A stretch of 64,000 nt of DNA, taken from Ornithinimicrobium sediminis (GTDB taxonomy: Bacteria > Actinomycetota > Actinomycetes > Actinomycetales > Dermatophilaceae). The position numbers were made by a program, and so were the translations under genes. Location of the stretch: NCBI RefSeq assembly GCF_021272345.1, contig NZ_JAJSDQ010000001.1, positions 744,001 to 808,000 of the forward strand, read 5' to 3'. Of this stretch, positions 1 to 64,000 are shown piece after piece (positions within the stretch are counted from its first letter, which is position 1; every line of letters begins with the position of its first letter). Under the pieces are notes generated by a model, which saw only the letters and a list, made by a program, of their open reading frames with translations, was not told where the DNA came from and made no database searches.

Positions 1-1
1 G

Positions 2-1957
2 CTCTTCAAGTCGGGCCTGTTCATGATGGTCGGTGTCATCGACCACGCCGCCCACACGCGTGACATGCGGCGCCTGCCCGCCCTGCGCAAGCAGATGCCG
101 TGGTCCTTCGCCACCGTCGTCATCGGCTGTGCCTCGATGGCGGGCATCCCACCCCTGCTCGGGTTCGTCTCCAAGGAGTCCGTCTTCACGGCGATGCGCG
201 AGGCCCCCGGCCCGGAGTGGGTCGGCTGGGTCGCGCTCTTCGGCGCCGTGGGCGCCTCGGTGCTGACGTTCTCCTACTGCGCCAAGATCGTCTTCGGCGC
301 GTTCGTCGACGGGGACCGCGACGACCTGGTGGTCCACGAGGCGCAGCCGTCACTGCTCCTGCCCGCGGCGCTGCCGATCCTCGTCGGTGTCCCCCTCGCT
401 TTGGTCGCCGGGGTCTTCGACAACCCTGTGGGGTATGCCGTGCAGGCCGCCCTGCCGGACAGCGACCACGAGCCGCACTTCGTGCTCTGGCACGGGCTGG
501 TGCTCGAGCTGTGGCTGTCGCTGGCGATCATCGCGATCGGCGTGGTCCTCATCATGAACCGCGCCAGGCTGCGGCCCTGGGCCGAGCACGACACCCTCAA
601 CGTCGACGGCGCCTGGGTGATGACGCGGATGGTGCGGGCCTTCAGCACCCTGGGCCGGGTGCTGGTGCGCACGGTCCGGGCCGACCACCCGACCCGGCAC
701 GTCGCCCCCCAGTTCGTCATGCTCAGCCTGGTCGCCCTGGCGGGCCTGCCCGCCGTGATGGCCACCGTCGGCCTGGCTCCGCTCACCCCCGACCTGGGCC
801 GGCCGATCGACCTCATGATGCTGGTGGTCATCGTGGGCGGCGTGGTCGGCATGGTCACGGCCGACTCCCGGCTGGCCGCGACCGTCAGCCTCTCGGCCGT
901 CGGCGTCGCCGTCACCGTGCAGATCTTCTCCCTCGGGGCACCCGACGTCGGCCTGACCCAGCTGCTGGTCGAGGCGCTCACCATCCTGATGATCATGCTC
1001 GTGCTGCAGAAGCTGCCGCTGCGCTTCGGGCGGGCCCCGCGCTACGGCCAGTCCGCCGCCGCGGGGCTCGCGATCGTCACCGGTGTGGCAGCCGGCCTGC
1101 TGACCTGGGGGCTCACCGGCCGGCGCGAGCGCACCCCGGTCGCGCAGTACTACCTCAACGAGGGCCCGGCCGAGACCGGTGGCGACAACATCGTCAACAC
1201 GATCCTGGTGGAGTTCCGCGCCCTGGACACCCTCGGCGAGCTCGCCGTGCTCGGCATGGCCGGCGTTGCCATCATCGCCGTGCTCTCCACCATCCGGGAC
1301 GCCGACGTCGACCCGCCCCCGGAGGACGACCGCAGCTACGTGCCCGCGCCCGAGGTGCCGCTGCGCGAGCCCGGCTCCACCGCATACCGCGCGATCACCG
1401 AGTCGTGGAGCAACGCCGTGCCGCTGCAGCTGCTCGTGCGCACCGTCACCCCGCTGCTGGCCCTCATCTCCGCGATCCTCTTCCTGCGCGGGCACAACGC
1501 CCCCGGCGGTGGCTTCATCGCCGCGCTCGTCGGCTCGGCCATCGTGGCCCTGGTCTACCTGTCCGCGGCCAAGGACCACGCCGTCGGGCCCCCGCGCCTG
1601 CCCGTCTACCTCATCGCCGGGGGCGTGCTCACGGCGATCGGGGCCGGGCTCTACGGCCTGGCGTTCCTGGGCTCCTTCCTGGAGCCGCAGAGCGGCTACA
1701 TCCTCGGCTACGGCGTGGGCACCGCGCTCATCTTCGACGTCGGGGTCTACCTCGCCGTGCTGGGGCTGGTCATCTGTGCGTTCAACCTGCTCGGCGCCGC
1801 ACAGGACAGCAAGGAGCACACCCGGGAGCGCGCGGACCAGCAGGTGGAGGGCGAGCTGCCCGGGCCGATGGACACCGTGCGCGGCGAGCGCCCGGGGCGC
1901 AGGACCACATTCCTGGCCTCCGACACCCCACCCCTCAGAGGAGGCGGACGCCGATGA
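2..1957 (+). CDS. mrpA: Mrp cation/proton antiporter subunit A with fused B domain (5' truncated)
   Basis: Large membrane subunit of the multisubunit Na+/H+ (K+/H+) antiporter, related to the NuoL/ND5 proton-pumping subunits. The gene enters the window already open: the frame runs from base 2 through FKSGLFMMVGVIDH, which is inside the family's conserved ND5-like core, so the ATG at 23 is internal and not the start. About 651 residues are visible, nearly all in hydrophobic helices. The last 170 or so residues, from LLVRTVTPLLALISAILFLR through GHNAPGGGFIAA, match the MnhB/MrpB family, so A and B are fused as is usual in actinobacteria. The stop overlaps the mrpC start (ATGA). It acts in the cytoplasmic membrane in pH and sodium homeostasis. 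The N-terminal third lies outside the window. Confidence 0.93.
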   Translation, partial: LFKSGLFMMVGVIDHAAHTRDMRRLPALRKQMPWSFATVVIGCASMAGIPPLLGFVSKESVFTAMREAPGPEWVGWVALFGAVGASVLTFSYCAKIVFGAFVDGDRDDLVVHEAQPSLLLPAALPILVGVPLALVAGVFDNPVGYAVQAALPDSDHEPHFVLWHGLVLELWLSLAIIAIGVVLIMNRARLRPWAEHDTLNVDGAWVMTRMVRAFSTLGRVLVRTVRADHPTRHVAPQFVMLSLVALAGLPAVMATVGLAPLTPDLGRPIDLMMLVVIVGGVVGMVTADSRLAATVSLSAVGVAVTVQIFSLGAPDVGLTQLLVEALTILMIMLVLQKLPLRFGRAPRYGQSAAAGLAIVTGVAAGLLTWGLTGRRERTPVAQYYLNEGPAETGGDNIVNTILVEFRALDTLGELAVLGMAGVAIIAVLSTIRDADVDPPPEDDRSYVPAPEVPLREPGSTAYRAITESWSNAVPLQLLVRTVTPLLALISAILFLRGHNAPGGGFIAALVGSAIVALVYLSAAKDHAVGPPRLPVYLIAGGVLTAIGAGLYGLAFLGSFLEPQSGYILGYGVGTALIFDVGVYLAVLGLVICAFNLLGAAQDSKEHTRERADQQVEGELPGPMDTVRGERPGRRTTFLASDTPPLRGGGRR

Positions 1958-2292
1958 CCTGGGTCATCCCGATCACCATCGGCGTGCTCGTCGCCGGCGC
2001 CGTCTACCTCATGCTGCAGCGCGGCATGGTGCGCATCATCTTCGGCCTGGCGCTGCTGGCGCACGCCGCGAACCTCATCCTGCTCAGCGCCGGGGTGAGC
2101 GCCTGGCGCGGCGAGCCTCTGGGTGACCGCCTCGACCTCGAGACGGCCGCGGACCCGCTCCCCCAGGCGTTCGTGCTCACCGCCATCGTCATCGCCTTCG
2201 CGATCACCGTCTTCATGCTGGCGCTCGCCGTCATCGGCCACAACGACGACACCAAGCGCATGCCCGAGACCGGGGAGTTCCACGACCGATGA
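1954..2292 (+). CDS. mrpC: Mrp antiporter subunit C
   Basis: Small membrane subunit (112 residues) related to NuoK/ND4L. Three hydrophobic helices are visible: one at the N terminus, one around IIFGLALLAHAANLILLSAG, and one in the C-terminal FVLTAIVIAFAITVFMLAL stretch. The length is normal for MrpC/MnhC. The start ATG overlaps the mrpA stop, and its own stop overlaps the mrpD start (ATGA), so the operon is translationally coupled. MrpC is required for assembly of the whole Mrp complex in characterised systems. Identification rests on sequence character together with its fixed position between A and D. Confidence 0.93.
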   Translation: MTWVIPITIGVLVAGAVYLMLQRGMVRIIFGLALLAHAANLILLSAGVSAWRGEPLGDRLDLETAADPLPQAFVLTAIVIAFAITVFMLALAVIGHNDDTKRMPETGEFHDR

Positions 2293-3803
2293 CCGCTCCC
2301 CTCCTCCCGCTCCTGGCGGTCCTGCCGCTGACCGTCGCCGCCGTCGCGGTGCTGGTGCGCGGCGTCGTCGTGCAGCGGGTCCTGCTCATCGGCACCCCCG
2401 CGCTGGTGACGGTGGCCGGCGTGCTGCTGCTGGTCGAGCACCAGAGCACCCCCGTGATCGCGCACAACGTGGGTGCCTTCCCGGCCGGTGTCTCGATCCC
2501 GTTCGTCTCGGACACCTTCTCCGCCCTGATGATCACGGTGACCTCGTTCACGACGATGGTCACGGCCGTCTACCTCACCCTGACCGGGGAGGACCGTCTC
2601 CGGTTCGTGCCCGCACTCGCCCTGATGATGAGCGGGGGCGTCAACGGCGCCTTCCTGACCGGCGACCTCTTCAACCTCTTCGTGTTCATCGAGGTCATGC
2701 TGCTGCCGTCCTACGCGCTCATCGCGGTCACCGGCACCTGGCGGCGGCTGGGCATCGGCCGCCTCTTCGTGGTCGTCAACCTGACGACCAGCACCATCCT
2801 GCTGCTGGGGGTCGGCCTGGTCTACGCGACGGCCGGCACGGTCAACCTGGCCGAGCTGGTGGGCGTGGCCGGCGAGGACCCGCGGGTGTCCCTGGCCATC
2901 TCCGTGGTGCTCCTGGCCCTCGGCGTCAAGGCCGGTGTGGTGCCGGTGCACGGGTGGCTCACCCGGTCCTACCCCGCCACCTCCTCCGCCGTGATGGCGC
3001 TGTTCTCCGCGGTCCACAGCAAGGTCGCGCTCTACGCGATCTACCGCATCTACTCCACGACGCACGACGGCGAGGCCGCCTGGGCCCCGGTGCTGGCGGT
3101 CGTCGTGGGCGTCACCATCATGGTCGGTGCCTACAGCACCTTCGGCGAGCACATCATGCGACGGGCGCTGGCCTGGCAGATGGTCAGCGGCGTCGGGCAC
3201 ATCCTGCTCGGGCTGGCCCTGTTCACCGAGCTCGGGCTGGCGGCCGGCATCTTCTACATGATCCACCACATCATCACGATGGGAGCCCTCATCCTCACCT
3301 CGGGCGCCATCGAGCAGACCTACGGCAGCGGCCGCTACGAACGGCTGGCCGGGCTCGCCCGGCGCGACCCGTGGGTGGCCGCGGCCTACGCACTGGCCCT
3401 GCTGTCGATCGTCGGCCTGCCGCCCTCCTCGGGCTTCTTCGGCAAGGTCGGGCTGATGCAGGCCTCCGCCTCCGCCGGTGCCTGGCAGGCGTGGACCTTC
3501 ATCACGATCATCAGCGTGGCCGCCCTGGGCAGCCTCATCGCCCTGCAGAAGCTCTGGTCCGGCGTCTTCTGGGGGCCCCAGATGGAGAACTACCGACCCG
3601 ACAGCCCGCGCACGGGCCGCGGCCGGCGGGTGCCCCTGCCCAAGGACGTCAGGATCGGCTGGGTGATCGCCGCACCCGGTGCGGTGCTCGTGGTGGCCCA
3701 GCTGGCGATGTTCCTCCTCGCCGGGTGGCTCATCCCGCTCGCCCTGCGCGCCTCGGCCAACCTGACCGAGCTGACGCCCTACGCCGAGGCGGTGCTCGGA
3801 TGA
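2289..3803 (+). CDS. mrpD: Mrp antiporter subunit D
   Basis: A 504-residue polytopic membrane protein of the NuoM/NuoN (proton-conducting membrane transporter) family. The core GVKAGVVPVHGWLTRSYPAT, near residue 220, is the family's conserved lysine-containing helix. A second conserved stretch, FYMIHHIITMGAL, lies near residue 320. Full length for MrpD. Overlaps mrpC and mrpE by four bases at each end. Together with subunit A it is thought to form the cation/proton translocation path. Confidence 0.95.
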   Translation: MTAPLLPLLAVLPLTVAAVAVLVRGVVVQRVLLIGTPALVTVAGVLLLVEHQSTPVIAHNVGAFPAGVSIPFVSDTFSALMITVTSFTTMVTAVYLTLTGEDRLRFVPALALMMSGGVNGAFLTGDLFNLFVFIEVMLLPSYALIAVTGTWRRLGIGRLFVVVNLTTSTILLLGVGLVYATAGTVNLAELVGVAGEDPRVSLAISVVLLALGVKAGVVPVHGWLTRSYPATSSAVMALFSAVHSKVALYAIYRIYSTTHDGEAAWAPVLAVVVGVTIMVGAYSTFGEHIMRRALAWQMVSGVGHILLGLALFTELGLAAGIFYMIHHIITMGALILTSGAIEQTYGSGRYERLAGLARRDPWVAAAYALALLSIVGLPPSSGFFGKVGLMQASASAGAWQAWTFITIISVAALGSLIALQKLWSGVFWGPQMENYRPDSPRTGRGRRVPLPKDVRIGWVIAAPGAVLVVAQLAMFLLAGWLIPLALRASANLTELTPYAEAVLG

Positions 3804-4150
3804 TCCACCCCTGGCACGGGCTGCGCTACGGCCTCTTCATCACCAAGGAGGTGCTCACCGGCTCCTTCGACGTCGCACGGGACATCCTGACCCCCCGCAA
3901 GGGCGCGACCCCGATGATCGTGGAGTTCCCGATGGCGTGCACCACCGACGCGGAGATCACGCTCATGGCCTCCTCCATCACGATCACCCCCGGCACCCTC
4001 ACCCTGGGCATCACCCCGGCCAACGGCAGCTCCCCGGCCACCCTCTTCGTGCACTCGATGTACAACCGCACCCGCGAGGACGTCCTGACCGGGCTGCGCG
4101 ACATGGAGAGGCGCCTGCTGCGCGCCACCCGCGGGGGGGATGCCTCATGA
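3800..4150 (+). CDS. mrpE: Mrp antiporter subunit E (short form)
   Basis: 116 residues matching the C-terminal soluble half of the MrpE/MnhE family: IVEFPMACTTDAEITLMASS, then an ITPGTLTLGI strand and a FVHSMYNRT segment. Full MrpE proteins are usually about 150-190 residues and begin with two or three membrane helices. These are absent here, because the conserved domain starts within 40 residues of the ATG and no upstream start is available inside mrpD. A short MrpE is therefore what the sequence encodes; I see no frameshift. The start overlaps the mrpD stop and the stop overlaps the mrpF start. Confidence 0.88.
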   Translation: MIHPWHGLRYGLFITKEVLTGSFDVARDILTPRKGATPMIVEFPMACTTDAEITLMASSITITPGTLTLGITPANGSSPATLFVHSMYNRTREDVLTGLRDMERRLLRATRGGDAS

Positions 4151-4407
4151 TCGCCATCGCCTGGGTCGGCGTCGGCATCCTCTCCCTCGCGGCCGTCGTG
4201 GGCCTCGTCCGGCTCGTCACGGCCCCGGACGAGGCCAGCATGGCCGCGGTCGCCGACCTGGTCTACTTCTGCGCCGTGGGCATCTTCCTGCTGGTCGCGT
4301 GGGTCTTCGGGCTGTCGGTCATCTTCGACGTGGCGGCGATCGCGTCGCTGCTGGGCATCCTGGCCACCATCGCCCTGGCCCGCATCCTCACCAGGGGGCG
4401 ACGCTGA
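4147..4407 (+). CDS. mrpF: Mrp antiporter subunit F
   Basis: Small hydrophobic subunit (86 residues) with three predicted membrane helices: IAWVGVGILSLAAVVGLVRL, then ADLVYFCAVGIFLLVAWVFG, then IFDVAAIASLLGILATIALA. The pattern and the position between E and G are those of MrpF/MnhF/PhaF. Four-base overlap with mrpE and one-base (TGATG) overlap with mrpG. No independent regulation is visible; it is expressed as part of the mrp operon. Confidence 0.93.
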   Translation: MIAIAWVGVGILSLAAVVGLVRLVTAPDEASMAAVADLVYFCAVGIFLLVAWVFGLSVIFDVAAIASLLGILATIALARILTRGRR

Positions 4408-4760
4408 TGGACCTGCTCATCACGGTCGTGGTCGGGGTGCTGACCATCGGCGGCGCGGGGCTCGTGCTCCTGAGCGCCGTGGCGATGCTGCGGGTGGACG
4501 ACGCCCTGAGCCGGGTCAACGTGCTCAGCCCGGCGACCGGGCTCGGCCTGCCGATGATCGTGACGGGCGTGTTCGTCAAGGACGTCCAGCTCACCGGCTT
4601 CGACCTCTACGACCTGGTCAAGGTGCTGATCGCCATCACCGGATTCATCATCGTCTCCTCGGTCGCCAGCAACACGCTGGGCCGCTCGGCCTACCGGTCC
4701 GGAGCCCGGATCGACCCGGACACCTCCCCCAACGAGCTCGCCGACCCGCCCAGGTCGTGA
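4407..4760 (+). CDS. mrpG: Mrp antiporter subunit G
   Basis: 117-residue membrane protein of the PhaG/MnhG/YufB family. Three helices are visible, with the conserved VAMLRVDDALSRVNVLSPAT segment after the first helix. It is the last gene of the mrp operon: the next gene is convergent and ends 65 bp downstream. The C-terminal 30 residues are polar and proline-rich. Together with A-F it completes a full mrp set, so the transporter should be functional if the truncated subunit A is intact outside the window. Confidence 0.93.
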   Translation: MDLLITVVVGVLTIGGAGLVLLSAVAMLRVDDALSRVNVLSPATGLGLPMIVTGVFVKDVQLTGFDLYDLVKVLIAITGFIIVSSVASNTLGRSAYRSGARIDPDTSPNELADPPRS

Positions 4761-4825
4761 GCGCCGGAGGGACCTGACCGAGGGCAGGTTCCCGGGCCGG
4801 GTAGGGCGCGATGATGTGGCCCCGG

Positions 4826-5419
4826 TCAGGGCTCGGCGTGCAGGGCCGCCATCTCGGCCTCCATGACGACCTCCTCGTCGGCGTCGAGGCGCACGTGGGC
4901 CAGCAGCGCGACCAGCACCCGCAGCGCCGAGGTGGCACGCTCCCCCCACGAGGAGAGATAGCTGAACTGCCACCACCACAGGGCCTCGGTGCTCGCTCCG
5001 GACTCGAAGTGCCGCAGACCGTGCGAGAGGTCGGAGGCGATCGTCACGACGTCGTTGGACAGGCTGCCGCTCACGACGTGGCCGAGCAGCACCGGGTCGG
5101 GCACCTCGGCATACTCGTCGAGACCGGCCAGCAGGGTCGCCAGCCCGTCGTGCAGCAGGTCGAGGTCGGGGTCCGGGCCGTGGTCCGGCTCGAAGCGCTC
5201 GGCCGGCACCACGTCGACCATGGCGCCGAGGCGCGCCCCGGCCAGCTGCACCTGGGACAGCGCCAGCAGCAGCAGCGGCAGCACCGCCTGGGGGGCCTGG
5301 CCGGTGGACACCTCACGCACCGCCAGCAGGTAGGTGCGTGCCTGCTCGGCCGTCTCGTCGGCGAGCCCGGACAGCTCGTGGCGCAGCGCCTTCTCCGCGC
5401 TCTCGTCGGTGTCATCCAT
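4826..5419 (-). CDS. DUF5063 domain-containing protein
   Basis: 197-residue acidic, largely helical, soluble protein with no signal peptide or membrane segment. Its sequence pattern (LLLALSQVQLAGARLGAM, then LWWWQFSYLSSWGERATSAL) and its position directly after recR are those of DUF5063, an actinobacterial family of unknown function that habitually sits beside recR. The start ATG lies 28 bp after the recR stop, so it is probably the last gene of the dnaX-plsC-recR transcription unit. A repair link is only inferred from the neighbourhood. Confidence 0.8.
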   Translation of the reverse strand: MDDTDESAEKALRHELSGLADETAEQARTYLLAVREVSTGQAPQAVLPLLLLALSQVQLAGARLGAMVDVVPAERFEPDHGPDPDLDLLHDGLATLLAGLDEYAEVPDPVLLGHVVSGSLSNDVVTIASDLSHGLRHFESGASTEALWWWQFSYLSSWGERATSALRVLVALLAHVRLDADEEVVMEAEMAALHAEP

Positions 5420-5447
5420 GATGTGCCCGTGCCTTCCCGGCCCTGGT

Positions 5448-6047
5448 TCAGGCCTCGATCAGCCGGCGCCCTTCGAAGGCGCGGCCCAGCGTCACCTCGT
5501 CAGCGTATTCAAGATCGCCGCCCACCGGCAGCCCCGAGGCCAGGCGGCTGATCCGCACGCCCATGGTGCGCAGCAGGCGCGCGAGATAGGTCGCGGTGGC
5601 CTCGCCCTCGAGGTTGGGGTCGGTCGCGATGATGACCTCGGTGACGTCGCCGTCGGCCAGCCTGGTGACGAGCTCCTTCACCCGCAGGTCCTCGGGGCCC
5701 ACCCCGCCGATCGGGTTGATGGCCCCGCCGAGCACGTGGTAGCGCCCACGGAACTCCCGGGTGCGCTCGATCGCGACGACGTCCTGCGACTGCTCGACGA
5801 CGCAGATGAGCGCCGGGTCGCGACGGGGGTCCAGGCAGATGCGGCACTGCGTCGCCTCGGCGACGTTGCCGCAGGTCTGGCAGAACTGCACCCGCTCCTT
5901 GATCTGCTGCAGGGCCTCGGCGAGCCGGGTGACGTCCTCCGGGTCGGCGGACAGCAGGTGGAAGGCGATGCGCTGGGCGCTCTTGGGACCGACCCCGGGC
6001 AACCGCCCCAGCTCGTCGATCAGGTCCTGGACCACACCTTCGTACAC
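5448..6047 (-). CDS. recR: recombination mediator protein RecR
   Basis: Recombinational repair protein that works with RecO/RecF to load RecA on gapped DNA. Domains in order: N-terminal helix-hairpin-helix ([20 protein letters not shown]), a four-cysteine zinc motif ([16 protein letters not shown]), and a TOPRIM domain with the acidic ICVVEQSQD and [14 protein letters not shown] motifs. About 199 residues, normal length. I chose the GTG immediately before [12 protein letters not shown] because the family begins there; a second GTG two codons upstream (6053) is the alternative. Part of a minus-strand run with dnaX and the acyltransferase, a common actinobacterial arrangement. Confidence 0.96.
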
Positions 6048-6114
6048 ACCCACGACTGTATGCGGCGGGGTCGCCGTTCGGCGAACGCCACCCCGCCGGG
6101 GCCGGGCCGGTCTC

Positions 6115-6789
6115 TCACAGCGGCGTCTCGGTCGGGCGCTGGTTGTAGTCGGGGGCCAGCTCCTGGCCGCTCATGGCGTGCACCGCGGCCTGGATCTCGT
6201 CGGTGACCGCGCGGCGGGCCTGACCGGCCGGCACCCCTGCGTACCGCTCCGTGAAGGTCAGCGGCGCGCCGAACTCCACCCGGAACCTGCGGACCCGCGG
6301 CAGCCGGGCGCCGACCGGCTGGAGGGTGTCGGTGCCCGTGAGCGCCACCGGCACCACGGGGCACCCGGTCTCCAGCGCCAGCCACGCCACCCCGGTGCGG
6401 AACCGGTAGAGGCGCCCGTCGCGCGAGCGGGTGCCCTCCGGGTAGATCCCGAACGCCCCGCCGGCGCGCAGGTGGGCCAGGGCGAGGTCGAGGGACTCCT
6501 GCGCCGCCCGGGCACTGTCCCGCTCGACCGGGATGGAGCCGATGGCCGTGAACCAGGTGCGGCTGACCCAGCCGTTGAGACCGGTGCCGGTGAAGTACTC
6601 CGCCTTGGCCAGGAAGGCGACCTGGCGGGGCGCGGTCAGCGGGATGGCCACGCTGTCGGCGAAGGAGAGGTGGTTGCTCGCCAGGATCACCGGGCCGCTG
6701 AGCGGCACGTTCTCGGCGCCGATGACCTCGGGCCGCCACAGGGCGAGGGCGGCCGGGCGCACGGTGAAGTGCAGCAGTCGGTAGAGCAT
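6115..6789 (-). CDS. lysophospholipid acyltransferase family protein (PlsC-like)
   Basis: 224-residue membrane-associated acyltransferase of the 1-acyl-glycerol-3-phosphate acyltransferase family. The catalytic H-X4-D motif is present as NHLSFAD near residue 58. The glycerolipid-binding EGTRSR motif follows as [10 protein letters not shown] near residue 140. The start lies 12 bp after the dnaX stop with a GAAGGA-like ribosome site, so it is probably cotranscribed. It likely acylates lysophosphatidic acid or another lysolipid; the exact acceptor cannot be told from sequence. Confidence 0.88.
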
Positions 6790-6800
6790 CTCGTCCTTCC

Positions 6801-9032
6801 TCAGCGTGCGCTGTCGTCGTCGACCGCGATCACCGTACCGCCGAGGACACTCTCGATCACCGGCTGACCGACCGCGCTCGAGGTCTGCAGGTCCTCGTCG
6901 TCGGCCTCCGGCGTGTCAGGTGCCGCAGCAGGGCGCGGGGCGGCGGGGCCTGCGGCGCTGACGGCCACGGGCTCGGCCCCGCTGACGGCCCACGCAGGCG
7001 CGTCGCCGGAGGCGCGCCGCTCCCAGTCCTCCTCCGGCGGATCGGCCGGCGGTGGCTCCTCCATCGGTGGCGGCCCGTCGTGCGGGACGCCACGGCCCGT
7101 GGTGCCCCGGCTGCCGCCCTGCTGTGCCTGGCCGCCGGCCGGCGCCTCGGCGCCCCGGGCCGGCTGGGACGGCCGACCTCCCTGCGACGGCTGGGTCCGG
7201 CCTCCCCGGGGTGCCTGCTGTCCCTGTCCGGGCGCGGTCCGGGCGTCGCCGGACACAGGCGGCCCCGTCCCGCGGCCACCGCGCCGCGCGTCGGGTGCTG
7301 CCTCGGCGCCCGGGCTCACCCTGCTGTCGACCCGCGTGTCCAGCCCGATGGCCTCGATGAGGGCCTGACGCACGACCTCGGCGTGGTTGCCCCGCCGGAA
7401 GGTCTCGGCCTGGCCGGGTGTCGCGATCTCCAGGAGCAGCCGCTCGCCGTCGTAGTCGACCACCTGGGTGTTGACGGACACGAAGCTCCAGGTCACCCGG
7501 CGGATGCCCTTGACGGCGTCGAGCACCTCGGGCCAGTGCCGTCGCACGGCGTCGGTGTCGAGGTGCCCCGGGCCGGGGGCGGCCTCCGGGGTGGCCACCG
7601 GCTCGGCCGGGGGCTGCACGACCTCGGGGGAGACCTGCTCCGACTGGGACACGGGGCGCGGTGGCTCGGCGGCAGGCTGCTCCTGAGGACGCTCCGGCTC
7701 GGGTCGCATCTGCTCGGGGCGCGCCGGCTCGGGGCGCCCCTGGTGAGGATGCGCCTGCACGGGACGGCCCTGCTGAGGATGCTCCTGCTCGGGTCGGTCC
7801 CGGCCTCCGCCCGCCCGTGGCTCCGCGCGCGACGCAGGTGCACCGGCCGTCGGCGAGGAGCCGCCGGGACCCCCGGCGGCCAGCCGGCGCTCGATGCGGT
7901 CCAGGCGTGCGGCATACCCCTGCTCCCCCGCTGCCGCGGGCAGCAGCAGGCGGGCGCACACCAGCTCCAGGAGCAGCCGGTAGGACACCGCCCCCGTCAT
8001 CTCGGCCAGCCCCCGGCTCACGATGTCGGCACACCGCGTCAGCGAGGCCGTGCCGTAGGCCGTGGCCTGGTGCCGCATCCGCTCCACCTGGTCCTCCGGG
8101 ACGCCCGGCAGCAGGCCCCCGATGCGCTCACCGACCGCAGAGACCACGATGAGGTCGCGGTAGCGGTCCAGCAGGTCCTCCACGAACCGGCGCGGGTCGT
8201 GGCCCGACTCCATGACCTTGTCCACCTGCCGGAACACGCCGGCGGCGTCCTGCGCGGCCACGGCGTCGACGACGGCGTCGAGCAGCTCCAGGTCGGTGAA
8301 GCCCAGCAGCGCGGCCGTGCGCTCGTAGGTCAGGCCCTCGTCACCGGCGCCGGAGATGAGCTGGTCGAGCACGGAGAGCGAGTCACGCACCGACCCACCG
8401 CCGGCCCGGGTCACGAAGGAGAGCACGCCCGGCTCCAGCTGCACCCCCTCGGTGGCGCAGACCTGCTCGAGGTAGGTCGTGAGCCGCTGCGGCGGCACGA
8501 GGTGGAAAGGGTAGTGGTGGGTGCGCGACCGGATCGTGGACAGCACCTTCTCGGGCTCGGTCGTGGCGAAGATGAACTTCACGTGGGGCGGTGGCTCCTC
8601 GACGACCTTGAGCAGGGCGTTGAAGCCGTGCGAGGTCACCATGTGCGCCTCGTCGATGATGTAGACCTTGTAGCGCGCCTGGGCGGGCCCGAAGGCAGCG
8701 CGCTCGCGCAGCTCGCGGGCGTCGTCCACACCCCCGTGGCTGGCAGCGTCGATCTCGATGACGTCCACCGACCCCGCGCCCCCTCGGGCGAGCGCCACGC
8801 ACGACTCGCACTCCCCGCACGGCTCGGGCGTGGGGCCCTGGGCGCAGTTGAGACAGCGCGCCAGGATGCGCGCGCTGGTGGTCTTGCCGCAGCCGCGCGG
8901 CCCGCTGAACAGGTAGGCGTGGTTGACCCGGCCGGTGCGCAGCGCCTGCATCAGCGGCTCGGTGACGTGCTCCTGCCCGATGACGTCGGCGAAGCTCTCG
9001 GGCCGGTAGCGGCGGTACAACGCGGTGCTCAC
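6801..9032 (-). CDS. dnaX: DNA polymerase III subunit gamma/tau
   Basis: Clamp-loader ATPase. From the GTG start before [13 protein letters not shown] the protein is 743 residues. Walker A is [11 protein letters not shown] (residue ~45), followed by the zinc-binding cysteines (CLNC, CGECESC), Walker B DEAH (~120) and the SRC-like sensor region. The HolB-like collar ends near residue 360. Residues ~385-500 are a proline/glutamine/glutamate-rich linker with degenerate repeats, and another disordered stretch follows a short folded region near 510-590. A further in-frame GTG lies at 9056, but it precedes the conserved N terminus and has no support. No slippery heptamer for a gamma form is evident. 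Confidence 0.96.
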
Positions 9033-9098
9033 GACACCGACCCTAACCGCCGCCACCGACCCCGGCGTCCGTCACCCACAGGCCGCCAGGTCAGGGCT

Positions 9099-11330
9099 TC
9101 AGCCCACCCGCAGCACCGTCATCCGGTGCGCCGCGCGGGTCAGCACGACGTAGAGCACGCGCGCCCCGCCCGGTGACTCCCGCACGATCTCGTCGGGGTC
9201 CAGCACGACCGTCGCGTCGTACTCCAGACCCTTGGACGACAGCGGGTCCACCAGCACGACCCGCCCGTCGTGAGCCGTCACCACGGGAGCCGCCACGCTC
9301 CACCAGCGCTGGGGGCTGATGACCGCGATGGAGCCGTCGACCTCCTCCAGCAGCCCGGCGACGGCCTGCGAGGCCTGAGGGACGAGGTCCTGCGCCGTCA
9401 CCGTCCGCTCGACCGGCAGGTGACCGGTCTCGCGGACCGCGTCGGGGATGTCCGCGTCCGGCACGTGCTCGCGGATCATCGCCTGCGCCAGGTCGAAGAT
9501 CTCGCGGGCGTTGCGGTAGTTGGTGCTCATGTGGAACGCGCGCCGGGGTGCGGAGCCGAAGGCCTCCTCCCGGGCCCGGCTCGCCTCGGGCAGGTCCGGC
9601 CAGGAGGCCTGCGCCGCGTCGCCGACGACGGTCCAGGAGGCCCAGCGCCCGCGCCGGGCCAGCATCCGCCACTGCATGGGGGACAGGTCCTGCGCCTCGT
9701 CGACGAGCACGTGGGCGAACTCGTCGGCCGGCGTGACGCGCGAGGCCAGCAGCCGCTCGCGCGGGTCGTGCGACACCCGCTGGTATGCCGTGCGCTGCCC
9801 GTCCGCGTCCAGCGCGAAGTCGCCCTCGTCGGGCACGATGCGTCCGGTGCGCAGCGCCGGGACGCCGTGCTGTCCCACGTCGTCGAGCTCCTCGATCTCG
9901 TAGAAGCCCCGCTCCTCCTGCGGCAGGTCGACGACCGGGCCGAGGCGGGCTGCGAGCTCGTCCACCAGCGCGATGTCGGCCACCGACCACTCCCCGGTGC
10001 GCAGCGCGACCTGCAGGGACCCGGCCACCAGCCCGGCCTCCTCGGGCGTGAGGTCACGGGCCCCGACCCGGCGCGCCGTCGTCTCGTCGGCCAGCCACAG
10101 CAGCACCTCCCGGGGGTCGACGGGCCGCCACCACGCGCGGGTGAAGGCCTCCACCTCGGAGGAGTCGGTGAACTGGTCGATGAACTCGTCGCGCTCGCCC
10201 TGGCGCACCTGCAGCCAGGTGCGCTCGGCGAGGGCGCGCACCGCCGCGTCGTGGGAGCTGTTGCGCTGGTGGTGGCGCAGCACCTGCCGGCGCACGCGCT
10301 CGAGCTCGTCGGCCTCCAGACGCACGGCGTGGCCGGCCACGAAGCAGCGCAGCACGGTGGGTGCGTCGGGGGCGGGCTCGCGCACGAGGCGGGACAGCAC
10401 CGGCCGCATCCGCAGCGAGCCCTTGACGGCTGCCGCAGCCGGGGCGTCGTTGCGGGTCGCGGTGATGCCGCCGACGACGTCACCCACCGAGCGCAGGGTG
10501 ACGCTCTCCTCCCCCAGGGAGGGCAGCACCCGCTCGATGTAGGCGGTGTAGGCCGCCGAGGGGCCGACCACCAGGACCCCTCCGGACTCGAAGCGCCGCC
10601 GGTCGGAGTAGAGGAGGTAGGCCGCCCGGTGCAGGGCCACCACCGTCTTGCCGGTGCCCGGGCCGCCGGTGATCTCGGTGACCCCGCGGGCAGGGGCGCG
10701 GATGGCCTCGTCCTGGTGCTGCTGGATCGTCGCGACGATGTCGCGCATGCGCTGGCCGCGGCTGCGGGTCAGGGCCGCCATGAGGGCGCCGTCGCCGACG
10801 ACCACGATGTCGTCGGGGGCCTCGGCCACCATCAGGTCGTCCTCGACCCCGACGACGGTCTCCCCGAGGCAGCGCAGGACGCGCCGGCGGACGACGCCCT
10901 GGGGGTCGACCGGGGTGGCGCGGTAGAACGGCGCCGCGGCGGGGGCGCGCCAGTCGACGACCAGCGGCTCGTAGTCGTCGTCGCGGACCCCCAGCCGCCC
11001 GACGTAGCGCAGCTCGCGCTCCGCCTCCGGCCCGGGGTGGTCGAGGTCGAGACGGCCGAAGACGAGACCCTCGTGCTGGCCCTGCAGGGAGGCACGGCGG
11101 CGGGTCGCGTTGTAGACCAGGGCGTCGCGCTCGAACAGGCCGGCCATCTCCTCCTCGCGCGGGTCGCCGGTGCCCTTGCGCTCCGTCTGGCCACGCGCCA
11201 TCCCCTCCGCGTGCACCAGGTCGACCCGGGCGGCCGCCTTGGCCAGCTCGGTGTAGACCCGGTCGACGTGAGCCTGCTCGTGGGCGATCTCGGCCGCCAC
11301 CGCAGCCCGCACCTCGGCACTCACCAGCAT
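9099..11330 (-). CDS. HelD/HelR-type RNA polymerase-associated superfamily 1 helicase
   Basis: 743-residue UvrD-like ATPase of the actinobacterial HelD/HelR type. The first ~70 residues are helical and charged, as in the family's coiled-coil arm that enters RNA polymerase. Walker A is ITGGPGTGKTVVALHR (~230) and Walker B is HVLVDEAQDLSP (~565). The C-terminal motif VVLTRAAHRMTVLRVG closes the helicase core. Known family members dislodge stalled or antibiotic-bound RNA polymerase, and HelR confers rifamycin tolerance in some actinobacteria. Which subtype this is cannot be settled here. A GAGAGGA ribosome site precedes the ATG. The gene ends 66 bp before dnaX begins on the same strand. Confidence 0.88.
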   Translation of the reverse strand: MLVSAEVRAAVAAEIAHEQAHVDRVYTELAKAAARVDLVHAEGMARGQTERKGTGDPREEEMAGLFERDALVYNATRRRASLQGQHEGLVFGRLDLDHPGPEAERELRYVGRLGVRDDDYEPLVVDWRAPAAAPFYRATPVDPQGVVRRRVLRCLGETVVGVEDDLMVAEAPDDIVVVGDGALMAALTRSRGQRMRDIVATIQQHQDEAIRAPARGVTEITGGPGTGKTVVALHRAAYLLYSDRRRFESGGVLVVGPSAAYTAYIERVLPSLGEESVTLRSVGDVVGGITATRNDAPAAAAVKGSLRMRPVLSRLVREPAPDAPTVLRCFVAGHAVRLEADELERVRRQVLRHHQRNSSHDAAVRALAERTWLQVRQGERDEFIDQFTDSSEVEAFTRAWWRPVDPREVLLWLADETTARRVGARDLTPEEAGLVAGSLQVALRTGEWSVADIALVDELAARLGPVVDLPQEERGFYEIEELDDVGQHGVPALRTGRIVPDEGDFALDADGQRTAYQRVSHDPRERLLASRVTPADEFAHVLVDEAQDLSPMQWRMLARRGRWASWTVVGDAAQASWPDLPEASRAREEAFGSAPRRAFHMSTNYRNAREIFDLAQAMIREHVPDADIPDAVRETGHLPVERTVTAQDLVPQASQAVAGLLEEVDGSIAVISPQRWWSVAAPVVTAHDGRVVLVDPLSSKGLEYDATVVLDPDEIVRESPGGARVLYVVLTRAAHRMTVLRVG

Positions 11331-11444
11331 CCATCCTCTCCGACGGTGGGCCGCCGGTCACGGGCCGGCGCACACAGAACCCCCTATGCTACCGAGCGCC
11401 GAAGGCGCCACCGACCGCTGGTGGCAGGGCCCCGTGCGTCCGGC

Positions 11445-12440
11445 TCAGATCCAGCCCCGGCGCACCGCCTGCACCCCGGCCTGGAAGCGGGTCGTGGCCG
11501 TCAGCCGGTTCATCAGGTCGCGCACCCGACGCTCCACGGTGCGGGTCGAGATGCCGCAGTCCCGGGCGATGACCTGGTCGGACAGGCCGGTGGCCAGCAG
11601 CGCCAGGATGCGACGGTCGCGGGCGTCCACCGAGTGCGCGTGCAGGTGGCCGCTGCGGTCCATGATCGAGGTGAGCGGCACGGCCTCGCCCCACACGATG
11701 CCGACCCAGCCGTGCACGGCGGCCACGATGTTGGGCCGGCGGGCCTGGAAGGAGCCGTCCCCGTCCGGGTCGCTGCCGCACAGGTCGAGCACGACGACCT
11801 CCTCGTCGCTGAGGACGCCGCTGAAGGCGAGCCGGTTGATGACCCGCACCTGCCTGCCGAGGGAGAGGTGCCGCTCCAGCTCCGGCAGCACCCCCGGCAC
11901 CTCCAGCACCGGCCGGTCGACCAGGATCCCGACCTGCACCCCCGGCCGGAGCACGACCTCCCCCGCTTCCGCCGGCGGCTGCAGCAGCCGGCGCGCCGGC
12001 TCCGAGGCACCCACGACCCACCACAGCCGACGCTCGGAGCGCTCGACCATCGTCCGGGTGGCCAGGGCCACCGCCTCCGCGGAGCCCAGCAGCTCCAGGC
12101 CCTCGTCGGCCGCAGGACCGGCCTCCTGGGTGGCCTGCTGCCACATCGCCGAGAGGTTGGCTGCGCTGGCACGCATCTCGCGTGCGTCCTGCTCCATCCG
12201 GTCGGCCCAGCGCTGCAGGGCGGGCTCGGGGGCGTTCACCTCCCACGCGTCCGGCCCCGCGGACGAGACCAGCCCGCGGGCGACGAGCAGGTCGGCCGCC
12301 AGGCGGACCTTGCGCTCGGGGATGCCCATCTGCACGAGCATCTCCAGCGTGGGGTGGCCGAGCCGGATCATGGACACGTAGACGTGGCGGGCGAGGTCGT
12401 CCGGCGACCCCGTGTCGTGCTGCCCCGCGCCCGCTGCCAT
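11445..12440 (-). CDS. TrmB-like/LuxR-type transcriptional regulator (paralogue 1)
   Basis: About 331-residue regulator. An N-terminal winged-helix-like region (residues ~12-65) is followed by a helical linker, a phospholipase-D-like sensing region, and a C-terminal LuxR helix-turn-helix (RRILALLATGLSDQVIARDC, then GISTRTVERRVRDLMNRL). I chose the ATG at 12440 (MAAGAGQH) because AGGGTGG lies just upstream; longer in-frame starts at 12500 and 12524 lack a ribosome site and would overlap the operator-like dyad at 12483-12500. Transcribed divergently from the purD-purC gene. It is clearly paralogous to the regulator at 22778-23746, sharing the C-terminal TTRFQ-G pattern. Ligand and targets are unknown. 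Confidence 0.8.
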   Translation of the reverse strand: MAAGAGQHDTGSPDDLARHVYVSMIRLGHPTLEMLVQMGIPERKVRLAADLLVARGLVSSAGPDAWEVNAPEPALQRWADRMEQDAREMRASAANLSAMWQQATQEAGPAADEGLELLGSAEAVALATRTMVERSERRLWWVVGASEPARRLLQPPAEAGEVVLRPGVQVGILVDRPVLEVPGVLPELERHLSLGRQVRVINRLAFSGVLSDEEVVVLDLCGSDPDGDGSFQARRPNIVAAVHGWVGIVWGEAVPLTSIMDRSGHLHAHSVDARDRRILALLATGLSDQVIARDCGISTRTVERRVRDLMNRLTATTRFQAGVQAVRRGWI

Positions 12441-12482
12441 CGCTGGCCCCACCCTCTCGTCATGCCACTTCAGGCCGCCATC

Positions 12483-12500
12483 ATGACGGATCGCCGTCAT
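12483..12500. promoter_or_regulatory. operator-like inverted repeat upstream of regulator gene
   Basis: Perfect dyad ATGACGGATCGCCGTCAT: 7-bp arms around a 4-bp centre, 43 bp upstream of the regulator's chosen start and within the divergent region shared with the purine operon. The size and symmetry suit a dimeric DNA-binding protein, and autoregulation by the adjacent LuxR-type protein is an inference. No second copy was seen in the window. Confidence 0.45.
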
Positions 12501-12562
12501 TGACGATGATCCGACACCTGACATCTTGGCGCAGAGGTGCTCGTCGTGCCACAGTGCTCATA

Positions 12563-12578
12563 CCGGCGTTCGCGCCGG
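12563..12578 (+). promoter_or_regulatory. UUCG tetraloop hairpin in the purine operon leader
   Basis: CCGGCG-TTCG-CGCCGG: a perfect 6-bp stem capped by the highly stable UUCG tetraloop when read on the plus strand. It is followed by GATGAGG near 12580, which could pair with CCTCATC at 12634-12640. Together with the hairpin at 12643-12690 this suggests a folded RNA leader ahead of purD-purC. It does not match the ZTP riboswitch consensus I know. Confidence 0.4.
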
Positions 12579-12642
12579 AGATGAGGATCGTGCGAGTCGC
12601 CGTTGAGACCCCCCTCCCGACAGGCTGACCCTGCCTCATCGT

Positions 12643-12690
12643 TGTGGCCCTCCTGGGGGAAAGCCCCCCCTGCCTCCCAGGAGGGCCACA
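12643..12690 (+). promoter_or_regulatory. 15-bp leader hairpin containing a Shine-Dalgarno sequence, upstream of purD-purC
   Basis: The arms 12643-12657 and 12676-12690 are perfect 15-bp reverse complements around an 18-nt loop. The 3' arm contains AGGAGGG (12679-12685), eight bases before an in-frame ATG at 12694, so the stem would hide that ribosome site. No gene ends here, because both neighbours start divergently; a plain end-of-gene terminator therefore makes little sense, and attenuation or translational control of the purine operon is the more natural reading. There is no U-tract. Confidence 0.5.
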
Positions 12691-12717
12691 CTCATGTCCG
12701 GCGCTAGGGTCGTCGGT

Positions 12718-15024
12718 GTGAAGATCCTGGTGGTAGGTTCCGGTGCCCGCGAGCACGCCCTGGTGCGTGCCCTCCTGCTCGACGCCGAGGTGGAGGCGGT
12801 GGTCGCCGCCCCCGGCAACCCCGGCATCGCCGCCGTGGCCACGTGCCTGCCGGGGGTGAGCGACCCCACCGACGCGAGCGCGGTGGTGGCGGCCGCCCGG
12901 GAGCAGGCCGTCGACCTCGTCGTCATCGGCCCGGAGGCCCCCCTGGTCGCCGGGGTCGCCGACGCGGTCCGCGACGCGGGCTTCGCCTGCTTCGGCCCCT
13001 CGGCGCAGGCCGCGCGGCTCGAGGGCAGCAAGTCCTTCGCCAAGGAGGTCATGGCCGCTGCGGACGTGCCCACCGCCCGGGCGCACGTGTGCACCACCGT
13101 CGGGGAGGTGCAGGAGGCGCTCGACGCGACCGGCGCCCCGTATGTCGTCAAGGAGGACGGGCTGGCCGCGGGCAAGGGCGTCGTCGTCACCGACGACCTC
13201 GCGGCAGCGCTGGAGCACGGACGCTCCTGCCTGGCCAAGCCGCACGGACGCGTAGTCGTCGAGGACTACCTCGACGGCCCGGAGGTCTCGCTGTTCTGCA
13301 TCAGCGACGGCACGACGGTCGTGCCCCTGGAGCCGGCGCAGGACTTCAAGCGCATCGGCGACGGCGACGCCGGCCTCAACACCGGCGGCATGGGCGCCTA
13401 CAGCCCGCTGCCCTGGGTGCAGGAGCAGGTGCCCGACCTGGTCGGCACCATCGTCTCGCGGGTCGCGCAGCCGACGGTGGCCGAGATGCGCCGCCGCGGC
13501 ACCCCGTTCGCCGGGGTGCTCTACATCGGCCTGGCCCTCACCTCGGCCGGCCCCCGGGTGGTGGAGTTCAACGCCCGCTTCGGCGACCCCGAGACCCAGT
13601 CGGTGCTCGCCCGGCTGCAGACCCCGCTGGGCGGCCTGCTCCAGGCCGCCGCGACCGGCACCCTGGGCGAGCTGCCGCCGCTGCGGTGGCGCCCGGAGAG
13701 CGCGGTGACCGTCGTGCTGGCGGCACAGGGCTACCCCGAGGCACCCGTGCTCGGGGCGGCGGTGGACGGCACCGAGCTGGTGGAGGACCAGGTGCCCGAC
13801 ACCCATGTGCTGCACGCCGGCACCCGGGTCGACGACGAGGGCGTGCTGCGGGCCGCCGGCGGCCGGGTGCTGTCCGTGGTCGCCCTCGGGCACGACCTGC
13901 ACCAGGCCCGCGAGCGCGCGTATGCCGGGGTCGACCTCGTCGCGATGAAGGGCTCCCAGCACCGCACCGACATCGCCGCCCGGGCCGCCGAGGGCCGGGT
14001 ACAGGTGCCCTCCGCGGGCGAGGACCACGCCCGGGGCCCGGCCTCCGGGCAGGACGCGCCCTTCCTCGGCGAGAGCTACGGCATACCCGGCCACCTGCCG
14101 GTGCACTCGGGCAAGGTGCGCGACCTCTACGCCCCCCTGGACCCGCAGACCGGGCTGGTGCAGGACGACCGGCTGCTCATGGTGGCCAGCGACCGCATCT
14201 CGGCCTACGACCACGTGCTCGAGACCCCCGTCCCCGACAAGGGCGTCGTGCTGACCCGGCTGTCGCGGTGGTGGTTCGAGCGCCTGGAGGACCTGGTGCC
14301 CCACCACGTCATCGACGCCGACGTGCCGCAGGCCGCAGCCGGTCGCGGCCTCTACGTCCGACGGCTGCGGATGCTGCCGGTCGAGGCGGTCGCGCGGGCC
14401 TACCTGACCGGCGGGGGCCTGGCGGAGTACACCGCCACCGGAGCCGTCAGCGGCGTCCGGCTGCCCGAGGGCCTGGTCGACGGGTCGCGGCTGCCCGAGC
14501 CGGTCTTCACGCCGTCGACCAAGGCCCCGCAGGGCGAGCACGACCGGCCGATGACCTTCGAGGAGGTCGTCGACGTGCTGGGCCCCGAGCTCGCCGCGCG
14601 GGTGCGCGACCTCACCGTCGCCATCCTGGGCCGCGGCAACGCGGTCGCCGAGGAGCGCGGCATCCTCATCGCCGACACCAAGGTCGAGTTCGGGGTCGAC
14701 CCGGTGGCCCTGGGGCTGGAGCGCGAGGAGGACATCGTCTGGCCGGCCCTCGACCCCGACGCGGTGCAGCTGGTGCTCGCCGACGAGGTGCTCACCCCCG
14801 ACTCCTCCCGCTTCTGGCGGGCCGCGGAGTGGGAGCCCGGCCGGCCCCAGACCTCCTACGACAAGCAGGTGCTGCGCGACTGGCTCACCGGCCCCGACAG
14901 CGGCTGGGACCGGCACGCCGGCGGCCCGCCCCCTCCTCTGCCGGACGATGTCGTCGAGCTGACCCGCGCCCGCTACGTCGAGGCCTACGAGACCCTCACC
15001 GGGGAGCGCTTCGAGCGTCCTTGA
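12718..15024 (+). CDS. purD-purC: fused phosphoribosylamine-glycine ligase / SAICAR synthase (PurD-PurC)
   Basis: One uninterrupted reading frame carries two purine enzymes. Residues ~1-425 are PurD: KILVVGSGAREHALVRAL, then the ATP-grasp core around KEDGLAAGKGV and GPEVSLFC, then RFGDPETQ. After a linker of about 35 residues, PurC follows to the end: SGKVRDLY, AYLTGGGLAEY, FTPSTKAPQGEHD and IADTKVEFG, all hallmark SAICAR synthase motifs. No stop or slippage site lies between them. The GTG at 12718 matches the family N terminus; an ATG at 12694 with a strong AGGAGGG site is the alternative and adds eight residues. These enzymes catalyse de novo purine steps 2 and 8. First gene of the purDC-S-Q-L run. 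Confidence 0.93.
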   Translation: MKILVVGSGAREHALVRALLLDAEVEAVVAAPGNPGIAAVATCLPGVSDPTDASAVVAAAREQAVDLVVIGPEAPLVAGVADAVRDAGFACFGPSAQAARLEGSKSFAKEVMAAADVPTARAHVCTTVGEVQEALDATGAPYVVKEDGLAAGKGVVVTDDLAAALEHGRSCLAKPHGRVVVEDYLDGPEVSLFCISDGTTVVPLEPAQDFKRIGDGDAGLNTGGMGAYSPLPWVQEQVPDLVGTIVSRVAQPTVAEMRRRGTPFAGVLYIGLALTSAGPRVVEFNARFGDPETQSVLARLQTPLGGLLQAAATGTLGELPPLRWRPESAVTVVLAAQGYPEAPVLGAAVDGTELVEDQVPDTHVLHAGTRVDDEGVLRAAGGRVLSVVALGHDLHQARERAYAGVDLVAMKGSQHRTDIAARAAEGRVQVPSAGEDHARGPASGQDAPFLGESYGIPGHLPVHSGKVRDLYAPLDPQTGLVQDDRLLMVASDRISAYDHVLETPVPDKGVVLTRLSRWWFERLEDLVPHHVIDADVPQAAAGRGLYVRRLRMLPVEAVARAYLTGGGLAEYTATGAVSGVRLPEGLVDGSRLPEPVFTPSTKAPQGEHDRPMTFEEVVDVLGPELAARVRDLTVAILGRGNAVAEERGILIADTKVEFGVDPVALGLEREEDIVWPALDPDAVQLVLADEVLTPDSSRFWRAAEWEPGRPQTSYDKQVLRDWLTGPDSGWDRHAGGPPPPLPDDVVELTRARYVEAYETLTGERFERP

Positions 15025-15088
15025 GCACCCGCACGGGTCGATAGACTCGAGCACGACTTCTCCCCCCGACCTAGGAGTGGCGGCCCGT

Positions 15089-15358
15089 ATGGGAACTGTC
15101 GTCGTCGATGTCATGCCCAAGCAGGAGATCCTGGACCCCCAGGGCCAGGCCGTGGTCGGGGCGCTGCGGCGCCTGGGCCAGAGCCGCTTCTCCGACGTGC
15201 GCCAGGGCAAGCGCTTCACGCTGCAGGTGGAGGGCGAGGTGACCGAGGAGGTGCTCGCGGCGGCCCGCGAGGCCGCCGAGACACTGCTGAGCAACCCCGT
15301 GATCGAGGACGTCGTGTCGGTCCGCGAGCTCGTCGAGGGCGAGGTGGCCTCCTCGTGA
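15089..15358 (+). CDS. purS: phosphoribosylformylglycinamidine synthase subunit PurS
   Basis: 89-residue small subunit of the three-part FGAM synthase. The fold-defining pattern is visible: [19 protein letters not shown], then [13 protein letters not shown], then a final [11 protein letters not shown]. The ATG at 15089 is preceded by AGGAG at 15073-15077 (11-nt spacing); a GTG at 15077 overlaps that site and is unlikely. The stop overlaps the purQ GTG start (GTGA). PurS bridges PurL and PurQ and helps ammonia channelling. Confidence 0.94.
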
Positions 15359-16026
15359 GGGTGGGCGTCGTCACCTTCCCCGGGTCGCTGGACGACCACG
15401 ACGCGCAGCGGGCCGTCGAGCTGGCGGGGGGTGAGGCCGTGCCGCTGTGGCACGGCGACACCGACCTCGGCGGCGTCGACGCCGTCGTCCTGCCCGGCGG
15501 GTTCTCCTACGGCGACTACCTGCGCTGCGGTGCCATCGCCCGCTTCGCACCGGTGATGGACGTGCTGGTGCCGGCGGCCCGCGGCGGGCTGCCCGTGCTC
15601 GGCATCTGCAACGGCTTCCAGGTGCTGTGCGAGTCGCACCTGCTGCCCGGGGCCCTGGTGCGCAACGACCACCAGCAGTTCGCCTGCGTCGACCAGCGGC
15701 TGCGCATCGAGCGCGTCGACACCGCCTGGACCGGGGACTTCGCCCAGGACGAAGAGGTCACCATCGTGCTGAAGAACGGTGAGGGTGCCTTCATGGCCGA
15801 CGAGCACACCCTCGACGCGCTGGAGGGCGAGGGCCGGGTCGTCGCCCGCTACCTCGGCCCCAACCCCAACGGGTCGCGCCGGGCCATCGCCGGCATCAGC
15901 AACGAGCGGGGCAACATCGTGGGCCTCATGCCGCACCCCGAGCACTGCGTCGAGGAGGGCTACGGCCCCGGGCTGGACGGCCTGCCCTTCTTCACCTCCG
16001 TGCTGCGGGCGGTGGTCGACGCATGA
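15355..16026 (+). CDS. purQ: phosphoribosylformylglycinamidine synthase subunit PurQ (glutaminase)
   Basis: 223-residue class I glutamine amidotransferase that supplies ammonia to PurL. The nucleophile cysteine lies in [11 protein letters not shown] near residue 85. The catalytic His/Glu are in [12 protein letters not shown] near residue 195. The N terminus [16 protein letters not shown] is typical. It starts with GTG overlapping the purS stop, and its stop overlaps the purL ATG, so purS-purQ-purL is tightly coupled. Confidence 0.96.
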
Positions 16027-18377
16027 GCGGGCCCACGGCATACCAGGTCGACCACGTCGAGCGCGCCGCGCAGACCCCGGACACCACGCAGCCCTGGGCC
16101 GAGCTGGGCCTCAAGGAGGACGAGTACGCCCGCATCCGCGAGATCCTCGGCCGCCGGCCCACCAGCGCCGAGCTGGCGATGTACTCCGTGATGTGGTCCG
16201 AGCACTGCTCCTACAAGTCCTCCAAGGTGCACCTGCGCCAGTTCGGCGAGAAGACGACCGCCGCGATGCGCGAGCACCTCCTCGTCGGCATCGGCGAGAA
16301 CGCCGGCGTCGTCGACATCGGCCACGGCTGGGCGGTCACCTTCAAGATCGAGAGCCACAACCACCCCAGCTACATCGAGCCCTACCAGGGCGCCGCGACC
16401 GGGGTCGGCGGCATCGTGCGCGACATCATGAGCATGGGTGCCCGGCCGCTGGCGGTGATGGACCCGCTGCGCTTCGGCGCCCTCGACCACCCCGACACCG
16501 CGCGCGTGCTGCCCGGGGTCGTGGCCGGCGTCGGCGGCTACGGCAACTGCCTGGGCCTGCCCAACATCGGCGGCGAGATCGCCTTCGACCCGTGCTACCA
16601 GGGCAACCCGCTGGTCAACGCCCTCTGCGTGGGCGCCATGCGGGTGGAGGACATCCACCTGGCCAGCGCCTCCGGCACCGGCAACCTGGTCGTCCTCTTC
16701 GGGGCGAAGACCGGCGGCGACGGCATCGGCGGCGTCTCCGTGCTCGCCTCGGAGACCTTCGACTCCACCGGCCCCACCAAGCGGCCCGCAGTGCAGGTCG
16801 GCGACCCGTTCGCCGAGAAGGTGCTCATCGAGTGCTGCCTGGACCTGTATGCCGCCGGGGTCGTCGCCGGCATCCAGGACCTGGGCGGCGCGGGGCTCAG
16901 CTGCGCGACCAGCGAGCTCGCCTCCAACGGCGACGGGGGCATGCGGGTGCACCTGGACCGGGTGCCGCTGCGCGACTCCTCCCTGTCGCCGGAGGAGATC
17001 CTCATGTCGGAGTCGCAGGAGCGGATGATGGCGATCGTCGAGCCCGCACGGCTCGAGGAGTTCATGGCCGTCGCCCGGCGCTGGGACGTCGAGGCGACCG
17101 TGCTCGGCGAGGTCACCGACGGCAGCCACCTGGAGATCTTCTGGGGCGAGGAGCTCATCGTCGACGTGCCCCCGCGCTCCGTGGCCCACGACGGCCCGGT
17201 CTACCACCGCCCGCTGGGGCGGCCGGCATACCTCGACGCCCTGCAGGCCGACACCACGGCCGGGCTTCCCCGGCCGGCCACCGAGGGCCTCGGCCGGACG
17301 CTGCTCGACGTGCTCGCCTCGCCCAACGTCTGCGACCCCGCGTGGGTCACCCGGCAGTACGACCGCTACGTGCGCGGCAACACTGCCCAGGCGATGCCGG
17401 ACGACGCCGGCGTCGTGCGGGTCGACGAGGAGACCGGGCAGGGGGTCGCGGTCGCGACCGACTGCAACGGACGCTTCGCCCAGCTCGACCCGTATGCCGG
17501 GGCGCAGCTCGCGCTGGCGGAGGCCTACCGCAACGTCGCCGTCAGCGGTGCCCGGCCGCTGGCCGTCTCCGACTGCCTCAACTTCGGCTCGCCGGAGGAC
17601 CCGGGCGTGATGTGGCAGTTCGCCGAGGCCGTCACCGGCCTGGCCGACGGCTGCGCACAGCTCGGGGTGCCGGTCACCGGTGGCAACGTCTCGTTCTACA
17701 ACCAGACCGGTGACACCCCGATCCACCCCACCCCGGTGGTCGCCGTGCTCGGCGCGATGGACGACGTCTCCCGGCGCAACCGGTCGGGCTGGCAGGACGA
17801 GGGGCTGACGCTCCTGCTGCTCGGCACGACGGCCGACGAGCTCGACGGCTCCGTCTGGGCGCAGGTCGCCCACGGCCACCTCGGCGGCCGGCCCCCGCGG
17901 GTCGACCTGGCGGCCGAGCAGCGGCTCGCCACCGTCATGGTCGAGGCCACGGCCCGCGGCCTGGTCGCCGCGGCACACGACCTGTCCGAGGGGGGCCTGG
18001 CGGTCGCGCTGGCCGAGGGCGTCCTGCGGCACGACGTGGGGGCGACGGTCTCGCTGGCCGGTCTGCGCTCCCGCGACGGCGTGGACTCCTTCACCGCCCT
18101 CTTCAGCGAGTCGGGTGCGCGCGCCCTCGTCGCGGTGCCGGACCCGGACGTCGCGGCCTTCGAGGCGCTGTGCGAGGAGCACAGCCAGCCGGTGCTGCGC
18201 CTGGGGACGACAGACGGCACCTCGATGCACGTGGAGGACACGTTCGAGCTGGGCGCCTCCACGCTGCGCGAGGCGCACACCGGGGTCATCGAGGCCGCCC
18301 TGGCGCGCGACGTCACGCCCCGGCACGCGGCGACCGGCCGGGCGACGGGCGAAGGACGCCGTGCGTCCGGGTCGTGA
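16023..18377 (+). CDS. purL: phosphoribosylformylglycinamidine synthase subunit PurL
   Basis: Large ATP-dependent synthetase subunit (784 residues, small-type PurL) forming FGAM from FGAR. Conserved stretches seen: [12 protein letters not shown] with the catalytic histidine (~residue 60), [34 protein letters not shown], and in the second half [10 protein letters not shown] and [12 protein letters not shown]. The last 20 residues are arginine-rich and not conserved. This tail overlaps the next gene's GTG by 17 bp. It belongs to the purDC-S-Q-L operon. Confidence 0.96.
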
Positions 18378-19344
18378 GCAGGCCGTCGCCGTCGCTGCGC
18401 TCGCACTCGGCGCGGCGGTCGTCGTGCTCGGTCTGCTGGACCTGCCCGGCGCGGCACTGGCAGCGCTGACCCCGCTCGTCCTCGGCGCCCTGCTGCTGCA
18501 GCTCCTGGCGCGCCGCTGGCAGCGGAGCACGGCCACGGCGCTGAGGTCACTGGCCCAGGAGCACCGTGAGACCGACCGCCGGCTGGACGGTGTGACCGGT
18601 CCCGTCACCGAGCAGGTGGAGGCGGTGCGCACATCGCTGGAGAGGCGGCTCGACGCGACGGCGGAGCGGCTGGTCAGCAGTGCCGCGCACGAGCGGGTGG
18701 CAGCCGCGGACCGGCACCTCGAGACAAAGGCTCGGCTCCGGTCCCTGGCCGCGGGCCCCGGGATGCCGGGTGACAGCGGTGCGGCCGACAGGCTGCGCAC
18801 CCAGGTCGCCCTGGTGCACGCGGTCAGCACCACCCGGCCACGTCTTGTGGTCCAGTGCGGCAGCAGTGAGTCCACGGTGGCCCTGGCACTGGCGGTGCAG
18901 GCCACCCGCGCCGGTCGCGTGGTCACCCTGGAGCACGACCCGACCCGGGCCGCCCGGGTGCGCGCCCGGCTGCAGCAGGAGGGGCTCGCCGACGTGACCG
19001 AGGTGCGGGTCTCCCCGCTGCGGGCGGTGAGCACCGGCGACGCGTCGCACCGGTGGTACGACCCCGCCGTCCTCGACGACCTGCACGACATCGGCCTGCT
19101 CCACCTCGACCTGTCACCCCAGGACGGCCACGGGGACGAGGACGGCGGGCCGGACCACGGCCCGGCGGTGCCGCTGCTGCTCCAGCGGTGTGCGGACGGG
19201 GCGACCCTCGTCGTCGAGGCGTCCCGCACCGACGTGCACGACGTCGGGCGCCCCTGGCCGGCCGAGCACCCCACCCTGTCGCAGCACACCCGGGACGACG
19301 AGCGGCCCGTGGTGCTCGTCCACACGGCGCGCGACGACCACTGA
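18361..19344 (+). CDS. membrane-anchored class I SAM-dependent methyltransferase-like protein
   Basis: 327 residues from the GTG that overlaps the end of purL. Residues ~8-45 form two hydrophobic helices ([20 protein letters not shown], then [18 protein letters not shown]). A charged, helical, probably coiled-coil region follows (~45-120). The C-terminal ~190 residues look like a Rossmann methyltransferase: [20 protein letters not shown], then [20 protein letters not shown], then LLHLDLSP. The glycine-rich loop is CGSSES rather than the usual GxGxG, so activity is uncertain. It is followed, five bases after its stop, by a glycosyltransferase gene, which suggests a shared role in a surface glycan. 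Confidence 0.65.
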
Positions 19345-19348
19345 CCTC

Positions 19349-21316
19349 GTGGCACCCTCCAGGCCCGACCCTGCGTCGACCAGCGCTGCCCACCTCGTCC
19401 TGACGGTGGGCGACGGCGAGCGGCTGCGCCGGTGGTCGGCGGCGGCGTCGGGGACGGTCGTCGACCTGCTCACCCTGCCGGGCCGGGAGGCGCCCGTCGA
19501 GGCCGACCGCAGCGGCACCGTGACCGTGCTGGCGGAGTCGGCCAAGGCACTGCGCGCCGCCTCCCCGCTGCTGGCCCTGGTGCAGGGCGCGGCCCGCAGC
19601 TATGTCGTCGCGGTGGCCGGGCGGGCCGCGCCCGAGCTGCTGCAGCTGCCCCGCCACCACGTGCGCGGTGCCGCGGTCGTGCGGGCCGAGACCCGGACGC
19701 TCGGCAAGGACGCGTCCCTGCGCCGGGAGGTCACGGTGCTCCTGACGAGCCCGGTCAAGGTCAGGGACCTGGTCGCCGTCGTGCTCGGGGGTGGGATCGC
19801 CCCCGGGGGGCCGCCCCTGGGCGGTCTGCGGGTCGGCGTGGCCGGCACCGACGACGGCCTGCTGCCCTGGGCGTGCGGTGACCCCGGCGCCACCCACCTC
19901 GGAGCGGCACCCGACGACGAGGCTGCCGTGCCGTCGCCCGACGTCGACGTCGTCGTCACGGACGGTCCTCTCCCCCTGCGGATGCCGGCCGCCGTCCGGG
20001 TGCAGGGGCGCGCTGCGCGCCCGTCGTGGGACGACCTGCTGGGTCTGGGCCGGTCACAGCTGGAGGCGTGGCTCGCCGACCTGGACGGGGCGTCTCTCCT
20101 GCCCCCCGTGGACATCCGGGTGCTGAACCCCACCGGCTTCCGGGTGGACGCGGACGGCGGGGTCGGCGAGGTCGTCCGGACCGGCCCCGGGCGCACGGTC
20201 GTCACCCGGGGTGACCGCGGCCCGGTGCGGGTCGACGAGCGCGTGGGGCTGGACGAGCGGGTGGTCGCGGCCGTCCGTGGCCTGCGCCTGGTCACCGACG
20301 CCCCCGCAGCCCACCGGGGCCCGGTCGAGCACGCGGCCTTCCTGGTGGACGCTGCCGCGGCCGGTCTGCCCGTCGTCACGGCGGAGCCGCCCGACCTCTC
20401 GACCCGGGCCCTCGTCGGGCCGCAGCTCGCGGCCGTGCTGCGGTCCACGACGGCAGCCGGAGACCTCGAGGACCCGCTGGAGCGTGAGCTCTACTGCACC
20501 GCGCTGACCCGCACCGCCCTGCAGCAGCACGGGCCACGGGCCCGCTGGAGCGGGCTGACGACCCGGCACGGCCTGCTGGCGCCTCCTCGGGTCTCGGTGG
20601 TCGTGGCGACCAAGCGCCCGCACCAGCTGCCCGCGATCCGCCGGCAGCTGGCGGGCCAGGACTGGCCCGACGTGGAGGTCGTGCTGGGCCTGCACGGCTT
20701 CGACCGTGACCATCCGGAGGTCGTGCGCTTCGAGCAGGCGTTCACGGGCGACCTGGCCGTGGTCCCGGTCGGCGCGGAGCGGATGTTCGGCGAGGTGCTC
20801 GACGAGCTCAGCGCCAGGGCGACGGGGCACTACATCGCCAAGATGGACGACGACGACTTCTACGGCGTCCACCACCTCACCGACCTCGTGCACGCCGCCG
20901 AGCACTCAGGGGCCGACCTCGTCGGCTGCGGCGCCGAGTTCGTCTACCTCGAGGAGGTCGACGTGACCGTGCGCCGCCAGCGGGCGCAGGGCTACCGCTT
21001 CGTGGGGCAGGTGCCCGGCGCCGCGCTGATGCTGGCCGCCGAGACCCTCCGCTCGGTCGGCGGCTGGCGGCCGGTCGCGCACGGGCTCGACACCGCCCTG
21101 GCCCGGTCCGTGGTGAGCGCCGGCGGCAGTGTCTACCGCACCCACGGCGTCGGCTTCGTCGTCTTCCGCGGCGCGCAGGGACACACCTGGGACCCCGGTG
21201 TCGACTACTTCCTGAAGGGCCACGAGCAGCACTCCGGCTTCGCCCCGCCCCGTGGAGTGCTGGGGGCACCACCGGCCCGCACCCGCCCTGGCACACCCGC
21301 TGACGCGGACACCTGA
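19349..21316 (+). CDS. large protein with C-terminal GT2-like glycosyltransferase domain
   Basis: 655 residues from the GTG at 19349, coupled to the preceding gene. The N-terminal ~410 residues contain no motif I recognise, though they alternate strand and helix (RRWSAAASGTVVDLLTLPG). The C-terminal ~230 residues are a GT-A glycosyltransferase: RVSVVVATKRPHQLPAIRRQ, then GHYIAKMDDDDFYG carrying the DxD metal site, then a GGWRPVAHGLDTAL region. No membrane segment or signal peptide is seen. The substrate is unknown; cell-wall polymer or polysaccharide decoration is plausible. Convergent with purA. Confidence 0.7.
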   Translation: MAPSRPDPASTSAAHLVLTVGDGERLRRWSAAASGTVVDLLTLPGREAPVEADRSGTVTVLAESAKALRAASPLLALVQGAARSYVVAVAGRAAPELLQLPRHHVRGAAVVRAETRTLGKDASLRREVTVLLTSPVKVRDLVAVVLGGGIAPGGPPLGGLRVGVAGTDDGLLPWACGDPGATHLGAAPDDEAAVPSPDVDVVVTDGPLPLRMPAAVRVQGRAARPSWDDLLGLGRSQLEAWLADLDGASLLPPVDIRVLNPTGFRVDADGGVGEVVRTGPGRTVVTRGDRGPVRVDERVGLDERVVAAVRGLRLVTDAPAAHRGPVEHAAFLVDAAAAGLPVVTAEPPDLSTRALVGPQLAAVLRSTTAAGDLEDPLERELYCTALTRTALQQHGPRARWSGLTTRHGLLAPPRVSVVVATKRPHQLPAIRRQLAGQDWPDVEVVLGLHGFDRDHPEVVRFEQAFTGDLAVVPVGAERMFGEVLDELSARATGHYIAKMDDDDFYGVHHLTDLVHAAEHSGADLVGCGAEFVYLEEVDVTVRRQRAQGYRFVGQVPGAALMLAAETLRSVGGWRPVAHGLDTALARSVVSAGGSVYRTHGVGFVVFRGAQGHTWDPGVDYFLKGHEQHSGFAPPRGVLGAPPARTRPGTPADADT

Positions 21317-21354
21317 CCTCCCGCGCCGACCCGCGCCCCCGGCATACCAGCTCA

Positions 21355-21394
21355 CGCGGGCGCCTGACCCCCCAGGCGGGTGACCTCGCCCGCG
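21355..21394. terminator. weak stem-loop between convergent glycosyltransferase and purA genes
   Basis: Arms CGCGGGCG (21355-21362) and CGCCCGCG (21387-21394) enclose a smaller CGCCTG/CAGGCG stem. The position, between two gene ends just downstream of the plus-strand gene and before the purA stop, fits a bidirectional terminator. No U-tract. Confidence 0.4.
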
Positions 21395-21402
21395 GACGTG
21401 CC

Positions 21403-22695
21403 TCAGTCGGCGCCGAGCAGGCTGTGGCGCTGGATCGTCTGGGTGCGCCCGGGGCCCACGCCGATCGCGGACACACGGGCGCCGACGAGCTCCTCGACGC
21501 GCAGCACGTAGCGCTGGGCGTTGGGCGGCAGGTCATCGAACGTGCGGCAGCCGGAGATGTCCTCGGTCCAGCCGGGCAGCTCCTCGTAGACCGGCTGCGC
21601 GTGGTGGAAGTCCGACTGGTTGACCGGCATCTCGTCGTGCCGGGTGCCCTGCACGTCGTAGGCCACGCACACGGGGATGGTCTCCAGCCCGGTCAGCACG
21701 TCGAGCTTGGTGATCACGAAGTCGGTGACGCCGTTGATGCGCGTGGCGTAGCGGCCGACCACCACGTCGAGCCAGCCGCAGCGGCGGGGCCGCCCGGTGG
21801 TGGTGCCGAACTCGGCGCCGGTCTCCCGCAGGAAGTCGCCGTCGGCGTCGTGCAGCTCGGTCGGGAACGGCCCCTCGCCGACCCGGGTGGAGTAGGCCTT
21901 GAGGATCGCGATGACCCGGTCGATGCGGGTGGGCGCGACACCGGACCCGGTGCACGCACCACCGGAGGTGGCGTTGGAGGAGGTGACGAACGGGTAGGTG
22001 CCGTGGTCGACGTCGAGCAGGGTGGCCTGGCCCGCCTCGAAGAGCACCGTCTCACCGCGGTCGACCGCGGTGTTGAGCACCAGCGCCGTGTCGGTCACCA
22101 TCGGCCGGATGCGCTCGGCGTGCCGCATCAGCTCCTCCATGACCTCCTCGACGGCCACCGCACGACGGTTGTAGATCTTGAGCAGCACCTGGTTCTTGAC
22201 CTCCAGGGCCGCCTCGACCTTCTGCCGCAGGATGGACTCGTCGTAGAGGTCCTGCACCCGGATGCCGACCCGGTTCATCTTGTCGGCGTAGGTCGGCCCG
22301 ATCCCCCGGCCGGTGGTGCCCAGCCTGCGCTGGCCCAGGAAGCGCTCGGTCACCTTGTCCAACACGCGGTTGTAGGGCGGTATGACGTGCGCGTTGGCGC
22401 TGATCAGCAGCTTGGAGGTGTCGACCCCGCGGGCCTCCAGTCCGTCCAGCTCCTCGATGAGCACGGCGAGGTCGACGACCACGCCGTTGGCGATCACCGG
22501 GGTGCACCCGGCCGTCAGGATGCCGCTGGGGAGCAGGTGCAGCGCGTACTTCTGGTCACCGATCACGACGGTGTGGCCGGCGTTGTTGCCGCCGTTGAAC
22601 TTCACCACGTAGTCGACGCTGCTGCCCAGCAGGTCGGTGGCCTTGCCCTTGCCTTCGTCGCCCCACTGGGCGCCGACGAGCACGATTGCCGGCAT
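21403..22695 (-). CDS. purA: adenylosuccinate synthetase
   Basis: 430 residues; converts IMP plus aspartate and GTP to adenylosuccinate, the first committed step to AMP. Classic motifs are present: the N-terminal P-loop [17 protein letters not shown], the [10 protein letters not shown] segment, [13 protein letters not shown], the [20 protein letters not shown] region, and [12 protein letters not shown]. Normal length. The ATG is preceded by AAGGGG. Transcribed toward the purDC-SQL block but as a separate unit; its promoter lies between it and the regulator gene end at 22778. Confidence 0.97.
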
Positions 22696-22777
22696 GGATC
22701 GACACCCCTTGTCTCGGAAACGGTCGGGGCCACACTATCGGTGCCGGGCCGTCCTCCCCGCCCCCGCCGGACCCGGC

Positions 22778-23746
22778 CTACTCGAGCGTCCCGAGCCGCC
22801 CCAGCGCGAGGCCGAGCTGGAAGCGGGTGTCCACGCCGTAGTCGTCCATCAGGTCGGCCACGCGGCGCCGGACCGTGCGCAGCCCCAGGCCCAGCTGGCG
22901 GGCGATGGCCTCGTCCTTGAACCCCAGCGCCAGCAGCTCCAGCATCCGCCTGGTCTGCGCCGTGGTGTCCGCGTGGTGGACCGGCTCGGCACGCCGCCAG
23001 AGCTCGTCGAAGAGCGCCAGGAAGACCTGCACGACCACCGGCGAGCGCACGAGCAGGAAGTCCTCTAGCGGGACCACGCCGTGGCTCACGACCACCGCGG
23101 CGTCACCGAAGGCGGCGAACTCCACGGGGACGTGCTCCAGGTAGCGCTGCCGCTCCCCCGAGGCGGCGCGCTCCTCGAGGTAGGACACGCCCGCAGGGTC
23201 GGTGAGCACGCCGAGCCCGAAGATCGACCGGTGCTCCCGTCCGGCCGCCAGCGACGCCTCGCGCTCACTGCGCACCAGGGGGTCCAGACCCGGCCCGGCG
23301 CCGACCTCGGCGTTCACCTGGGCGATGGTGCCGGTCGAGGTCCGGGCCAGCACCTGTAGCACCTCCGGCACCCGGGCCGAGGTGACCTCCTCGAACATCG
23401 GCACCCTGGGCCCGCTCAGCTCCAGACCCTTGCGGTAGTCCGCCTCGAAGCCGGAGAGCGACTCCCGCAGGCTCAGCAGCTGCTCCCGCCAGGCGTCCAG
23501 GTCGGCCTCGGCGCGGGAGAGCAGCCGGCCGACCCCGGCGCGAGGGTCCTCGGCACGGGGCCGACCCTCGGGGTCGACGTGGACCAGGCCCAGGTCACGC
23601 AGCACGGTGAGGGTGGCGCGCGCGTGGTCAACGGGCCAGCCGAGGTCCTCGGCGTGCTCCTCGACGGGCGCGGGCAGCGACCGCAGGACCCTGCGGTAGA
23701 GCGCGCGGGCCTCCTCCGGTAGGTCACCGAACGGTTGAGCATTCAC
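22778..23746 (-). CDS. TrmB-like/LuxR-type transcriptional regulator (paralogue 2)
   Basis: 322 residues from a GTG. Same architecture as the regulator at 11445-12440: an N-terminal helix-turn-helix-like region (ALYRRVLRSLPAPVEEHAED), a helical linker, a mid sensing region, and a C-terminal LuxR DNA-binding domain (RRMLELLALGFKDEAIARQL, then GLGLRTVRRRVADLMDDYGV). It ends 82 bp upstream of the purA start on the same strand. The promoter side carries a small palindrome, TGCCACTGGCA (23761-23771), about 15 bp before the start. No ligand or targets can be named. Confidence 0.78.
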   Translation of the reverse strand: MNAQPFGDLPEEARALYRRVLRSLPAPVEEHAEDLGWPVDHARATLTVLRDLGLVHVDPEGRPRAEDPRAGVGRLLSRAEADLDAWREQLLSLRESLSGFEADYRKGLELSGPRVPMFEEVTSARVPEVLQVLARTSTGTIAQVNAEVGAGPGLDPLVRSEREASLAAGREHRSIFGLGVLTDPAGVSYLEERAASGERQRYLEHVPVEFAAFGDAAVVVSHGVVPLEDFLLVRSPVVVQVFLALFDELWRRAEPVHHADTTAQTRRMLELLALGFKDEAIARQLGLGLRTVRRRVADLMDDYGVDTRFQLGLALGRLGTLE

Positions 23747-23861
23747 CTACGGCAACTTACTGCCACTGGCATGCACGGGTCACCATCAGGCGTCGTTGTG
23801 TGCTTGCATAGGTCCCGCCGGGTAGTACGCAGGGGACGCGAGGCCTGGCATGTCAGGGGGT

Positions 23862-23899
23862 GGGAGCGGCGCTGGACCCAAGGGTCCGGCGCCGCTCCC
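23862..23899. terminator. strong stem-loop terminator after DUF3151 gene
   Basis: 18-bp stem, GGGAGCGGCGCTGGACCC (23862-23879) against 23882-23899, with a two-base centre and a single G-T pair. It lies 37 bp beyond the stop of the minus-strand DUF3151 gene. No U-tract, as is common for actinobacterial terminators. Confidence 0.7.
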
Positions 23900-23935
23900 G
23901 CACGTGCGGGGGTCGGAGTGCGGGAGCCGGGGCCC

Positions 23936-24340
23936 TCAGACCCCCAGCTCGCGGGCCGCGTCCGCCGACGACGCGTGCAGGAAGTCGGCGCAGCGACGCC
24001 ACTCCTCCTCCTCGCCGATGCGCTGGGCCGCCCGGGCCAGGGCGGCCAGCGCACGCAGGAAGCCGCGGTTCGGCTCGTGGGCCCACGGGACCGGGCCCTG
24101 ACCCCGCCAGCCGGCGCGACGCAGGGCGTCCAGCCCCCGGTGGTAGCCGGTGCGGGCGAAGGCGTAGCCCTCCAGGTCCAGCCCGTCCTCCAGGGCGCCC
24201 TCGGCCAGCACCGCCCAGGCCAGGCTGGAGCCCGGGTAGGCCACGGCGACGTCGCGCGGGTCCACCCCCTCCTCGAGCCGGGCCGAGGCCGGGTCCACCG
24301 GCAGCTCGGTGCTCGGGATGCCGAGCAGGTCGCCGGTCAC
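23936..24340 (-). CDS. DUF3151 domain-containing protein
   Basis: 134-residue soluble protein of the actinobacterial DUF3151 family. The pattern LEEGVDPRDVAVAYPGSSLA, then WAVLAEGALE, then GYHRGLDALRRAGWRGQGPVP is characteristic, as is the location immediately after class II fructose-bisphosphate aldolase. The start ATG overlaps the aldolase stop (ATGA), so it is translationally coupled. Function unknown; the helical tetratricopeptide-like feel is only an impression. Confidence 0.85.
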   Translation of the reverse strand: MTGDLLGIPSTELPVDPASARLEEGVDPRDVAVAYPGSSLAWAVLAEGALEDGLDLEGYAFARTGYHRGLDALRRAGWRGQGPVPWAHEPNRGFLRALAALARAAQRIGEEEEWRRCADFLHASSADAARELGV

Positions 24341-25365
24341 TGGTGGGTGCCGGCGGAGCGGAGGTTCTCGCAGGCCTCGACGACGCGAGCGGACATCCCG
24401 GCCTCGGCCTCCTTGCCCCAGGCGCGCGGGTCGTACATCTTCTTGTTGCCGACCTCGCCGTCGATCTTGAGCACGCCGTCGAAGTTGCGCAGCATGTAGC
24501 CCGCCACCGGCCGGGTGAAGGCGTACTGCGTGTCGGTGTCGACGTTCATCTTCAGGACGCCGTAGTCGACGGCGGCCGAGATCTCCTCGGCGGTCGAGCC
24601 GGACCCGCCGTGGAAGACGAGGTCGAAGGGCCGCTTGTCCTCGGCCAGGCCGAGCTCGCGGGCCGCGGCCGACTGGGCCTCGCGCAGGATCTCCGGGCGC
24701 AGCTTGACGTTGCCCGGCTTGTAGACGCCGTGCACGTTGCCGAAGGTCAGCGCCGTCAGGTAGCGGCCCTTCTCACCGGCCCCAAGGGCCCGGATGGTCG
24801 CCACGGCGTCCTCGGGCGTGGTGTAGAGCTGCTCGTTGATCTCGTTGGCGACACCGTCCTCCTCGCCCCCGACCACGCCGATCTCGACCTCGAGGATGAT
24901 GTGCGCCGCAGCGCTCAGCTCGAGCAGCTCCTCGGCGATCTGCAGGTTCTCCTCCAGCGGCACGGCCGAGCCGTCCCACATGTGCGACTGGAAGTAGGGC
25001 AGCCCACCGGACGCCACCCGCTCGGTGGACGCGGCGAGGAGCGGCCGCACGAAGCCGTCCAGCTTGTCCTTGGGGCAGTGGTCGGTGTGCAGGGCGATGT
25101 TGACGTCGTACTTCGTGGCGACCTCGTGCGCAAAGGCCGCGAAGGCCAGCGAGCCGGTCACCATGTTCTTGACCGCCGGGCCCGAGAGGTACTCCGCCCC
25201 ACCGGTGGAGACCTGGATGATGCCGTCGCTGCCGGCGTCGGCGAAACCGCGGATCGCGGCGTTGAGGGTCTGGCTGGAGCTGACGTTGATGGCCGGGTAG
25301 GCGAACGAACCGGCCTTGGCCCGGTCCAGCATGTCGGCGTAGACCTCGGGGGTGGCGATGGGCAT
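24337..25365 (-). CDS. fbaA: class II fructose-bisphosphate aldolase
   Basis: 342-residue zinc-dependent aldolase of glycolysis/gluconeogenesis. Zinc ligands are visible in IALHTDHCPKDKLDG (~residue 95) and in LVFHGGSGSTAEEI (~255), with a conserved NMVTGS segment and the active-site NVDTDTQYAFTRPV region. Normal length for the FbaA (long) subclass. A GAGGAGG ribosome site lies just before the ATG. Its stop overlaps the DUF3151 start. Confidence 0.97.
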   Translation of the reverse strand: MPIATPEVYADMLDRAKAGSFAYPAINVSSSQTLNAAIRGFADAGSDGIIQVSTGGAEYLSGPAVKNMVTGSLAFAAFAHEVATKYDVNIALHTDHCPKDKLDGFVRPLLAASTERVASGGLPYFQSHMWDGSAVPLEENLQIAEELLELSAAAHIILEVEIGVVGGEEDGVANEINEQLYTTPEDAVATIRALGAGEKGRYLTALTFGNVHGVYKPGNVKLRPEILREAQSAAARELGLAEDKRPFDLVFHGGSGSTAEEISAAVDYGVLKMNVDTDTQYAFTRPVAGYMLRNFDGVLKIDGEVGNKKMYDPRAWGKEAEAGMSARVVEACENLRSAGTHQ

Positions 25366-25416
25366 GGGTCCTCCTCGATGGTGCCCCGGCGCTAGCAGCC
25401 GGGTGCGGCGTGCGGC

Positions 25417-26208
25417 TCAGTCGCCATGCTTCCACACCTGACGTGGCGCCAGCGAGAACCCCTGCGGCAGCTCCAGCCGGTGCGCGCGCAGGAGCTCCTC
25501 GTCGGCCAGGACCTGCGTGGTCGGCCCGTCGGCGACGACCACCCCGCCGGACAGGACCACCGACCGCCCGCACAGCTCTGCGGCATACGGCAGGTCGTGG
25601 GTGACCATGAGCACCGTGATGTCGAGGGAGCGCAGGATCTCGGCCAGCTCCCGGCGTGAGGCGGGGTCGAGGTTCGAGCTCGGCTCGTCCAGCACCAGGA
25701 TGTCCGGCCGCATGGCCAGGACCGTGGCCACGGCCACCCGGCGGCGCTGCCCGAAGGACAGGTGGTGCGGTGGCCGGTCCACGACGTCGAGCATCCCGAC
25801 AGCAGCCAGCGCCTCGTGCACCCGCTCCTCCAGCGCCGCTCCGCCCAGCCCGAGGTTGGCCGGGCCGAAGGCCACGTCGTCGTGCACCGTGGGCATGAAG
25901 AGCTGGTCGTCGGGGTCCTGGAAGACGATGCCGACGCGGCGACGGACCTCCGCGAGGTGCTCCTGCGTGACGGGCAGGCCGGCGACCCGCACCGAGCCGG
26001 CCCCGGCCAGGAGGATGCCGTTCAGGTGCAGCACCAGGGTGGTCTTGCCGGCGCCGTTGGGGCCCAGCAGGGCCACCCGCTCGCCGGGTCGCAGGGCCAG
26101 GTCGACCCCGTAGAGCGCCTGGCGGCCGTCCGGGTAGGCGTAGGCCAGGCCGCGCACCTCCAGGACCGGCTCCCCCGTGGCAGGGTGCGCGGGGCTCGGC
26201 TCGCTCAT
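25417..26208 (-). CDS. cbiO: ECF nickel/cobalt transporter ATP-binding protein
   Basis: 263-residue ABC ATPase. Walker A is LLGPNGAGKTTLVLHLNG, the Q-loop region is VFQDPDDQLFMPTV (the QxxD pattern typical of ECF ATPases), the signature is LSFGQRRRVAVAT, Walker B is ILVLDEPSSNLD, and the H-loop is VTHDLPYA. The signature is LSFGQ rather than LSGGQ, as seen in this subfamily. Last gene of an MNQO operon, nine bases after cbiQ. It energises uptake of a transition metal through the CbiQ/CbiM core. The upstream Nur-like box points to nickel. Confidence 0.92.
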   Translation of the reverse strand: MSEPSPAHPATGEPVLEVRGLAYAYPDGRQALYGVDLALRPGERVALLGPNGAGKTTLVLHLNGILLAGAGSVRVAGLPVTQEHLAEVRRRVGIVFQDPDDQLFMPTVHDDVAFGPANLGLGGAALEERVHEALAAVGMLDVVDRPPHHLSFGQRRRVAVATVLAMRPDILVLDEPSSNLDPASRRELAEILRSLDITVLMVTHDLPYAAELCGRSVVLSGGVVVADGPTTQVLADEELLRAHRLELPQGFSLAPRQVWKHGD

Positions 26209-26217
26209 GGGGTCACC

Positions 26218-26979
26218 TCACCACACGTATGCCGTGAGCAGGACCAGCAGGGCGGCCCCCGGCAGGGCAGCCGCCCGGGCGAGCTGGGACGCGTCAGCCG
26301 GCTGGGACTGCGTCAGGGGCAGCCGCCCGGCATACCCCCGCGACAGCATCGCGAGGTGCACCCGCTCCCCGCGCTCGTAGGACCTGATGAACAAGGACCC
26401 CGCGCTGCTCGCCAGCACCGGCCAGGCCCGCAGGCCGCGGCCGTGGAATCCCCGGGACTCACGGGCGATGCGCATCCGATGCATCTCCGCCCCGACGACC
26501 TCGAGGTAGCGCAGCATGAACGACAGGATCTGCACCATGAGGGCCGGCATCCGCAGCCGCTGCAGACCGGCCACCAGGTCACGCCCCTCCGTGGTCGTCG
26601 CGAGCACCAGGGCCGCCAGCACGCCCAGCGTGCCCTTGGCCACGAGGGTCCAGGCGGCGAGCAGCCCCGGCTCGGACAGGCTGAACGGGCCGACGTCCAC
26701 CCGCTCCCCCGTCGCGATGAAGGGCAGCAGCAGCGCGAAGACCAGGAACGGCACCTCGACGACCATGCGGGGCAGGATGTAGGCCGGAGGGACGTGTGAG
26801 AGCGCGACGACACCCAGCAGCAGGGCGAGGTAGGCGCCGAACGCCCAGAGCTCGGTGCCCGGCGTCGCCACGACGACGACCACGAAGGCCAGCAGCGCCG
26901 CGATCTTCAGGTGCGCCGGCGTGCGGTGGACCACGGAGTGGCCGTGGTAGTGCAGCAGGTGCCCGTGCGGGGCGCCCAC
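26218..26979 (-). CDS. cbiQ: ECF transporter transmembrane protein CbiQ/NikQ
   Basis: 253 residues, starting with GTG. A histidine-rich N terminus (HGHLLHYHGHSVVHRTPAH) precedes five or six membrane helices. Two Ala-Arg-Gly-like coupling motifs expected in EcfT proteins appear as IARESRGFH and MLSRGYAGR. It is the energy-coupling subunit linking the ATPase to the metal-binding CbiM. It lies in the operon M-N-Q-O with one or two bases between neighbours. Confidence 0.9.
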   Translation of the reverse strand: MGAPHGHLLHYHGHSVVHRTPAHLKIAALLAFVVVVVATPGTELWAFGAYLALLLGVVALSHVPPAYILPRMVVEVPFLVFALLLPFIATGERVDVGPFSLSEPGLLAAWTLVAKGTLGVLAALVLATTTEGRDLVAGLQRLRMPALMVQILSFMLRYLEVVGAEMHRMRIARESRGFHGRGLRAWPVLASSAGSLFIRSYERGERVHLAMLSRGYAGRLPLTQSQPADASQLARAAALPGAALLVLLTAYVW

Positions 26980-26980
26980 C

Positions 26981-27337
26981 TCAGTCGCGGTCCGCCCCGC
27001 GGCGGCGCAGCAGCCACACCAGGGCGAAGGTGACGGCGCCGGTGACGGCCACTCCCACCAGCCCGGCCAGGCCGACGGAGAGCCGCTCGTCCTCGACCCC
27101 CGCGGTGCCGTAGTCGGCCAGCGGGGAGCCGGCGACGGCCGAGTCCTCCGCCCGGTCGATGAAGCCGACCTGCTCGGCGACGTACTCCAGGCCGTCCGGC
27201 TGCGCGGAGGCGTAGAAGCTCACCACCGCCGCGACCAGCAGGCTCACCACCAGGCCGACGACCACCAGGGCGCGGGTGGAGACCCGGCCGCGAGGCGAGG
27301 TCGTGGGGTGGGGGTCGGTGGCGGTCGAGGGGCTCAT
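26981..27337 (-). CDS. cbiN: PDGLE-domain transport accessory protein (CbiN-like)
   Basis: 118 residues with two membrane helices (ALVVVGLVVSLLVAAVVSFY and LAGLVGVAVTGAVTFALVWL) and the diagnostic extracytoplasmic PDGLE motif just after the first. Proteins of this type replace or act as CbiN/NikN in nickel and cobalt ECF systems, where they help metal insertion into the M subunit. The ATG overlaps the cbiM stop (ATGA). Confidence 0.88.
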   Translation of the reverse strand: MSPSTATDPHPTTSPRGRVSTRALVVVGLVVSLLVAAVVSFYASAQPDGLEYVAEQVGFIDRAEDSAVAGSPLADYGTAGVEDERLSVGLAGLVGVAVTGAVTFALVWLLRRRGADRD

Positions 27338-28023
27338 GCGGTGGCTCCTTCACGGATCTCCAGCTCGGTGGCCTGGCGGTAGGGCGCGGCGGCGAGCACG
27401 AGGTCGGGACGCACGGCCAGCACGGAGGACACCACGAGGGCCGTGATGACCCCCTCCCCGACACCGATCACGGTGTGCCACCCGACCATGGCCGTGACCA
27501 GCGTGCTGAGCTCGACGGGAGCCTGGCCGCCCACGGCATACAGCCCGACGAAGGCGAGGGCCGCGGCCGGCACCGACACCAGGCCCGCGACGAACGCCAG
27601 CGGTGGGACCAGCCCGATGCGCCGGGGCAGCACGCGCGAGAGCACCCGGAAGGTCCACCATCCCGCCCAGACGCCGACCAGCGCGATGAGCGTGATGTTG
27701 GTGCCGAGCGCGGTGAGCCCGCCGTCACCGAACAGCAGGGCCTGCACGATGAGCACCACCGAGACCACCAGCGTCGCGGTCCACGGGCCGACCAGCAGGG
27801 CCGCGAGGGCACCGCCCATGAGGTGGCCGGAGGTGCCGGCACCGACCGGGAAGTTGACCATCTGGCCGGCGAAGACGAAGACGGCCGTCAGACCGGCCAG
27901 GGGTGCCGTCCGGTCGTCCAGCTCGCGGCGTGCCCCGCGCAGCGCGAGGGCGATGCCGCCTGCCGCGACAGCACCGGTCGCGGCTGAGGTGGCGAGGTCC
28001 AGGAATCCGTCGGGGACGTGCAT
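27334..28023 (-). CDS. cbiM: ECF nickel/cobalt transporter substrate-binding membrane protein
   Basis: 229 residues beginning MHVPDGFLD. In known CbiM/NikM structures the N-terminal amine and His2 are metal ligands, so the start at 28023 is firmly fixed; a longer frame exists upstream but would bury this motif. Seven hydrophobic helices, with the conserved GAGTSGHLMGGALAALLVGP stretch and a later GWHTVIGVGEG stretch. First gene of the MNQO operon. A Nur-like box sits 14 bp upstream, suggesting nickel-dependent repression and nickel as substrate. Confidence 0.94.
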   Translation of the reverse strand: MHVPDGFLDLATSAATGAVAAGGIALALRGARRELDDRTAPLAGLTAVFVFAGQMVNFPVGAGTSGHLMGGALAALLVGPWTATLVVSVVLIVQALLFGDGGLTALGTNITLIALVGVWAGWWTFRVLSRVLPRRIGLVPPLAFVAGLVSVPAAALAFVGLYAVGGQAPVELSTLVTAMVGWHTVIGVGEGVITALVVSSVLAVRPDLVLAAAPYRQATELEIREGATA

Positions 28024-28036
28024 GCGCCCCACGTTA

Positions 28037-28053
28037 CTGCAAACTATTTGCAA
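28037..28053 (-). promoter_or_regulatory. Nur-like (nickel-responsive Fur family) operator before cbiMNQO
   Basis: Read on the minus strand: TTGCAA-ATAGT-TTGCAG. The published Streptomyces Nur box is, from memory, tTGCaa-N5-ttGCAA, which this matches at 11 of 12 positions. It is in the 43-bp gap between the methyltransferase stop and the cbiM start, 14 bp from the ATG, where a repressor would block initiation. It is AT-rich in a very GC-rich setting, which makes a chance match less likely. Confidence 0.7.
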
Positions 28054-28066
28054 TAAGGAAGGTCGC

Positions 28067-28726
28067 TCAGGGGACCTGTCCGTAGACGTGCCGCCGCACC
28101 CAGGCATGCATCGCGACGGCGGCTGCCGCTCCCGCGTTGACGGAGCGCGTGGACCCGAACTGGGTGATGGACAGCACCTGGTCGGCGGCCTCGAGCGCCT
28201 CGGCGGTCAGCCCCGGCCCCTCCTGCCCGAACAGCAGCACACAGCGGCGCGGCAGGTCGGTGGTCTCCAGCGGCACGGCGGCCGCAGTGTTCTCCAGCGC
28301 GATGATGGGTGTGCCGTCCGTCGCCGCCCAGGACACCAGGGCGGCGACGTCGGCATGGTGGTGCTCGTGCTGGTAGCGGTCGGTCACCATCGCACCCCGG
28401 CGGTTCCACCGCCGACGTCCCACGATGTGGAAGGCCGCCACGTTGAAGGCGTTGGCCGTGCGGATGACCGAGCCGATGTTGAAGTCGTGGCCCCAGTTCT
28501 CGACGGCGACGTGCATCTCGTGCCGCGACGTGTCCAGGTCGGCCACGATCGCCTCGTGCCGCCAGTAGCGGTAGCGGTCGACGACGTTGCGGCGGTCACC
28601 GTGCTCGAGGAGCTCAGGGTCGAGGTGGGCCGGCAGCTGTCCGGCAGCGTCGCTCGGCCACGGGTGCGGGTGCGGGTCGACGCCCACCTGGGGCCGTGGG
28701 CCTGTGGGGTCCTCGCTGTCCTGCAC
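28067..28726 (-). CDS. SpoU/TrmH-family RNA methyltransferase
   Basis: 219-residue SPOUT-class RNA 2'-O-methyltransferase. The three family motifs are visible: NWGHDFNIGSVIRTANAF with the N-IGS/TIxRTA pattern (~residue 80), VLLFGQEGPGLTAEAL (~165), and QFGSTRSVNAGAAAAVAM (~190), which forms the trefoil-knot SAM site. The N-terminal ~60 residues are proline-rich then charged. Substrate RNA cannot be assigned. It lies directly upstream of the nickel transporter operon on the same strand, but the Nur-like box between them suggests separate control. Confidence 0.88.
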   Translation of the reverse strand: MQDSEDPTGPRPQVGVDPHPHPWPSDAAGQLPAHLDPELLEHGDRRNVVDRYRYWRHEAIVADLDTSRHEMHVAVENWGHDFNIGSVIRTANAFNVAAFHIVGRRRWNRRGAMVTDRYQHEHHHADVAALVSWAATDGTPIIALENTAAAVPLETTDLPRRCVLLFGQEGPGLTAEALEAADQVLSITQFGSTRSVNAGAAAAVAMHAWVRRHVYGQVP

Positions 28727-28908
28727 GGAGGCCTCCCTCGGTCGCTGACACCCGAGCGGCGCCCGGGACAGTGTGCCACTCCGCCGTGCATGCGTGGCTC
28801 CTGTCCGCCCGTGGCACTACGGTGGCAGGTAGAGGCGCCGGAGCCTGTGGTGCGGCGCCGCCCACGCGACGGTCGACGTCGCGTGAATCGACGAGAACGG
28901 ATGACGAC

Positions 28909-30186
28909 ATGAGTGGAATGCAGTGGTTCCTGATCATCCTGCTGGTGTTGCTGATCGGTGCGGGCATCTTCCTGCTGACGCGCAAGCCGTCCGGATCGCA
29001 GGCCTCCGACACGACAGGCGCACCGGTGCGGGACGACCAGGTGGGCCGCCCCGGCTCCGGCGAGCAGGTCGCCGGCGGAGCTGCGGCAGCGGGGCCCGGT
29101 CAGCGTGAGGTCCCGCCGCGGGCCGAGGTGTTCGACCAGGAGGCAGCCCCAGGGGCGGCCCCGGTCGGGCACGAGCCGGCACCGGCGGCGACGGACGCGG
29201 AGGCCTCCTACACGGACACCGCCACGGGGGAGGACGTGCCCGTGCACGACGACGTGGACCACGGCCCGGCCGCGGAGACGACCGACACGGCAGGCCAAGG
29301 CGATGTCGGCGACGACCTGGGCCACCGTCCCGTGATCGACGTCGAGGACAGCTCGCACGTGGATGACACGCACGTCCAGGACACGCACGTGGACGACACG
29401 CACCACGCGGACACGACGTTCGCCGACGACACGGCACCAGCCGGAGGGGCCACCGTCGCGGAGGCACACGAGCCGCCCGTCCACCACACCGGCCCGCACG
29501 AGGGCGACAACGACCCGGGCGGTCACAGCCCCTCCCAGTCGTTCGCAGCCGGGTCGGACACCGCCCCGGCGGAAGGTGCTACGGAGCACACCGACAGCGG
29601 ACACCCGGGCCCGTCCAGCCAGGTCGGGGTCGAGGCCACCTACGCACCCGGAGAGGTCGGACAGGACTCACCGGGGCCGGAGCCGGTTGTGGACGACCAC
29701 CCGGCCGCTGCCCCCACCGCCGGCGAAACCGACCAGGGCCACCCCGGGGCGGGGAGCCAGCCGGCGTTCCCCAGGGAGTCGGCCGGAGTCGCCGGCTCCG
29801 GTGCGGCCGCGGCGCAGACGGCCTGGGACGACGACCACCACGACGACGTCCCGGAGGACGCGTCGTCCGCCGGGTTCACCGACACGACCACCGACACGAC
29901 CACCCACACCACCGCTTCGGACACGACCGGCACAACAGCGGCGCCGGTCGTCGGAGCTGCGACGGGCAGCGAGATCGTGGAGGGTCCGTACGGCCCCGGG
30001 TCGGCCATGCCCGACGAGGACGGCGCCGGCCCGCACGGCTGGCAGGTCAAGGGCAACTCCGGCTCCATGCTCTTCCACACCCCGGACTCCCCCGGCTACG
30101 ACAGCACCCGCGCCGAGGTGTGGTTCGAGTCCGAGGACGCAGCCCGGGCAGCCGGGTTCGCCCACTGGGACCGCAAGCGGCGCTGA
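28909..30186 (+). CDS. membrane-anchored low-complexity protein with C-terminal sunset-type domain
   Basis: 425 residues. One N-terminal membrane helix (MQWFLIILLVLLIGAGIFLL) is followed by a ~330-residue disordered stretch rich in Asp, Thr, His, Ala and Gly, including four tandem pentads of the HVDDT type. The last ~70 residues form a compact domain: GSEIVEGPYGPGSAMP, then GWQVKGNSGSMLFHTPDSPG, then RAEVWFESEDAARAAGFAHW. The same motif occurs as a tail on several actinobacterial ribosomal and other proteins, and I believe it is called the sunset domain. It probably has a short cytoplasmic or periplasmic tether; topology and function are unknown. A strong terminator follows at 30207. Confidence 0.75.
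   Translation: MSGMQWFLIILLVLLIGAGIFLLTRKPSGSQASDTTGAPVRDDQVGRPGSGEQVAGGAAAAGPGQREVPPRAEVFDQEAAPGAAPVGHEPAPAATDAEASYTDTATGEDVPVHDDVDHGPAAETTDTAGQGDVGDDLGHRPVIDVEDSSHVDDTHVQDTHVDDTHHADTTFADDTAPAGGATVAEAHEPPVHHTGPHEGDNDPGGHSPSQSFAAGSDTAPAEGATEHTDSGHPGPSSQVGVEATYAPGEVGQDSPGPEPVVDDHPAAAPTAGETDQGHPGAGSQPAFPRESAGVAGSGAAAAQTAWDDDHHDDVPEDASSAGFTDTTTDTTTHTTASDTTGTTAAPVVGAATGSEIVEGPYGPGSAMPDEDGAGPHGWQVKGNSGSMLFHTPDSPGYDSTRAEVWFESEDAARAAGFAHWDRKRR
29356..29415 (+). repeat. four tandem 15-bp repeats coding for HVDDT-type pentads
   Basis: Four consecutive 15-bp units beginning CACGTGGATGACACG, each encoding His-Val/His-x-Asp-Thr (HVDDT, HVQDT, HVDDT, HHADT). They lie in the disordered part of the membrane-anchored protein. 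A histidine/aspartate-dense stretch like this could bind divalent metal, and the array could change length by slippage. Confidence 0.8.
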
Positions 30187-30206
30187 GCGACCCAGGCGTC
30201 CCCGTC

Positions 30207-30245
30207 CACGAGGGCCCCGTCGGCACTGCCGGTGGGGCCCTCGTG
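30207..30245. terminator. stem-loop terminator after the low-complexity protein gene
   Basis: Perfect 12-bp arms CACGAGGGCCCC (30207-30218) and 30234-30245 around a 15-nt loop that itself can pair partially. Starts 21 bp after the stop codon. Confidence 0.8.
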
Positions 30246-30336
30246 CACCCTCAGATCGGCCGTTCACACGATCACAGTGGCCCCAGAGCTCACAGAGCGC
30301 GACCCGCTCGCGTGACCTGCAGAACTACAACGATGT

Positions 30337-30352
30337 TGTGACACAACTCACA
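30337..30352. promoter_or_regulatory. perfect CRP/GlxR-type binding site upstream of cell-wall hydrolase gene
   Basis: TGTGACACAACTCACA: both half-sites TGTGA-N6-TCACA match the CRP consensus with no mismatch. It is 126 bp upstream of the SH3b/NlpC-P60 gene start in a 291-bp intergenic region. CRP/GlxR proteins of actinobacteria control several cell-wall hydrolase genes such as rpf, so the placement is sensible. Two direct copies of CTGGCGTGAA follow at 30372 and 30389 (17-bp period) and may be a second regulator site. Confidence 0.7.
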
Positions 30353-30477
30353 CAAAGAGGCGGCGTGTCCGCTGGCGTGAACCTGTGACTGGCGTGAAAC
30401 AAGGGGTTGCACGGACGCATGTTGTCAGGTTCACTCAGCCCTGTGCCTGCCGCGCCCCTCTCTTCCTGGATCGGATC

Positions 30478-32186
30478 ATGACAGTCGAGCATCGTCCTGC
30501 CATCAGCCCTGAGCGCCACCGCGCTGCCCCGTCACGCTGCGACGCCAAGCGAGCCGCGATGGTCCTGGCCGTGGCTGCCCTGCCGCTGGGGTCGGCCATG
30601 CCGGCCCAGGCCGCTCCCGTGCAGACCGCCCCCCTGGACACCCAGCGCACGCTGCTGCCGACGGCCCGCGGGCTCAGCTCGCTCCCGACGGCGCCGGTCA
30701 CGCTCCCGACCGCGCCGACCACCGTGACCCGCTACGTCGACGTCCCCCTGGGCAACGTCCGCTCCGGCCCCGGCATGAGCTATGCCGTCGTCGCCAGCCT
30801 CACCAAGGGCACGCGGGTGACCGGCACGCTCACCTCCAACGGCTGGCTGAAGATGGCCGACGGCCGCTACATGGGTCTGTCGATCCTGACCACCACCGCC
30901 CCCGGCGGCACCGGCACCAGCACGACCAGCCCCAGCACCGGCAACGAGGTCACCCGCTACGTCACCGCGACGAACGGCAACGTCCGCTCCGGCCCCGGCA
31001 TGGGCTACCGCGTCGTGGGCACCCTGTCCCGCGGCACCGAGGTCAAGGGCACCATCAGCAACGGCTGGCTGAAGATGGCCGACGGCCGCTACATCGGCAC
31101 CTCCATCCTCACCACCAGCGCCCCCGGCGGCACGAGCACCAGCACGACCAGCCCCAGCACCGGCAACGAGGTCACCCGCTACGTCACCGCGACGAACGGC
31201 AACGTCCGCTCCGGCCCCGGCATGGGCTACCGCGTCGCGTCGTGGGCACCCTGTCGCGCGGCACCGAGGTCAAGGGCACCATCAGCAACGGCTGGCTGAA
31301 GATGGCCGACGGCCGCTACATCGGCACCTCCATCCTGACCACCACCGCCCCCGGCGGCACCGGCACCAGCACGACCAGCCCCAGCACCGGCAACGAGGTC
31401 ACCCGCTACGTCACCGCGACGAACGGCAACGTCCGCTCCGGCCCCGGCACCTCCTACGGCGTCGTCGGCACCCTGCCCCGCAGCACCGAGGTGACCGGCA
31501 CGCTGACCTCCAACGGCTGGCTCAACCTCGGGGGCGGCCGCTACATCTCCGGGGTCATCCTCACCAGCACCGCCCCGGGGACGACGACGTCCCCCACGGC
31601 TCCGTCCACCGGCACTGAGGTCACCCGCTACGTCACCGCCACTGCCGGCAACGTCCGCTCCGGCCCCGGCACCTCCTACCGCGTCGTCGGCACCCTGCCG
31701 CGCGGCACCCAGGTCAACGGCGTCCTGACGACGAGCGGCTGGCTCAACCTCGGGGGCGGCCGCTACATCTCCTCGACCATCCTCAGCAGCACCGACCCCT
31801 CCTCGAGCACAGGCGGGATCCCCGGCGGCGGCGCGAGCGCCGGCAGCGTCTCCGGTGCCGCGATCCTGGCCGAGGGCGAGAAGTACTTCGGCATCATGTA
31901 CGTCTGGGGCGGCGAGGACCCTTCGGGCTTCGACTGCTCCGGCTACACCCAGTACGTCTTCGGCCGGCTGGGCATCAACCTGCCGCGCACCGCGGCACAG
32001 CAGCAGCAGTTCGCCACCCCGGTCAGCACCCCGCAGCCGGGCGACCTGGTCTTCTGGGGTGCACCGGCCTGGCACGTCGCGATCTACGCCGGGGACGGCT
32101 ACATCTACGACTCGGGCCGCGCGGGCCTGCCGGTGCAGAAGCGCAAGATGTTCTCCGGCGTCACCGGCTACGGCCGGGCGCACTGA
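30478..32186 (+). pseudogene. secreted SH3b-repeat NlpC/P60 endopeptidase, broken by a 5-bp duplication
   Basis: Predicted peptidoglycan hydrolase. The ATG at 30478 opens a signal-peptide-like N terminus (RAAMVLAVAALPLGSAMPAQ, then AAP). Five bacterial SH3 repeats of ~74 residues follow (each VTRY..NVRSGPG..), then a C-terminal NlpC/P60 domain with catalytic Cys in FDCSGYTQYV and His in WHVAIYAG. In the third repeat GCGTC is tandemly duplicated (31232-31241). Reading from 30478 therefore goes out of frame and stops at 31299, while the remaining repeats and the enzyme domain continue in another frame (31242-32186). Removing five bases restores a 567-residue protein. A sequencing or assembly error in near-identical repeats is possible; if real, the gene is inactive or switchable. 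Confidence 0.85.
30724..31800 (+). repeat. five in-gene SH3b repeats of about 222 bp
   Basis: Repeat starts (the VTRY codon) fall at 30724, 30949, 31171, 31398 and 31620, giving periods of 225, 222, 227 and 222 bp. The 227-bp unit is exactly 222 plus the 5-bp insertion. Units 2 and 3 are nearly identical at the DNA level, indicating recent duplication or gene conversion; units 4 and 5 form a second subgroup (WLNLGGGRYIS). Confidence 0.9.
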
Positions 32187-32218
32187 CGCGGCGGCCAGCG
32201 GGCACCCTTACCAGGCGC

Positions 32219-32252
32219 GGCCTGGCCTGCACCCACACGGTCAGGCCAGGCC
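32219..32252. terminator. stem-loop between convergent hydrolase and pyrE genes
   Basis: 11-bp perfect arms GGCCTGGCCTG (32219-32229) and CAGGCCAGGCC (32242-32252). The right arm overlaps the last codons of pyrE. Suitable as a bidirectional terminator. Confidence 0.65.
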
Positions 32253-32786
32253 GAGGTCGTCCAGACCGTAGGCCGCGCGGTACTCCAGGCCCTGCTCACG
32301 CAGCCGCTCCGCGGCGCCGCTGGCACGGTCGGCGATGACGGCGACCGCCACGACCTGCGCCCCTGCCTCACGGCACGCGTCCACGGCGGTCAGGGGTGAC
32401 CCCCCGGTCGTCGACGTGTCCTCCACGACCAGCACCCGGCGCCCGGCGACGGAGGGCCCCTCGATGCGCCGCTGCAGCCCGTGCGCCTTCTCCGCCTTGC
32501 GCACGACGAAGGCGTCGAGCCGCCTCCCGCGGGCCGCCGCGGCGTGCAGCATGGCCGTCGCGACCGGGTCCGCACCCATGGTCAGGCCGCCCACGGCGTC
32601 CACGTCGAGGTCGGCGACGAGGTCGAGCATGACCTCCCCGACGAGCGGGGCTCCTACCCCGTCGAGGGTGACCCTGCGCAGGTCGACGTAGTAGTCGGCC
32701 TCCCGGCCCGAGCTGAGCGTCACCCGGCCGCGCACGACGGCCTGGTCACGGATGATCTGCAGGAGCTGGTCGCGGGGAGTCGTCAC
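32241..32786 (-). CDS. pyrE: orotate phosphoribosyltransferase
   Basis: 181 residues from the GTG at 32786; converts orotate and PRPP to OMP in pyrimidine synthesis. The substrate region SSGREADYYVDLRRVTLDG is followed by FVVRKAEKAHGLQRRIEGP and the PRPP-binding signature VLVVEDTSTTGGSPLTAV (~residue 115). Normal length. The S9 peptidase gene ends 11 bp upstream on the same strand, so cotranscription is likely. Confidence 0.95.
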   Translation of the reverse strand: MTTPRDQLLQIIRDQAVVRGRVTLSSGREADYYVDLRRVTLDGVGAPLVGEVMLDLVADLDVDAVGGLTMGADPVATAMLHAAAARGRRLDAFVVRKAEKAHGLQRRIEGPSVAGRRVLVVEDTSTTGGSPLTAVDACREAGAQVVAVAVIADRASGAAERLREQGLEYRAAYGLDDLGLA

Positions 32787-32797
32787 GGGGTCACAGC

Positions 32798-34618
32798 CTA
32801 GCCACCGGTGTCGGCGCCCTGCCCGAGATGACGGTGCAGGAAGGCGATCGCGGCCGGGTAGGCGTCGAGCTTGTTGGCCCGCTGGGCCAGGCCGTGGCCC
32901 TCGTCGTGGTAGACCCGCAGCTCGCAGGGCACCCCACGCTCCGTCAGCGCTGCGGCGATCTGCTCGGCCTCGCTGAGCGGCACCCGCGGGTCGTTGGCGC
33001 CGTGGATGACGAACAGCGGGGCCCGAACGGCGTCCAGGTAGGTGATCGGCGAGGCGCGCACCAGCAGCTCGCGGTGGTGCTCGAGGGAGCCGTACTCCCG
33101 CTCGCGGAACGCCCGGCGGTAGGCCGAGGTGTTCTCCAGGAAGGTGACCAGCGAGCTCATGCCGACGATGTCGACGCCTGCCGCCCAGAGCCCGGGCTGC
33201 ATCGACAGCCCGGCCAGCACCATGTAGCCGCCGTAGGAGCCTCCCCACAGGGCCGCGCGCTGAGGGTCCAGGCCCTGCGTCGGCAGCCACGCGTGCAGGT
33301 CGGCGAGGTCGGCCACCGACTCCAGCCGCAGCTCCACGTCGTCCAGGGAGTACCACCGCTTGCCGTAGCCGGTGGACCCCCGCACGTTCGGCACGAGCAC
33401 GGTCAGCCCGGAGGCGGCCAGGGCCTGGACGACCGGGTGCCAGACCCGGTCGGCCGAGCCCTCGGGCCCCCCGTGGATGTGCACCACGCTGGCCCCGGAG
33501 GCCGGCGCGCGACCCGGTGCCCCCGCATACCGGAAGCACGGGACCTGCTCCCCGTCCCGGGCGGGTATGCGGTGCACGCTCGGCTCGGTCAGTGCGTCGC
33601 GCACCTCCTCGGACAGGTCCGAGGCCGCCGAGGCGAGGAGCCTGGCGTGGCCGGTCGCGGCGTCCACCAGGTGGATGGCCCCCGGCTCGAGCGGGCTGGT
33701 GCCCGAGACCACGACGCGGTCGGCGCCGGGCGACCAGCGGGCCTCGAGACCGGCCATGGCCGGCACGTCCACGACACAGCGCCGGGTGCCGTCCTGCTCG
33801 TGCACGGCCAGCGTGAAGGCCCCGTCCACCAGGGTGCCGACGAGCATCGCCGAGCCGTCGGGCGCCACCCAGCAGTGCAGGTCGTGCTCGTCGTCGGCCA
33901 CGAGCACCTGCCACGCGCCGTCGAGCCCGAGGCGCTGCACGGCCAGCAGGTCACGGTCGTGGTTGCTGGCCAGCAGCATCCCGTCGTCGTCGGCCGTCCA
34001 GGCCGGCAGCTCGTGCAGGGCGTGCTCGCTCGGGTCGGTCACCGGCCCGACGCCGTCGGGGCCCGCCACGTCGACGACGGTGGAGCCGGGCTGCAGGCTG
34101 AGGCGCAGCACGGCGACCGAGCGGCCGGCGTGGTCGGCCACGGCACCGGCGACGTAGCCCCCGCCGTCGTAGACCACCCGCTCCCGCCCGGTCGCCAGGT
34201 CGTGGCTGACGACGTCCATGTCGACGCCGTTGCGCCGGTTGGTGGAGTAGACGACGCTGCCCGAGGTCACGTCGCGCAGGTCGTGCATGTGCGCGGGGTC
34301 GTGCACGAGCGGGGTGAGGTCGTCCAGACCCGCCGGCAGGCCCGGGCCCTCGTCCAGGTCCAGCAGGGACAGCTGCATCCGCTCGTCGCCTCCCTGGTCG
34401 TGCTGCACGACGACGCGGCGCTGCCCGGGCACGTAGCGACCGGAGCACCGGCCCGGCAGCGCTGTCAGCGATCGCACCGTGCCCTCCGGCGCGATCTCGA
34501 CGAGCTGCAGCGACCCGGCGTCGTCGTGCCCGGCCAGCACCCGGCCCGTCTCGTCGACGTCGAAGGCCGTCCAGGTGCGGGCGGAGAGCAGGGCGGCGAC
34601 GAGGGTGGCGGAGTCCAT
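32798..34618 (-). CDS. S9 family prolyl oligopeptidase-type serine peptidase
   Basis: 606 residues: an N-terminal beta-propeller-like region (about 1-350) and a C-terminal alpha/beta hydrolase. The catalytic triad can be read directly: Ser461 in LWGGSYGGYMVL, Asp543 in IHGANDPRVPLSEAEQ, His575 in YHDEGHGLAQR. The oxyanion-side HIHGGPEGSAD and NVRGSTGYGKRW motifs are also present. No signal peptide, so a cytoplasmic dipeptidyl or acylaminoacyl peptidase is likely; substrate specificity is not readable. Confidence 0.92.
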   Translation of the reverse strand: MDSATLVAALLSARTWTAFDVDETGRVLAGHDDAGSLQLVEIAPEGTVRSLTALPGRCSGRYVPGQRRVVVQHDQGGDERMQLSLLDLDEGPGLPAGLDDLTPLVHDPAHMHDLRDVTSGSVVYSTNRRNGVDMDVVSHDLATGRERVVYDGGGYVAGAVADHAGRSVAVLRLSLQPGSTVVDVAGPDGVGPVTDPSEHALHELPAWTADDDGMLLASNHDRDLLAVQRLGLDGAWQVLVADDEHDLHCWVAPDGSAMLVGTLVDGAFTLAVHEQDGTRRCVVDVPAMAGLEARWSPGADRVVVSGTSPLEPGAIHLVDAATGHARLLASAASDLSEEVRDALTEPSVHRIPARDGEQVPCFRYAGAPGRAPASGASVVHIHGGPEGSADRVWHPVVQALAASGLTVLVPNVRGSTGYGKRWYSLDDVELRLESVADLADLHAWLPTQGLDPQRAALWGGSYGGYMVLAGLSMQPGLWAAGVDIVGMSSLVTFLENTSAYRRAFREREYGSLEHHRELLVRASPITYLDAVRAPLFVIHGANDPRVPLSEAEQIAAALTERGVPCELRVYHDEGHGLAQRANKLDAYPAAIAFLHRHLGQGADTGG

Positions 34619-34658
34619 GGCGTCACCCTAGGCAGGTCCACCGACGCCCCGCACGGGC

Positions 34659-35654
34659 TCACACCTCGACGGTGGCGTCCTCGCGGTGGTGCACCCCGAG
34701 CTTCTCGCAGGCCTCGTTGAGGAGTCGCTGCACGGCCAGGGTGTCCTCCAGCGGCATGACCGACGACTCGGGGCGCCCGGCCCGCAGGCACTCGGTGACC
34801 TCGATGAGCTCGTGGCTGTAGCCACCGCCCAGCGGCGGGGCCTCGATGAGCTCGGGCTCCCCTCCCCGGCGGACCAGGGTGACCGCGTGAGGGTGGTGGA
34901 AGCGCGGCGGCACCTCGATGACCCCCTCGGTGCCGATGACCCGCGCCGACCCCGGCGAGGGCTGCCGCAGCGAGGTGAGCAGGGTCGCGGCGCGGCCGTC
35001 GTCGTAGCCGAGGAGCAGCGCGGCCTCCAGGTCCACCCCGGTCGGCGCGAGGGAGCCGACGACCTCCAGCCGGTCGGGCACCCCCAGGAAGTGCTGGGCG
35101 AAGGAGACGACGTAGACCCCCAGGTCGAGCATGGCTCCCCCGCCGAGCTCCGCGGCGAACAGCCGGTCGGCCGGGTCGAAGGCCTTGTCGACCCCGAGGT
35201 CGGCCTGCACCAGGCGCACCTGCCCCAGCGCCCCCTGCTCGACGAGCTCACGGGCCCGCACGACGGCGGGCTGGAAGCGGGTCCACATGGCCTCCATGAC
35301 GAAGACGCCCCGCGCGCGGGCCGCGGCGACGACCTCCTCTGCCCCGGCGACGGTCGCGGTGAACGCCTTCTCGACCAGCAGCGCCTTGCCCGCCTCGATC
35401 GCCGCGAGCGCGATGGCATGGTGCTGGGGGTGCGGTGTGGCGATGTAGAGCGCGTCGACGTCGGGGTCCTCGACGATCGCGCGGTAGCTGCCGTGGGCCC
35501 GCTCGGCGCCGAACTCGCGGGCGAACTCCTGCGCCCGCTGCGGCGAGCGGGACGCCACGGCGCTGAGCCTGGCGTGCGGCACGTGCTGCATGTCTGCCGC
35601 GACGAGCCGGGCGATGCGCCCCGGCCCGACGAAGCCCCACCTGATCTCGTCCAT
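34659..35654 (-). CDS. Gfo/Idh/MocA family oxidoreductase
   Basis: 331-residue NAD(P)-dependent dehydrogenase. The Rossmann N terminus IRWGFVGPGRIARLVAADM is followed by YIATPHPQHHAIALAAIEAG, then the conserved GKALLVEKAFT motif (the family's EKP is EKA here), and a C-terminal GGGAMLDLGVYVVSFAQHFL substrate domain. Probably acts on a sugar, inositol or trans-dihydrodiol; the proline of the EKP motif being alanine is a known variant. No operon partner is evident: 40 bp separate it from the S9 peptidase start on the same strand. Confidence 0.9.
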   Translation of the reverse strand: MDEIRWGFVGPGRIARLVAADMQHVPHARLSAVASRSPQRAQEFAREFGAERAHGSYRAIVEDPDVDALYIATPHPQHHAIALAAIEAGKALLVEKAFTATVAGAEEVVAAARARGVFVMEAMWTRFQPAVVRARELVEQGALGQVRLVQADLGVDKAFDPADRLFAAELGGGAMLDLGVYVVSFAQHFLGVPDRLEVVGSLAPTGVDLEAALLLGYDDGRAATLLTSLRQPSPGSARVIGTEGVIEVPPRFHHPHAVTLVRRGGEPELIEAPPLGGGYSHELIEVTECLRAGRPESSVMPLEDTLAVQRLLNEACEKLGVHHREDATVEV

Positions 35655-35674
35655 GCGTCCAGCCTAGGCGCAGG

Positions 35675-37054
35675 TCAGCAGGCCCCCCCGGACGGTGGGG
35701 TCGGCGTGAGCGCCAGCACGACGAGCGCGGAGGTCCACGCCAGCGGAGCGACGGCGGCCGGCCGGCCGTCGTGCAGCACCTTCTCCGGCAGCGACCCTGC
35801 TCGCGTGCGGTGCGCGTCGAGCCAGCCCAGCCACTGCGCGGCCTCGGCCTCGTGGCCCCCGCTCGTCGCCGCGAGCGCCATCAGCCCGGTCTGCGGGGTC
35901 CACGAGATGCCGTCGCTGCGCCAGCCGGCGCCCGGTGCCACGCCACCGGCGGGGCGTCGCATCTGCGGCACCGCGGCCCTGCGGGCCTCCTCGGCCCGCG
36001 GGACGGCACACGCGGTGAAGGGCGGCAGGAGGAAGGTGACCGCGGCGTCCGGCCGGCCGCCGACGTGCCGGGGGAAGTCGGGCCCGAACGCGCCGACCAG
36101 TGCCTCCCGCAGCCCCCGCGCCTGCCGCTCCAGGCCGTCGGGGTCGACCCCGGCGGACCGCCAGGCCTCGTCGGCGACCACGCCCTCGCGGCGCAGCCAG
36201 GCGGCCCACTCCAGGCCGACCATCGAGGTCGCGGCGATGCCCAGGGTCAGCCGGTCCTCGGAGACCTCCCAGTAGTCCGGTGACGGCTGCGGCAGCCCGG
36301 TCACCGCGTCCACCTGAGCTATCAGCCGGGCAGCCGAGCGGGTGGCCAGGGGGGTGAGCGCCTGGCCGGTCGCCTCGGCCGCCACCGGGTCGGTCTGGGC
36401 ACGCAGCACCTCCGCGACCGCCCACAGCGCCCAGCCGGGGCCGTCCTCCTGCAGGCCCCGGTCGTCCGGCACGGCCGCCTCACCCGTGGGCAGGTAGCGC
36501 GCCTGCAGCGACCCGTCGTCCTCCTGCTGCGCCTGGAGGAAGCCGAGCACCTCCACGGCCTCGGCGTGCCGGCCGGTGCGGGCGTAGGCGACGGCCACGA
36601 AGGCCGCGTCGCGCGGCCACACGTAGCGCCAGTTGGTCGACGGCGCCGCCAGGACCGCCCCGGGGGACGTCCCGGCGGGAGCGGTCAGCACGCGCAGGTC
36701 CAGCAGGGCCCGCCGCGCCATGTCGGCGTATGCCGTGCCGTCGCCGGGCACCTCTGCGGAGGCCAGCCACCCGACGTCCCGGGCCGCCATGCCGGTCGCG
36801 GTGCCCAGGGTGACGTCGCCTCCGCCGGCGCCCCCTCCACCCCCGGTGGGCAGCACCCGCCCGGGGCCGAGCAGCACGCCCGACTGCGCGGCGTACCGCC
36901 CGGTGCCCAGGGGCACGAGCGCACCGTCGACGTCGCGCACCGCGGTCTCCTGGTGCAGGGCGATGACGGCGTGCCGCCCGTCCCAGACCAGTGCCCCCAC
37001 GCTCGCGAGCACCACGAGGGTCCCGGCGAGCAGCGTGCGACGGCTCCCTCGCAC
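35675..37054 (-). CDS. membrane-anchored glycoside hydrolase 15-like protein
   Basis: 459 residues from a GTG 12 bp after the SDR stop. An N-terminal anchor or signal helix (RTLLAGTLVVLASVGALVW) is followed by an (alpha/alpha)6-barrel protein of the glucoamylase/trehalase-like GH15 type: NWRYVWPRDAAFVAVAYA (~141-158), LQEDGPGWALWAV (~201), YWEVSEDRLTLG (~265), and a later WTPQTGLMALAA and GSLPEKV. The acidic residues expected for catalysis in the WPRDA and WE motifs are present. A glycine-rich loop lies at residues 70-80. Likely a cell-surface alpha-glucoside or glycan hydrolase; the substrate is unknown. Confidence 0.75.
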   Translation of the reverse strand: MRGSRRTLLAGTLVVLASVGALVWDGRHAVIALHQETAVRDVDGALVPLGTGRYAAQSGVLLGPGRVLPTGGGGGAGGGDVTLGTATGMAARDVGWLASAEVPGDGTAYADMARRALLDLRVLTAPAGTSPGAVLAAPSTNWRYVWPRDAAFVAVAYARTGRHAEAVEVLGFLQAQQEDDGSLQARYLPTGEAAVPDDRGLQEDGPGWALWAVAEVLRAQTDPVAAEATGQALTPLATRSAARLIAQVDAVTGLPQPSPDYWEVSEDRLTLGIAATSMVGLEWAAWLRREGVVADEAWRSAGVDPDGLERQARGLREALVGAFGPDFPRHVGGRPDAAVTFLLPPFTACAVPRAEEARRAAVPQMRRPAGGVAPGAGWRSDGISWTPQTGLMALAATSGGHEAEAAQWLGWLDAHRTRAGSLPEKVLHDGRPAAVAPLAWTSALVVLALTPTPPSGGAC

Positions 37055-37065
37055 GTCGCGCCCGG

Positions 37066-37842
37066 TCAGCCGCGACGACGGCGGCGGCGGGCCAGGGCCC
37101 CGGAGACCCGGCGCACCTGCGAGCGCGGCAGCACCCGCAGCGCCGCGGACAGCGCCGCGTAGTGCACCGACGGCACCGAGACCACCGTGCCCGCGGCCAC
37201 GTCGTCGAGCGCGTCCCGCACCACCCGGTCGGCCTCGAGCCACAGCGCCGCGGGGACCTTCGACATGTTCATCGACGCGCGCTCGTGGAACTCCGTGCGC
37301 ACGAAGCCCGGGCACAGCGCGGTGACCTGCACCCCGGTGCCGGCCAGCTCGGCGGCGACCGCCTCGGAGAAGACCGTCACCCAGGCCTTGAGGGCCGAGT
37401 AGGTGCCCATCACGGCGAAGCCGGCGACGGAGGACACGTTGAGCACCGCGCCGTGCCCGCGCTCGCGCATCGGGCCGACGGCCGCGTGGGTGAGGACGAG
37501 CACCGCGCGGGCCATGACGTCGAGCGCCTGCTCCTCCGCGGCGACCTCCCCGGTGCTGAAGCGCTGCCGCAGGCCGAAGCCGGCGTTGTTGACCACGAGG
37601 TCGACCGGGCGGTCCGGGTCGGCCACCCGCTCGGCCACCCGCTGCAGCTGGCCGCGGTCGGCCAGGTCGGCCGGGAGCGCCTCCGCGTGCACGCCATACC
37701 TGCTCTCGACCTCCTCGGCCAGGGCGGCCAGCCGCTGCGCGTCCCGGGCCACGAGGACCAGGTCGTGGCCCCGCTCGGCGAGCTCGACGGCGAACGCGCG
37801 GCCGAGGCCGGCGGAGGCCCCGGTGACCAGTGCAGTACCCAT
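37066..37842 (-). CDS. short-chain dehydrogenase/reductase
   Basis: 258-residue SDR. The cofactor motif is ALVTGASAGLGRAFAVELA (TGxxxGxG), followed by NNAGFG, the catalytic serine in LNVSSVAGF, and the YSALK active-site Tyr/Lys. The C-terminal extension (VLPRSQVRRVSGALARRRRR) is basic and may contact membrane, as in the YqjQ/DltE-like SDR group. The start ATG at 37842 diverges from xthA with 57 bp between starts. The GH15-like gene follows closely downstream. Confidence 0.9.
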   Translation of the reverse strand: MGTALVTGASAGLGRAFAVELAERGHDLVLVARDAQRLAALAEEVESRYGVHAEALPADLADRGQLQRVAERVADPDRPVDLVVNNAGFGLRQRFSTGEVAAEEQALDVMARAVLVLTHAAVGPMRERGHGAVLNVSSVAGFAVMGTYSALKAWVTVFSEAVAAELAGTGVQVTALCPGFVRTEFHERASMNMSKVPAALWLEADRVVRDALDDVAAGTVVSVPSVHYAALSAALRVLPRSQVRRVSGALARRRRRRG

Positions 37843-37899
37843 GGTGCCCCAGGGTACGTGCGGCCCCGGCTGTCGCCGCCGACGCCTACAGTGGGCGCC

Positions 37900-38688
37900 G
37901 TGCGCATCGCGACCTGGAACGTCAACAGCATCCGTGCCCGGCTGGACCGGGTGACCGCCTTCCTGGAGCGGCACGACGTCGACGTGCTCGCCGTGCAGGA
38001 GACCAAGTGCCGCGACGCCCAGTTCCCCTACCTCGCCTTCGAGGGCTCGGGGTACGAGGTGGCGCACGCCGGGACCAACCAGTGGAACGGTGTCGCCGTC
38101 GTCTCCCGGGTCGGCCTGGAGGACGTGCAGGTGGGCTTCCCCGGCATGCCCGGCTGGGGCGACCCAGTCGCGGCGGAGGCACGGGCGGTCTCGGCGCTGT
38201 GCAACGGCGTGCGGGTGTGGTCGCTCTACGTCCCCAACGGCCGGTCGCTGGACGACCCGCACATGGCCTACAAGCTCGACTGGCTGGCCCGGCTGCGCGA
38301 CGCCGGGGCGCAGTGGCTGGCCGACGACGCGCAGGCGCAGATCGCGCTCATGGGCGACTGGAACATCGCGCCGCACGACGAGGACGTCTGGTCGATGACC
38401 TACTACGAGGACAAGTCGCACGTCAGCCCGGCGGAGCGGTCCGCCTTCGCCGCCGTCGTCGAGGCCGGGTTCAGCGACGTGGTGCGGCCGCACACCCCCG
38501 GCCCGGGCACCTACACGTACTGGGACTACACCCAGCTCGCCTTCCCCAAGAAGCGCGGCATGCGCATCGACTTCGCGCTGGCCTCGCCGGCGCTGGCGGC
38601 CCGGGTGGAGCACGCCGTCATCGACCGCGAGGAGCGCAAGGGCAAGGGGGCCTCGGACCACGCGCCGGTGATCCTGGACCTGGCCTGA
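37900..38688 (+). CDS. xthA: exodeoxyribonuclease III
   Basis: 262-residue AP endonuclease/3'-exonuclease of the EEP family. N terminus RIATWNVNSIRARLDRV, catalytic Glu in VLAVQETKCRDAQFP, then the NGRSLDD and MGDWNIAPHDEDVW motifs, a TYWDY segment, and the terminal KGKGASDHAPVILDL His. The GTG at 37900 matches the family start; another GTG nine bases upstream is possible. The promoter region is shared with the divergent SDR gene. Confidence 0.96.
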   Translation: MRIATWNVNSIRARLDRVTAFLERHDVDVLAVQETKCRDAQFPYLAFEGSGYEVAHAGTNQWNGVAVVSRVGLEDVQVGFPGMPGWGDPVAAEARAVSALCNGVRVWSLYVPNGRSLDDPHMAYKLDWLARLRDAGAQWLADDAQAQIALMGDWNIAPHDEDVWSMTYYEDKSHVSPAERSAFAAVVEAGFSDVVRPHTPGPGTYTYWDYTQLAFPKKRGMRIDFALASPALAARVEHAVIDREERKGKGASDHAPVILDLA

Positions 38689-38707
38689 GGTCGCAGCAGC
38701 CACCTCG

Positions 38708-38755
38708 CACGGGTGTGCAGAAGGTGCTGCGGGGAGCCACTTCTGCTCACCCGTG
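38708..38755. terminator. bidirectional stem-loop between convergent xthA and MFS genes
   Basis: Arms CACGGGTGTGCAGAAG (38708-38723) and 38740-38755 pair over 15 of 16 positions with one T-T mismatch. The right arm overlaps the MFS gene's stop codon (38747). Confidence 0.75.
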
Positions 38756-39922
38756 GACGGTGGTCTCCGGCGTGGTGCGCTGCCGGCGCAGGGCCAGGGG
38801 CAGCGTCATGGCGCTGATCGCGGCGGTGACCAGCAGCGCGTCGCGGAAGCCGAAACCGGCCGCGACCAGGCCCACCAGCACGGAGCCGGCGCCGGTGCCC
38901 AGGTCGAAGCCGACGTTCCACACCGCGCTGGCCAAGCCGTAGTGCCGGCGCGGCACCTGCTGGAAGGCCACGACGAGGGTGAGGTTCTGCAGGCCCCCGT
39001 AGCTCACGCCGACCAGGCACGCCGAGAGCACGAAGGCGACCAGGACACCGGTGGTGGCGTCCGGCACCCCGACGGTCCACGCGACCAGCGACATGCCGGC
39101 CACCGTCAGCACCACGAGCGGCCACAGGAACGCGTGCGCGCCGTAGCGGTCGGCGAGGATGCCCATCCCCCACCGGGACAGGGCGGCCGTCGCCCCCATG
39201 CCGAACAGCGCCAGGGTGGAGGCGACGGTGCTGTCGACCATCTGCGGGGCGAAGGTGAGCAGCGCACCTCCGGCCAGGGTCACCCCCAGCAGCAGCCCGG
39301 TGGGCACGAGCAGGCGGCGGTATGCCGTGCGCCGACGGATGTCGCGGGCACCGGCGAGCGCCTGCTCCGCGGGTGAGTGCGCCGGCGGGTCGTGCAGGAT
39401 CCTGCCCAGGGCCAGGGCCGGCACGATGCCCACCAGCGGCAGCCCGGCCACGAGGAAGACCACCCAGAAGCCGGCCTCCCGCGCGACGAAGGGGCCGAGC
39501 GGCAGGAGCACCAGGTTGGGCAGCGCCACGGCCAGGCCGTAGGCCCCGATCGCGGTGCCGCGTCGGGCCGGGTCGACCAGCTCGGCGACAGCGGCACTGC
39601 CGGTGACCGTGAGGATGCCGAAGCCCACCCCGCGCACCGCCGACAGGGCCAGGATCGGCACCAGCTCGTCGCTGGCGATGTGCGCCACCGCCGGCAGACC
39701 CATGAGCAGCAGCCCCAGGCTCATCACCGGGCCCCACCCGAACCTGCGCAGCGCCCCGGGCACGAACAGCTGGGTGAGCACCGTGAAGAGCAGCAGCACG
39801 CCGTTGACCAGGCCGGCACCGGCCTCGCCGGCACCGCCCTCGACGGCCCACAGCGGGGCGACCGGCAGCAGCGCGGCATACCCGGCGAAGCCGGTGATGG
39901 TCATCCCGATCAGGGCGGGCAT
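38747..39922 (-). CDS. MFS transporter (12-helix type)
   Basis: 391 residues, almost entirely hydrophobic, with 12 predicted helices. The conserved loop 2-3 motif is degenerate but the mid-loop RRGTAIGAYGLA and the LADRYGAHAFLWPL segments are typical of drug/metabolite MFS proteins. The ATG at 39922 opens just before the first helix. A perfect AGGAGG lies at 39961-39956, with an ATC codon in frame six bases on and nine codons upstream of this ATG, so a non-standard longer start is conceivable. Substrate unknown. Confidence 0.85.
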   Translation of the reverse strand: MPALIGMTITGFAGYAALLPVAPLWAVEGGAGEAGAGLVNGVLLLFTVLTQLFVPGALRRFGWGPVMSLGLLLMGLPAVAHIASDELVPILALSAVRGVGFGILTVTGSAAVAELVDPARRGTAIGAYGLAVALPNLVLLPLGPFVAREAGFWVVFLVAGLPLVGIVPALALGRILHDPPAHSPAEQALAGARDIRRRTAYRRLLVPTGLLLGVTLAGGALLTFAPQMVDSTVASTLALFGMGATAALSRWGMGILADRYGAHAFLWPLVVLTVAGMSLVAWTVGVPDATTGVLVAFVLSACLVGVSYGGLQNLTLVVAFQQVPRRHYGLASAVWNVGFDLGTGAGSVLVGLVAAGFGFRDALLVTAAISAMTLPLALRRQRTTPETTVHG

Positions 39923-40038
39923 GCCCCGGAGCCGCCAGACCGCGAAGATGGCCGTCCTCCTGTCGGTCGTGGGCCCGATGTCGTGTGCCCGCCGGTCGTT
40001 GCCTGTGGCGTGGCCTGCGTGGGTGGTGCGGGGAGGGC

Positions 40039-40620
40039 TCAGCCCTTGGCGGCCTTGGCGGCCGCCTTCTGCTCCTTCTTCCAGACCCGCACCGCGGCCA
40101 TCGTCTCGTCGTCGACGACGTCGGCGATGGACATGCGGGCGTCCTCGCGGCCGTAGTCACCGGCGGCCTCGCGCCAGCCCGGGGCCTGCAGGCCGCACTG
40201 CTTGCCGAGCAGGGCCAGGAAGATGCGGGCCTTCTGGTCGCCGAAGCCGGGCAGCGCCTTGAGGCGCTTCAGCACCTCGCGGCCGTCGGGCTCACCGGAG
40301 GTCCACAGGGCAGCCGTGTCGCCGTCGTGGCGCTCCACGACCGTCGCGGCGAGGTCGTGCACCCGCCGGCCCATCGACGCCGGGAAGCGGTGCACCGCCG
40401 GGGGCTGCGCGCAGACCGCGACGAACTCCTCGGCGTCCATGCCCGCGATGCGCTGCGGGCTGACCTCGCCCAGCCGCTCGGCGAGCTTGCGCGGCCCGGC
40501 GAAGGCGACCTCCATGGGGATCTGCTGGTCGAGCAGCATGCCGACGAGGAGGGCGAACGGGTTGTCGGTCAGCAGGCGGTCGGCCTCGGGCTCGCCGACC
40601 AGGTGCAGGCTCGTGGTCAT
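40039..40620 (-). CDS. HhH-GPD type base excision DNA repair protein
   Basis: 193 residues. A helical N-terminal half (NPFALLVGMLLDQQIPMEVA) is followed by a helix-hairpin-helix LKALPGFGDQKARIFLALLGKQ near residue 120. This resembles the DNA glycosylase superfamily (EndoIII/AlkA), but there is no iron-sulfur cysteine cluster and the C terminus is a lysine/alanine-rich tail. The catalytic Asp position is not clear, so activity is uncertain. Widespread in actinobacteria. Confidence 0.8.
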   Translation of the reverse strand: MTTSLHLVGEPEADRLLTDNPFALLVGMLLDQQIPMEVAFAGPRKLAERLGEVSPQRIAGMDAEEFVAVCAQPPAVHRFPASMGRRVHDLAATVVERHDGDTAALWTSGEPDGREVLKRLKALPGFGDQKARIFLALLGKQCGLQAPGWREAAGDYGREDARMSIADVVDDETMAAVRVWKKEQKAAAKAAKG

Positions 40621-40660
40621 GCCGCCCAGTCTGGCACGGGGTGCGGCTCAGACCCTGGCA

Positions 40661-42340
40661 TCAACCCCGGTGCCGGTCCGCAGCGGCGGTCCCCAGGCGC
40701 AGGGCCACCAGGGCCGCCAGGCCCGCGGCGAGGGCCGCCCCGGCGAAGACGGTCTGCACCTGCACCACCCCTGCCTGCAGGAGGGCGTCGGAGTCGGTCG
40801 GGTCCGGCAGCACGGCGACGGCGGCGTAGAAGCGCCGCAGCCCGATCGCAGTGAGCAGGGCCAGGCCCACGACCATGCCGACCATGCGGGCGACGACGAC
40901 CAGTGAGCTCACCGTGCCGTGGGCGTCCTCGCGCGCGTCCGCCAGCGCGGCGTCGTTGACCGGCGCGATGGCCAGGCCGACGCCGAGGCCGGCGGCCCCG
41001 AGCACCACCGTGGTGGCCAGGACGTCGCCGAGCGACCCGCGGCCCCAGGTGGCCATGACGGCCAGGGCGACCGCCGTCATGGCCAGGCCGGGGGCGGCGA
41101 CGAGCCCGGGACCGACCCTGCGCAGCAGCAGCCCGCCGAGCACGGCGCCGGCGGGGACGGCCACCAGGAAGCGCACGAGCACGAAGGCGGCCTGGGTCTG
41201 GGTGGACTCGCCGTCCAGCCGCGCCAGCAGGGGCACGTCGACGACGACGGCGACGATGGCGGCACCCACGAGCACGCTGACGACCAGGGCAGGCCACACC
41301 CGGGCGCGCACCACGTCCGGGGCGATGAGCGGGCGCTGCGCGGTGCGCTGCCGCACGACGAAGCCGGCGACCGCCAGGGCCCCCAGCGGCAGCAGCCACA
41401 GCCCCCAGGGGCCGAGCACCTCCACCTCCGGGTCGGCCGTGGAGAACGTGAGGACCAGCGACCCGAGGGCCACGGCGACGAGCACGGCGCCCGGCAGGTC
41501 GGCCTCGAGCAGCAGCGGCAGCCAGCGCGGCGCGGTGACCACGGCGAGGGTGAGCAGCGCCAGCGCCGCGGCCACGCCGACCGGGGTGAGCACCCGCGAG
41601 GAGGCGTCCCCGAAGGGGACGAACGGCGCGCCGTAGGCCACCGACGTCACCAGTGCCGGCGGCGCCCAGAGGGTGAGCACGCTGAGCGCGGCGGCCACCA
41701 GCGCCACGACGGCGGTCACCACCCCCCGGACGCTCGGCACCGGTCGGGAGCCGGGCCCGCGGGGACGGCCGATGGCCCACACCCCCACGCAGAACAGCAC
41801 GCCGAGCACGACGTTCAGCCAGAAGATGCCCCGCCAGTCGGTGACCAGCAGCACGGCCGCCCCGAGCAGCGGCCCGAGCACCGCACCGAGCTCCTGCACG
41901 CCGCCGACGACGCCGAGCGGCAGGCCGCGCCGACCTGGCGGCCACAGGTCGGCGACCAGCGCCAGGGTCGCCGGCACCAGGCCCCCGCCACCCAGACCCT
42001 GCAGGAAGCGCCCGCCCACCATGACGGACAGCTCCACGGCCACGGCGGTGACGGCCGAGCCGACCACGAAGACGAGCAGGCAGGCGATGAGGATGCGGCG
42101 CCGGGTGACCAGGTCGGCCAGCCGCCCGATGAGCGGCAGCACGGCGATGTAGCCCAGCAGGAACCCCGAGATGATCGGCGTGCCCTGCTGCAGGGCGTCG
42201 ATGCCCAGCCCGGCACCGGCCATCATGTCCGGCAGCGCCAGCACCACGACATACGTGTCGGCGGCGGCGAGCATCACCGCCAGCGCCGCGACCCCCAGCA
42301 GGGCGCGGGCACTCGCCGGAGTGCTGGTGCGGGTGCTCAC
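40661..42340 (-). CDS. MFS efflux pump, DHA2/14-helix type (P55/Rv1410c-like)
   Basis: 559 residues starting with GTG, with about 14 predicted helices. Conserved MFS motifs include GRLADLVTRRRILIACL after helix 2 and RFLQGLGGGGLVPATLALVADLWPP near helix 4-5. It starts eight bases after the stop of an LprG-like lipoprotein gene, the same pairing as lprG-Rv1410c in mycobacteria, where the pump and lipoprotein move lipids (triacylglycerides/LAM) across the envelope. That role is inferred from context. Substrate not readable from sequence. Confidence 0.85.
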   Translation of the reverse strand: MSTRTSTPASARALLGVAALAVMLAAADTYVVVLALPDMMAGAGLGIDALQQGTPIISGFLLGYIAVLPLIGRLADLVTRRRILIACLLVFVVGSAVTAVAVELSVMVGGRFLQGLGGGGLVPATLALVADLWPPGRRGLPLGVVGGVQELGAVLGPLLGAAVLLVTDWRGIFWLNVVLGVLFCVGVWAIGRPRGPGSRPVPSVRGVVTAVVALVAAALSVLTLWAPPALVTSVAYGAPFVPFGDASSRVLTPVGVAAALALLTLAVVTAPRWLPLLLEADLPGAVLVAVALGSLVLTFSTADPEVEVLGPWGLWLLPLGALAVAGFVVRQRTAQRPLIAPDVVRARVWPALVVSVLVGAAIVAVVVDVPLLARLDGESTQTQAAFVLVRFLVAVPAGAVLGGLLLRRVGPGLVAAPGLAMTAVALAVMATWGRGSLGDVLATTVVLGAAGLGVGLAIAPVNDAALADAREDAHGTVSSLVVVARMVGMVVGLALLTAIGLRRFYAAVAVLPDPTDSDALLQAGVVQVQTVFAGAALAAGLAALVALRLGTAAADRHRG

Positions 42341-42347
42341 CCGGACG

Positions 42348-43076
42348 TCAGGGGGCGGTGATCTCGACGGGCACGCCGTAGTCGTCCAGGGTCAGCGTGT
42401 AGGTCGACTCGGCCGGCGGGTAGAGGGGCCCGGTGATGCTCACCGTGCGGACCTCCCAGCTCTCCTCGACGAGCCCGTAGGTGACGTCGTAGTCGGCCTC
42501 CCGGTCACCGGTGTTGAGCAGGTCGGCGACCAGCTCGCCCGGCAGGGTGCCGGTGACCTCCTGGAGGACGTCCTGCCCGGCACGCACCTGCTCGCCGAAC
42601 TCCGCGCCGTCGGTCTGCGGGAGCAGTGCCGGCAGGCCCTCGTCGGCGCTGAACAGCCGGGCGGGGTCGGGCACGCCCAGGTCGGCGGGGTCGGTCTCGG
42701 TGAACCCGGGGGTGAACGGCAGCTGCACGTAGAGACGGCCGTCGACCGCCACCGTGGGCACGTCGGCCTGGATGCCGGAGAGGCGCGCGGTGATCTCGCC
42801 CTCGAAGGCCGGGGGCTCGATGGTGCCCGACCCGATCGCGCCGATGACGTAGGCCGGCTGGTCCTCCGGCAGGTCGGCACCCTCCATCACCAGGCTGACC
42901 GACCCGGCGCCGGCGAGCACGTCGTGGGCCTGGTCGAGCCGGTCCTGGGCCGTCGGGGCGGCCGTGGTCTGCTCGGCCTCGTCGGCCCCGTCGCCGGTGC
43001 ACCCGGTGAGCGCCAGGCCGGTCACGGCGACGAGCGCGGCCAGCCGCGCCCGTCCCCTTCTCTGGTTGCTCCGCAT
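42348..43076 (-). CDS. LppX/LprAFG-family lipoprotein (LprG-like)
   Basis: 242-residue precursor with a basic n-region (MRSNQRRGRAR), hydrophobic core and lipobox LTGC at residues ~23-26, so it should be lipidated and anchored outside the membrane. The mature domain carries the LppX_LprAFG pattern: DRLDQAHDVLAGAGSVSLVM, then FEGEITARLSGIQADVPTVA, then RLYVQLPFTPGF, then a final TYTLTLDDYGVPVEITAP. Family members have a large lipid-binding cavity. First gene of a two-gene operon with an MFS pump, as in the mycobacterial lprG locus. Confidence 0.9.
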   Translation of the reverse strand: MRSNQRRGRARLAALVAVTGLALTGCTGDGADEAEQTTAAPTAQDRLDQAHDVLAGAGSVSLVMEGADLPEDQPAYVIGAIGSGTIEPPAFEGEITARLSGIQADVPTVAVDGRLYVQLPFTPGFTETDPADLGVPDPARLFSADEGLPALLPQTDGAEFGEQVRAGQDVLQEVTGTLPGELVADLLNTGDREADYDVTYGLVEESWEVRTVSITGPLYPPAESTYTLTLDDYGVPVEITAP

Positions 43077-43165
43077 ACCTCTCCCCGTGGGTGGCCGGCC
43101 TGCTGTCCCTGGACAGTATGCCGTCCGCCCAGGTCGCAGGCCCGCCCGCCACCCGGGGAGCCCGG

Positions 43166-45733
43166 TCAGCGCAGGGTGAGCTCCTCGCCACCGTCGGCGA
43201 CGTCCACCACGACCGTCTGCCCGTCCCGGACCTCGCCGGCGAGCAGCGCCCTGGCCAGCCGGTCGCCGATCTGGGTCTGCACCAGCCGCCGCAGCGGACG
43301 CGCACCGTAGGCCGGGTCGTAGCCGCGCTGCGCCAGCCAGGCCCGCGCGTCGTCGGTGACGTCGAGGCCGATGCGCCGGTCGGCCAGGCGCCGGCCGAGC
43401 AGCTCCACCTGCAGGCCCACGATCGTCGCCAGCTCCTCACGGCTCAGCGCGTCGAAGACCACGACCTCGTCCAGCCGGTTGAGGAACTCGGGCTTGAACG
43501 CCGCGCGCACCGTTGCCATCACCTGCTCGCGCTTGGTGGCGACGTCGGTGCTCGGGTCGACCAGGAACTGGCTGCCCAGGTTGGAGGTCATCACCAGGAT
43601 CACGTTGCGGAAGTCGACGGTGCGGCCCTGGCCGTCGGTCAGCCGGCCGTCGTCGAGCACCTGCAGCAGGATGTCGAAGGTCTCGGGGTGGGCCTTCTCG
43701 ACCTCGTCCAGGAGCACGACGGAGTAGGGCCGGCGCCGCACGGCCTCGGTGAGCTGGCCGCCCTCCTCGTAGCCGACGTAGCCGGGAGGGGCACCGACCA
43801 GGCGGGCCACCGAGTGACGCTCGGAGTACTCGCTCATGTCGATGCGCACGATGGCCCGCTCGTCGTCGAAGAGGAAGTCCGCGAGCGCCTTGGCCAGCTC
43901 GGTCTTGCCGACACCGGTCGGGCCGAGGAAGAGGAAGGAGCCGGTCGGCCGGTCGGGGTCGGCGATGCCGGCCCGCGAGCGGCGCACCGCGTCGCTCACC
44001 GCACGCACCGCGGCGTGCTGGCCGATGAGCCGCCGGCCCAGCACGTCCTCCATGCGCAGGAGCTTCTCCGTCTCGCCCTCCAGCAGCCGGCCGGCGGGGA
44101 TGCCGGTCCAGCTGGAGATCACGTCGGCGATGTCGTCGGCGCCGACGTCCTCCTTGACCATCGGGGCCACCCCCGTGTCGGCGGCCTCCGTCGAGGACTC
44201 CGCCTCCTGCGCCGCGGTGAGCTCGCGCTCGGCGGCCGGGATCTCGCCGTAGAGCAGCCGCGAGGCCCCGGCGTAGTCGCCGTCGCGCTCCAGCCGCTCG
44301 GCCTGGGTGCGCAGCTCGTCGAGCCGCTGCTTCAGCTCACCGACCCGGTTGAGGCCCGACTTCTCCTGCTCCCAGCGTGCGGTGAGCGCGGCCAGCTGCT
44401 CCCGGCGGTCGGCCAGGTCGGCACGCAGCCGCTCCAGCCGGTCGCGGGAGGCCTCGTCCTCCTCCGACTGCAGGTGCAGCTCCTCCATCGTGAGCCGGTC
44501 GACCGCGCGGCGGAGCTCGTCGACCTCGACCGGCGAGGAGTCGATCTCCATGCGCAGCCGCGAGGCAGCCTCGTCGACCAGGTCGATCGCCTTGTCGGGC
44601 AGCTGGCGTCCGGTGATGTAGCGGTCGGACAGCGAGGCCGCGGCGACCAGGGCCGAGTCGGCGATGGCCACCTTGTGGTGCGCCTCGTAGCGCTCCTTGA
44701 GCCCGCGCAGGATGGCGACCGTGTCCTCGACGCTCGGCTCACCGACATACACCTGCTGGAAGCGGCGCTCCAGGGCGGCGTCCTTCTCGATGTGCTCGCG
44801 GTACTCGTCGAGCGTCGTCGCGCCGACCAGCCGCAGCTCGCCGCGTGCCAGCAGCGGCTTGAGCATGTTGCCGGCGTCCATCGAGCCTTCGGCGGCGCCG
44901 GCCCCCACCACGGTGTGCAGCTCGTCGATGAAGGTGACGATGCGCCCGTCGCTGCCCTTGATCTCGGCGAGCACGGCCTTGAGCCGCTCCTCGAACTCGC
45001 CGCGGTACTTCGCCCCGGCGACCATGGCACCGAGGTCGAGCGCGATCAACCGCTTGTCGCGCAGCGACTCCGGCACGTCGCCGGCCACGATGCGCTGGGC
45101 CAGGCCCTCCACCACGGCGGTCTTGCCCACACCCGGCTCGCCGATGAGGACGGGGTTGTTCTTGGTGCGGCGCGAGAGCACCTGCACCACCCGCCGGATC
45201 TCGCTGTCCCGGCCGATGACCGGGTCGAGCCGGCCCTCCCGGGCGGCCTCGGTGAGGTCGGTGCCGTACTTTCCCAGGGCGTCGTAGGTCGCCTCGGGGT
45301 CGGCGCTCTCGACCTTGGCGCCCCCGCGCAGGGCCGGGATGCGCTCGGCCAGCGCGTCGGCGTCGAGCCCGAACCGGCCGGTGCGCGCCACGGCGAGCAG
45401 CAGGTGGTCGGTGGAGATGAAGCTGTCGCCCATCTCGCGCATCGACTGCTGCGCCTGGGTCAGCACGGACAGCAGCTGGCGCGAGGGCTGCGGGGTGCCG
45501 ACGCTCGGCCCGCTCGCCGACGGCAGGTCTGCCAGGGCGGCCCGGGAGGCCTGCAGCGCGCTGGCGGCCGAGGAGCCCACGGAGTCCAGCAGCGGCCCGG
45601 TGGTCGTGTCGTGCTGCTCGGCCAGGGCGGCCAGCAGGTGCGCGGGCTCGATCTGGGCGTGCCCGGCGGCGGCCGCCTCGCGCATCGCAGTCGAGACGGC
45701 CTCCTGGGCCTTGGTCGTGAAGCTCAGATCCAT
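43166..45733 (-). CDS. clpB: ATP-dependent chaperone ClpB
   Basis: 855-residue Hsp100 disaggregase that works with DnaK. Domains in order: N-terminal Clp repeats ([20 protein letters not shown]), AAA1 with Walker [16 protein letters not shown] (~200) and [14 protein letters not shown], the middle coiled-coil (~400-520), AAA2 with [18 protein letters not shown] (~595), and a C-terminal D2 domain. The start ATG is well placed. A HAIR operator lies 67 bp upstream, so it belongs to the HspR heat-shock regulon together with the dnaK operon in this window. Confidence 0.97.
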
Positions 45734-45799
45734 GTCGTGCCGTCCCCTCTCGTGTCGCGTCGGCAGTCGCGTGGTCGCTGTCTGTGCAACCTGCTCAGA

Positions 45800-45820
45800 G
45801 TTGAGTCTATTCCGCTCAAC
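45800..45820. promoter_or_regulatory. HAIR element (HspR operator) upstream of clpB
   Basis: GTTGAGT-N7-GCTCAAC; the known HAIR consensus is CTTGAGT-N7-ACTCAAG. The arms extend to a perfect 9 bp (AGAGTTGAG at 45797 against CTCAACTCT ending 45823). It lies in the 133-bp region between clpB and the divergent macro-domain gene, overlapping a possible clpB -10 box (TAGACT on the minus strand). Confidence 0.9.
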
Positions 45821-45866
45821 TCTCGGTCGGGCGGCGACCTCGGCGGACCGGCGACATACTGGTCGC

Positions 45867-46379
45867 ATGCGGTGGGAAGCGGTGCTCGGGGACATCACGA
45901 CGCAGGAGGTCGACGCGGTCGTCAACGCCGCCAACCCCCAGCTGATGGGCGGCGGCGGGGTGGACGGGGCGATCCACGCAGCGGCGGGGCCTGCCCTGCT
46001 GCAGGAGTGCCGCCGGGTCCGGGCCGCGCGCTGGCACGACGGCCTCCCGGTCGGCGAGGCCGTCGCCACCGGCGCCGGGGACCTGCCGGCCCGCTGGGTG
46101 GTCCACACCGTCGGGCCGAACCGGCACCGCGGCCAGACCGACCCGGCCCTGCTCGCCTCGGCCTTCCGGCGCAGCCTCGAGGTCGTCGGCGAGGTCGGCG
46201 CCCGCTCCGTGGCCTTCCCGGCGGTCAGTGCGGGCATCTACGGCTGGGAGCCCGAGGTCGTCGCCGAGACCGCCGTGCAGACCCTGCGCGAGACACCGGC
46301 CGGCCCGGTGGAGCACATCCGCTTCGTGCTCTTCAGCGCCTCGCTGCACACGGTGTTCGCCGCCGCGCTCAGCCGCTGA
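45867..46379 (+). CDS. macro domain protein (O-acetyl-ADP-ribose deacetylase-like)
   Basis: 170 residues, a stand-alone macro domain. Hallmarks: [40 protein letters not shown] (ligand loop) and [17 protein letters not shown] (second loop), with VVHTVGPN between. Such proteins remove ADP-ribose or deacetylate O-acetyl-ADP-ribose, linked to sirtuin signalling. It is divergent from clpB and only 46 bp from the HAIR element, so heat-shock control is possible but unproven. Confidence 0.93.
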
Positions 46380-46414
46380 CCCGCTGGGCCGACCTGCCCG
46401 CCGGCCCCCGCCCA

Positions 46415-46454
46415 GGTCTGCAGGGATGGTCACCCGTGGCCACGTCTGCAGACC
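46415..46454. terminator. stem-loop between convergent macro-domain and CNNM genes
   Basis: Perfect 9-bp arms GGTCTGCAG (46415-46423) and CTGCAGACC (46446-46454), with a further GTGGCCAC palindrome inside the loop. It lies between two gene ends. The loop shares GTCACCCGTGG with the xthA/MFS hairpin at 38708-38755 (there CTCACCCGTGG). Confidence 0.65.
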
Positions 46455-46478
46455 CGTATGCCCGGGGAGGAGGACCCC

Positions 46479-47522
46479 TCAGGCGTGGTGCTGGGCGTCC
46501 ACGACCTCGCCGACGAGCTCCTCGATGACGTCCTCGAGCGCCGCGACGCCGACCACGGTGCCGGTGTCGGCCTGGACGACCCGGCCGAGGTGGGCGTTGC
46601 GGGCCTGCATGAGGGCCAGCGCGTCCTCCAGGGTCGAGCCCGTCGGGATCGTGGCCAGGCTGCGCACGAACTTGCGCGGCAGCTCCGCACCCCGCTCGCC
46701 CACCGGTGTGCCGATGACGTCCTTGAGGTGCACGTAGCCGCGCATCTCACCCTCGGTGCCCAGCACCGGGAAACGCGAGAACCCGGTCTGCGCGCACAGC
46801 TCCTCCAGCGCCTCGACCGTGGTGTGCGGCGGCACCGTGACCAGGGTGTCGAGCGGCAGGAGCACCTTCTCGACGGTGCCCTCGGTGAAGCTGAGCGCAC
46901 CGGTGAGCAGCTCGGTCTCGGCCTCGTCGAGCAGGCCCTCGCGCCGGGAGTGCGCGATGAAGCCCGCGACCTCCTGGGCCGTGAAGGCCGAGGCCACCTC
47001 GTCCTTGGGGTCCACCTTGAGCAGCCGGAGCACGACGTTGGCGATGCCGTTGAGCAGCCAGATCACCGGGCGCAGGATCCACACCACGGCATACAGCGGG
47101 GGGCCCAGCGCCAGCGCGGCGCGCTCGGGAGTGGCCAGCGCGAAGTTCTTGGGCACCATCTCGCCGACCACCATGTGCAGGGTCACCACGATGGACAGCG
47201 CGATGGCGAACGCGATGGGGTGCACGAGCGCGTCGGGGACGCCGAGGGCCTCGAAGGCCGGCTCCATGAGATGGGCCACCGCCGGCTCGCCGATGGCGCC
47301 CAGACCCAGCGAGCACATGGTGATGCCGAGCTGGGCGCCGGCCATCATCAGCGACACACGCTCCATGGCGCGCAGCGTGATCCGGGCCAGGCGCGAGCCG
47401 CCCTGGGCGAGCGGCTCGATCTGGGTGCGCCGCGCCGAGATGAGCGCGAACTCGGCACCCACGAAGAAGGCGTTGCCCGCCAGCAGCAGGACCGCGATGA
47501 GGATCGCCATGCCGTCGCTCAT
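46479..47522 (-). CDS. CNNM/CorC family membrane protein (hemolysin family protein 2)
   Basis: 347 residues: an N-terminal CNNM transmembrane domain (~1-190; LIAVLLLAGNAFFVGAEFALISARR) with the conserved NFALATPERAAL segment, then a pair of CBS domains (~200-330: VLLPLDTLVTVPPHTTVEAL). It lacks the C-terminal CorC_HlyC domain present in its neighbour. Implicated in Mg2+/Co2+ handling in related proteins. The ATG overlaps the upstream paralogue's stop (ATGA), so the two are translationally coupled. Confidence 0.9.
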   Translation of the reverse strand: MSDGMAILIAVLLLAGNAFFVGAEFALISARRTQIEPLAQGGSRLARITLRAMERVSLMMAGAQLGITMCSLGLGAIGEPAVAHLMEPAFEALGVPDALVHPIAFAIALSIVVTLHMVVGEMVPKNFALATPERAALALGPPLYAVVWILRPVIWLLNGIANVVLRLLKVDPKDEVASAFTAQEVAGFIAHSRREGLLDEAETELLTGALSFTEGTVEKVLLPLDTLVTVPPHTTVEALEELCAQTGFSRFPVLGTEGEMRGYVHLKDVIGTPVGERGAELPRKFVRSLATIPTGSTLEDALALMQARNAHLGRVVQADTGTVVGVAALEDVIEELVGEVVDAQHHA

Positions 47523-48886
47523 GCCTGGCTCCCCTCCTCGTCTGCGGGCACCCGGCGCAGGACCACCCGGTCCACCCGGTGACCCTCGGTGCGGAAGACG
47601 GTGAGGCTGACGGTCGTCGTGACGGCGACCCCGTCCTCGTCGAGGTCGGCCAGGTCACGGACCTCGACCTGCACCTCGTCACCACGCTCCGGCAGCCGGC
47701 CCAGCAGCTCGGTGATGTAGCCGCCGACGGTGTCGGACTCCTGTGGCTCGGGCAGCTGGAGCTCGGTGAGGTCCTCGATCTCGTCGGGTCGCAGCAGCCC
47801 GGAGAGCAGCCAGCGCCCCCCGGCATACATCCGGGCACGGCCGACCGGACGGTCCTGCTCGTCCTGGATGTCGCCGACGATCTCCTCGACGAGGTCCTCC
47901 AGGGTCACGATGCCGTCGGTCCCGCCGTACTCGTCGACGACCAGCGCCATCTGCGGGCCGCTGCGGCGCAGCACACCCAGCAGCGGGTCGAGCTCCATCG
48001 TGGAGGGGACGGCCGGCAGCTCGTGCACGATCTGGCCCACGGTGACCGTGTGCCGGTCGGCGAGCGGCACCGCGACGGCGTGCTTGAAGTGCACCATCCC
48101 GAGCACGTCGTCCACGTCGTCGCCCAGCACCGGGAAGCGTCCGTGACCGGTCGCCACGGCCAGCGCCAGGACGGTGTCGGCGGTGTCGGTGGCGTCGACG
48201 AAGGTGACCCGCGGGCGGGGTGTCATCACGTCGACGGCCCGACGCTCGCCGAACTCGATCGAGCGTGCCAGCAGGGTGGCGGTGCCCTCCTGCAGGGTGC
48301 CGTGCTCCGCCGAGCGCGAGGCCAGCGAGGCCAGCTCGTCGGGCGTCCGGGCCGAGGCCAGCTCCTCCGACGGCTCGATGCCGACGGCGTTGAGGATCCT
48401 GTTGGCCATGCCGTTGAGCACCCGGATCAGCGGGCGGGTCACCGTGGTGAAGCCCCGCTGGAAGCCCACGACCGCGCGACCGACACGCAGCGGCTCAGCG
48501 ATGGCCCAGTTCTTGGGCACGAGCTCGCCGAAGATCATCTGCGTGCCCGTCGCGAGGGCGAAGGCAATCGCGAAGGACACCGCGGTCGTGGCCCCGTCGG
48601 AGAGCCCGGCCAGCCCCACCGGACCGCGCAGGATGGTCGCGATCGAGGGTTCGGCGATGAAGCCGACCACCAGGGAGGTGACGGTGATGCCGAGCTGGGC
48701 TCCGGAGAGCTGGGTGGACAGGGACCGCAGGGCCGCCAGGACGCTGCGGGAGCGCCGGTCACCCTCCTCGGCGTGCCGCTCGACGGTGGTGCGGTCGACG
48801 GTGACCAGCGAGAACTCGGCCGCCACGAAGAGCGCGTTGAACGTGATGAGGAGCACCACGGCGCCCAGGAGAAGCCACTCGGTCAC
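47519..48886 (-). CDS. CNNM/CorC family membrane protein (hemolysin family protein 1)
   Basis: 455 residues from a GTG. A CNNM membrane domain (~1-190, LLGAVVLLITFNALFVAAEF) is followed by CBS domains (RAVDVMTPRPRVTFVDATD, ~215-330) and a C-terminal CorC_HlyC domain (~350-440; GGYITELLGRLPERGDEVQV). Full-length architecture of the bacterial CNNM group. It forms a tandem pair with the shorter paralogue downstream, an arrangement common in actinobacteria. Probable role in divalent-cation transport or its regulation. Confidence 0.9.
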   Translation of the reverse strand: MTEWLLLGAVVLLITFNALFVAAEFSLVTVDRTTVERHAEEGDRRSRSVLAALRSLSTQLSGAQLGITVTSLVVGFIAEPSIATILRGPVGLAGLSDGATTAVSFAIAFALATGTQMIFGELVPKNWAIAEPLRVGRAVVGFQRGFTTVTRPLIRVLNGMANRILNAVGIEPSEELASARTPDELASLASRSAEHGTLQEGTATLLARSIEFGERRAVDVMTPRPRVTFVDATDTADTVLALAVATGHGRFPVLGDDVDDVLGMVHFKHAVAVPLADRHTVTVGQIVHELPAVPSTMELDPLLGVLRRSGPQMALVVDEYGGTDGIVTLEDLVEEIVGDIQDEQDRPVGRARMYAGGRWLLSGLLRPDEIEDLTELQLPEPQESDTVGGYITELLGRLPERGDEVQVEVRDLADLDEDGVAVTTTVSLTVFRTEGHRVDRVVLRRVPADEEGSQA

Positions 48887-49011
48887 AACGGGTCACCGTC
48901 ACGGGTCGAGCTCGGACTGTCAGGCTCCTCAGGGCAGGGTGCAGCGGGCATGCGCCAGAGTGTATGCGCTCGCGCGGCGCGCCGTCCTCAGCCGGAGGAC
49001 CTGGGATGCCG

Positions 49012-50214
49012 TCAGCGGAACGCCTGCTGCCCCGTGAGCGCCTGGCCCACGACCAGGGTGTGCATCTCGGTGGTGCCCTCGTAGGTGACCACGGACTCGA
49101 GGTTGGCGGCGTGCCGCAGCGGGGAGTAGTCGGCGCTGATGCCGTTGGCCCCCAGCACGCTGCGGCACTCGCGGGCGACCGCCAGGGCACGCCGGGCGTT
49201 GGTGAGCTTGCCCAGGCTCACCTGCTGCGGGCGCAGCAGGCCCGCGTCCTTGAGCCGGCCCAGCTGGCGGGCCAGCAGCATGCCGGTGACGTAGTCGGCG
49301 GTCAGGTCGGCGAGCTTGGCCTGGGTCAGCTGGAAGCCCGCGATGGGGCGCCCGAACTGGTGGCGCGTGCCGGCATACGAGATCGCCGTCTCCAGTGCGT
49401 CCCGCGCCGCGCCCATCGCCCCGAACACGATGCCGAAGCGCGCCTCGGTCAGGCAGCCCAGGGGCCCCCGCAGACCCTCGGCGCCGGGCAGCACCGCCGC
49501 GGCGGGCAGACGCACCCCGTCGAGCACGAGCTCGCTGGTGACCGACGCACGCAGGGACAGCTTGCCGGTCATCAGCGGCGCCGAGAAGCCGGCGGTGTCG
49601 GTGGGCACGACGAAGCCCCGGACTCCCTCGTCGGTCTGCGCCCAGACCACGGCGACGTCGGCCACCGAGCCGTTGGTGATCCACATCTTGGTGCCGTCGA
49701 GCACCCAGTCGCCCCCGTCGCGCCGCGCCCGGGTGCGCATGCTGCCCGGGTCGGAGCCGTGGTCGGGCTCGGTGAGCCCGAAGCAGCCGACGAGCTCGCC
49801 CCGCGCCATCCCCGGCAGCCACTGCTCCTGCTGCTCCGTGCTGCCGTAGGCGTGGATCGCGTGCATCGCCAGCGATCCCTGGACGCTCACCAGCGAGCGC
49901 AGGCCGGAGTCGACCGCCTCGACCTCGGTGCACACCAGGCCGTATGCCGTCGCGCTCGCGCCGGCGCAGCCGTGACCCTCCAGGTGCATGCCCAGGACGC
50001 CCAGCCGGCCGAGCTCACGGGCCAGCTCGCGCACCGGCAGCTCCCCCGCGACATACCACTGCCCGATGTGCGGGCGGGCGTGCTCGGCCAGGAACTCGCG
50101 CACGCTGGCCCGCATCGCCAGGTCCTCCTCGGACAGGCCGTGGTCGAGCCCGCCGAGCTCGTCGGGGGTCCAGATGCGCGTGGGGGTGACCGGGCGCTGG
50201 GCGGAGGTGTCCAC
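49012..50214 (-). CDS. acyl-CoA dehydrogenase, glutaryl-CoA dehydrogenase-like
   Basis: 400-residue FAD-dependent acyl-CoA dehydrogenase. FAD and substrate motifs: FGLTEPDHGSDPGSMRTRAR (~135), KMWITNGSVADVAVVWAQ (~165), and the catalytic Glu in VVTYEGTTEMHTLVVGQALTG (~375), whose YEGT/GQA-TG form is that of the glutaryl-CoA/short-branched group. The GTG at 50214 gives the normal length. Likely role in lysine/tryptophan or aromatic breakdown; whether it decarboxylates cannot be decided. Divergent from the HAD-IIA gene with about 20-30 bp between starts. Confidence 0.9.
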   Translation of the reverse strand: MDTSAQRPVTPTRIWTPDELGGLDHGLSEEDLAMRASVREFLAEHARPHIGQWYVAGELPVRELARELGRLGVLGMHLEGHGCAGASATAYGLVCTEVEAVDSGLRSLVSVQGSLAMHAIHAYGSTEQQEQWLPGMARGELVGCFGLTEPDHGSDPGSMRTRARRDGGDWVLDGTKMWITNGSVADVAVVWAQTDEGVRGFVVPTDTAGFSAPLMTGKLSLRASVTSELVLDGVRLPAAAVLPGAEGLRGPLGCLTEARFGIVFGAMGAARDALETAISYAGTRHQFGRPIAGFQLTQAKLADLTADYVTGMLLARQLGRLKDAGLLRPQQVSLGKLTNARRALAVARECRSVLGANGISADYSPLRHAANLESVVTYEGTTEMHTLVVGQALTGQQAFR

Positions 50215-50244
50215 AGCTCCCGACTGTAGGCGACGATGGGCGCC

Positions 50245-51069
50245 ATGACCCATCACATCCCGGTGGACTGCTGGCTCACCGACATGGACGGCGTCCTCGT
50301 GCACGAGGAACAGGCCCTGCCGGGCGCCGCCGACTTCATCGCCGCCCTGCGCGAGCACTCCATGCGCTTCCAGGTGCTGACCAACAACTCCATCTACACC
50401 CCGCGGGACCTGCGGGTGCGGCTGGCCGCCGGGGGCATCGACGTGCCCGAGAGCGCCATCTGGACCTCGGCCCTGGCCACCGCCGACTTCCTGCGCTCCC
50501 AGCGGGACGGCGGCTCGGCCTACGTCATCGGCGAGGCCGGGCTGACCACGGCGCTGCACGACGTCGGCTACGTGCTCACCGACCGGGACCCCGACTACGT
50601 CGTGCTCGGGGAGACCCGCACCTACTCCTTCGAGGCCATCACCAAGGCGATCCGGCTGGTCGAGGCGGGCGCACGGCTCATCGCGACCAACCCCGACCCG
50701 ACCGGGCCCTCCTCGGAGGGCCCGCTGCCCGCGACCGGCGCGGTGGCGGCGCTGATCACCAAGGCGGTGGGGGTCGAGCCCTACTTCGTGGGCAAGCCCA
50801 ACCCGCTGATGATGCGCAGCGCGCTCAACCGGATCGAGGCGCACTCGGAGCACACCGTGATGGTCGGCGACCGGATGGACACCGACATCGTCTCGGGGCT
50901 GGAGGCGGGCCTGCGCACGGTGCTCGTGCTCAGCGGCTCCACCCGGGCCGACCAGGTCGACCGCTACCCCTACCGGCCCACCCGCGTGTGCGACTCGATC
51001 GCCGACGTGGTGCCGCTGGTGGGCGAGCTCGCCGAGGGCAGCATCCAGGCCGCGCCCGGGATCGACTGA
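50245..51069 (+). CDS. HAD-IIA family phosphatase (NagD-like)
   Basis: 274 residues. HAD motif I is [14 protein letters not shown] with the nucleophile Asp, motif [14 protein letters not shown], motif III Lys in [13 protein letters not shown], and motif [20 protein letters not shown]. The cap domain lies between II and III as in subclass IIA. An ATG at 50236 three codons upstream is equally possible; neither has a clear ribosome site, so the mRNA may be nearly leaderless. Probably dephosphorylates a sugar or nucleotide phosphate. Confidence 0.93.
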
Positions 51070-51103
51070 GCGACCCGCCCCGTCGCGGCCGGCGTGGTGG
51101 CGC

Positions 51104-51550
51104 TCAGCCCCCCGGCGGTCGCCACAGGGCCAGGGCGGTGGACGTGCTGCGCCGCCGCGGCCGGGTGCCCGGACGCAGCGCGACGACCTCGCCGCTGAGC
51201 CCGGCCGCGAAGATGCGGCCGCCCGCGCCGAGGGCGTCGGTGAGCAGCTCGTTGCGCTCGGTCAGCGCGGTGACCTTGGCCTGCAGGGCCTCGACCTGGT
51301 GCTCCAGCTCCATGATGCGCTGGATGCCGGCCAGGCTGACGCCCTCCTGGGAGAGCCGCTGGACCTCCCGGAGACGGTAGATGTCGCGCGAGGAGTAGCG
51401 GCGCCCGCCACCTCGGGTGCGCCGTGGCGTGACCAGGCCGAGCCGGTCGTACTGCCGCAGCGTCTGGGCGTGCATGCCGGCGAGCTCGGCCGCGATGGAG
51501 ATGACGAAGACCGGTGCGTCCTCGTCGACGTCGCCTCGGGTCCGTGCCAT
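51104..51550 (-). CDS. hspR: heat shock transcriptional repressor HspR (MerR family)
   Basis: 148 residues. A MerR-type winged helix at residues ~15-85 (VISIAAELAGMHAQTLRQYD, then RRTRGGGRRYSSRDIYRLRE) is followed by a coiled-coil (IMELEHQVEALQAKVTALTE) and a basic tail. HspR represses heat-shock genes through HAIR sites with DnaK as co-repressor. It is the last gene of dnaK-grpE-dnaJ-hspR, preceded by GGAGGTGAGG, and the HAIR boxes at 45800 and 55499 are its expected targets. Confidence 0.95.
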   Translation of the reverse strand: MARTRGDVDEDAPVFVISIAAELAGMHAQTLRQYDRLGLVTPRRTRGGGRRYSSRDIYRLREVQRLSQEGVSLAGIQRIMELEHQVEALQAKVTALTERNELLTDALGAGGRIFAAGLSGEVVALRPGTRPRRRSTSTALALWRPPGG

Positions 51551-51595
51551 GTCCTCACCTCCTCACGCGCTCGCCGTGCCGTCTTCGGGTGCCGC

Positions 51596-52633
51596 TCAGT
51601 CGGCGCCGGCCCGGGCGAACACCTCGGCCCGTGGGTCGAACCCGGCCTCGTCCGCCCGCAGCGCCTCGACGGCCTCCTTGGCGGCGTCGGACAGCCGCTG
51701 CGGCACGACGATCTGCACCTTGGCCAGCAGGTCGCCCGTGCCGTGCTTGGTCTCGATGCCGCGGCCCTTGACGCGCAGGACCCGGCCCGAGGGCGTGCCT
51801 GCGGCGACCTTGACCTTGACCGGCCGGCCGTCCAGGGTCGGCACGCTCACGGTCGCGCCGAGGGCCGCCTCGGCGAAGGTGACGGGCAGGTCGACGGTCA
51901 GGTTGTTGCCGTCCCGTCCGAAGACCGGGTGCGGCTCGACCCGGACGGTCAGCAGCAGGTCGCCCGCCGGTCCGCCGGCGTCCCCGGGGCGGCCCTTGCC
52001 GCGCAGCCGGATCTTCTGGCCGTCCTTCACCCCGGCCGGGATGCGGGTGGTGATGCGTCCGCCCTCGGGGGTGCCGAGGGTGACGGTGTCACCGGTCGCG
52101 GCCTGGCGGAAGGTCAGGGTCGTGCGGGCCTCGACGTCGCGGCCGGGGCGTGGCCCGCGCGGTGCGCCGAAGCCCATCGGGCCCTGGCCGCCCCGCCCAC
52201 CGGGGGCCCCGGCACCGGCGAAGCCGCCGAGCAGGTCCTCCAGGTTGATGCTCTCGCCGCCCGCGGTGCTGAAGTGCACGTTCTGACGGCCTCCGCCGCC
52301 GCCCCCGCCGAACATCTGCGCGAAGACGTCCTCGAAGCCGCCGGCGCCGCCGGCCGCGCCGGGGCCGCCGGCGCCGGCGGTGAACCGGGCACCCCCGCGC
52401 GACATGGCGCGGACGGCGTCGTACTGCTTGCGCTGCTCGGGGTCGGACAGCACGGCATACGCCTCGCCGATGTCCTTGAACTTCTGCTCCGCCACGGTGT
52501 CCCCCGGCTTGGAGTCGGGATGCCACTGGCGCGCGAGCTTGCGGTAGGTCTTCTTGATCTCGGCCGCGTCGGCGTCCTGGGCGACCCCCAGGATCGCGTA
52601 GAAGTCCTTGTCGAACCAGTCCTGACTCGCCAT
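51596..52633 (-). CDS. dnaJ: DnaJ-type co-chaperone lacking the zinc-finger domain
   Basis: 345 residues. The J domain ([20 protein letters not shown], with the catalytic HPD in [10 protein letters not shown]) spans residues ~8-75. A long Gly/Phe-rich segment follows ([20 protein letters not shown]), then the two C-terminal beta-barrel domains. There is no cysteine in the protein, so the CxxCxGxG zinc-binding domain of type I DnaJ is absent, making it a type II (CbpA-like) J protein. Start ATG with GAGGAGGAGG upstream. Stimulates DnaK ATPase. A perfect 21-bp hairpin separates it from grpE. Confidence 0.93.
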
Positions 52634-52688
52634 CTGCGGGTCACCTCCTCCTCGTTCGCGTTGCTCGGGGTTCTGCACCCCAATGTGG

Positions 52689-52732
52689 CACTGTGCTCGG
52701 GGTTTCGCGGGCGCGAAACCCCGAGCACAGTG
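52689..52732 (-). promoter_or_regulatory. perfect 21-bp inverted repeat between grpE and dnaJ
   Basis: Arms 52689-52709 and 52712-52732 are exact reverse complements (each beginning CACTGTGCTCGGGG on its own strand), separated by two bases. It begins three bases past the grpE stop. Inside an operon such a stem should end part of the transcription or stabilise/process mRNA, lowering dnaJ-hspR relative to dnaK-grpE. A second small hairpin GGGG-TTCTGCA-CCCC lies between it and the dnaJ start. Confidence 0.7.
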
Positions 52733-52734
52733 AT

Positions 52735-53481
52735 CTAGGCCGGGTCGGCGACGGACACCCGGGCCGGCCGCACCACCCGGTCACCCACCTTGAAGCCGGG
52801 CTGCATGACCTGGACGACGGTCGTCTCGGTCGCGCCCTCGGGCAGGTCGGCCCCGGGCAGGTGCATGAGCGCCTCGTGCAGCGCGGGGTCGAACGTCTCC
52901 CCCGGTGCGCCGAACTGTTCCACGCCGAAGCGCCCGAGCGTCGCCGCGAGCTTGTCGGCGATCGCCGCGAACGGCCCGTCGGTGAGGTCACCGTGCTCAC
53001 GCGCGGAGTGGATGTCGTCCAGCACCGGCAGCAGCGCCTCGACGACACCGCCGACCGCCACCTCCTTGTCGCGGGCCCGGTCCCGGTCCACGCGACGCCG
53101 GTAGTTGACGTACTCCGCCTGCAGCCGGCGCAGGTCCTCCAGGCGCTCCGCCGCCACCAGCGTGTCGGGGTGCTCCTCGCCCTGCTCGGGGTATGCCGTG
53201 TCGCCGACCTCGCCCGCGGGCGCCGCCTGCCCCGGCTCGCCGGCCTCGGGCTGCTGCCCGTCGGGCTGCGACCCCTCCGGGTGCGACACCTCGGGGTGCT
53301 CCGCCTCCGGCGAGGCCTCGGCCTGCGCGTCGCTCTGCTGCGAGGCCTGGGCCTCGGCGACCGTCTCGCGGACCTGGCCGGTCTGCGGGTCGACCTTGCG
53401 CTTGTCACGGACGACGGGCCCGGTGGGGCCGTCCTCGTGCTGAGGGTCGGCCCCACCGGCTCCCTGGCCCTGCTGGGTCAC
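52735..53481 (-). CDS. grpE: nucleotide exchange factor GrpE
   Basis: 248 residues. An unusually long, acidic, disordered N-terminal ~110 residues (many Glu/Gln/Pro) precedes the GrpE core: the helical [20 protein letters not shown], then [17 protein letters not shown], and the C-terminal beta domain ([20 protein letters not shown]). It releases ADP from DnaK. The start overlaps the dnaK stop (ATGA). Confidence 0.96.
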
Positions 53482-55379
53482 TTGGTGTCCTCGTCGTCGA
53501 CGACCTCCGCGTCGACGACATCGCCGTCCTGCTCGTCGCTGCCACCCGGCTGCGCGCCCTCGGCGCCGGTGGCACCGGCACCGCCGGCAGCGCCCGCCTG
53601 GGCCTGCTCGGACTCGGCCTGCGCGGCATACATGGCGGAGCCCATCTTCTGGCTCTCGGTGGAGAGGGTCTCCATCTTCGCCTTGATGTCGTCATTGGAC
53701 GCGCCCGACTCGGGAGCCAGGGCCGACTTGAGGTCGGCCAGGGCGGTGTCGACCGGGCCGCGGGCCTCGTCCGGCACCTTGTCGCCGGAGTCGGCCAGGA
53801 ACTTCTCGGTGGAGTAGACCAGCTGCTCCGCGGTGTTGCGGGTCTCGGTCTCCTCGCGCCGCTTCTTGTCCTCCTCGGCGTGCGCCTCGGCGTCCTTGAC
53901 CATGCGCTCGATCTCCTCCTTCGGCAGCGCGGAGCCACCGGAGATCGTCATCGACTGCTCCTTGCCGGTGCCGCGGTCCTTGGCGGAGACGTGCACGATG
54001 CCGTTGGCGTCGATGTCGAAGGTCACCTCGATCTGCGGCACGCCACGGGGGGCCGGGGCGATGCCGGTGAGCTCGAAGTTGCCGAGCAGCTTGTTGTGCT
54101 GCGCGATCTCGCGCTCACCCTGGTAGACCTGGATGCCGACCGAGGGCTGGTTGTCGCTGGCCGTGGTGAAGACCTCGGAGCGCTTGGTCGGGATGGCCGT
54201 GTTGCGCTCGATGAGCTTGGTCATGATCCCGCCCTGGGTCTCGATGCCCAGGCTCAGCGGGGTGACGTCGATGAGCAGCACGTCCTTGCGGTCGCCCTTG
54301 AGCACACCGGCCTGCAGGGCGGCGCCGACGGCGACGACCTCGTCCGGGTTGACGCCCTTGTTGGGCTCCTTGCCGGTCATCTTCTTGACCAGCTCGGCGA
54401 CGGCCGGCATACGGGTCGAGCCGCCGACGAGCACCACGTGGTCGATGTCGGCCAGGTTGATGCCGGCGTCCTTGATGACCTGGTCGAAGGGGGCCTTGGT
54501 GCGCTCCAGCAGGTCCTGCGTCATCTGCTCGAACTGGGCGCGGGAGAGCGTCTCGTCCAGGTGGATCGGGCCGTTCTCGCCCATCGAGAGGTACTGCAGG
54601 TTGATGCCGGTGCTGGTGGAGCTGGACAGCTCCTTCTTGGCCTGCTCGGCCGCGTCGCGCAGCCGCTGCATCGCGATCTTGTCGTTGGACAGGTCGGTGC
54701 CGGTCGTGTTCTTCACCGTGGTCAGCAGGTGCTTGACGATGCGCTCGTCCCAGTCGTCACCGCCCAGCTTGTTGTCACCGTGGGTGGCCCGGACCTGGAT
54801 GGTGGCGAAGCCGTCCTCGGAGTCCTTGCCGACCTCCAGCAGGGAGACGTCGAAGGTGCCGCCGCCGAGGTCGAAGACGAGGATCTGCTCGTCCTCCTTG
54901 CCCTTGTCCAGCCCGTAGGCGAGCGCCGCGGCGGTGGGCTCGTTGACGATGCGCAGGACCTTCAGGCCCGCGATCTCGCCGGCCTCCTTGGTGGCCTGGC
55001 GCTCGGCGTCGTCGAAGTAGGCCGGGACCGTGACGACCGCGTCGGTCACCGGCTCGCCGAGGTAGGACTCGGCGTCGCGCTTGAGCTTCATCAGGATGCG
55101 CGCGCTGATCTCCTGCGCGGTGAAGCTCTTGCCGTCGATCTCCGAGCTCCAGTCGGTGCCCATGTGGCGCTTGACCGAGCGGATGGTGCGGTCGACGTTG
55201 GTCACCGCCTGACGCTTGGCGATCTCGCCGACCAGGACCTCACCGTTCTTGGCGAAGCTGACGACGGAGGGGGTGGTGCGTCCACCCTCGGCGTTGGCGA
55301 TGATCTCCGGCTCGCCACCGTCGAGGACGGCAACGGCGGAGTTGGTGGTGCCCAGGTCGATGCCTACTGCACGTCCCAT
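53478..55379 (-). CDS. dnaK: molecular chaperone DnaK (Hsp70)
   Basis: 633 residues. ATPase domain: [79 protein letters not shown]. Substrate-binding domain ([16 protein letters not shown], written here as [12 protein letters not shown]) and a Gly/Ala-rich lid tail ending [19 protein letters not shown] lies ~9 bp before the ATG. Head of the dnaK-grpE-dnaJ-hspR operon, controlled by a HAIR box at 55499-55519. Also the expected co-repressor of HspR. Confidence 0.98.
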
Positions 55380-55498
55380 GTGGTGTTCACTCCTGTATGT
55401 CGTGGGATGGGTGCCCGTGGGCGACCCGGTCCGGGTTGGTGCGTCAGGACTCAACCTGCGACAGCTCCCCGGACCTTGTCAAACCGGGACTCATCGAA

Positions 55499-55519
55499 GT
55501 TGAGTTCATCAGGCTCAAC
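55499..55519. promoter_or_regulatory. HAIR element (HspR operator) upstream of dnaK
   Basis: GTTGAGT-N7-GCTCAAC, identical in both arms to the clpB HAIR. It lies 120 bp before the dnaK start, in the 384-bp region shared with the divergent cold-shock gene. An additional lone half-site, ACTCAAC, occurs at about 55449-55455, nearer dnaK. Confidence 0.9.
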
Positions 55520-55589
55520 TACGGTGGTTGGAGATCTGTTCCCGACACGCGCTGACTGCTCGCGCAGCCCTCGAGGACAACGTTCGCGC

Positions 55590-55763
55590 CAAACCGTGCT
55601 AGCGTCTCCGGTGGTTGCTGTACCAGTCCTCGCATCGTGGCTCGGCACGACCGAGCCCCTCTCTACGAGGCAGAATCCCTGTTCGTCGTGGGCTTTCCGG
55701 CAACCAGCACGTCCCCCCACAAGGTGGGGCGTCCTCCAGCTAGACAAGAATGAGGCAGCACCA
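55590..55763 (+). promoter_or_regulatory. structured 5' leader of the cold-shock protein gene
   Basis: Two perfect hairpins lie upstream of the GTG start: GGCTCGG-CACGA-CCGAGCC (55639-55657) and CCCCAC-AAG-GTGGGG (55715-55729). A -10-like TAGCGT near 55600 would give a leader of roughly 150 nt, similar in size to temperature-responsive csp leaders. Promoter position is an inference. The rest of the 384-bp intergenic region holds the HAIR box and the dnaK leader. Confidence 0.45.
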
Positions 55764-55967
55764 GTGGCTACAGGCACCGTGAAGTGGTTCAACGCCGAGA
55801 AGGGCTTCGGTTTCATCGAGCAGGACGGTGGCGGCGCAGACGTCTTCGTCCACTACTCGGCGATCGACAGCAGCGGCTACCGCGAGCTCAACGACGGCCA
55901 GAAGGTCGAGTTCGACGTGACCCAGGGCCCCAAGGGCCCGCAGGCCGAGAAGGTCCGCCCGCTCTGA
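55764..55967 (+). CDS. cspA: cold shock protein CspA family
   Basis: 67-residue single cold-shock domain with both RNA-binding motifs: [14 protein letters not shown] (RNP1) and DVFVHYSAI (RNP2). The start is GTG ([14 protein letters not shown]); the family's N terminus fixes it. Single-stranded nucleic acid chaperone. Preceded by a structured leader and followed by a strong terminator. It is divergent from the dnaK operon. Confidence 0.97.
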
Positions 55968-55992
55968 TCTGAGCTGTCGACCCTCGACTCAC

Positions 55993-56030
55993 CAGGACGC
56001 CCCCCGACCACACGGTCGGGGGGCGTCCTG
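55993..56030 (+). terminator. strong stem-loop terminator after cspA
   Basis: Perfect 17-bp arms beginning CAGGACGCCCCCCGACC (55993-56009) and matching 56014-56030, with an ACAC loop. Starts 26 bp after the cspA stop. Followed by CTGTGC rather than a U-tract. Confidence 0.88.
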
Positions 56031-56080
56031 CTGTGCGCCGGCGCCCATCCACGAGAAGGCGGCGCTCGTAGGGTGGGCGG

Positions 56081-58636
56081 ATGAGCGAAAGCCCCGGTCC
56101 GCAGGAGTGCATCCACGTCCTGGGCGCACGGCTGCACAACCTCCGTGACGTCGACGTGAGCATCCCGCGCAACCGGCTGGTGGCCCTCACCGGGGTCTCC
56201 GGCTCCGGCAAGTCGTCGCTGGCCTTCGGCACCATCCACGGTGAGGCCCAGCGGCGCTACTTCGACTCGGTGGCGCCCTTCGCGCGGCGGCTCATCCACA
56301 CCGCGCTCGACCCGCAGGTGCGCGACGTCACCGGGCTGCCGCCCGCGGTCGCGCTGGAGCAGCGGCGGGCCGGGGGCAGCGGCCGCTCCACGGTGGGCAC
56401 GGTGACCACGACCGGCAACACCCTGCGCATGCTGTTCTCCCGGTGCGGCGACTACCCCGCCGACGTGGCACCGATGGACTCCGACCACTTCTCGCCCAAC
56501 ACCGCGGTGGGCGCGTGCCCGGTGTGCTCGGGGCTCGGGGTCGTCCACGAGCCGACCGAGTCGTCGATGGTGCCCGACCCGGGCCTCAGCATCGCCGAGG
56601 GCGCCGTCGCCGCCTGGCCGGGAGCGTGGCAGGGCAAGAACTACCGCGACATCGTCGCCACCCTCGGTCATGACGTCGACGTGCCGTGGCGCGCGCTGCC
56701 GCAGGCCTCCCGAGACTGGATCCTGCACACCGAGGAGGAGCCCGTCGTCACCGTCGTGCCCGAGCGGGAGGCCGGCCGCATCCAGCGGCCGTACCAGGGC
56801 CGGTTCGCCAGTGCCCGGCGCTACCTCATGCGCACCCTGAGCGAGACGCGCAGCGCCACCCAGCGGGCACGGGCGCTGCGGTATGTCGTGAGCTCGCCCT
56901 GCCGGACGTGCGGGGGCCGGCGGCTGCGGCCGGAGGCGCTGCGCGTCACCTGTCAGGGCCTGGCCGTGGACGAGGCGAGCCGGCTCCCGGTCGCCGACCT
57001 GCTGCCCGTGCTCACCGGGAGGCTGGCGGTCCTCGACGCGGAGCATCCGCGCTCACGCTCCGGGGAGGGGTCCGGGAAGGGGGCCGGGCAGGAGCCCAGC
57101 GCCCGTGCCGAGGCCGAGCGGCTCCTGCTGCAGGATCTGACCGGCCGGCTCCAGGTGCTCGTCGACCTCGGCATCGGCCACCTCGACCTCGCGCGGCCGA
57201 GCACCTCCGTGTCGGCCGGCGAGCTGCAGCGCCTGAGGGTCGCCACCGCGGTGCGCTCGGGGCTCTTCGGTGTCGTCTACGTGCTCGACGAGCCGTCGGC
57301 CGGGCTGCACCCGCGGGACACCGAGGCGTTGCTCCGGGCGCTGCGGGGGCTGGTCGACGCCGGCAACTCGGTGCTGGTCGTCGAGCATGACATGGCCGTC
57401 GTCACCGCCTGCGACTGGGTGGTGGACGTCGGGCCGGGGGCCGGCTCCCAGGGTGGCCGGGTGCTGTGGTCCGGCCCGCTCGACGGCTTCCAGGACGTGC
57501 CCGGGTCCGTGACCGCGCGCTACCTCCACGACCCGGTGCACGCCACCGAGATCCGCCCCGCCGAGCCCTCGGCCGGCGCTCCGGCCGGCGTGACGGCATA
57601 CGTCGCACCGCGACCGCGCCGGGGCGAGCTGCGGGTCACCGGCATCGAGCGGCACACCCTGCACGACGTCGCCGTGACGCTGCCGCTCGGGGTGCTGACG
57701 GTGGTCACCGGCATCTCGGGGTCCGGCAAGACCTCGCTGCTGGACGCCGTCCACGACACGGTGGGGGCCCGCCTGGCCCGGGTCGAGGACCAGCCCGACG
57801 CCGCCGCGGAGGACGGGGACGGCGCCGCCCCGCCCGGCCCGGCCGAGACGTCGGTGCCCCGTCCCGGCGAGGCCTCGGCGACCGGTGAGGTCGTGCCCAC
57901 CCGGCTGGTGCGCATCACCCAGCAGCCCATCGGCCGGACGCCGCGGTCCAACCTCGCGACCTACACGGGGCTGTTCGACCACGTCCGCACGCTCTACGCG
58001 CGCACGGACCTGGCGCGCGAGCGGCACTACAAGGCCGGGCGGTTCAGCTTCAACGTCGCCGCCGGCCGCTGCGAGACCTGCCAGGGCGAGGGGCAGGTGT
58101 CCGTCGAGCTGCTCTTCCTGCCGGGCACGTGGTCGACCTGCCCCACCTGCCACGGCGCGCGCTACAACCCGGAGACCCTGGAGGTCACCTGGCAGGGGCT
58201 GAGCATCGCCGACGTCCTGGCCCTCACCGTCGCTCAGGCCCTCGACGTCTTCGCCGGGCAGCCGGCGGTGCACCGGGCCCTCGACGCGCTGGCGGCGCTC
58301 GGCCTGGGCTACCTGACCCTCGGGCAGCCGGCCACCGAGCTGTCCGGCGGCGAGGCGCAGCGCATCAAGCTGGCCTCGGAGCTGCAGACCGAGCGCCGCT
58401 CCCCCACCCTCTACCTGCTCGACGAGCCCACCTCGGGCCTGCACCCCGCCGACGTGCACCGGCTGCTCCGCCAGCTGCACGCGCTGGTCGACGCCGGCCA
58501 CACGGTGGTGCTCGCCGAGCACGACGCGGCGGCGCTGGCCACCGCGGACTGGGTCGTCGAGCTGGGCCCGGGAGCCGGCGACGCGGGCGGGCGGGTGGTC
58601 GCCACCGGCCCCCCGTCCGGGCCGGGGACCTCCTAG
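56081..58636 (+). CDS. UvrA-like ABC ATPase (UvrA2-type excinuclease homologue)
   Basis: 851 residues, shorter than true UvrA (about 950). Two ABC ATPase modules: first Walker [14 protein letters not shown] (~40) with signature [13 protein letters not shown] (~380) and Walker [14 protein letters not shown]; second Walker [13 protein letters not shown] (~550) with signature [16 protein letters not shown] (~765) and [13 protein letters not shown]. Zinc-type cysteine pairs are present (CPVC, CRTC, CETC/CPTC). The missing length falls in the UvrB-binding/insertion region, as in UvrA2 paralogues tied to DNA-damage tolerance or drug resistance. Its stop TAG overlaps the convergent gene's stop (CTAG). 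Confidence 0.85.
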
Positions 58637-59700
58637 GCCAGGAGCTCACGCACCCGCGGGACGACCTGGGTGCCGTAGAGCTCGACCGCGCGCATGAGCT
58701 GGCCGTGCGGCATGGGCCCGTTGCTGTACTTCAGGTCGAACCGGCTCAGCCCGAGCGTCCGCACGGTGTCGGCGACCTTGCGCGCCACGGTCTCCGGGGA
58801 GCCTGCGAACACGGCCCCCTCGTCGGCCTCGGCGTCGAACTGCGCCCGGGAGGTGGGGCCCCAGCCGCGCTCAGCGCCGATACGGTCCCGGTTGGCCTTG
58901 AAGTGCGGGAACATCAGCTCCCGCGCCTGGGCGTCGGTGTCCGCGACGAAGCCGGGTGCGTGCACACCGACCGGCAGCTCGGGCAGCCCGAGCTCGGCGA
59001 GCGCCCGGCGGTACAGGTCGGCGTAGGGGGCGAACCGGGCCGCTGCCCCACCGATGACCGCCAGCATCATCGGGATGCCGTGCTGCGCCGCACGCACGAC
59101 GGACTCCGGCGAGCCGCCGACGCCGACCCACGTGCGCACCGTGCCTGCCTCGGTCTTGGGGTAGACGTGGGCTCCCTGCAGCGGGCCGCGGACGCTGCCC
59201 TGCCAGGTGACGGCCCCCTCGGAGCGCAGGGCCGCGAAGAGGCCGAGCTTCTCGGAGAACAGCCGCTCGTAGTCGGCGAGCCGGAACCCGAAGAGCGGGA
59301 AGGACTCGGTGAACGAACCGCGCCCCAGCGTCACCTCGGCCCGTCCGCCGGACAGCCCGTCGAGGGTCGCGGCCTTCTCGTAGACGCGCACCGGGTCGTC
59401 CGAGCTCAGCACCGTCACCGCGGTGCCGAGCAGCATCCGCCGGGTGCGGGAGGCGATGGCCGCGAGCACGAGCTCGGGTGAGGAGACGGCGTAGTCGTCA
59501 CGGTGGTGCTCGCCGATGCCGAACGCGTCGACGCCGACCTCGTCGGCGAGCACGCCCTGCTCGACGACCTCGCGCAGCACCTGCCCGTAGGTGCGGGGGG
59601 CGCCGGAGTCGTCGACCGTGACGTCACCGAAGGTGTCGAGGCCGAGCTGCACCTCGGCCCGCGGCAGCACGGGCTGGAGCGGGGCAGGGGACTCAGGCAT
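58633..59700 (-). CDS. LLM class flavin-dependent oxidoreductase
   Basis: 355-residue luciferase-like monooxygenase (TIM barrel, FMN or F420). N-terminal AEVQLGLDTFGDVTVDDSG, then FGIGEHHRDDYAVSSPELVL (the GEHH motif), LGTAVTVLSSDDPVRVYEKA and GRAEVTLGRGSFTESFPLFG typify the subgroup. Start ATG at 59700 chosen; an upstream in-frame extension lacks homology. The natural substrate is not predictable. Convergent with the UvrA-like gene, sharing the four-base CTAG that holds both stops. Confidence 0.9.
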   Translation of the reverse strand: MPESPAPLQPVLPRAEVQLGLDTFGDVTVDDSGAPRTYGQVLREVVEQGVLADEVGVDAFGIGEHHRDDYAVSSPELVLAAIASRTRRMLLGTAVTVLSSDDPVRVYEKAATLDGLSGGRAEVTLGRGSFTESFPLFGFRLADYERLFSEKLGLFAALRSEGAVTWQGSVRGPLQGAHVYPKTEAGTVRTWVGVGGSPESVVRAAQHGIPMMLAVIGGAAARFAPYADLYRRALAELGLPELPVGVHAPGFVADTDAQARELMFPHFKANRDRIGAERGWGPTSRAQFDAEADEGAVFAGSPETVARKVADTVRTLGLSRFDLKYSNGPMPHGQLMRAVELYGTQVVPRVRELLA

Positions 59701-59795
59701 GTCCTCACGGTATGCCGTGGGACCTTCGACCCTGGTCAATGGTGTTGACACCGGCGAAGGATGGGGCCACCACATCCCCTACGGACGGAGCAGAT

Positions 59796-60557
59796 ATGAG
59801 TCAGATGACGGGCAAGGTGGCCCTGGTGACGGGCGCCGGCGCGGGCCTGGGCGCAGCGATGGCGCTGGCCTTCGCCGACAAGGGCGCGGCCGTGGTGCTG
59901 GCCGACCTGGACGGCCCGGGCGGGCCGGAGACGGCTGCCCGGATCGAGCAGGCCGGTGGCTCGGCGACCTTCGTCACCTGTGACGTCACCGACGAGGCCC
60001 AGGTGAAGGCCGCCGTCGAGACGGCGGTGTCGACCTACGGCGGGCTGGACTACGCCTGCAACAACGCCGGCATCGAGGGCCACCAGGCGCCGACCCACGA
60101 GATGAGCGCCGAGGAGTTCCGACGGGTCGTCGAGGTCAACCTGATGGGCGTCTTCCACGGCATCAAGCACGAGGTGCCCGCCCTGCTCGAGCGCGGTGGC
60201 GGGACGATCGTCAACATCTCCTCCACCGCGGGCCTGCGCGGCTACGCCAACCTGGGGCCCTACGTCGCCTCGAAGCACGCCGTCGCCGGCCTCACCAAGG
60301 CCGCGGCGCTGGAGTACGCCACCCAGGGCGTCCGTGTCCTGTCGGTGCACCCGGCCGCCATCGAGACGCAGATGATCGCGCGTGCCATGGCGGAGAACCC
60401 CGCGCTGGCCGACGCGATGGAGTCGATGCACCCGATCGGGCGCGTGGGCCAGCCCCGCGAGGTCGCCGACGTCGTGGTGTTCCTGTGCTCGGACGGCGCG
60501 TCCTTCATGACGGGCAGCCCCGTGCTCGTCGACGGCGGGGCGCTCTGCCACGGCTGA
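59796..60557 (+). CDS. SDR family oxidoreductase (glucose 1-dehydrogenase/FabG-like)
   Basis: 253-residue classical SDR. VALVTGAGAGLGAAMALAFA (TGxxxGxG), NNAGIEGHQ, the catalytic Ser in VNISSTAGLRGYANLG, Tyr-x3-Lys as YVASKHA, and the C-terminal FMTGSPVLVDGGALCHG. ACGGAG lies six bases before the ATG. Monocistronic, with a strong stem-loop following. Substrate unknown. Confidence 0.92.
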   Translation: MSQMTGKVALVTGAGAGLGAAMALAFADKGAAVVLADLDGPGGPETAARIEQAGGSATFVTCDVTDEAQVKAAVETAVSTYGGLDYACNNAGIEGHQAPTHEMSAEEFRRVVEVNLMGVFHGIKHEVPALLERGGGTIVNISSTAGLRGYANLGPYVASKHAVAGLTKAAALEYATQGVRVLSVHPAAIETQMIARAMAENPALADAMESMHPIGRVGQPREVADVVVFLCSDGASFMTGSPVLVDGGALCHG

Positions 60558-60591
60558 GCCCCTCGACCGGGCCGCGGGCGGAGCGGGGGGC

Positions 60592-60626
60592 CGGCGGCTG
60601 AGCGTGCGACCTGCGCTCAGCCGCCG
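60592..60626. terminator. stem-loop between convergent SDR and endonuclease IV-like genes
   Basis: Perfect 13-bp arms CGGCGGCTGAGCG (60592-60604) and 60614-60626 around a 9-nt loop. The right arm overlaps the last codons of the minus-strand gene, so it can serve both directions. Confidence 0.75.
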
Positions 60627-61408
60627 AGCCGCTCCCGCAGCAGCGCGATGTCGTCGGCCATGTGCTCCCAGGGCGTCTCGCAGACGACGGGAGCCCCGGC
60701 CTGCCGGACGACGTCGACGATCTCGTCGAGGCCGATCCGTCCCTCGCCCAGCGTCGTGTGCCGGTCGCGCCCCGAGTCGAACTCGTCCCGGGAGTCGTTG
60801 CAGTGCACGAGGTCGACCCGGCCGGTGACCCCCCGGAGCCGCTCGACCGCGCTCGACAGCTCGATGCCGCCCGCGTGGGCGTGGCAGGTGTCCAGGCAGA
60901 AGCCCGCACCGAAGTCACCCACGGCCTCCCACAGCCGGGCGATCGAGTCGAGGCGGCGGGCCATGGACGCGTCCCCGCCGGCGGTGTTCTCGATGAGGAC
61001 CGGCAGCGGGAAGCCGCCTTCGGCCTCGGTGCGCTCGAAGACCTTGCGCCAGTTGTCGTAGCCGACCTGCTCGTCCTCGCCCTTGGTCACGTGCCCGCCG
61101 TGCACGACCAGCCCCCGGGCACCGATGGCTGCCGCTGCCTGGGCGTGCTGGGCGAGCAGCTTGCGCGAGGGGATGCGGATGCGGTTGTTGCTCGTCGCCA
61201 CGTTGAGCACGTAGGGGGCGTGCACGTAGACCGCGATGCCGTGGTCGTCCCAGGCGGACCTCAGGCGGTCGACGTCCTCACGGGGCTTCGGCTCCTTCCA
61301 CCCCTGGGGGTCTGCCAGGAAGAGCTGCACGGTCTCGGCGCCCACCTCCAGCGCCGCCTCCAGCGGGTCCTCGTCGCGGACATGGGCTCCGACCAACAGC
61401 GTGCTCAT
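60617..61408 (-). CDS. endonuclease IV-like TIM-barrel protein (apurinic endonuclease family)
   Basis: 263-residue AP endonuclease family 2 fold. Metal-ligand stretches in order: VGAHVRDEDPLEAALEVGAE, LVVHGGHVTKGEDEQ (~105), LIENTAGGDASMARRL (~150), GFCLDTCHAHAGGIEL (~185), LVHCNDSRDEFDSGRDRH (~215) and VVCETPWE (~250). These are the His/Glu/Asp zinc ligands of Nfo. The first ligand segment resembles Nfo but lacks the usual HVS, so xylose-isomerase-like relatives cannot be excluded. Probably base-excision repair. Confidence 0.85.
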   Translation of the reverse strand: MSTLLVGAHVRDEDPLEAALEVGAETVQLFLADPQGWKEPKPREDVDRLRSAWDDHGIAVYVHAPYVLNVATSNNRIRIPSRKLLAQHAQAAAAIGARGLVVHGGHVTKGEDEQVGYDNWRKVFERTEAEGGFPLPVLIENTAGGDASMARRLDSIARLWEAVGDFGAGFCLDTCHAHAGGIELSSAVERLRGVTGRVDLVHCNDSRDEFDSGRDRHTTLGEGRIGLDEIVDVVRQAGAPVVCETPWEHMADDIALLRERLGG

Positions 61409-61437
61409 GCTCCGAGCGTAGGCCGTGGCACCGACGG

Positions 61438-61941
61438 TCAGCCGCCGGCGTCCGTCAGCACGACCCGGTAGGCGAGCAGTGACACGTGAGGCAGGGGCCG
61501 CCAGTCCCGCTCCGGGGTGCGCACGAAGCCCAGCCGCACGTAGAGCCGGTGGGCGGCCGCCATCCACTCGGCGCTGGACAGCGCCACCGCGGCATACCCC
61601 TCCTCCCCCGCACGCTGCAGGCAGGCGCGCACCAGCAGCTCCCCGACCCCACGCCCGCGCGCCTGCGGGTCCACGCCCAGGCTGCGGAACTCCCCCTCGT
61701 CGACGCCGGCGACCTCACGGTGCGACGACCCGGCCGGGCACCAGGTCACCGTGCCCACCAGCGTGTCGCCGTCCACCGCGACGAGCACCACGGAGTCGGC
61801 CGCGCGGCCGGGGGCGTCGCGCAGGTCCTCCAGGTAGGGGTCGCCCGGCTGCACCACCCCGTCGGCCAGGTAGGCGGTGACCACCAGCTCACCGGCCGCG
61901 GGCAGCTCCTCGGGGCGGGCGGGGCGCACGGTCACCGTCAC
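61438..61941 (-). CDS. GNAT family N-acetyltransferase
   Basis: 167 residues. The acetyl-CoA motif A is FRSLGVDPQARGRGVGELLV (~85-105) and the motif B region AHRLYVRLGFVRTPERDW. Typical single GNAT domain of full length. The acceptor is unknown. It diverges from the ArsO-like flavoprotein gene, with only 31 bp between starts. Confidence 0.9.
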   Translation of the reverse strand: MTVTVRPARPEELPAAGELVVTAYLADGVVQPGDPYLEDLRDAPGRAADSVVLVAVDGDTLVGTVTWCPAGSSHREVAGVDEGEFRSLGVDPQARGRGVGELLVRACLQRAGEEGYAAVALSSAEWMAAAHRLYVRLGFVRTPERDWRPLPHVSLLAYRVVLTDAGG

Positions 61942-61972
61942 GTCGGTCAGCGTAGGCCCCTACAGTCGAGGG

Positions 61973-63043
61973 GTGAGTGCCGGTGGGGTCGACGTCGTGG
62001 TCGTCGGTGGCGGGCAGGCCGGGCTGGCGACCGCCTTCTACCTGCGCCGGGCCGGCCTCGACTTCGTGGTGCTCGACGACCAGCCGGAGCCAGGGGGCGC
62101 GTGGCGGCACACCTGGCCCTCGCTGCGGCTGTTCTCCCCTGCTGCCTACTCCTCGCTGCCCGGGTGGCAGATGCCGCATACGGGCCCCGACAACCCCGAC
62201 GCCGCGCATGTGGTCGGCTACCTGGCCCGCTACGAGCAGCGCTACCACCTGCCGGTGCACCGGCCGGTGCACGTCGAGGCGGTGTGCCGGACGGACGGCG
62301 GCTACCGGGTGGAGACCGACCACGGCACCTGGCAGGCCCCGGTGGTCGTGAGCGCCACGGGCAGCTGGTCGCAGCCGCACTGGCCCACCGTGCCGGGCCA
62401 GCGGGAGTTCCTCGGCCGGCAGACCCACAGCGCCCGCTACGCCGGACCGCAGCCGTATGCCGGGCGCCGGGTGGTGGTCGTGGGCGGCGCCAACAGCGGG
62501 GCCCAGGTCGCCGCGGACCTCAGCGGGACGGCCGAGGTCACCTGGTGCCTGCACGGCCCGCCGCGCTACCTGCCCGACGACGTCGACGGCCGCGCGCTCT
62601 TCGCCGCGGCCACCGCGCACGTCAAGGCCCTGGCCTCGGGCGGCGAGGGGACCGGCGGGGTGGCCTCGCTGGGCGACATCGTGGCCGTGCCCCCGGTGCG
62701 GGAGGCCCGGGAGGCCGGGCTGCTGTCCCCCCGTCCCATGTTCGCGCGGTTCACCCCGCACGGTGTGCTCTGGCCCGACGGCACCGAGCTCCAGGTCGAC
62801 GACGTCATCTGGTGCACCGGCTTCCGGCCGGCGCTGCGCCACCTGCGACCCCTGGGCCTGCGCGGGCCGGACGGGCGCATCGCCACGCGCGGCCCGCTCG
62901 TGCCCGGCTCACCCGGGCTGTTCCTGGTCGGCTACGGCGACTGGACCGGCCCCGCGTCGGCCACCCTGATCGGTGTGGGCCGCACGGCGAAGTGGACCGT
63001 CGAGCGCATCCAGGAGCACCTGGGCGAGCCGGGCTCGCGGTGA
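61973..63043 (+). CDS. FAD/NAD(P)-dependent monooxygenase-like protein (ArsO-like)
   Basis: 356 residues from a GTG. FAD Rossmann motif VVVVGGGQAGLATAFYLRRA, the group-specific PSLRLFSPAAYSSLPGWQMP segment, a second NAD(P)H Rossmann motif RVVVVGGANSGAQVAADLS (~165), and a C-terminal LVGYGDWTGPASATLIGVGR. The SLRLFSPA..SSLPGW block is what I associate with ArsO-type flavin monooxygenases found in some arsenic gene clusters; no ars genes are visible here, so the arsenic link is weak. The stop overlaps the next gene's GTG (GTGA). Confidence 0.75.
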   Translation: MSAGGVDVVVVGGGQAGLATAFYLRRAGLDFVVLDDQPEPGGAWRHTWPSLRLFSPAAYSSLPGWQMPHTGPDNPDAAHVVGYLARYEQRYHLPVHRPVHVEAVCRTDGGYRVETDHGTWQAPVVVSATGSWSQPHWPTVPGQREFLGRQTHSARYAGPQPYAGRRVVVVGGANSGAQVAADLSGTAEVTWCLHGPPRYLPDDVDGRALFAAATAHVKALASGGEGTGGVASLGDIVAVPPVREAREAGLLSPRPMFARFTPHGVLWPDGTELQVDDVIWCTGFRPALRHLRPLGLRGPDGRIATRGPLVPGSPGLFLVGYGDWTGPASATLIGVGRTAKWTVERIQEHLGEPGSR

Positions 63044-63339
63044 GCGCCTTCACGTTCGCCACACGGCTGTGGGAGCACGCGGGCCAGGGAGCCTGGCACT
63101 TCGTCACCCTCCCGGACGACACGAGCGACGAGATCGCGGACCTCACGGCCGGGGTGTCACGCGGCTTCGGCTCGGTCCGCGTCCGGGTCACCGTGGGCGG
63201 CACGACCTGGCAGACCTCGCTCTTCCCGGACACGAAGGCAGGGGCCTACGTGCTGCCGGTCAAGAAGGCGGTCCGCGCCGCCGAGGGCCTGGCCGCCGGT
63301 GACCTGGTCGAGGTCACCCTGAGCATCGCCGAGCACTGA
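63040..63339 (+). CDS. DUF1905 domain-containing protein
   Basis: 99-residue small beta-rich protein. The pattern FTFATRLWEHAGQGAWHFVT, then RGFGSVRVRVTVGGTTWQTS, then AYVLPVKKAVRAAEGLAAGD, is DUF1905 (an OB-like fold of unknown function, often fused to a YdeI-type domain; here alone). It starts with GTG overlapping the preceding stop, so it is cotranscribed with the flavoprotein. Confidence 0.85.
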   Translation: MSAFTFATRLWEHAGQGAWHFVTLPDDTSDEIADLTAGVSRGFGSVRVRVTVGGTTWQTSLFPDTKAGAYVLPVKKAVRAAEGLAAGDLVEVTLSIAEH

Positions 63340-63518
63340 CCCGCGAAGGGCCTGCAGGACTCAGCAGCCGGACGCCGGGAGAGCTCGCCCTCAACCAGCG
63401 GCTGGTCCTGGCACCGGATGACCTCGTCCGCGGCGCCCACCCCGTGGCAGGTGGCGAGGCCTGCCGGCGTTCCTCCGTTTCGGTCGGCCTGTAGCGCGCA
63501 GCCCCGAAGGCAGACACA

Positions 63519-63555
63519 GGTCTGCCGCCCGCTCGGGGTGAGCGGACGGCAGACC
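63519..63555. terminator. stem-loop terminator downstream of yceI gene
   Basis: Arms 63519-63534 (GGTCTGCCGCCCGCTC) and 63540-63555 pair at 15 of 16 positions with a 5-nt loop. It lies 12 bp beyond the minus-strand YceI stop. The 227-bp gap between 63340 and 63566 otherwise shows nothing convincing. Confidence 0.78.
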
Positions 63556-63566
63556 AGGGAGAGGGC

Positions 63567-64000
63567 TCAGACGTTGCGGATCGCGGAGATCTCGATCTCG
63601 AGGGTGATCTTGTCGGAGACCAGCACGCCGCCGGTCTCGAGCGCGGCGTTCCAGGTGATGCCGAAGTCGGAGCGCAGGACGGTGGTGCTGCCCTCGAAGC
63701 CGACGCGCTGCAGGCCGAACGGGTCGGTGGCACCTCCGGCGTACTCGAAGTCGATGGTGACGGGCTTGGTGGTGCCCTTGATCGTCAGGTCGCCCGTGAC
63801 GCGCAGGGTCTCGGCGTCGACCGGCACGACCTCGGTGGAGGCGAAGGTGATGGTCGGGTAGGTCTCGGCCTCGAAGAAGTCGTTGGTGCGCAGGTGGCCG
63901 TCACGGTCGGTGTTGTTGGTGTCGATGCTGGCGACCTGGATGGTCACCGCGATGTCGGTGTCCGCGAGCTGCTCGCCGGCGGTGACACTGCCCTCGAACT
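63567..64000 (-). CDS. YceI family protein (5' end beyond window)
   Basis: Lipocalin-like YceI domain that binds isoprenoid or amphiphilic ligands. Visible residues run from FEGSVTAGEQLADTDIAVTI onward, through RDGHLRTNDFFEAETYPTIT, the FASTEVVPVD and LTIKGTTKPVTIDFEYAG strands, and FGITWNAALETGGVLVSDKI near the end. The reading frame is open to the last base of the window, so the N terminus (and any signal peptide) is not visible; the GTG at 63947 is internal. About 144 residues are present of an expected ~180. Confidence 0.92.
   Translation of the reverse strand, partial: FEGSVTAGEQLADTDIAVTIQVASIDTNNTDRDGHLRTNDFFEAETYPTITFASTEVVPVDAETLRVTGDLTIKGTTKPVTIDFEYAGGATDPFGLQRVGFEGSTTVLRSDFGITWNAALETGGVLVSDKITLEIEISAIRNV

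Follow-up and report, generated by a model that had tools for sequence, protein, structure and literature searches.

Iterated words in bacterial genomes

The closest described counterparts of the word reported here are the uptake sequences of the Neisseriaceae (DUS) and the Pasteurellaceae (USS). DUS has been described as a short non-palindromic word present in thousands of copies on both strands, with clade-specific dialects (PMC3630211), and its inverted pairs have been found in terminator-like hairpins (PMC1852404). USS has been reported at 1000 or more copies per genome (PMC1852404, PMC12616744), and close inverted pairs able to form hairpins are a trait ascribed to both USS and DUS (PMC1852404).

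The octamer GTATGCCG and the words found in relatives of its host share many of these features. As in DUS, they are short, non-palindromic, present on both strands and divided into dialects, with inverted pairs occurring as hairpins; as in USS, they reach 1000 or more copies per genome and form close inverted pairs and possible hairpins. Nonetheless, the hosts are Gram-positive and their pili are of the Flp/Tad and not the type IVa kind (PilM in only 7/186 genomes of the family), the dialects span a whole class, and some of the words are degenerate (GTACGNCG). The 8 bp core is also shorter than that of USS, no A/T-rich extension has been seen in the GTATGCCG flanks, and the phylum is a different one. 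Gram-positive bacteria are not known to possess such a sequence.

The word in the window

In the window, meaning the whole 64-kb stretch of DNA analysed here, an exact count gave 32 heptamers, 14 written GTATGCC and 18 GGCATAC on the plus strand, while a base-composition model predicts 5.4. The first-pass annotation had arrived at about 32 copies in the same proportions, with an expectation near 6, and each of the ten positions that it named lies 0 to 7 bases from a real site. Its choice of the heptamer has to be amended, since 31/32 copies are followed by G, making the octamer GTATGCCG the real word (Table 1). The density of GTATGCCG in the window (0.48/kb) exceeds the genome mean (0.31/kb).

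Table 1. Positions of the word in the window
Feature	Position	Strand	Basis
GTATGCCG site	433..440	+	exact octamer match
GTATGCCG site (CGGCATAC on +)	5107..5114	-	exact octamer match
GTATGCCG site	7910..7917	-	exact octamer match
GTATGCCG site	9783..9790	+	exact octamer match
GTATGCCG site	13920..13927	+	exact octamer match
GTATGCCG site	14079..14086	-	exact octamer match
GTATGCCG site	16036..16043	-	exact octamer match
GTATGCCG site	16847..16854	+	exact octamer match
GTATGCCG site	17224..17231	-	exact octamer match
GTATGCCG site	17492..17499	+	exact octamer match
GTATGCCG site	21340..21347	-	exact octamer match
GTATGCCG site	25581..25588	-	exact octamer match
GTATGCCG site	26227..26234	+	exact octamer match
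GTATGCCG site	26328..26335	-	exact octamer match
GTATGCCG site	27534..27541	-	exact octamer match
GTATGCCG site	36728..36735	+	exact octamer match
GTATGCCG site	39320..39327	+	exact octamer match
GTATGCCG site	39874..39881	-	exact octamer match
GTATGCCG site	43116..43123	+	exact octamer match
GTATGCC then C; sole window heptamer outside octamer	46456..46462	+	exact heptamer match
GTATGCCG site	47087..47094	-	exact octamer match
GTATGCCG site	47821..47828	-	exact octamer match
GTATGCCG site	49371..49378	-	exact octamer match
GTATGCCG site	49942..49949	+	exact octamer match
GTATGCCG site	52453..52460	-	exact octamer match
GTATGCCG site	53191..53198	+	exact octamer match
GTATGCCG site	53624..53631	-	exact octamer match
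GTATGCCG site	54405..54412	-	exact octamer match
GTATGCCG site	57594..57601	-	exact octamer match
GTATGCCG site	59710..59717	+	exact octamer match
GTATGCCG site	61590..61597	-	exact octamer match
GTATGCCG site	62455..62462	+	exact octamer match

The called genes of the window hold 28 octamers; in 200 synonymous-codon shuffles the mean was 1.6 and the maximum 7. A tripeptide-preserving shuffle, a far tighter null that leaves little freedom within 64 kb, gives a mean of 12.2 and a maximum of 20. The excess thus persists under the codon-shuffled null that had been proposed as a check, both in the window genes and in all six coding frames. The rarity of the TAT codon was likewise borne out: these genes use TAT 26 times and TAC 314 times, and 16/26 TAT codons fall within copies of GTATGCCG that have the orientation of the gene.

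Over-representation of GTATGCCG is a property of the DNA itself, extending to all coding frames, both strands and non-coding sequence. In one word-rich genome (G164), the six coding frames gave observed counts over synonymous-shuffle values of 121/10.3, 59/2.4, 23/0.3, 19/3.5, 16/1.8 and 11/0.1, and in the genome containing the window (G000) all six were also above the shuffle. The Nocardioides word and those of G221, G064 and G083 were likewise enriched in 6/6 frames, and GTACGNCG in G084 in only 4/6. Word density is higher in non-coding than in coding DNA in G164, G064, G178, G235 and G221, and lower in G000, ON_tad, G166/G100, Nocardioides and G083. Sites are spaced no more evenly than random. 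Near-variants of several kinds are few compared with the word in G164 and G166. One-mismatch variants at positions 4-7 reach 92 (G164) and 246 (G000) per Mb against 17-42 in word-poor genomes, which indicates that the word is not perfectly sharp.

These data bear on whether a mutational, repair or codon-pair bias might produce the word without function. The scarcity of GTACGCCG in the window (2 copies against 31 of GTATGCCG) offered a first hint of GTACGCC deamination, but GTAYGCC is twice as frequent there as CTAYGCC (37 against 18), so that conversion of GTACGCC alone is insufficient; deamination is disfavoured by these counts and by the six-frame enrichment. Since all six frames are enriched, non-coding copies exist and near-variants are few in G164/G166, the mutationally driven motif suggested at first is unlikely, and a bias without function is regarded as very improbable. 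The other suggestion, of a selected chromosomal word on both strands and in genes of unrelated function, is supported by the six-frame enrichment and the genome counts.

Distribution in the family and order

In G000 the heptamer GTATGCC occurs 588+590 times by strand against 145+149 for the reversed pattern, and GTATGCCG occurs 549+553 times (1102) against 60+70 (130) for its reversed control. Within the family, 110/186 genomes are GTATGCCG-rich and 67/186 are poor, with the rich ones strand-balanced and the highest count standing at 4724 per genome. The closest named relatives of G000, at 71-76% PurL identity, are Pedococcus, Terrabacter and an Intrasporangiaceae bacterium. By comparison, 0/361 genomes from 19 other families of the order come near the rich range, a few exceeding the reversed control two- to threefold (e.g., G297, 131 against 45). 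An equal excess in every actinobacterium of comparable GC, an outcome that the first-pass annotation had considered, is not what these genomes show. Otherwise rich genera contain genomes with near-background counts, namely G114 (50 copies), G008 (37) and G084 (19). Across several actinobacterial lineages, the density of each lineage's own word is about 0.3-2.6 copies per kb.

No strand polarity was detected in G164 or in six other genomes, among them G084, G064, G178 and G083; in 20 stretches along G164, GTATGCCG lies 151 times forward and 153 times reverse, and whole-genome totals of GTATGCCG, GGATGCCG and GTACGNCG are about equal in both orientations. Dispersed 8-mers in thousands could be bound by a protein that organises or translocates the chromosome (FtsK/KOPS-like, nucleoid or segregation), and FtsK-type translocases do read 8-bp words. 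A chromosome-organisation site had been among the early suggestions. The lack of polarity, however, disfavours one of the FtsK kind, and the fall to near background within single genera also speaks against a chromosome-organising target, although two of the genomes concerned (G008, G084) have a different word. Taken together, such a role is considered quite improbable.

Dialects

Many relatives write another word in place of GTATGCCG. Ten of 15 sampled poor genomes of the family hold one, two of them weakly, the replacements being GTACGNCG, GTAGASCG, GGATGCCG, and CGATGVGG or CGAAGGRG. No clear word was found in 5/15; poor genomes without one include G183, G021, G038 and G022 (in the last of which called coding sequence amounted to only 26 kb). 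An uncertain candidate, GTAGCGGC, was found in G114 (40 against 8.7). By whole-genome counts, GGATGCCG recurs in other families at up to 4831 per genome and GTACGNCG at up to 12,732. Among named loci outside the family (minimum 18 kb and 12 kb of called coding sequence, with the best 40 listed), no clear word was seen in the pooled Arthrobacter-like set, the single Cellulomonas or the single Brevibacterium.

In most genomes many ordinary words stand at 2.5-4 times expectation under the synonymous-shuffle null, and the case for GTACGNCG therefore rests on the control words. In a specificity matrix over 18 genomes, with CTACGNCG as control, GTACGNCG:CTACGNCG was 238:47 in G084, 128:30 in G015, 139:54 in G090 and 89:45 in G014, against 17:74 to 53:35 in the other 14. 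CGAAGGRG occurs 106 times in G064 (120 kb) and 95 times in G092 (80 kb); the other genomes have 6-61 copies, the figure of 61 coming from 400 kb. Counts for the remaining words were 142 per 80 kb for CGATGVGG (G083), 84 per 80 kb for GGATGCCG (G178) and 55 per 140 kb for GTAGASCG (G008).

Two pieces of putatively foreign DNA bear on whether the word may be depleted there. The Nocardioides plasmid pCHL, a single case, carries 42 GTACGNCG and 48 CTACGNCG, whereas five chromosomal stretches from other Nocardioides/Marmoricola strains together give 209:40; a plasmid of a word-rich genus without that genus's word is a further point against bias. The site-poorest of the 20 G164 stretches, chosen as such, is one glycosyltransferase/transposase island.

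Several dialect words have ..A.G..G in common and several lie one or two bases from GTATGCCG, while CGAAGGRG is distant; it and CGATGVGG are each separated from GTATGCCG by several changes. Replacement of this kind recalls the cyanobacteria, in which HIP1 and alternate HIPs are described as highly iterated words that other words have supplanted in certain genomes and that occur together with cognate methyltransferases (PMC4390886). GTATGCCG is likewise an octamer of high iteration that certain relatives have lost or exchanged; it could carry methylation and owe its maintenance to repair or self-marking. Yet HIP1 is a palindrome linked to methyltransferases in that account (PMC4390886), whereas GTATGCCG and its dialects are non-palindromic, and differences of one or two bases would better fit drift of an inherited protein than replacement of a modification system. 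The HIP1-like character first proposed thus holds as to iteration and fails as to palindromy, and a methyltransferase-linked word seems rather unlikely.

Inverted orientation predominates among close pairs of GTATGCCG (28/33, p 7e-5), as well as in G235 (10/10), G178 (5/5), G064 (5/6) and the named Microbacterium (7/10). Weaker sets are G084 (11/17; inverted to same orientation 11:6), G083 (7/11; 7:4), G221 (13/22; 13:9) and Nocardioides (4/7; 4:3), and G000 has one close GTATGCCG pair only. Some pairs, judged by eye, form hairpins, seen for GTATGCCG, CGAAGGRG and GGATGCCG. The hairpin signature is not universal across lineages.

Competence and recombination genes

ComEC was detected in 47/47 hand-chosen word-rich genomes of the class and the Tad-type ATPase TIGR03819 exceeded its cut-off in 45/47, against 31/33 and 15/33 in poor ones; plain TIGR03819 matches occur in 13/14 control genomes. 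Within the family the figures are 180/186 and 168/186. Being common in word-poor genomes too, ComEC and the ATPase hardly discriminate, and both were dropped as on/off correlates, being nearly universal in the family. All six family genomes without a ComEC match are rich (G122, G128, G016, G051, G168, G181), and every one is incomplete or fragmented. The type IVa pilus was also discarded as a correlate, the PilM_2 matches (6 over cut-off) being unrelated to the word.

A comparison of 20 tad loci (10 rich and 10 poor, with G114 represented by a 3.8-kb contig only), whose components bear provisional names from sequence reading, turned up no gene confined to the word-rich genomes. Among comparable dialect-switch pairs, tad protein divergence showed no clear relation to dialect; G008 is about as distant from its genus-mates as are genomes of other genera. 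Neither the loci nor the pairs revealed a receptor for the word.

Recombination genes concern the proposal of a Chi-like hotspot recognised by RecBCD, AddAB or the actinobacterial AdnAB, a helicase-nuclease with specificity drifting between lineages; one common enzyme of this kind would yield dialects too. E. coli Chi is strongly polar and occurs about once per 4.6 kb. Unlike Chi, the words show no polarity in G164, G084, G064, G178 and G083, and the richest genomes carry a higher density, at 1-2.6 per kb. RecC is unrelated to word status (48/110 rich and 38/67 poor family genomes), for which reason RecBCD-Chi was rejected. Chi motifs are reported as known for a handful of species, with motifs of other kinds suspected elsewhere (PMC8022716), and they share with GTATGCCG over-representation, octamer size and variation between lineages (PMC8022716). 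On balance, a Chi-like hotspot seems unlikely.

A possible self-recognition word

We infer a role in uptake from the word and its dialects, and put at about even chances the reading of GTATGCCG as a lineage dialect of a non-palindromic 8-10 bp DNA-uptake (self-recognition) word. Within the competence machine of actinobacteria (Flp/Tad pilus with ComEA/ComEC), an inherited DNA-binding component would prefer word-bearing DNA; such DNA from kin would be preferentially taken up and recombined, so that the word accumulates, and drift in receptor specificity would create dialects, as with Neisseriaceae DUS and Pasteurellaceae USS. The broader proposal, held at somewhat less than even odds, is of a class-wide inherited self-DNA language in Actinomycetes, in which a non-palindromic uptake word of 8-10 bp, perhaps ancestrally GTACGNCG, is read by the Flp/Tad competence machine and has split into the dialects GTATGCCG, GGATGCCG, GTAGASCG, CGATGVGG and CGAAGGRG, which would form barriers to gene exchange.

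A search of the open-licence PMC literature turned up no account of several actinobacterial groups that hold a selected word hundreds to thousands of times while close relatives use differing versions. If the word does serve uptake, this would be, to our knowledge, the first uptake-sequence system beyond the Neisseriaceae and Pasteurellaceae and the first in Gram-positive bacteria. Natural dialect switches within one genus (G084 versus G085/G086) could then lead to the receptor, and the word would provide a practical tag for transforming strains resistant to genetic work. Natural transformation would be common in soil and environmental actinobacteria, and the dialects would predict which lineages can exchange genes.

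The Word in the Window and in the Genome

The window-wide repetition of the heptamer GTATGCC/GGCATAC described in the first-pass annotation has been borne out by exact counting, with 14 copies of GTATGCC and 18 of GGCATAC in the window. Since a G comes next after 31 of the 32 heptamers, the word is the octamer GTATGCCG; near forms in the window are GTATGTCG (7) and GTATGCGG (6). The called genes of the window hold 28 octamers, while synonymous-codon shuffling gave a mean of 1.6 and a maximum of 7, and a tripeptide-preserving shuffle, which leaves little freedom, a mean of 12.2 and a maximum of 20. Within these genes, 16 of 26 TAT codons lie in the word. Over the whole genome of Ornithinimicrobium sediminis (16 contigs, 3,529,222 bases), GTATGCCG occurs 549+553 times and its reversed control 60+70 times.

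Other words are also enriched in this genome. TGAGGAT/ATCCTCA occurs 15 times in the window vs. 3.2 expected from shorter words. In the window together with loci L002-L011, GTATGTCG constitutes a secondary form of the word (18 vs. 2.8), accompanied by a second enriched octamer, GGTGCGCA (75 vs. 21; also prominent in genomes G014, G114, G153, and G038), and the palindrome GTGCGCAC (32 vs. 7.3). In G153, ACCTGTTC/GAACAGGT (21 vs. 3.4; L160-L164 and L144) may be a half site for a regulator or of the SOS type.

Behavior at the DNA Level

In twenty 20-kb stretches of G164, a word-rich genome in one contig, 304 sites were found, with the extended consensus GTATGCCGYG. Of these, 151 are forward and 153 reverse, and neither strand forms runs along the chromosome. 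Sites with one mismatch at positions 4 to 7 totaled 37 in these stretches; such near-variants are commoner in O. sediminis (65 vs. 89 perfect sites), the rates per Mb being 92 in G164, 246 in O. sediminis, and 17-42 in word-poor genomes. Against synonymous-codon shuffles, GTATGCCG is enriched in all six frame and strand combinations in both G164 and O. sediminis, as are the own words of Nocardioides and of genomes G221, G064, and G083, with GTACGNCG in G084 enriched in four of six. A codon-pair or amino-acid bias would not produce enrichment in all frames and strands. The control words came out as expected: G221 has a single GTATGCCG in its called genes, and in G164 GTACGNCG falls short of expectation in the main frames and exceeds it in two rare ones (5/0.8 and 7/3.3).

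Inverted Pairs, a Site-Poor Stretch, and a Plasmid

Among GTATGCCG pairs at most 70 bp apart in word-rich stretches, 28 of 33 are inverted (p 7e-5 vs. equal odds), and several, judged by eye, form terminator-like hairpins with the word in the stem. This matches the arrangement described in PMC1852404 for uptake signal sequences (USS) in terminators of Neisseria and Pasteurellaceae. Inverted pairs with hairpins also occur for CGAAGGRG in G064 (5/6) and GGATGCCG in G235 (10/10) and G178 (5/5), but the excess of inverted pairs is weak in G221 (13/22), G084 (11/17), G083 (7/11), and Nocardioides (4/7). O. sediminis has a single close pair, and its word density is lower in non-coding than in coding DNA.

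The first 12.9 kb of the poorest of the 20 G164 stretches, which carry glycosyltransferase genes and a Mutator-family transposase, are site-free, both sites lying on the glnE-glnA side. The Nocardioides plasmid pCHL, taken as plasmid sequence alone, shows no GTACGNCG excess (42 vs. 48).

Coordinates of additional features observed in the window and on plasmid pCHL
Feature	Sequence	Position	Observation
Apparent purD-purC fusion, adjacent to purL	Window	12694-15024	One uninterrupted reading frame; PurD match at residues 10-432, PurC match from 469 onward
ClpB homologue	Window	43166-46237	Match begins at residue 173, from either about 170 extra N-terminal residues or a start codon placed too far upstream
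Annotated tad-type cluster	pCHL (L226)	13012-18127	dprA elsewhere on the plasmid

Distribution and Dialects

The family survey covered 186 genomes in 53 genera, which their nearest named PurL relatives would place in Intrasporangiaceae/Dermatophilaceae. Under thresholds set after the table was seen (300 or more copies and no less than 2.4 times the control for rich, at most 155 copies for poor), the family divides into 110 rich genomes from 31 genera, 67 poor ones from 23, and nine intermediate, with both rich and poor genomes in genera g1, g4, g13, and g33. The intermediate counts (189-295; G002-G004, G017-G019, G025, G026, and G035) possibly reflect words decaying after a dialect change. Across 361 genomes from 19 other families of the order, the top GTATGCCG total was 180, with a reversed control of 195 there; a few genomes outside the family have low counts that still amount to two to three times the control, among them the 9.4-Mb G297 (131 vs. 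45).

Poor genomes often carry another word. In 15 of them, studied by synonymous shuffling of stretches and by control words over whole stretches, GTACGNCG exceeds its control CTACGNCG in G084 (238:47), G015 (128:30), G090 (139:54) and, more weakly, G014 (89:45). Further words are GTAGASCG in G008 (55 in 140 kb), GGATGCCG in G178 (84 in 80 kb) and weakly in G153 (44 in 120 kb), CGATGVGG in G083 (142 in 80 kb), and CGAAGGRG in G064 (106 in 120 kb) and G092 (95 in 80 kb). The assignment of GTAGCGGC to G114 is uncertain, and the shuffles of stretches gave no clear word in G183, G021, G038, or G022.

Beyond the family, PurL-flanking DNA of named organisms revealed CGGATGCC(G) in Microbacterium, Cryobacterium, Agromyces, and relatives, a weaker CGTACGG(A) in Streptomyces, and GTACGNCG at five Nocardioides and Marmoricola loci (209 vs. 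40 for CTACGNCG; GTACGNGG 8 vs. CTACGNGG 23). Two of the words were confirmed by whole-genome counts. In family f19, probably Microbacteriaceae judging from the named loci, 14 of the 15 genomes hold more than 1000 copies of GGATGCCG, with a maximum of 4831 in 4.2 Mb; outside f19 no genome passes 1481, a total found in 9.4 Mb against a control of 681. Counts of GTACGNCG rise to 12,732 in an f41 genome of 5.3 Mb, by the same reasoning probably Nocardioidaceae (reversed control 788), and an f32 genome of 3.2 Mb has 8353 (reversed control 643). Several words can be aligned on the pattern ..A.G..G.

Comparison with Known Systems and Candidate Machinery

The words resemble the DNA uptake sequences (DUS) of Neisseriaceae, for which PMC3630211 describes eight dialects with a CTG core, and the USS of Pasteurellaceae in their copy number, strand balance, inverted pairs, and dialects. 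They behave like DUS/USS, with a putative role in uptake and no claim of membership. HIP1 is described as palindromic and linked with methyltransferases (PMC4390886), and Chi motifs as known in few species (PMC8022716). RecC was rejected as a correlate of the word: 48 of the 110 rich genomes have it, as do 38 of the 67 poor ones; its occurrence (RecBCD) is patchy, in 89 of the 186 genomes, differing between and within genera. Among the open-licence papers listed by literature searches, no report of an actinobacterial uptake sequence was found, nor any mention of CGGATGCC as written or of GGATGCCG or GTACGNCG in either orientation, and the three papers with text matches to GGCATAC or CGGCATAC concerned, by title, unrelated subjects.

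In Actinobacteria, the described competence machinery consists of a Flp/Tad pilus with ComEA/ComEC (PMC4322843). In the family, ComEC is present in 180 of 186 genomes and the Tad-type ATPase profile TIGR03819 scores over cut-off in 168 (any match, 184). In a class sample of 80 hand-chosen genomes, ComEC was found in 47/47 word-rich and 31/33 word-poor genomes, and TIGR03819 over cut-off in 45/47 and 15/33, respectively, including 0/17 in f40, a small-genome family forming one clade; sub-cut-off matches say little, as 13 of 14 control genomes also match. Because these genes are widespread and f40 is a single clade, their presence is a passed test, not proof. No genes specific to rich genomes were seen in 20 tad loci. 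A near-universal machine with drifting specificity suits the pattern best, and the Flp/Tad pilus with ComEA/ComEC would be the candidate machine behind the drifting word preference.
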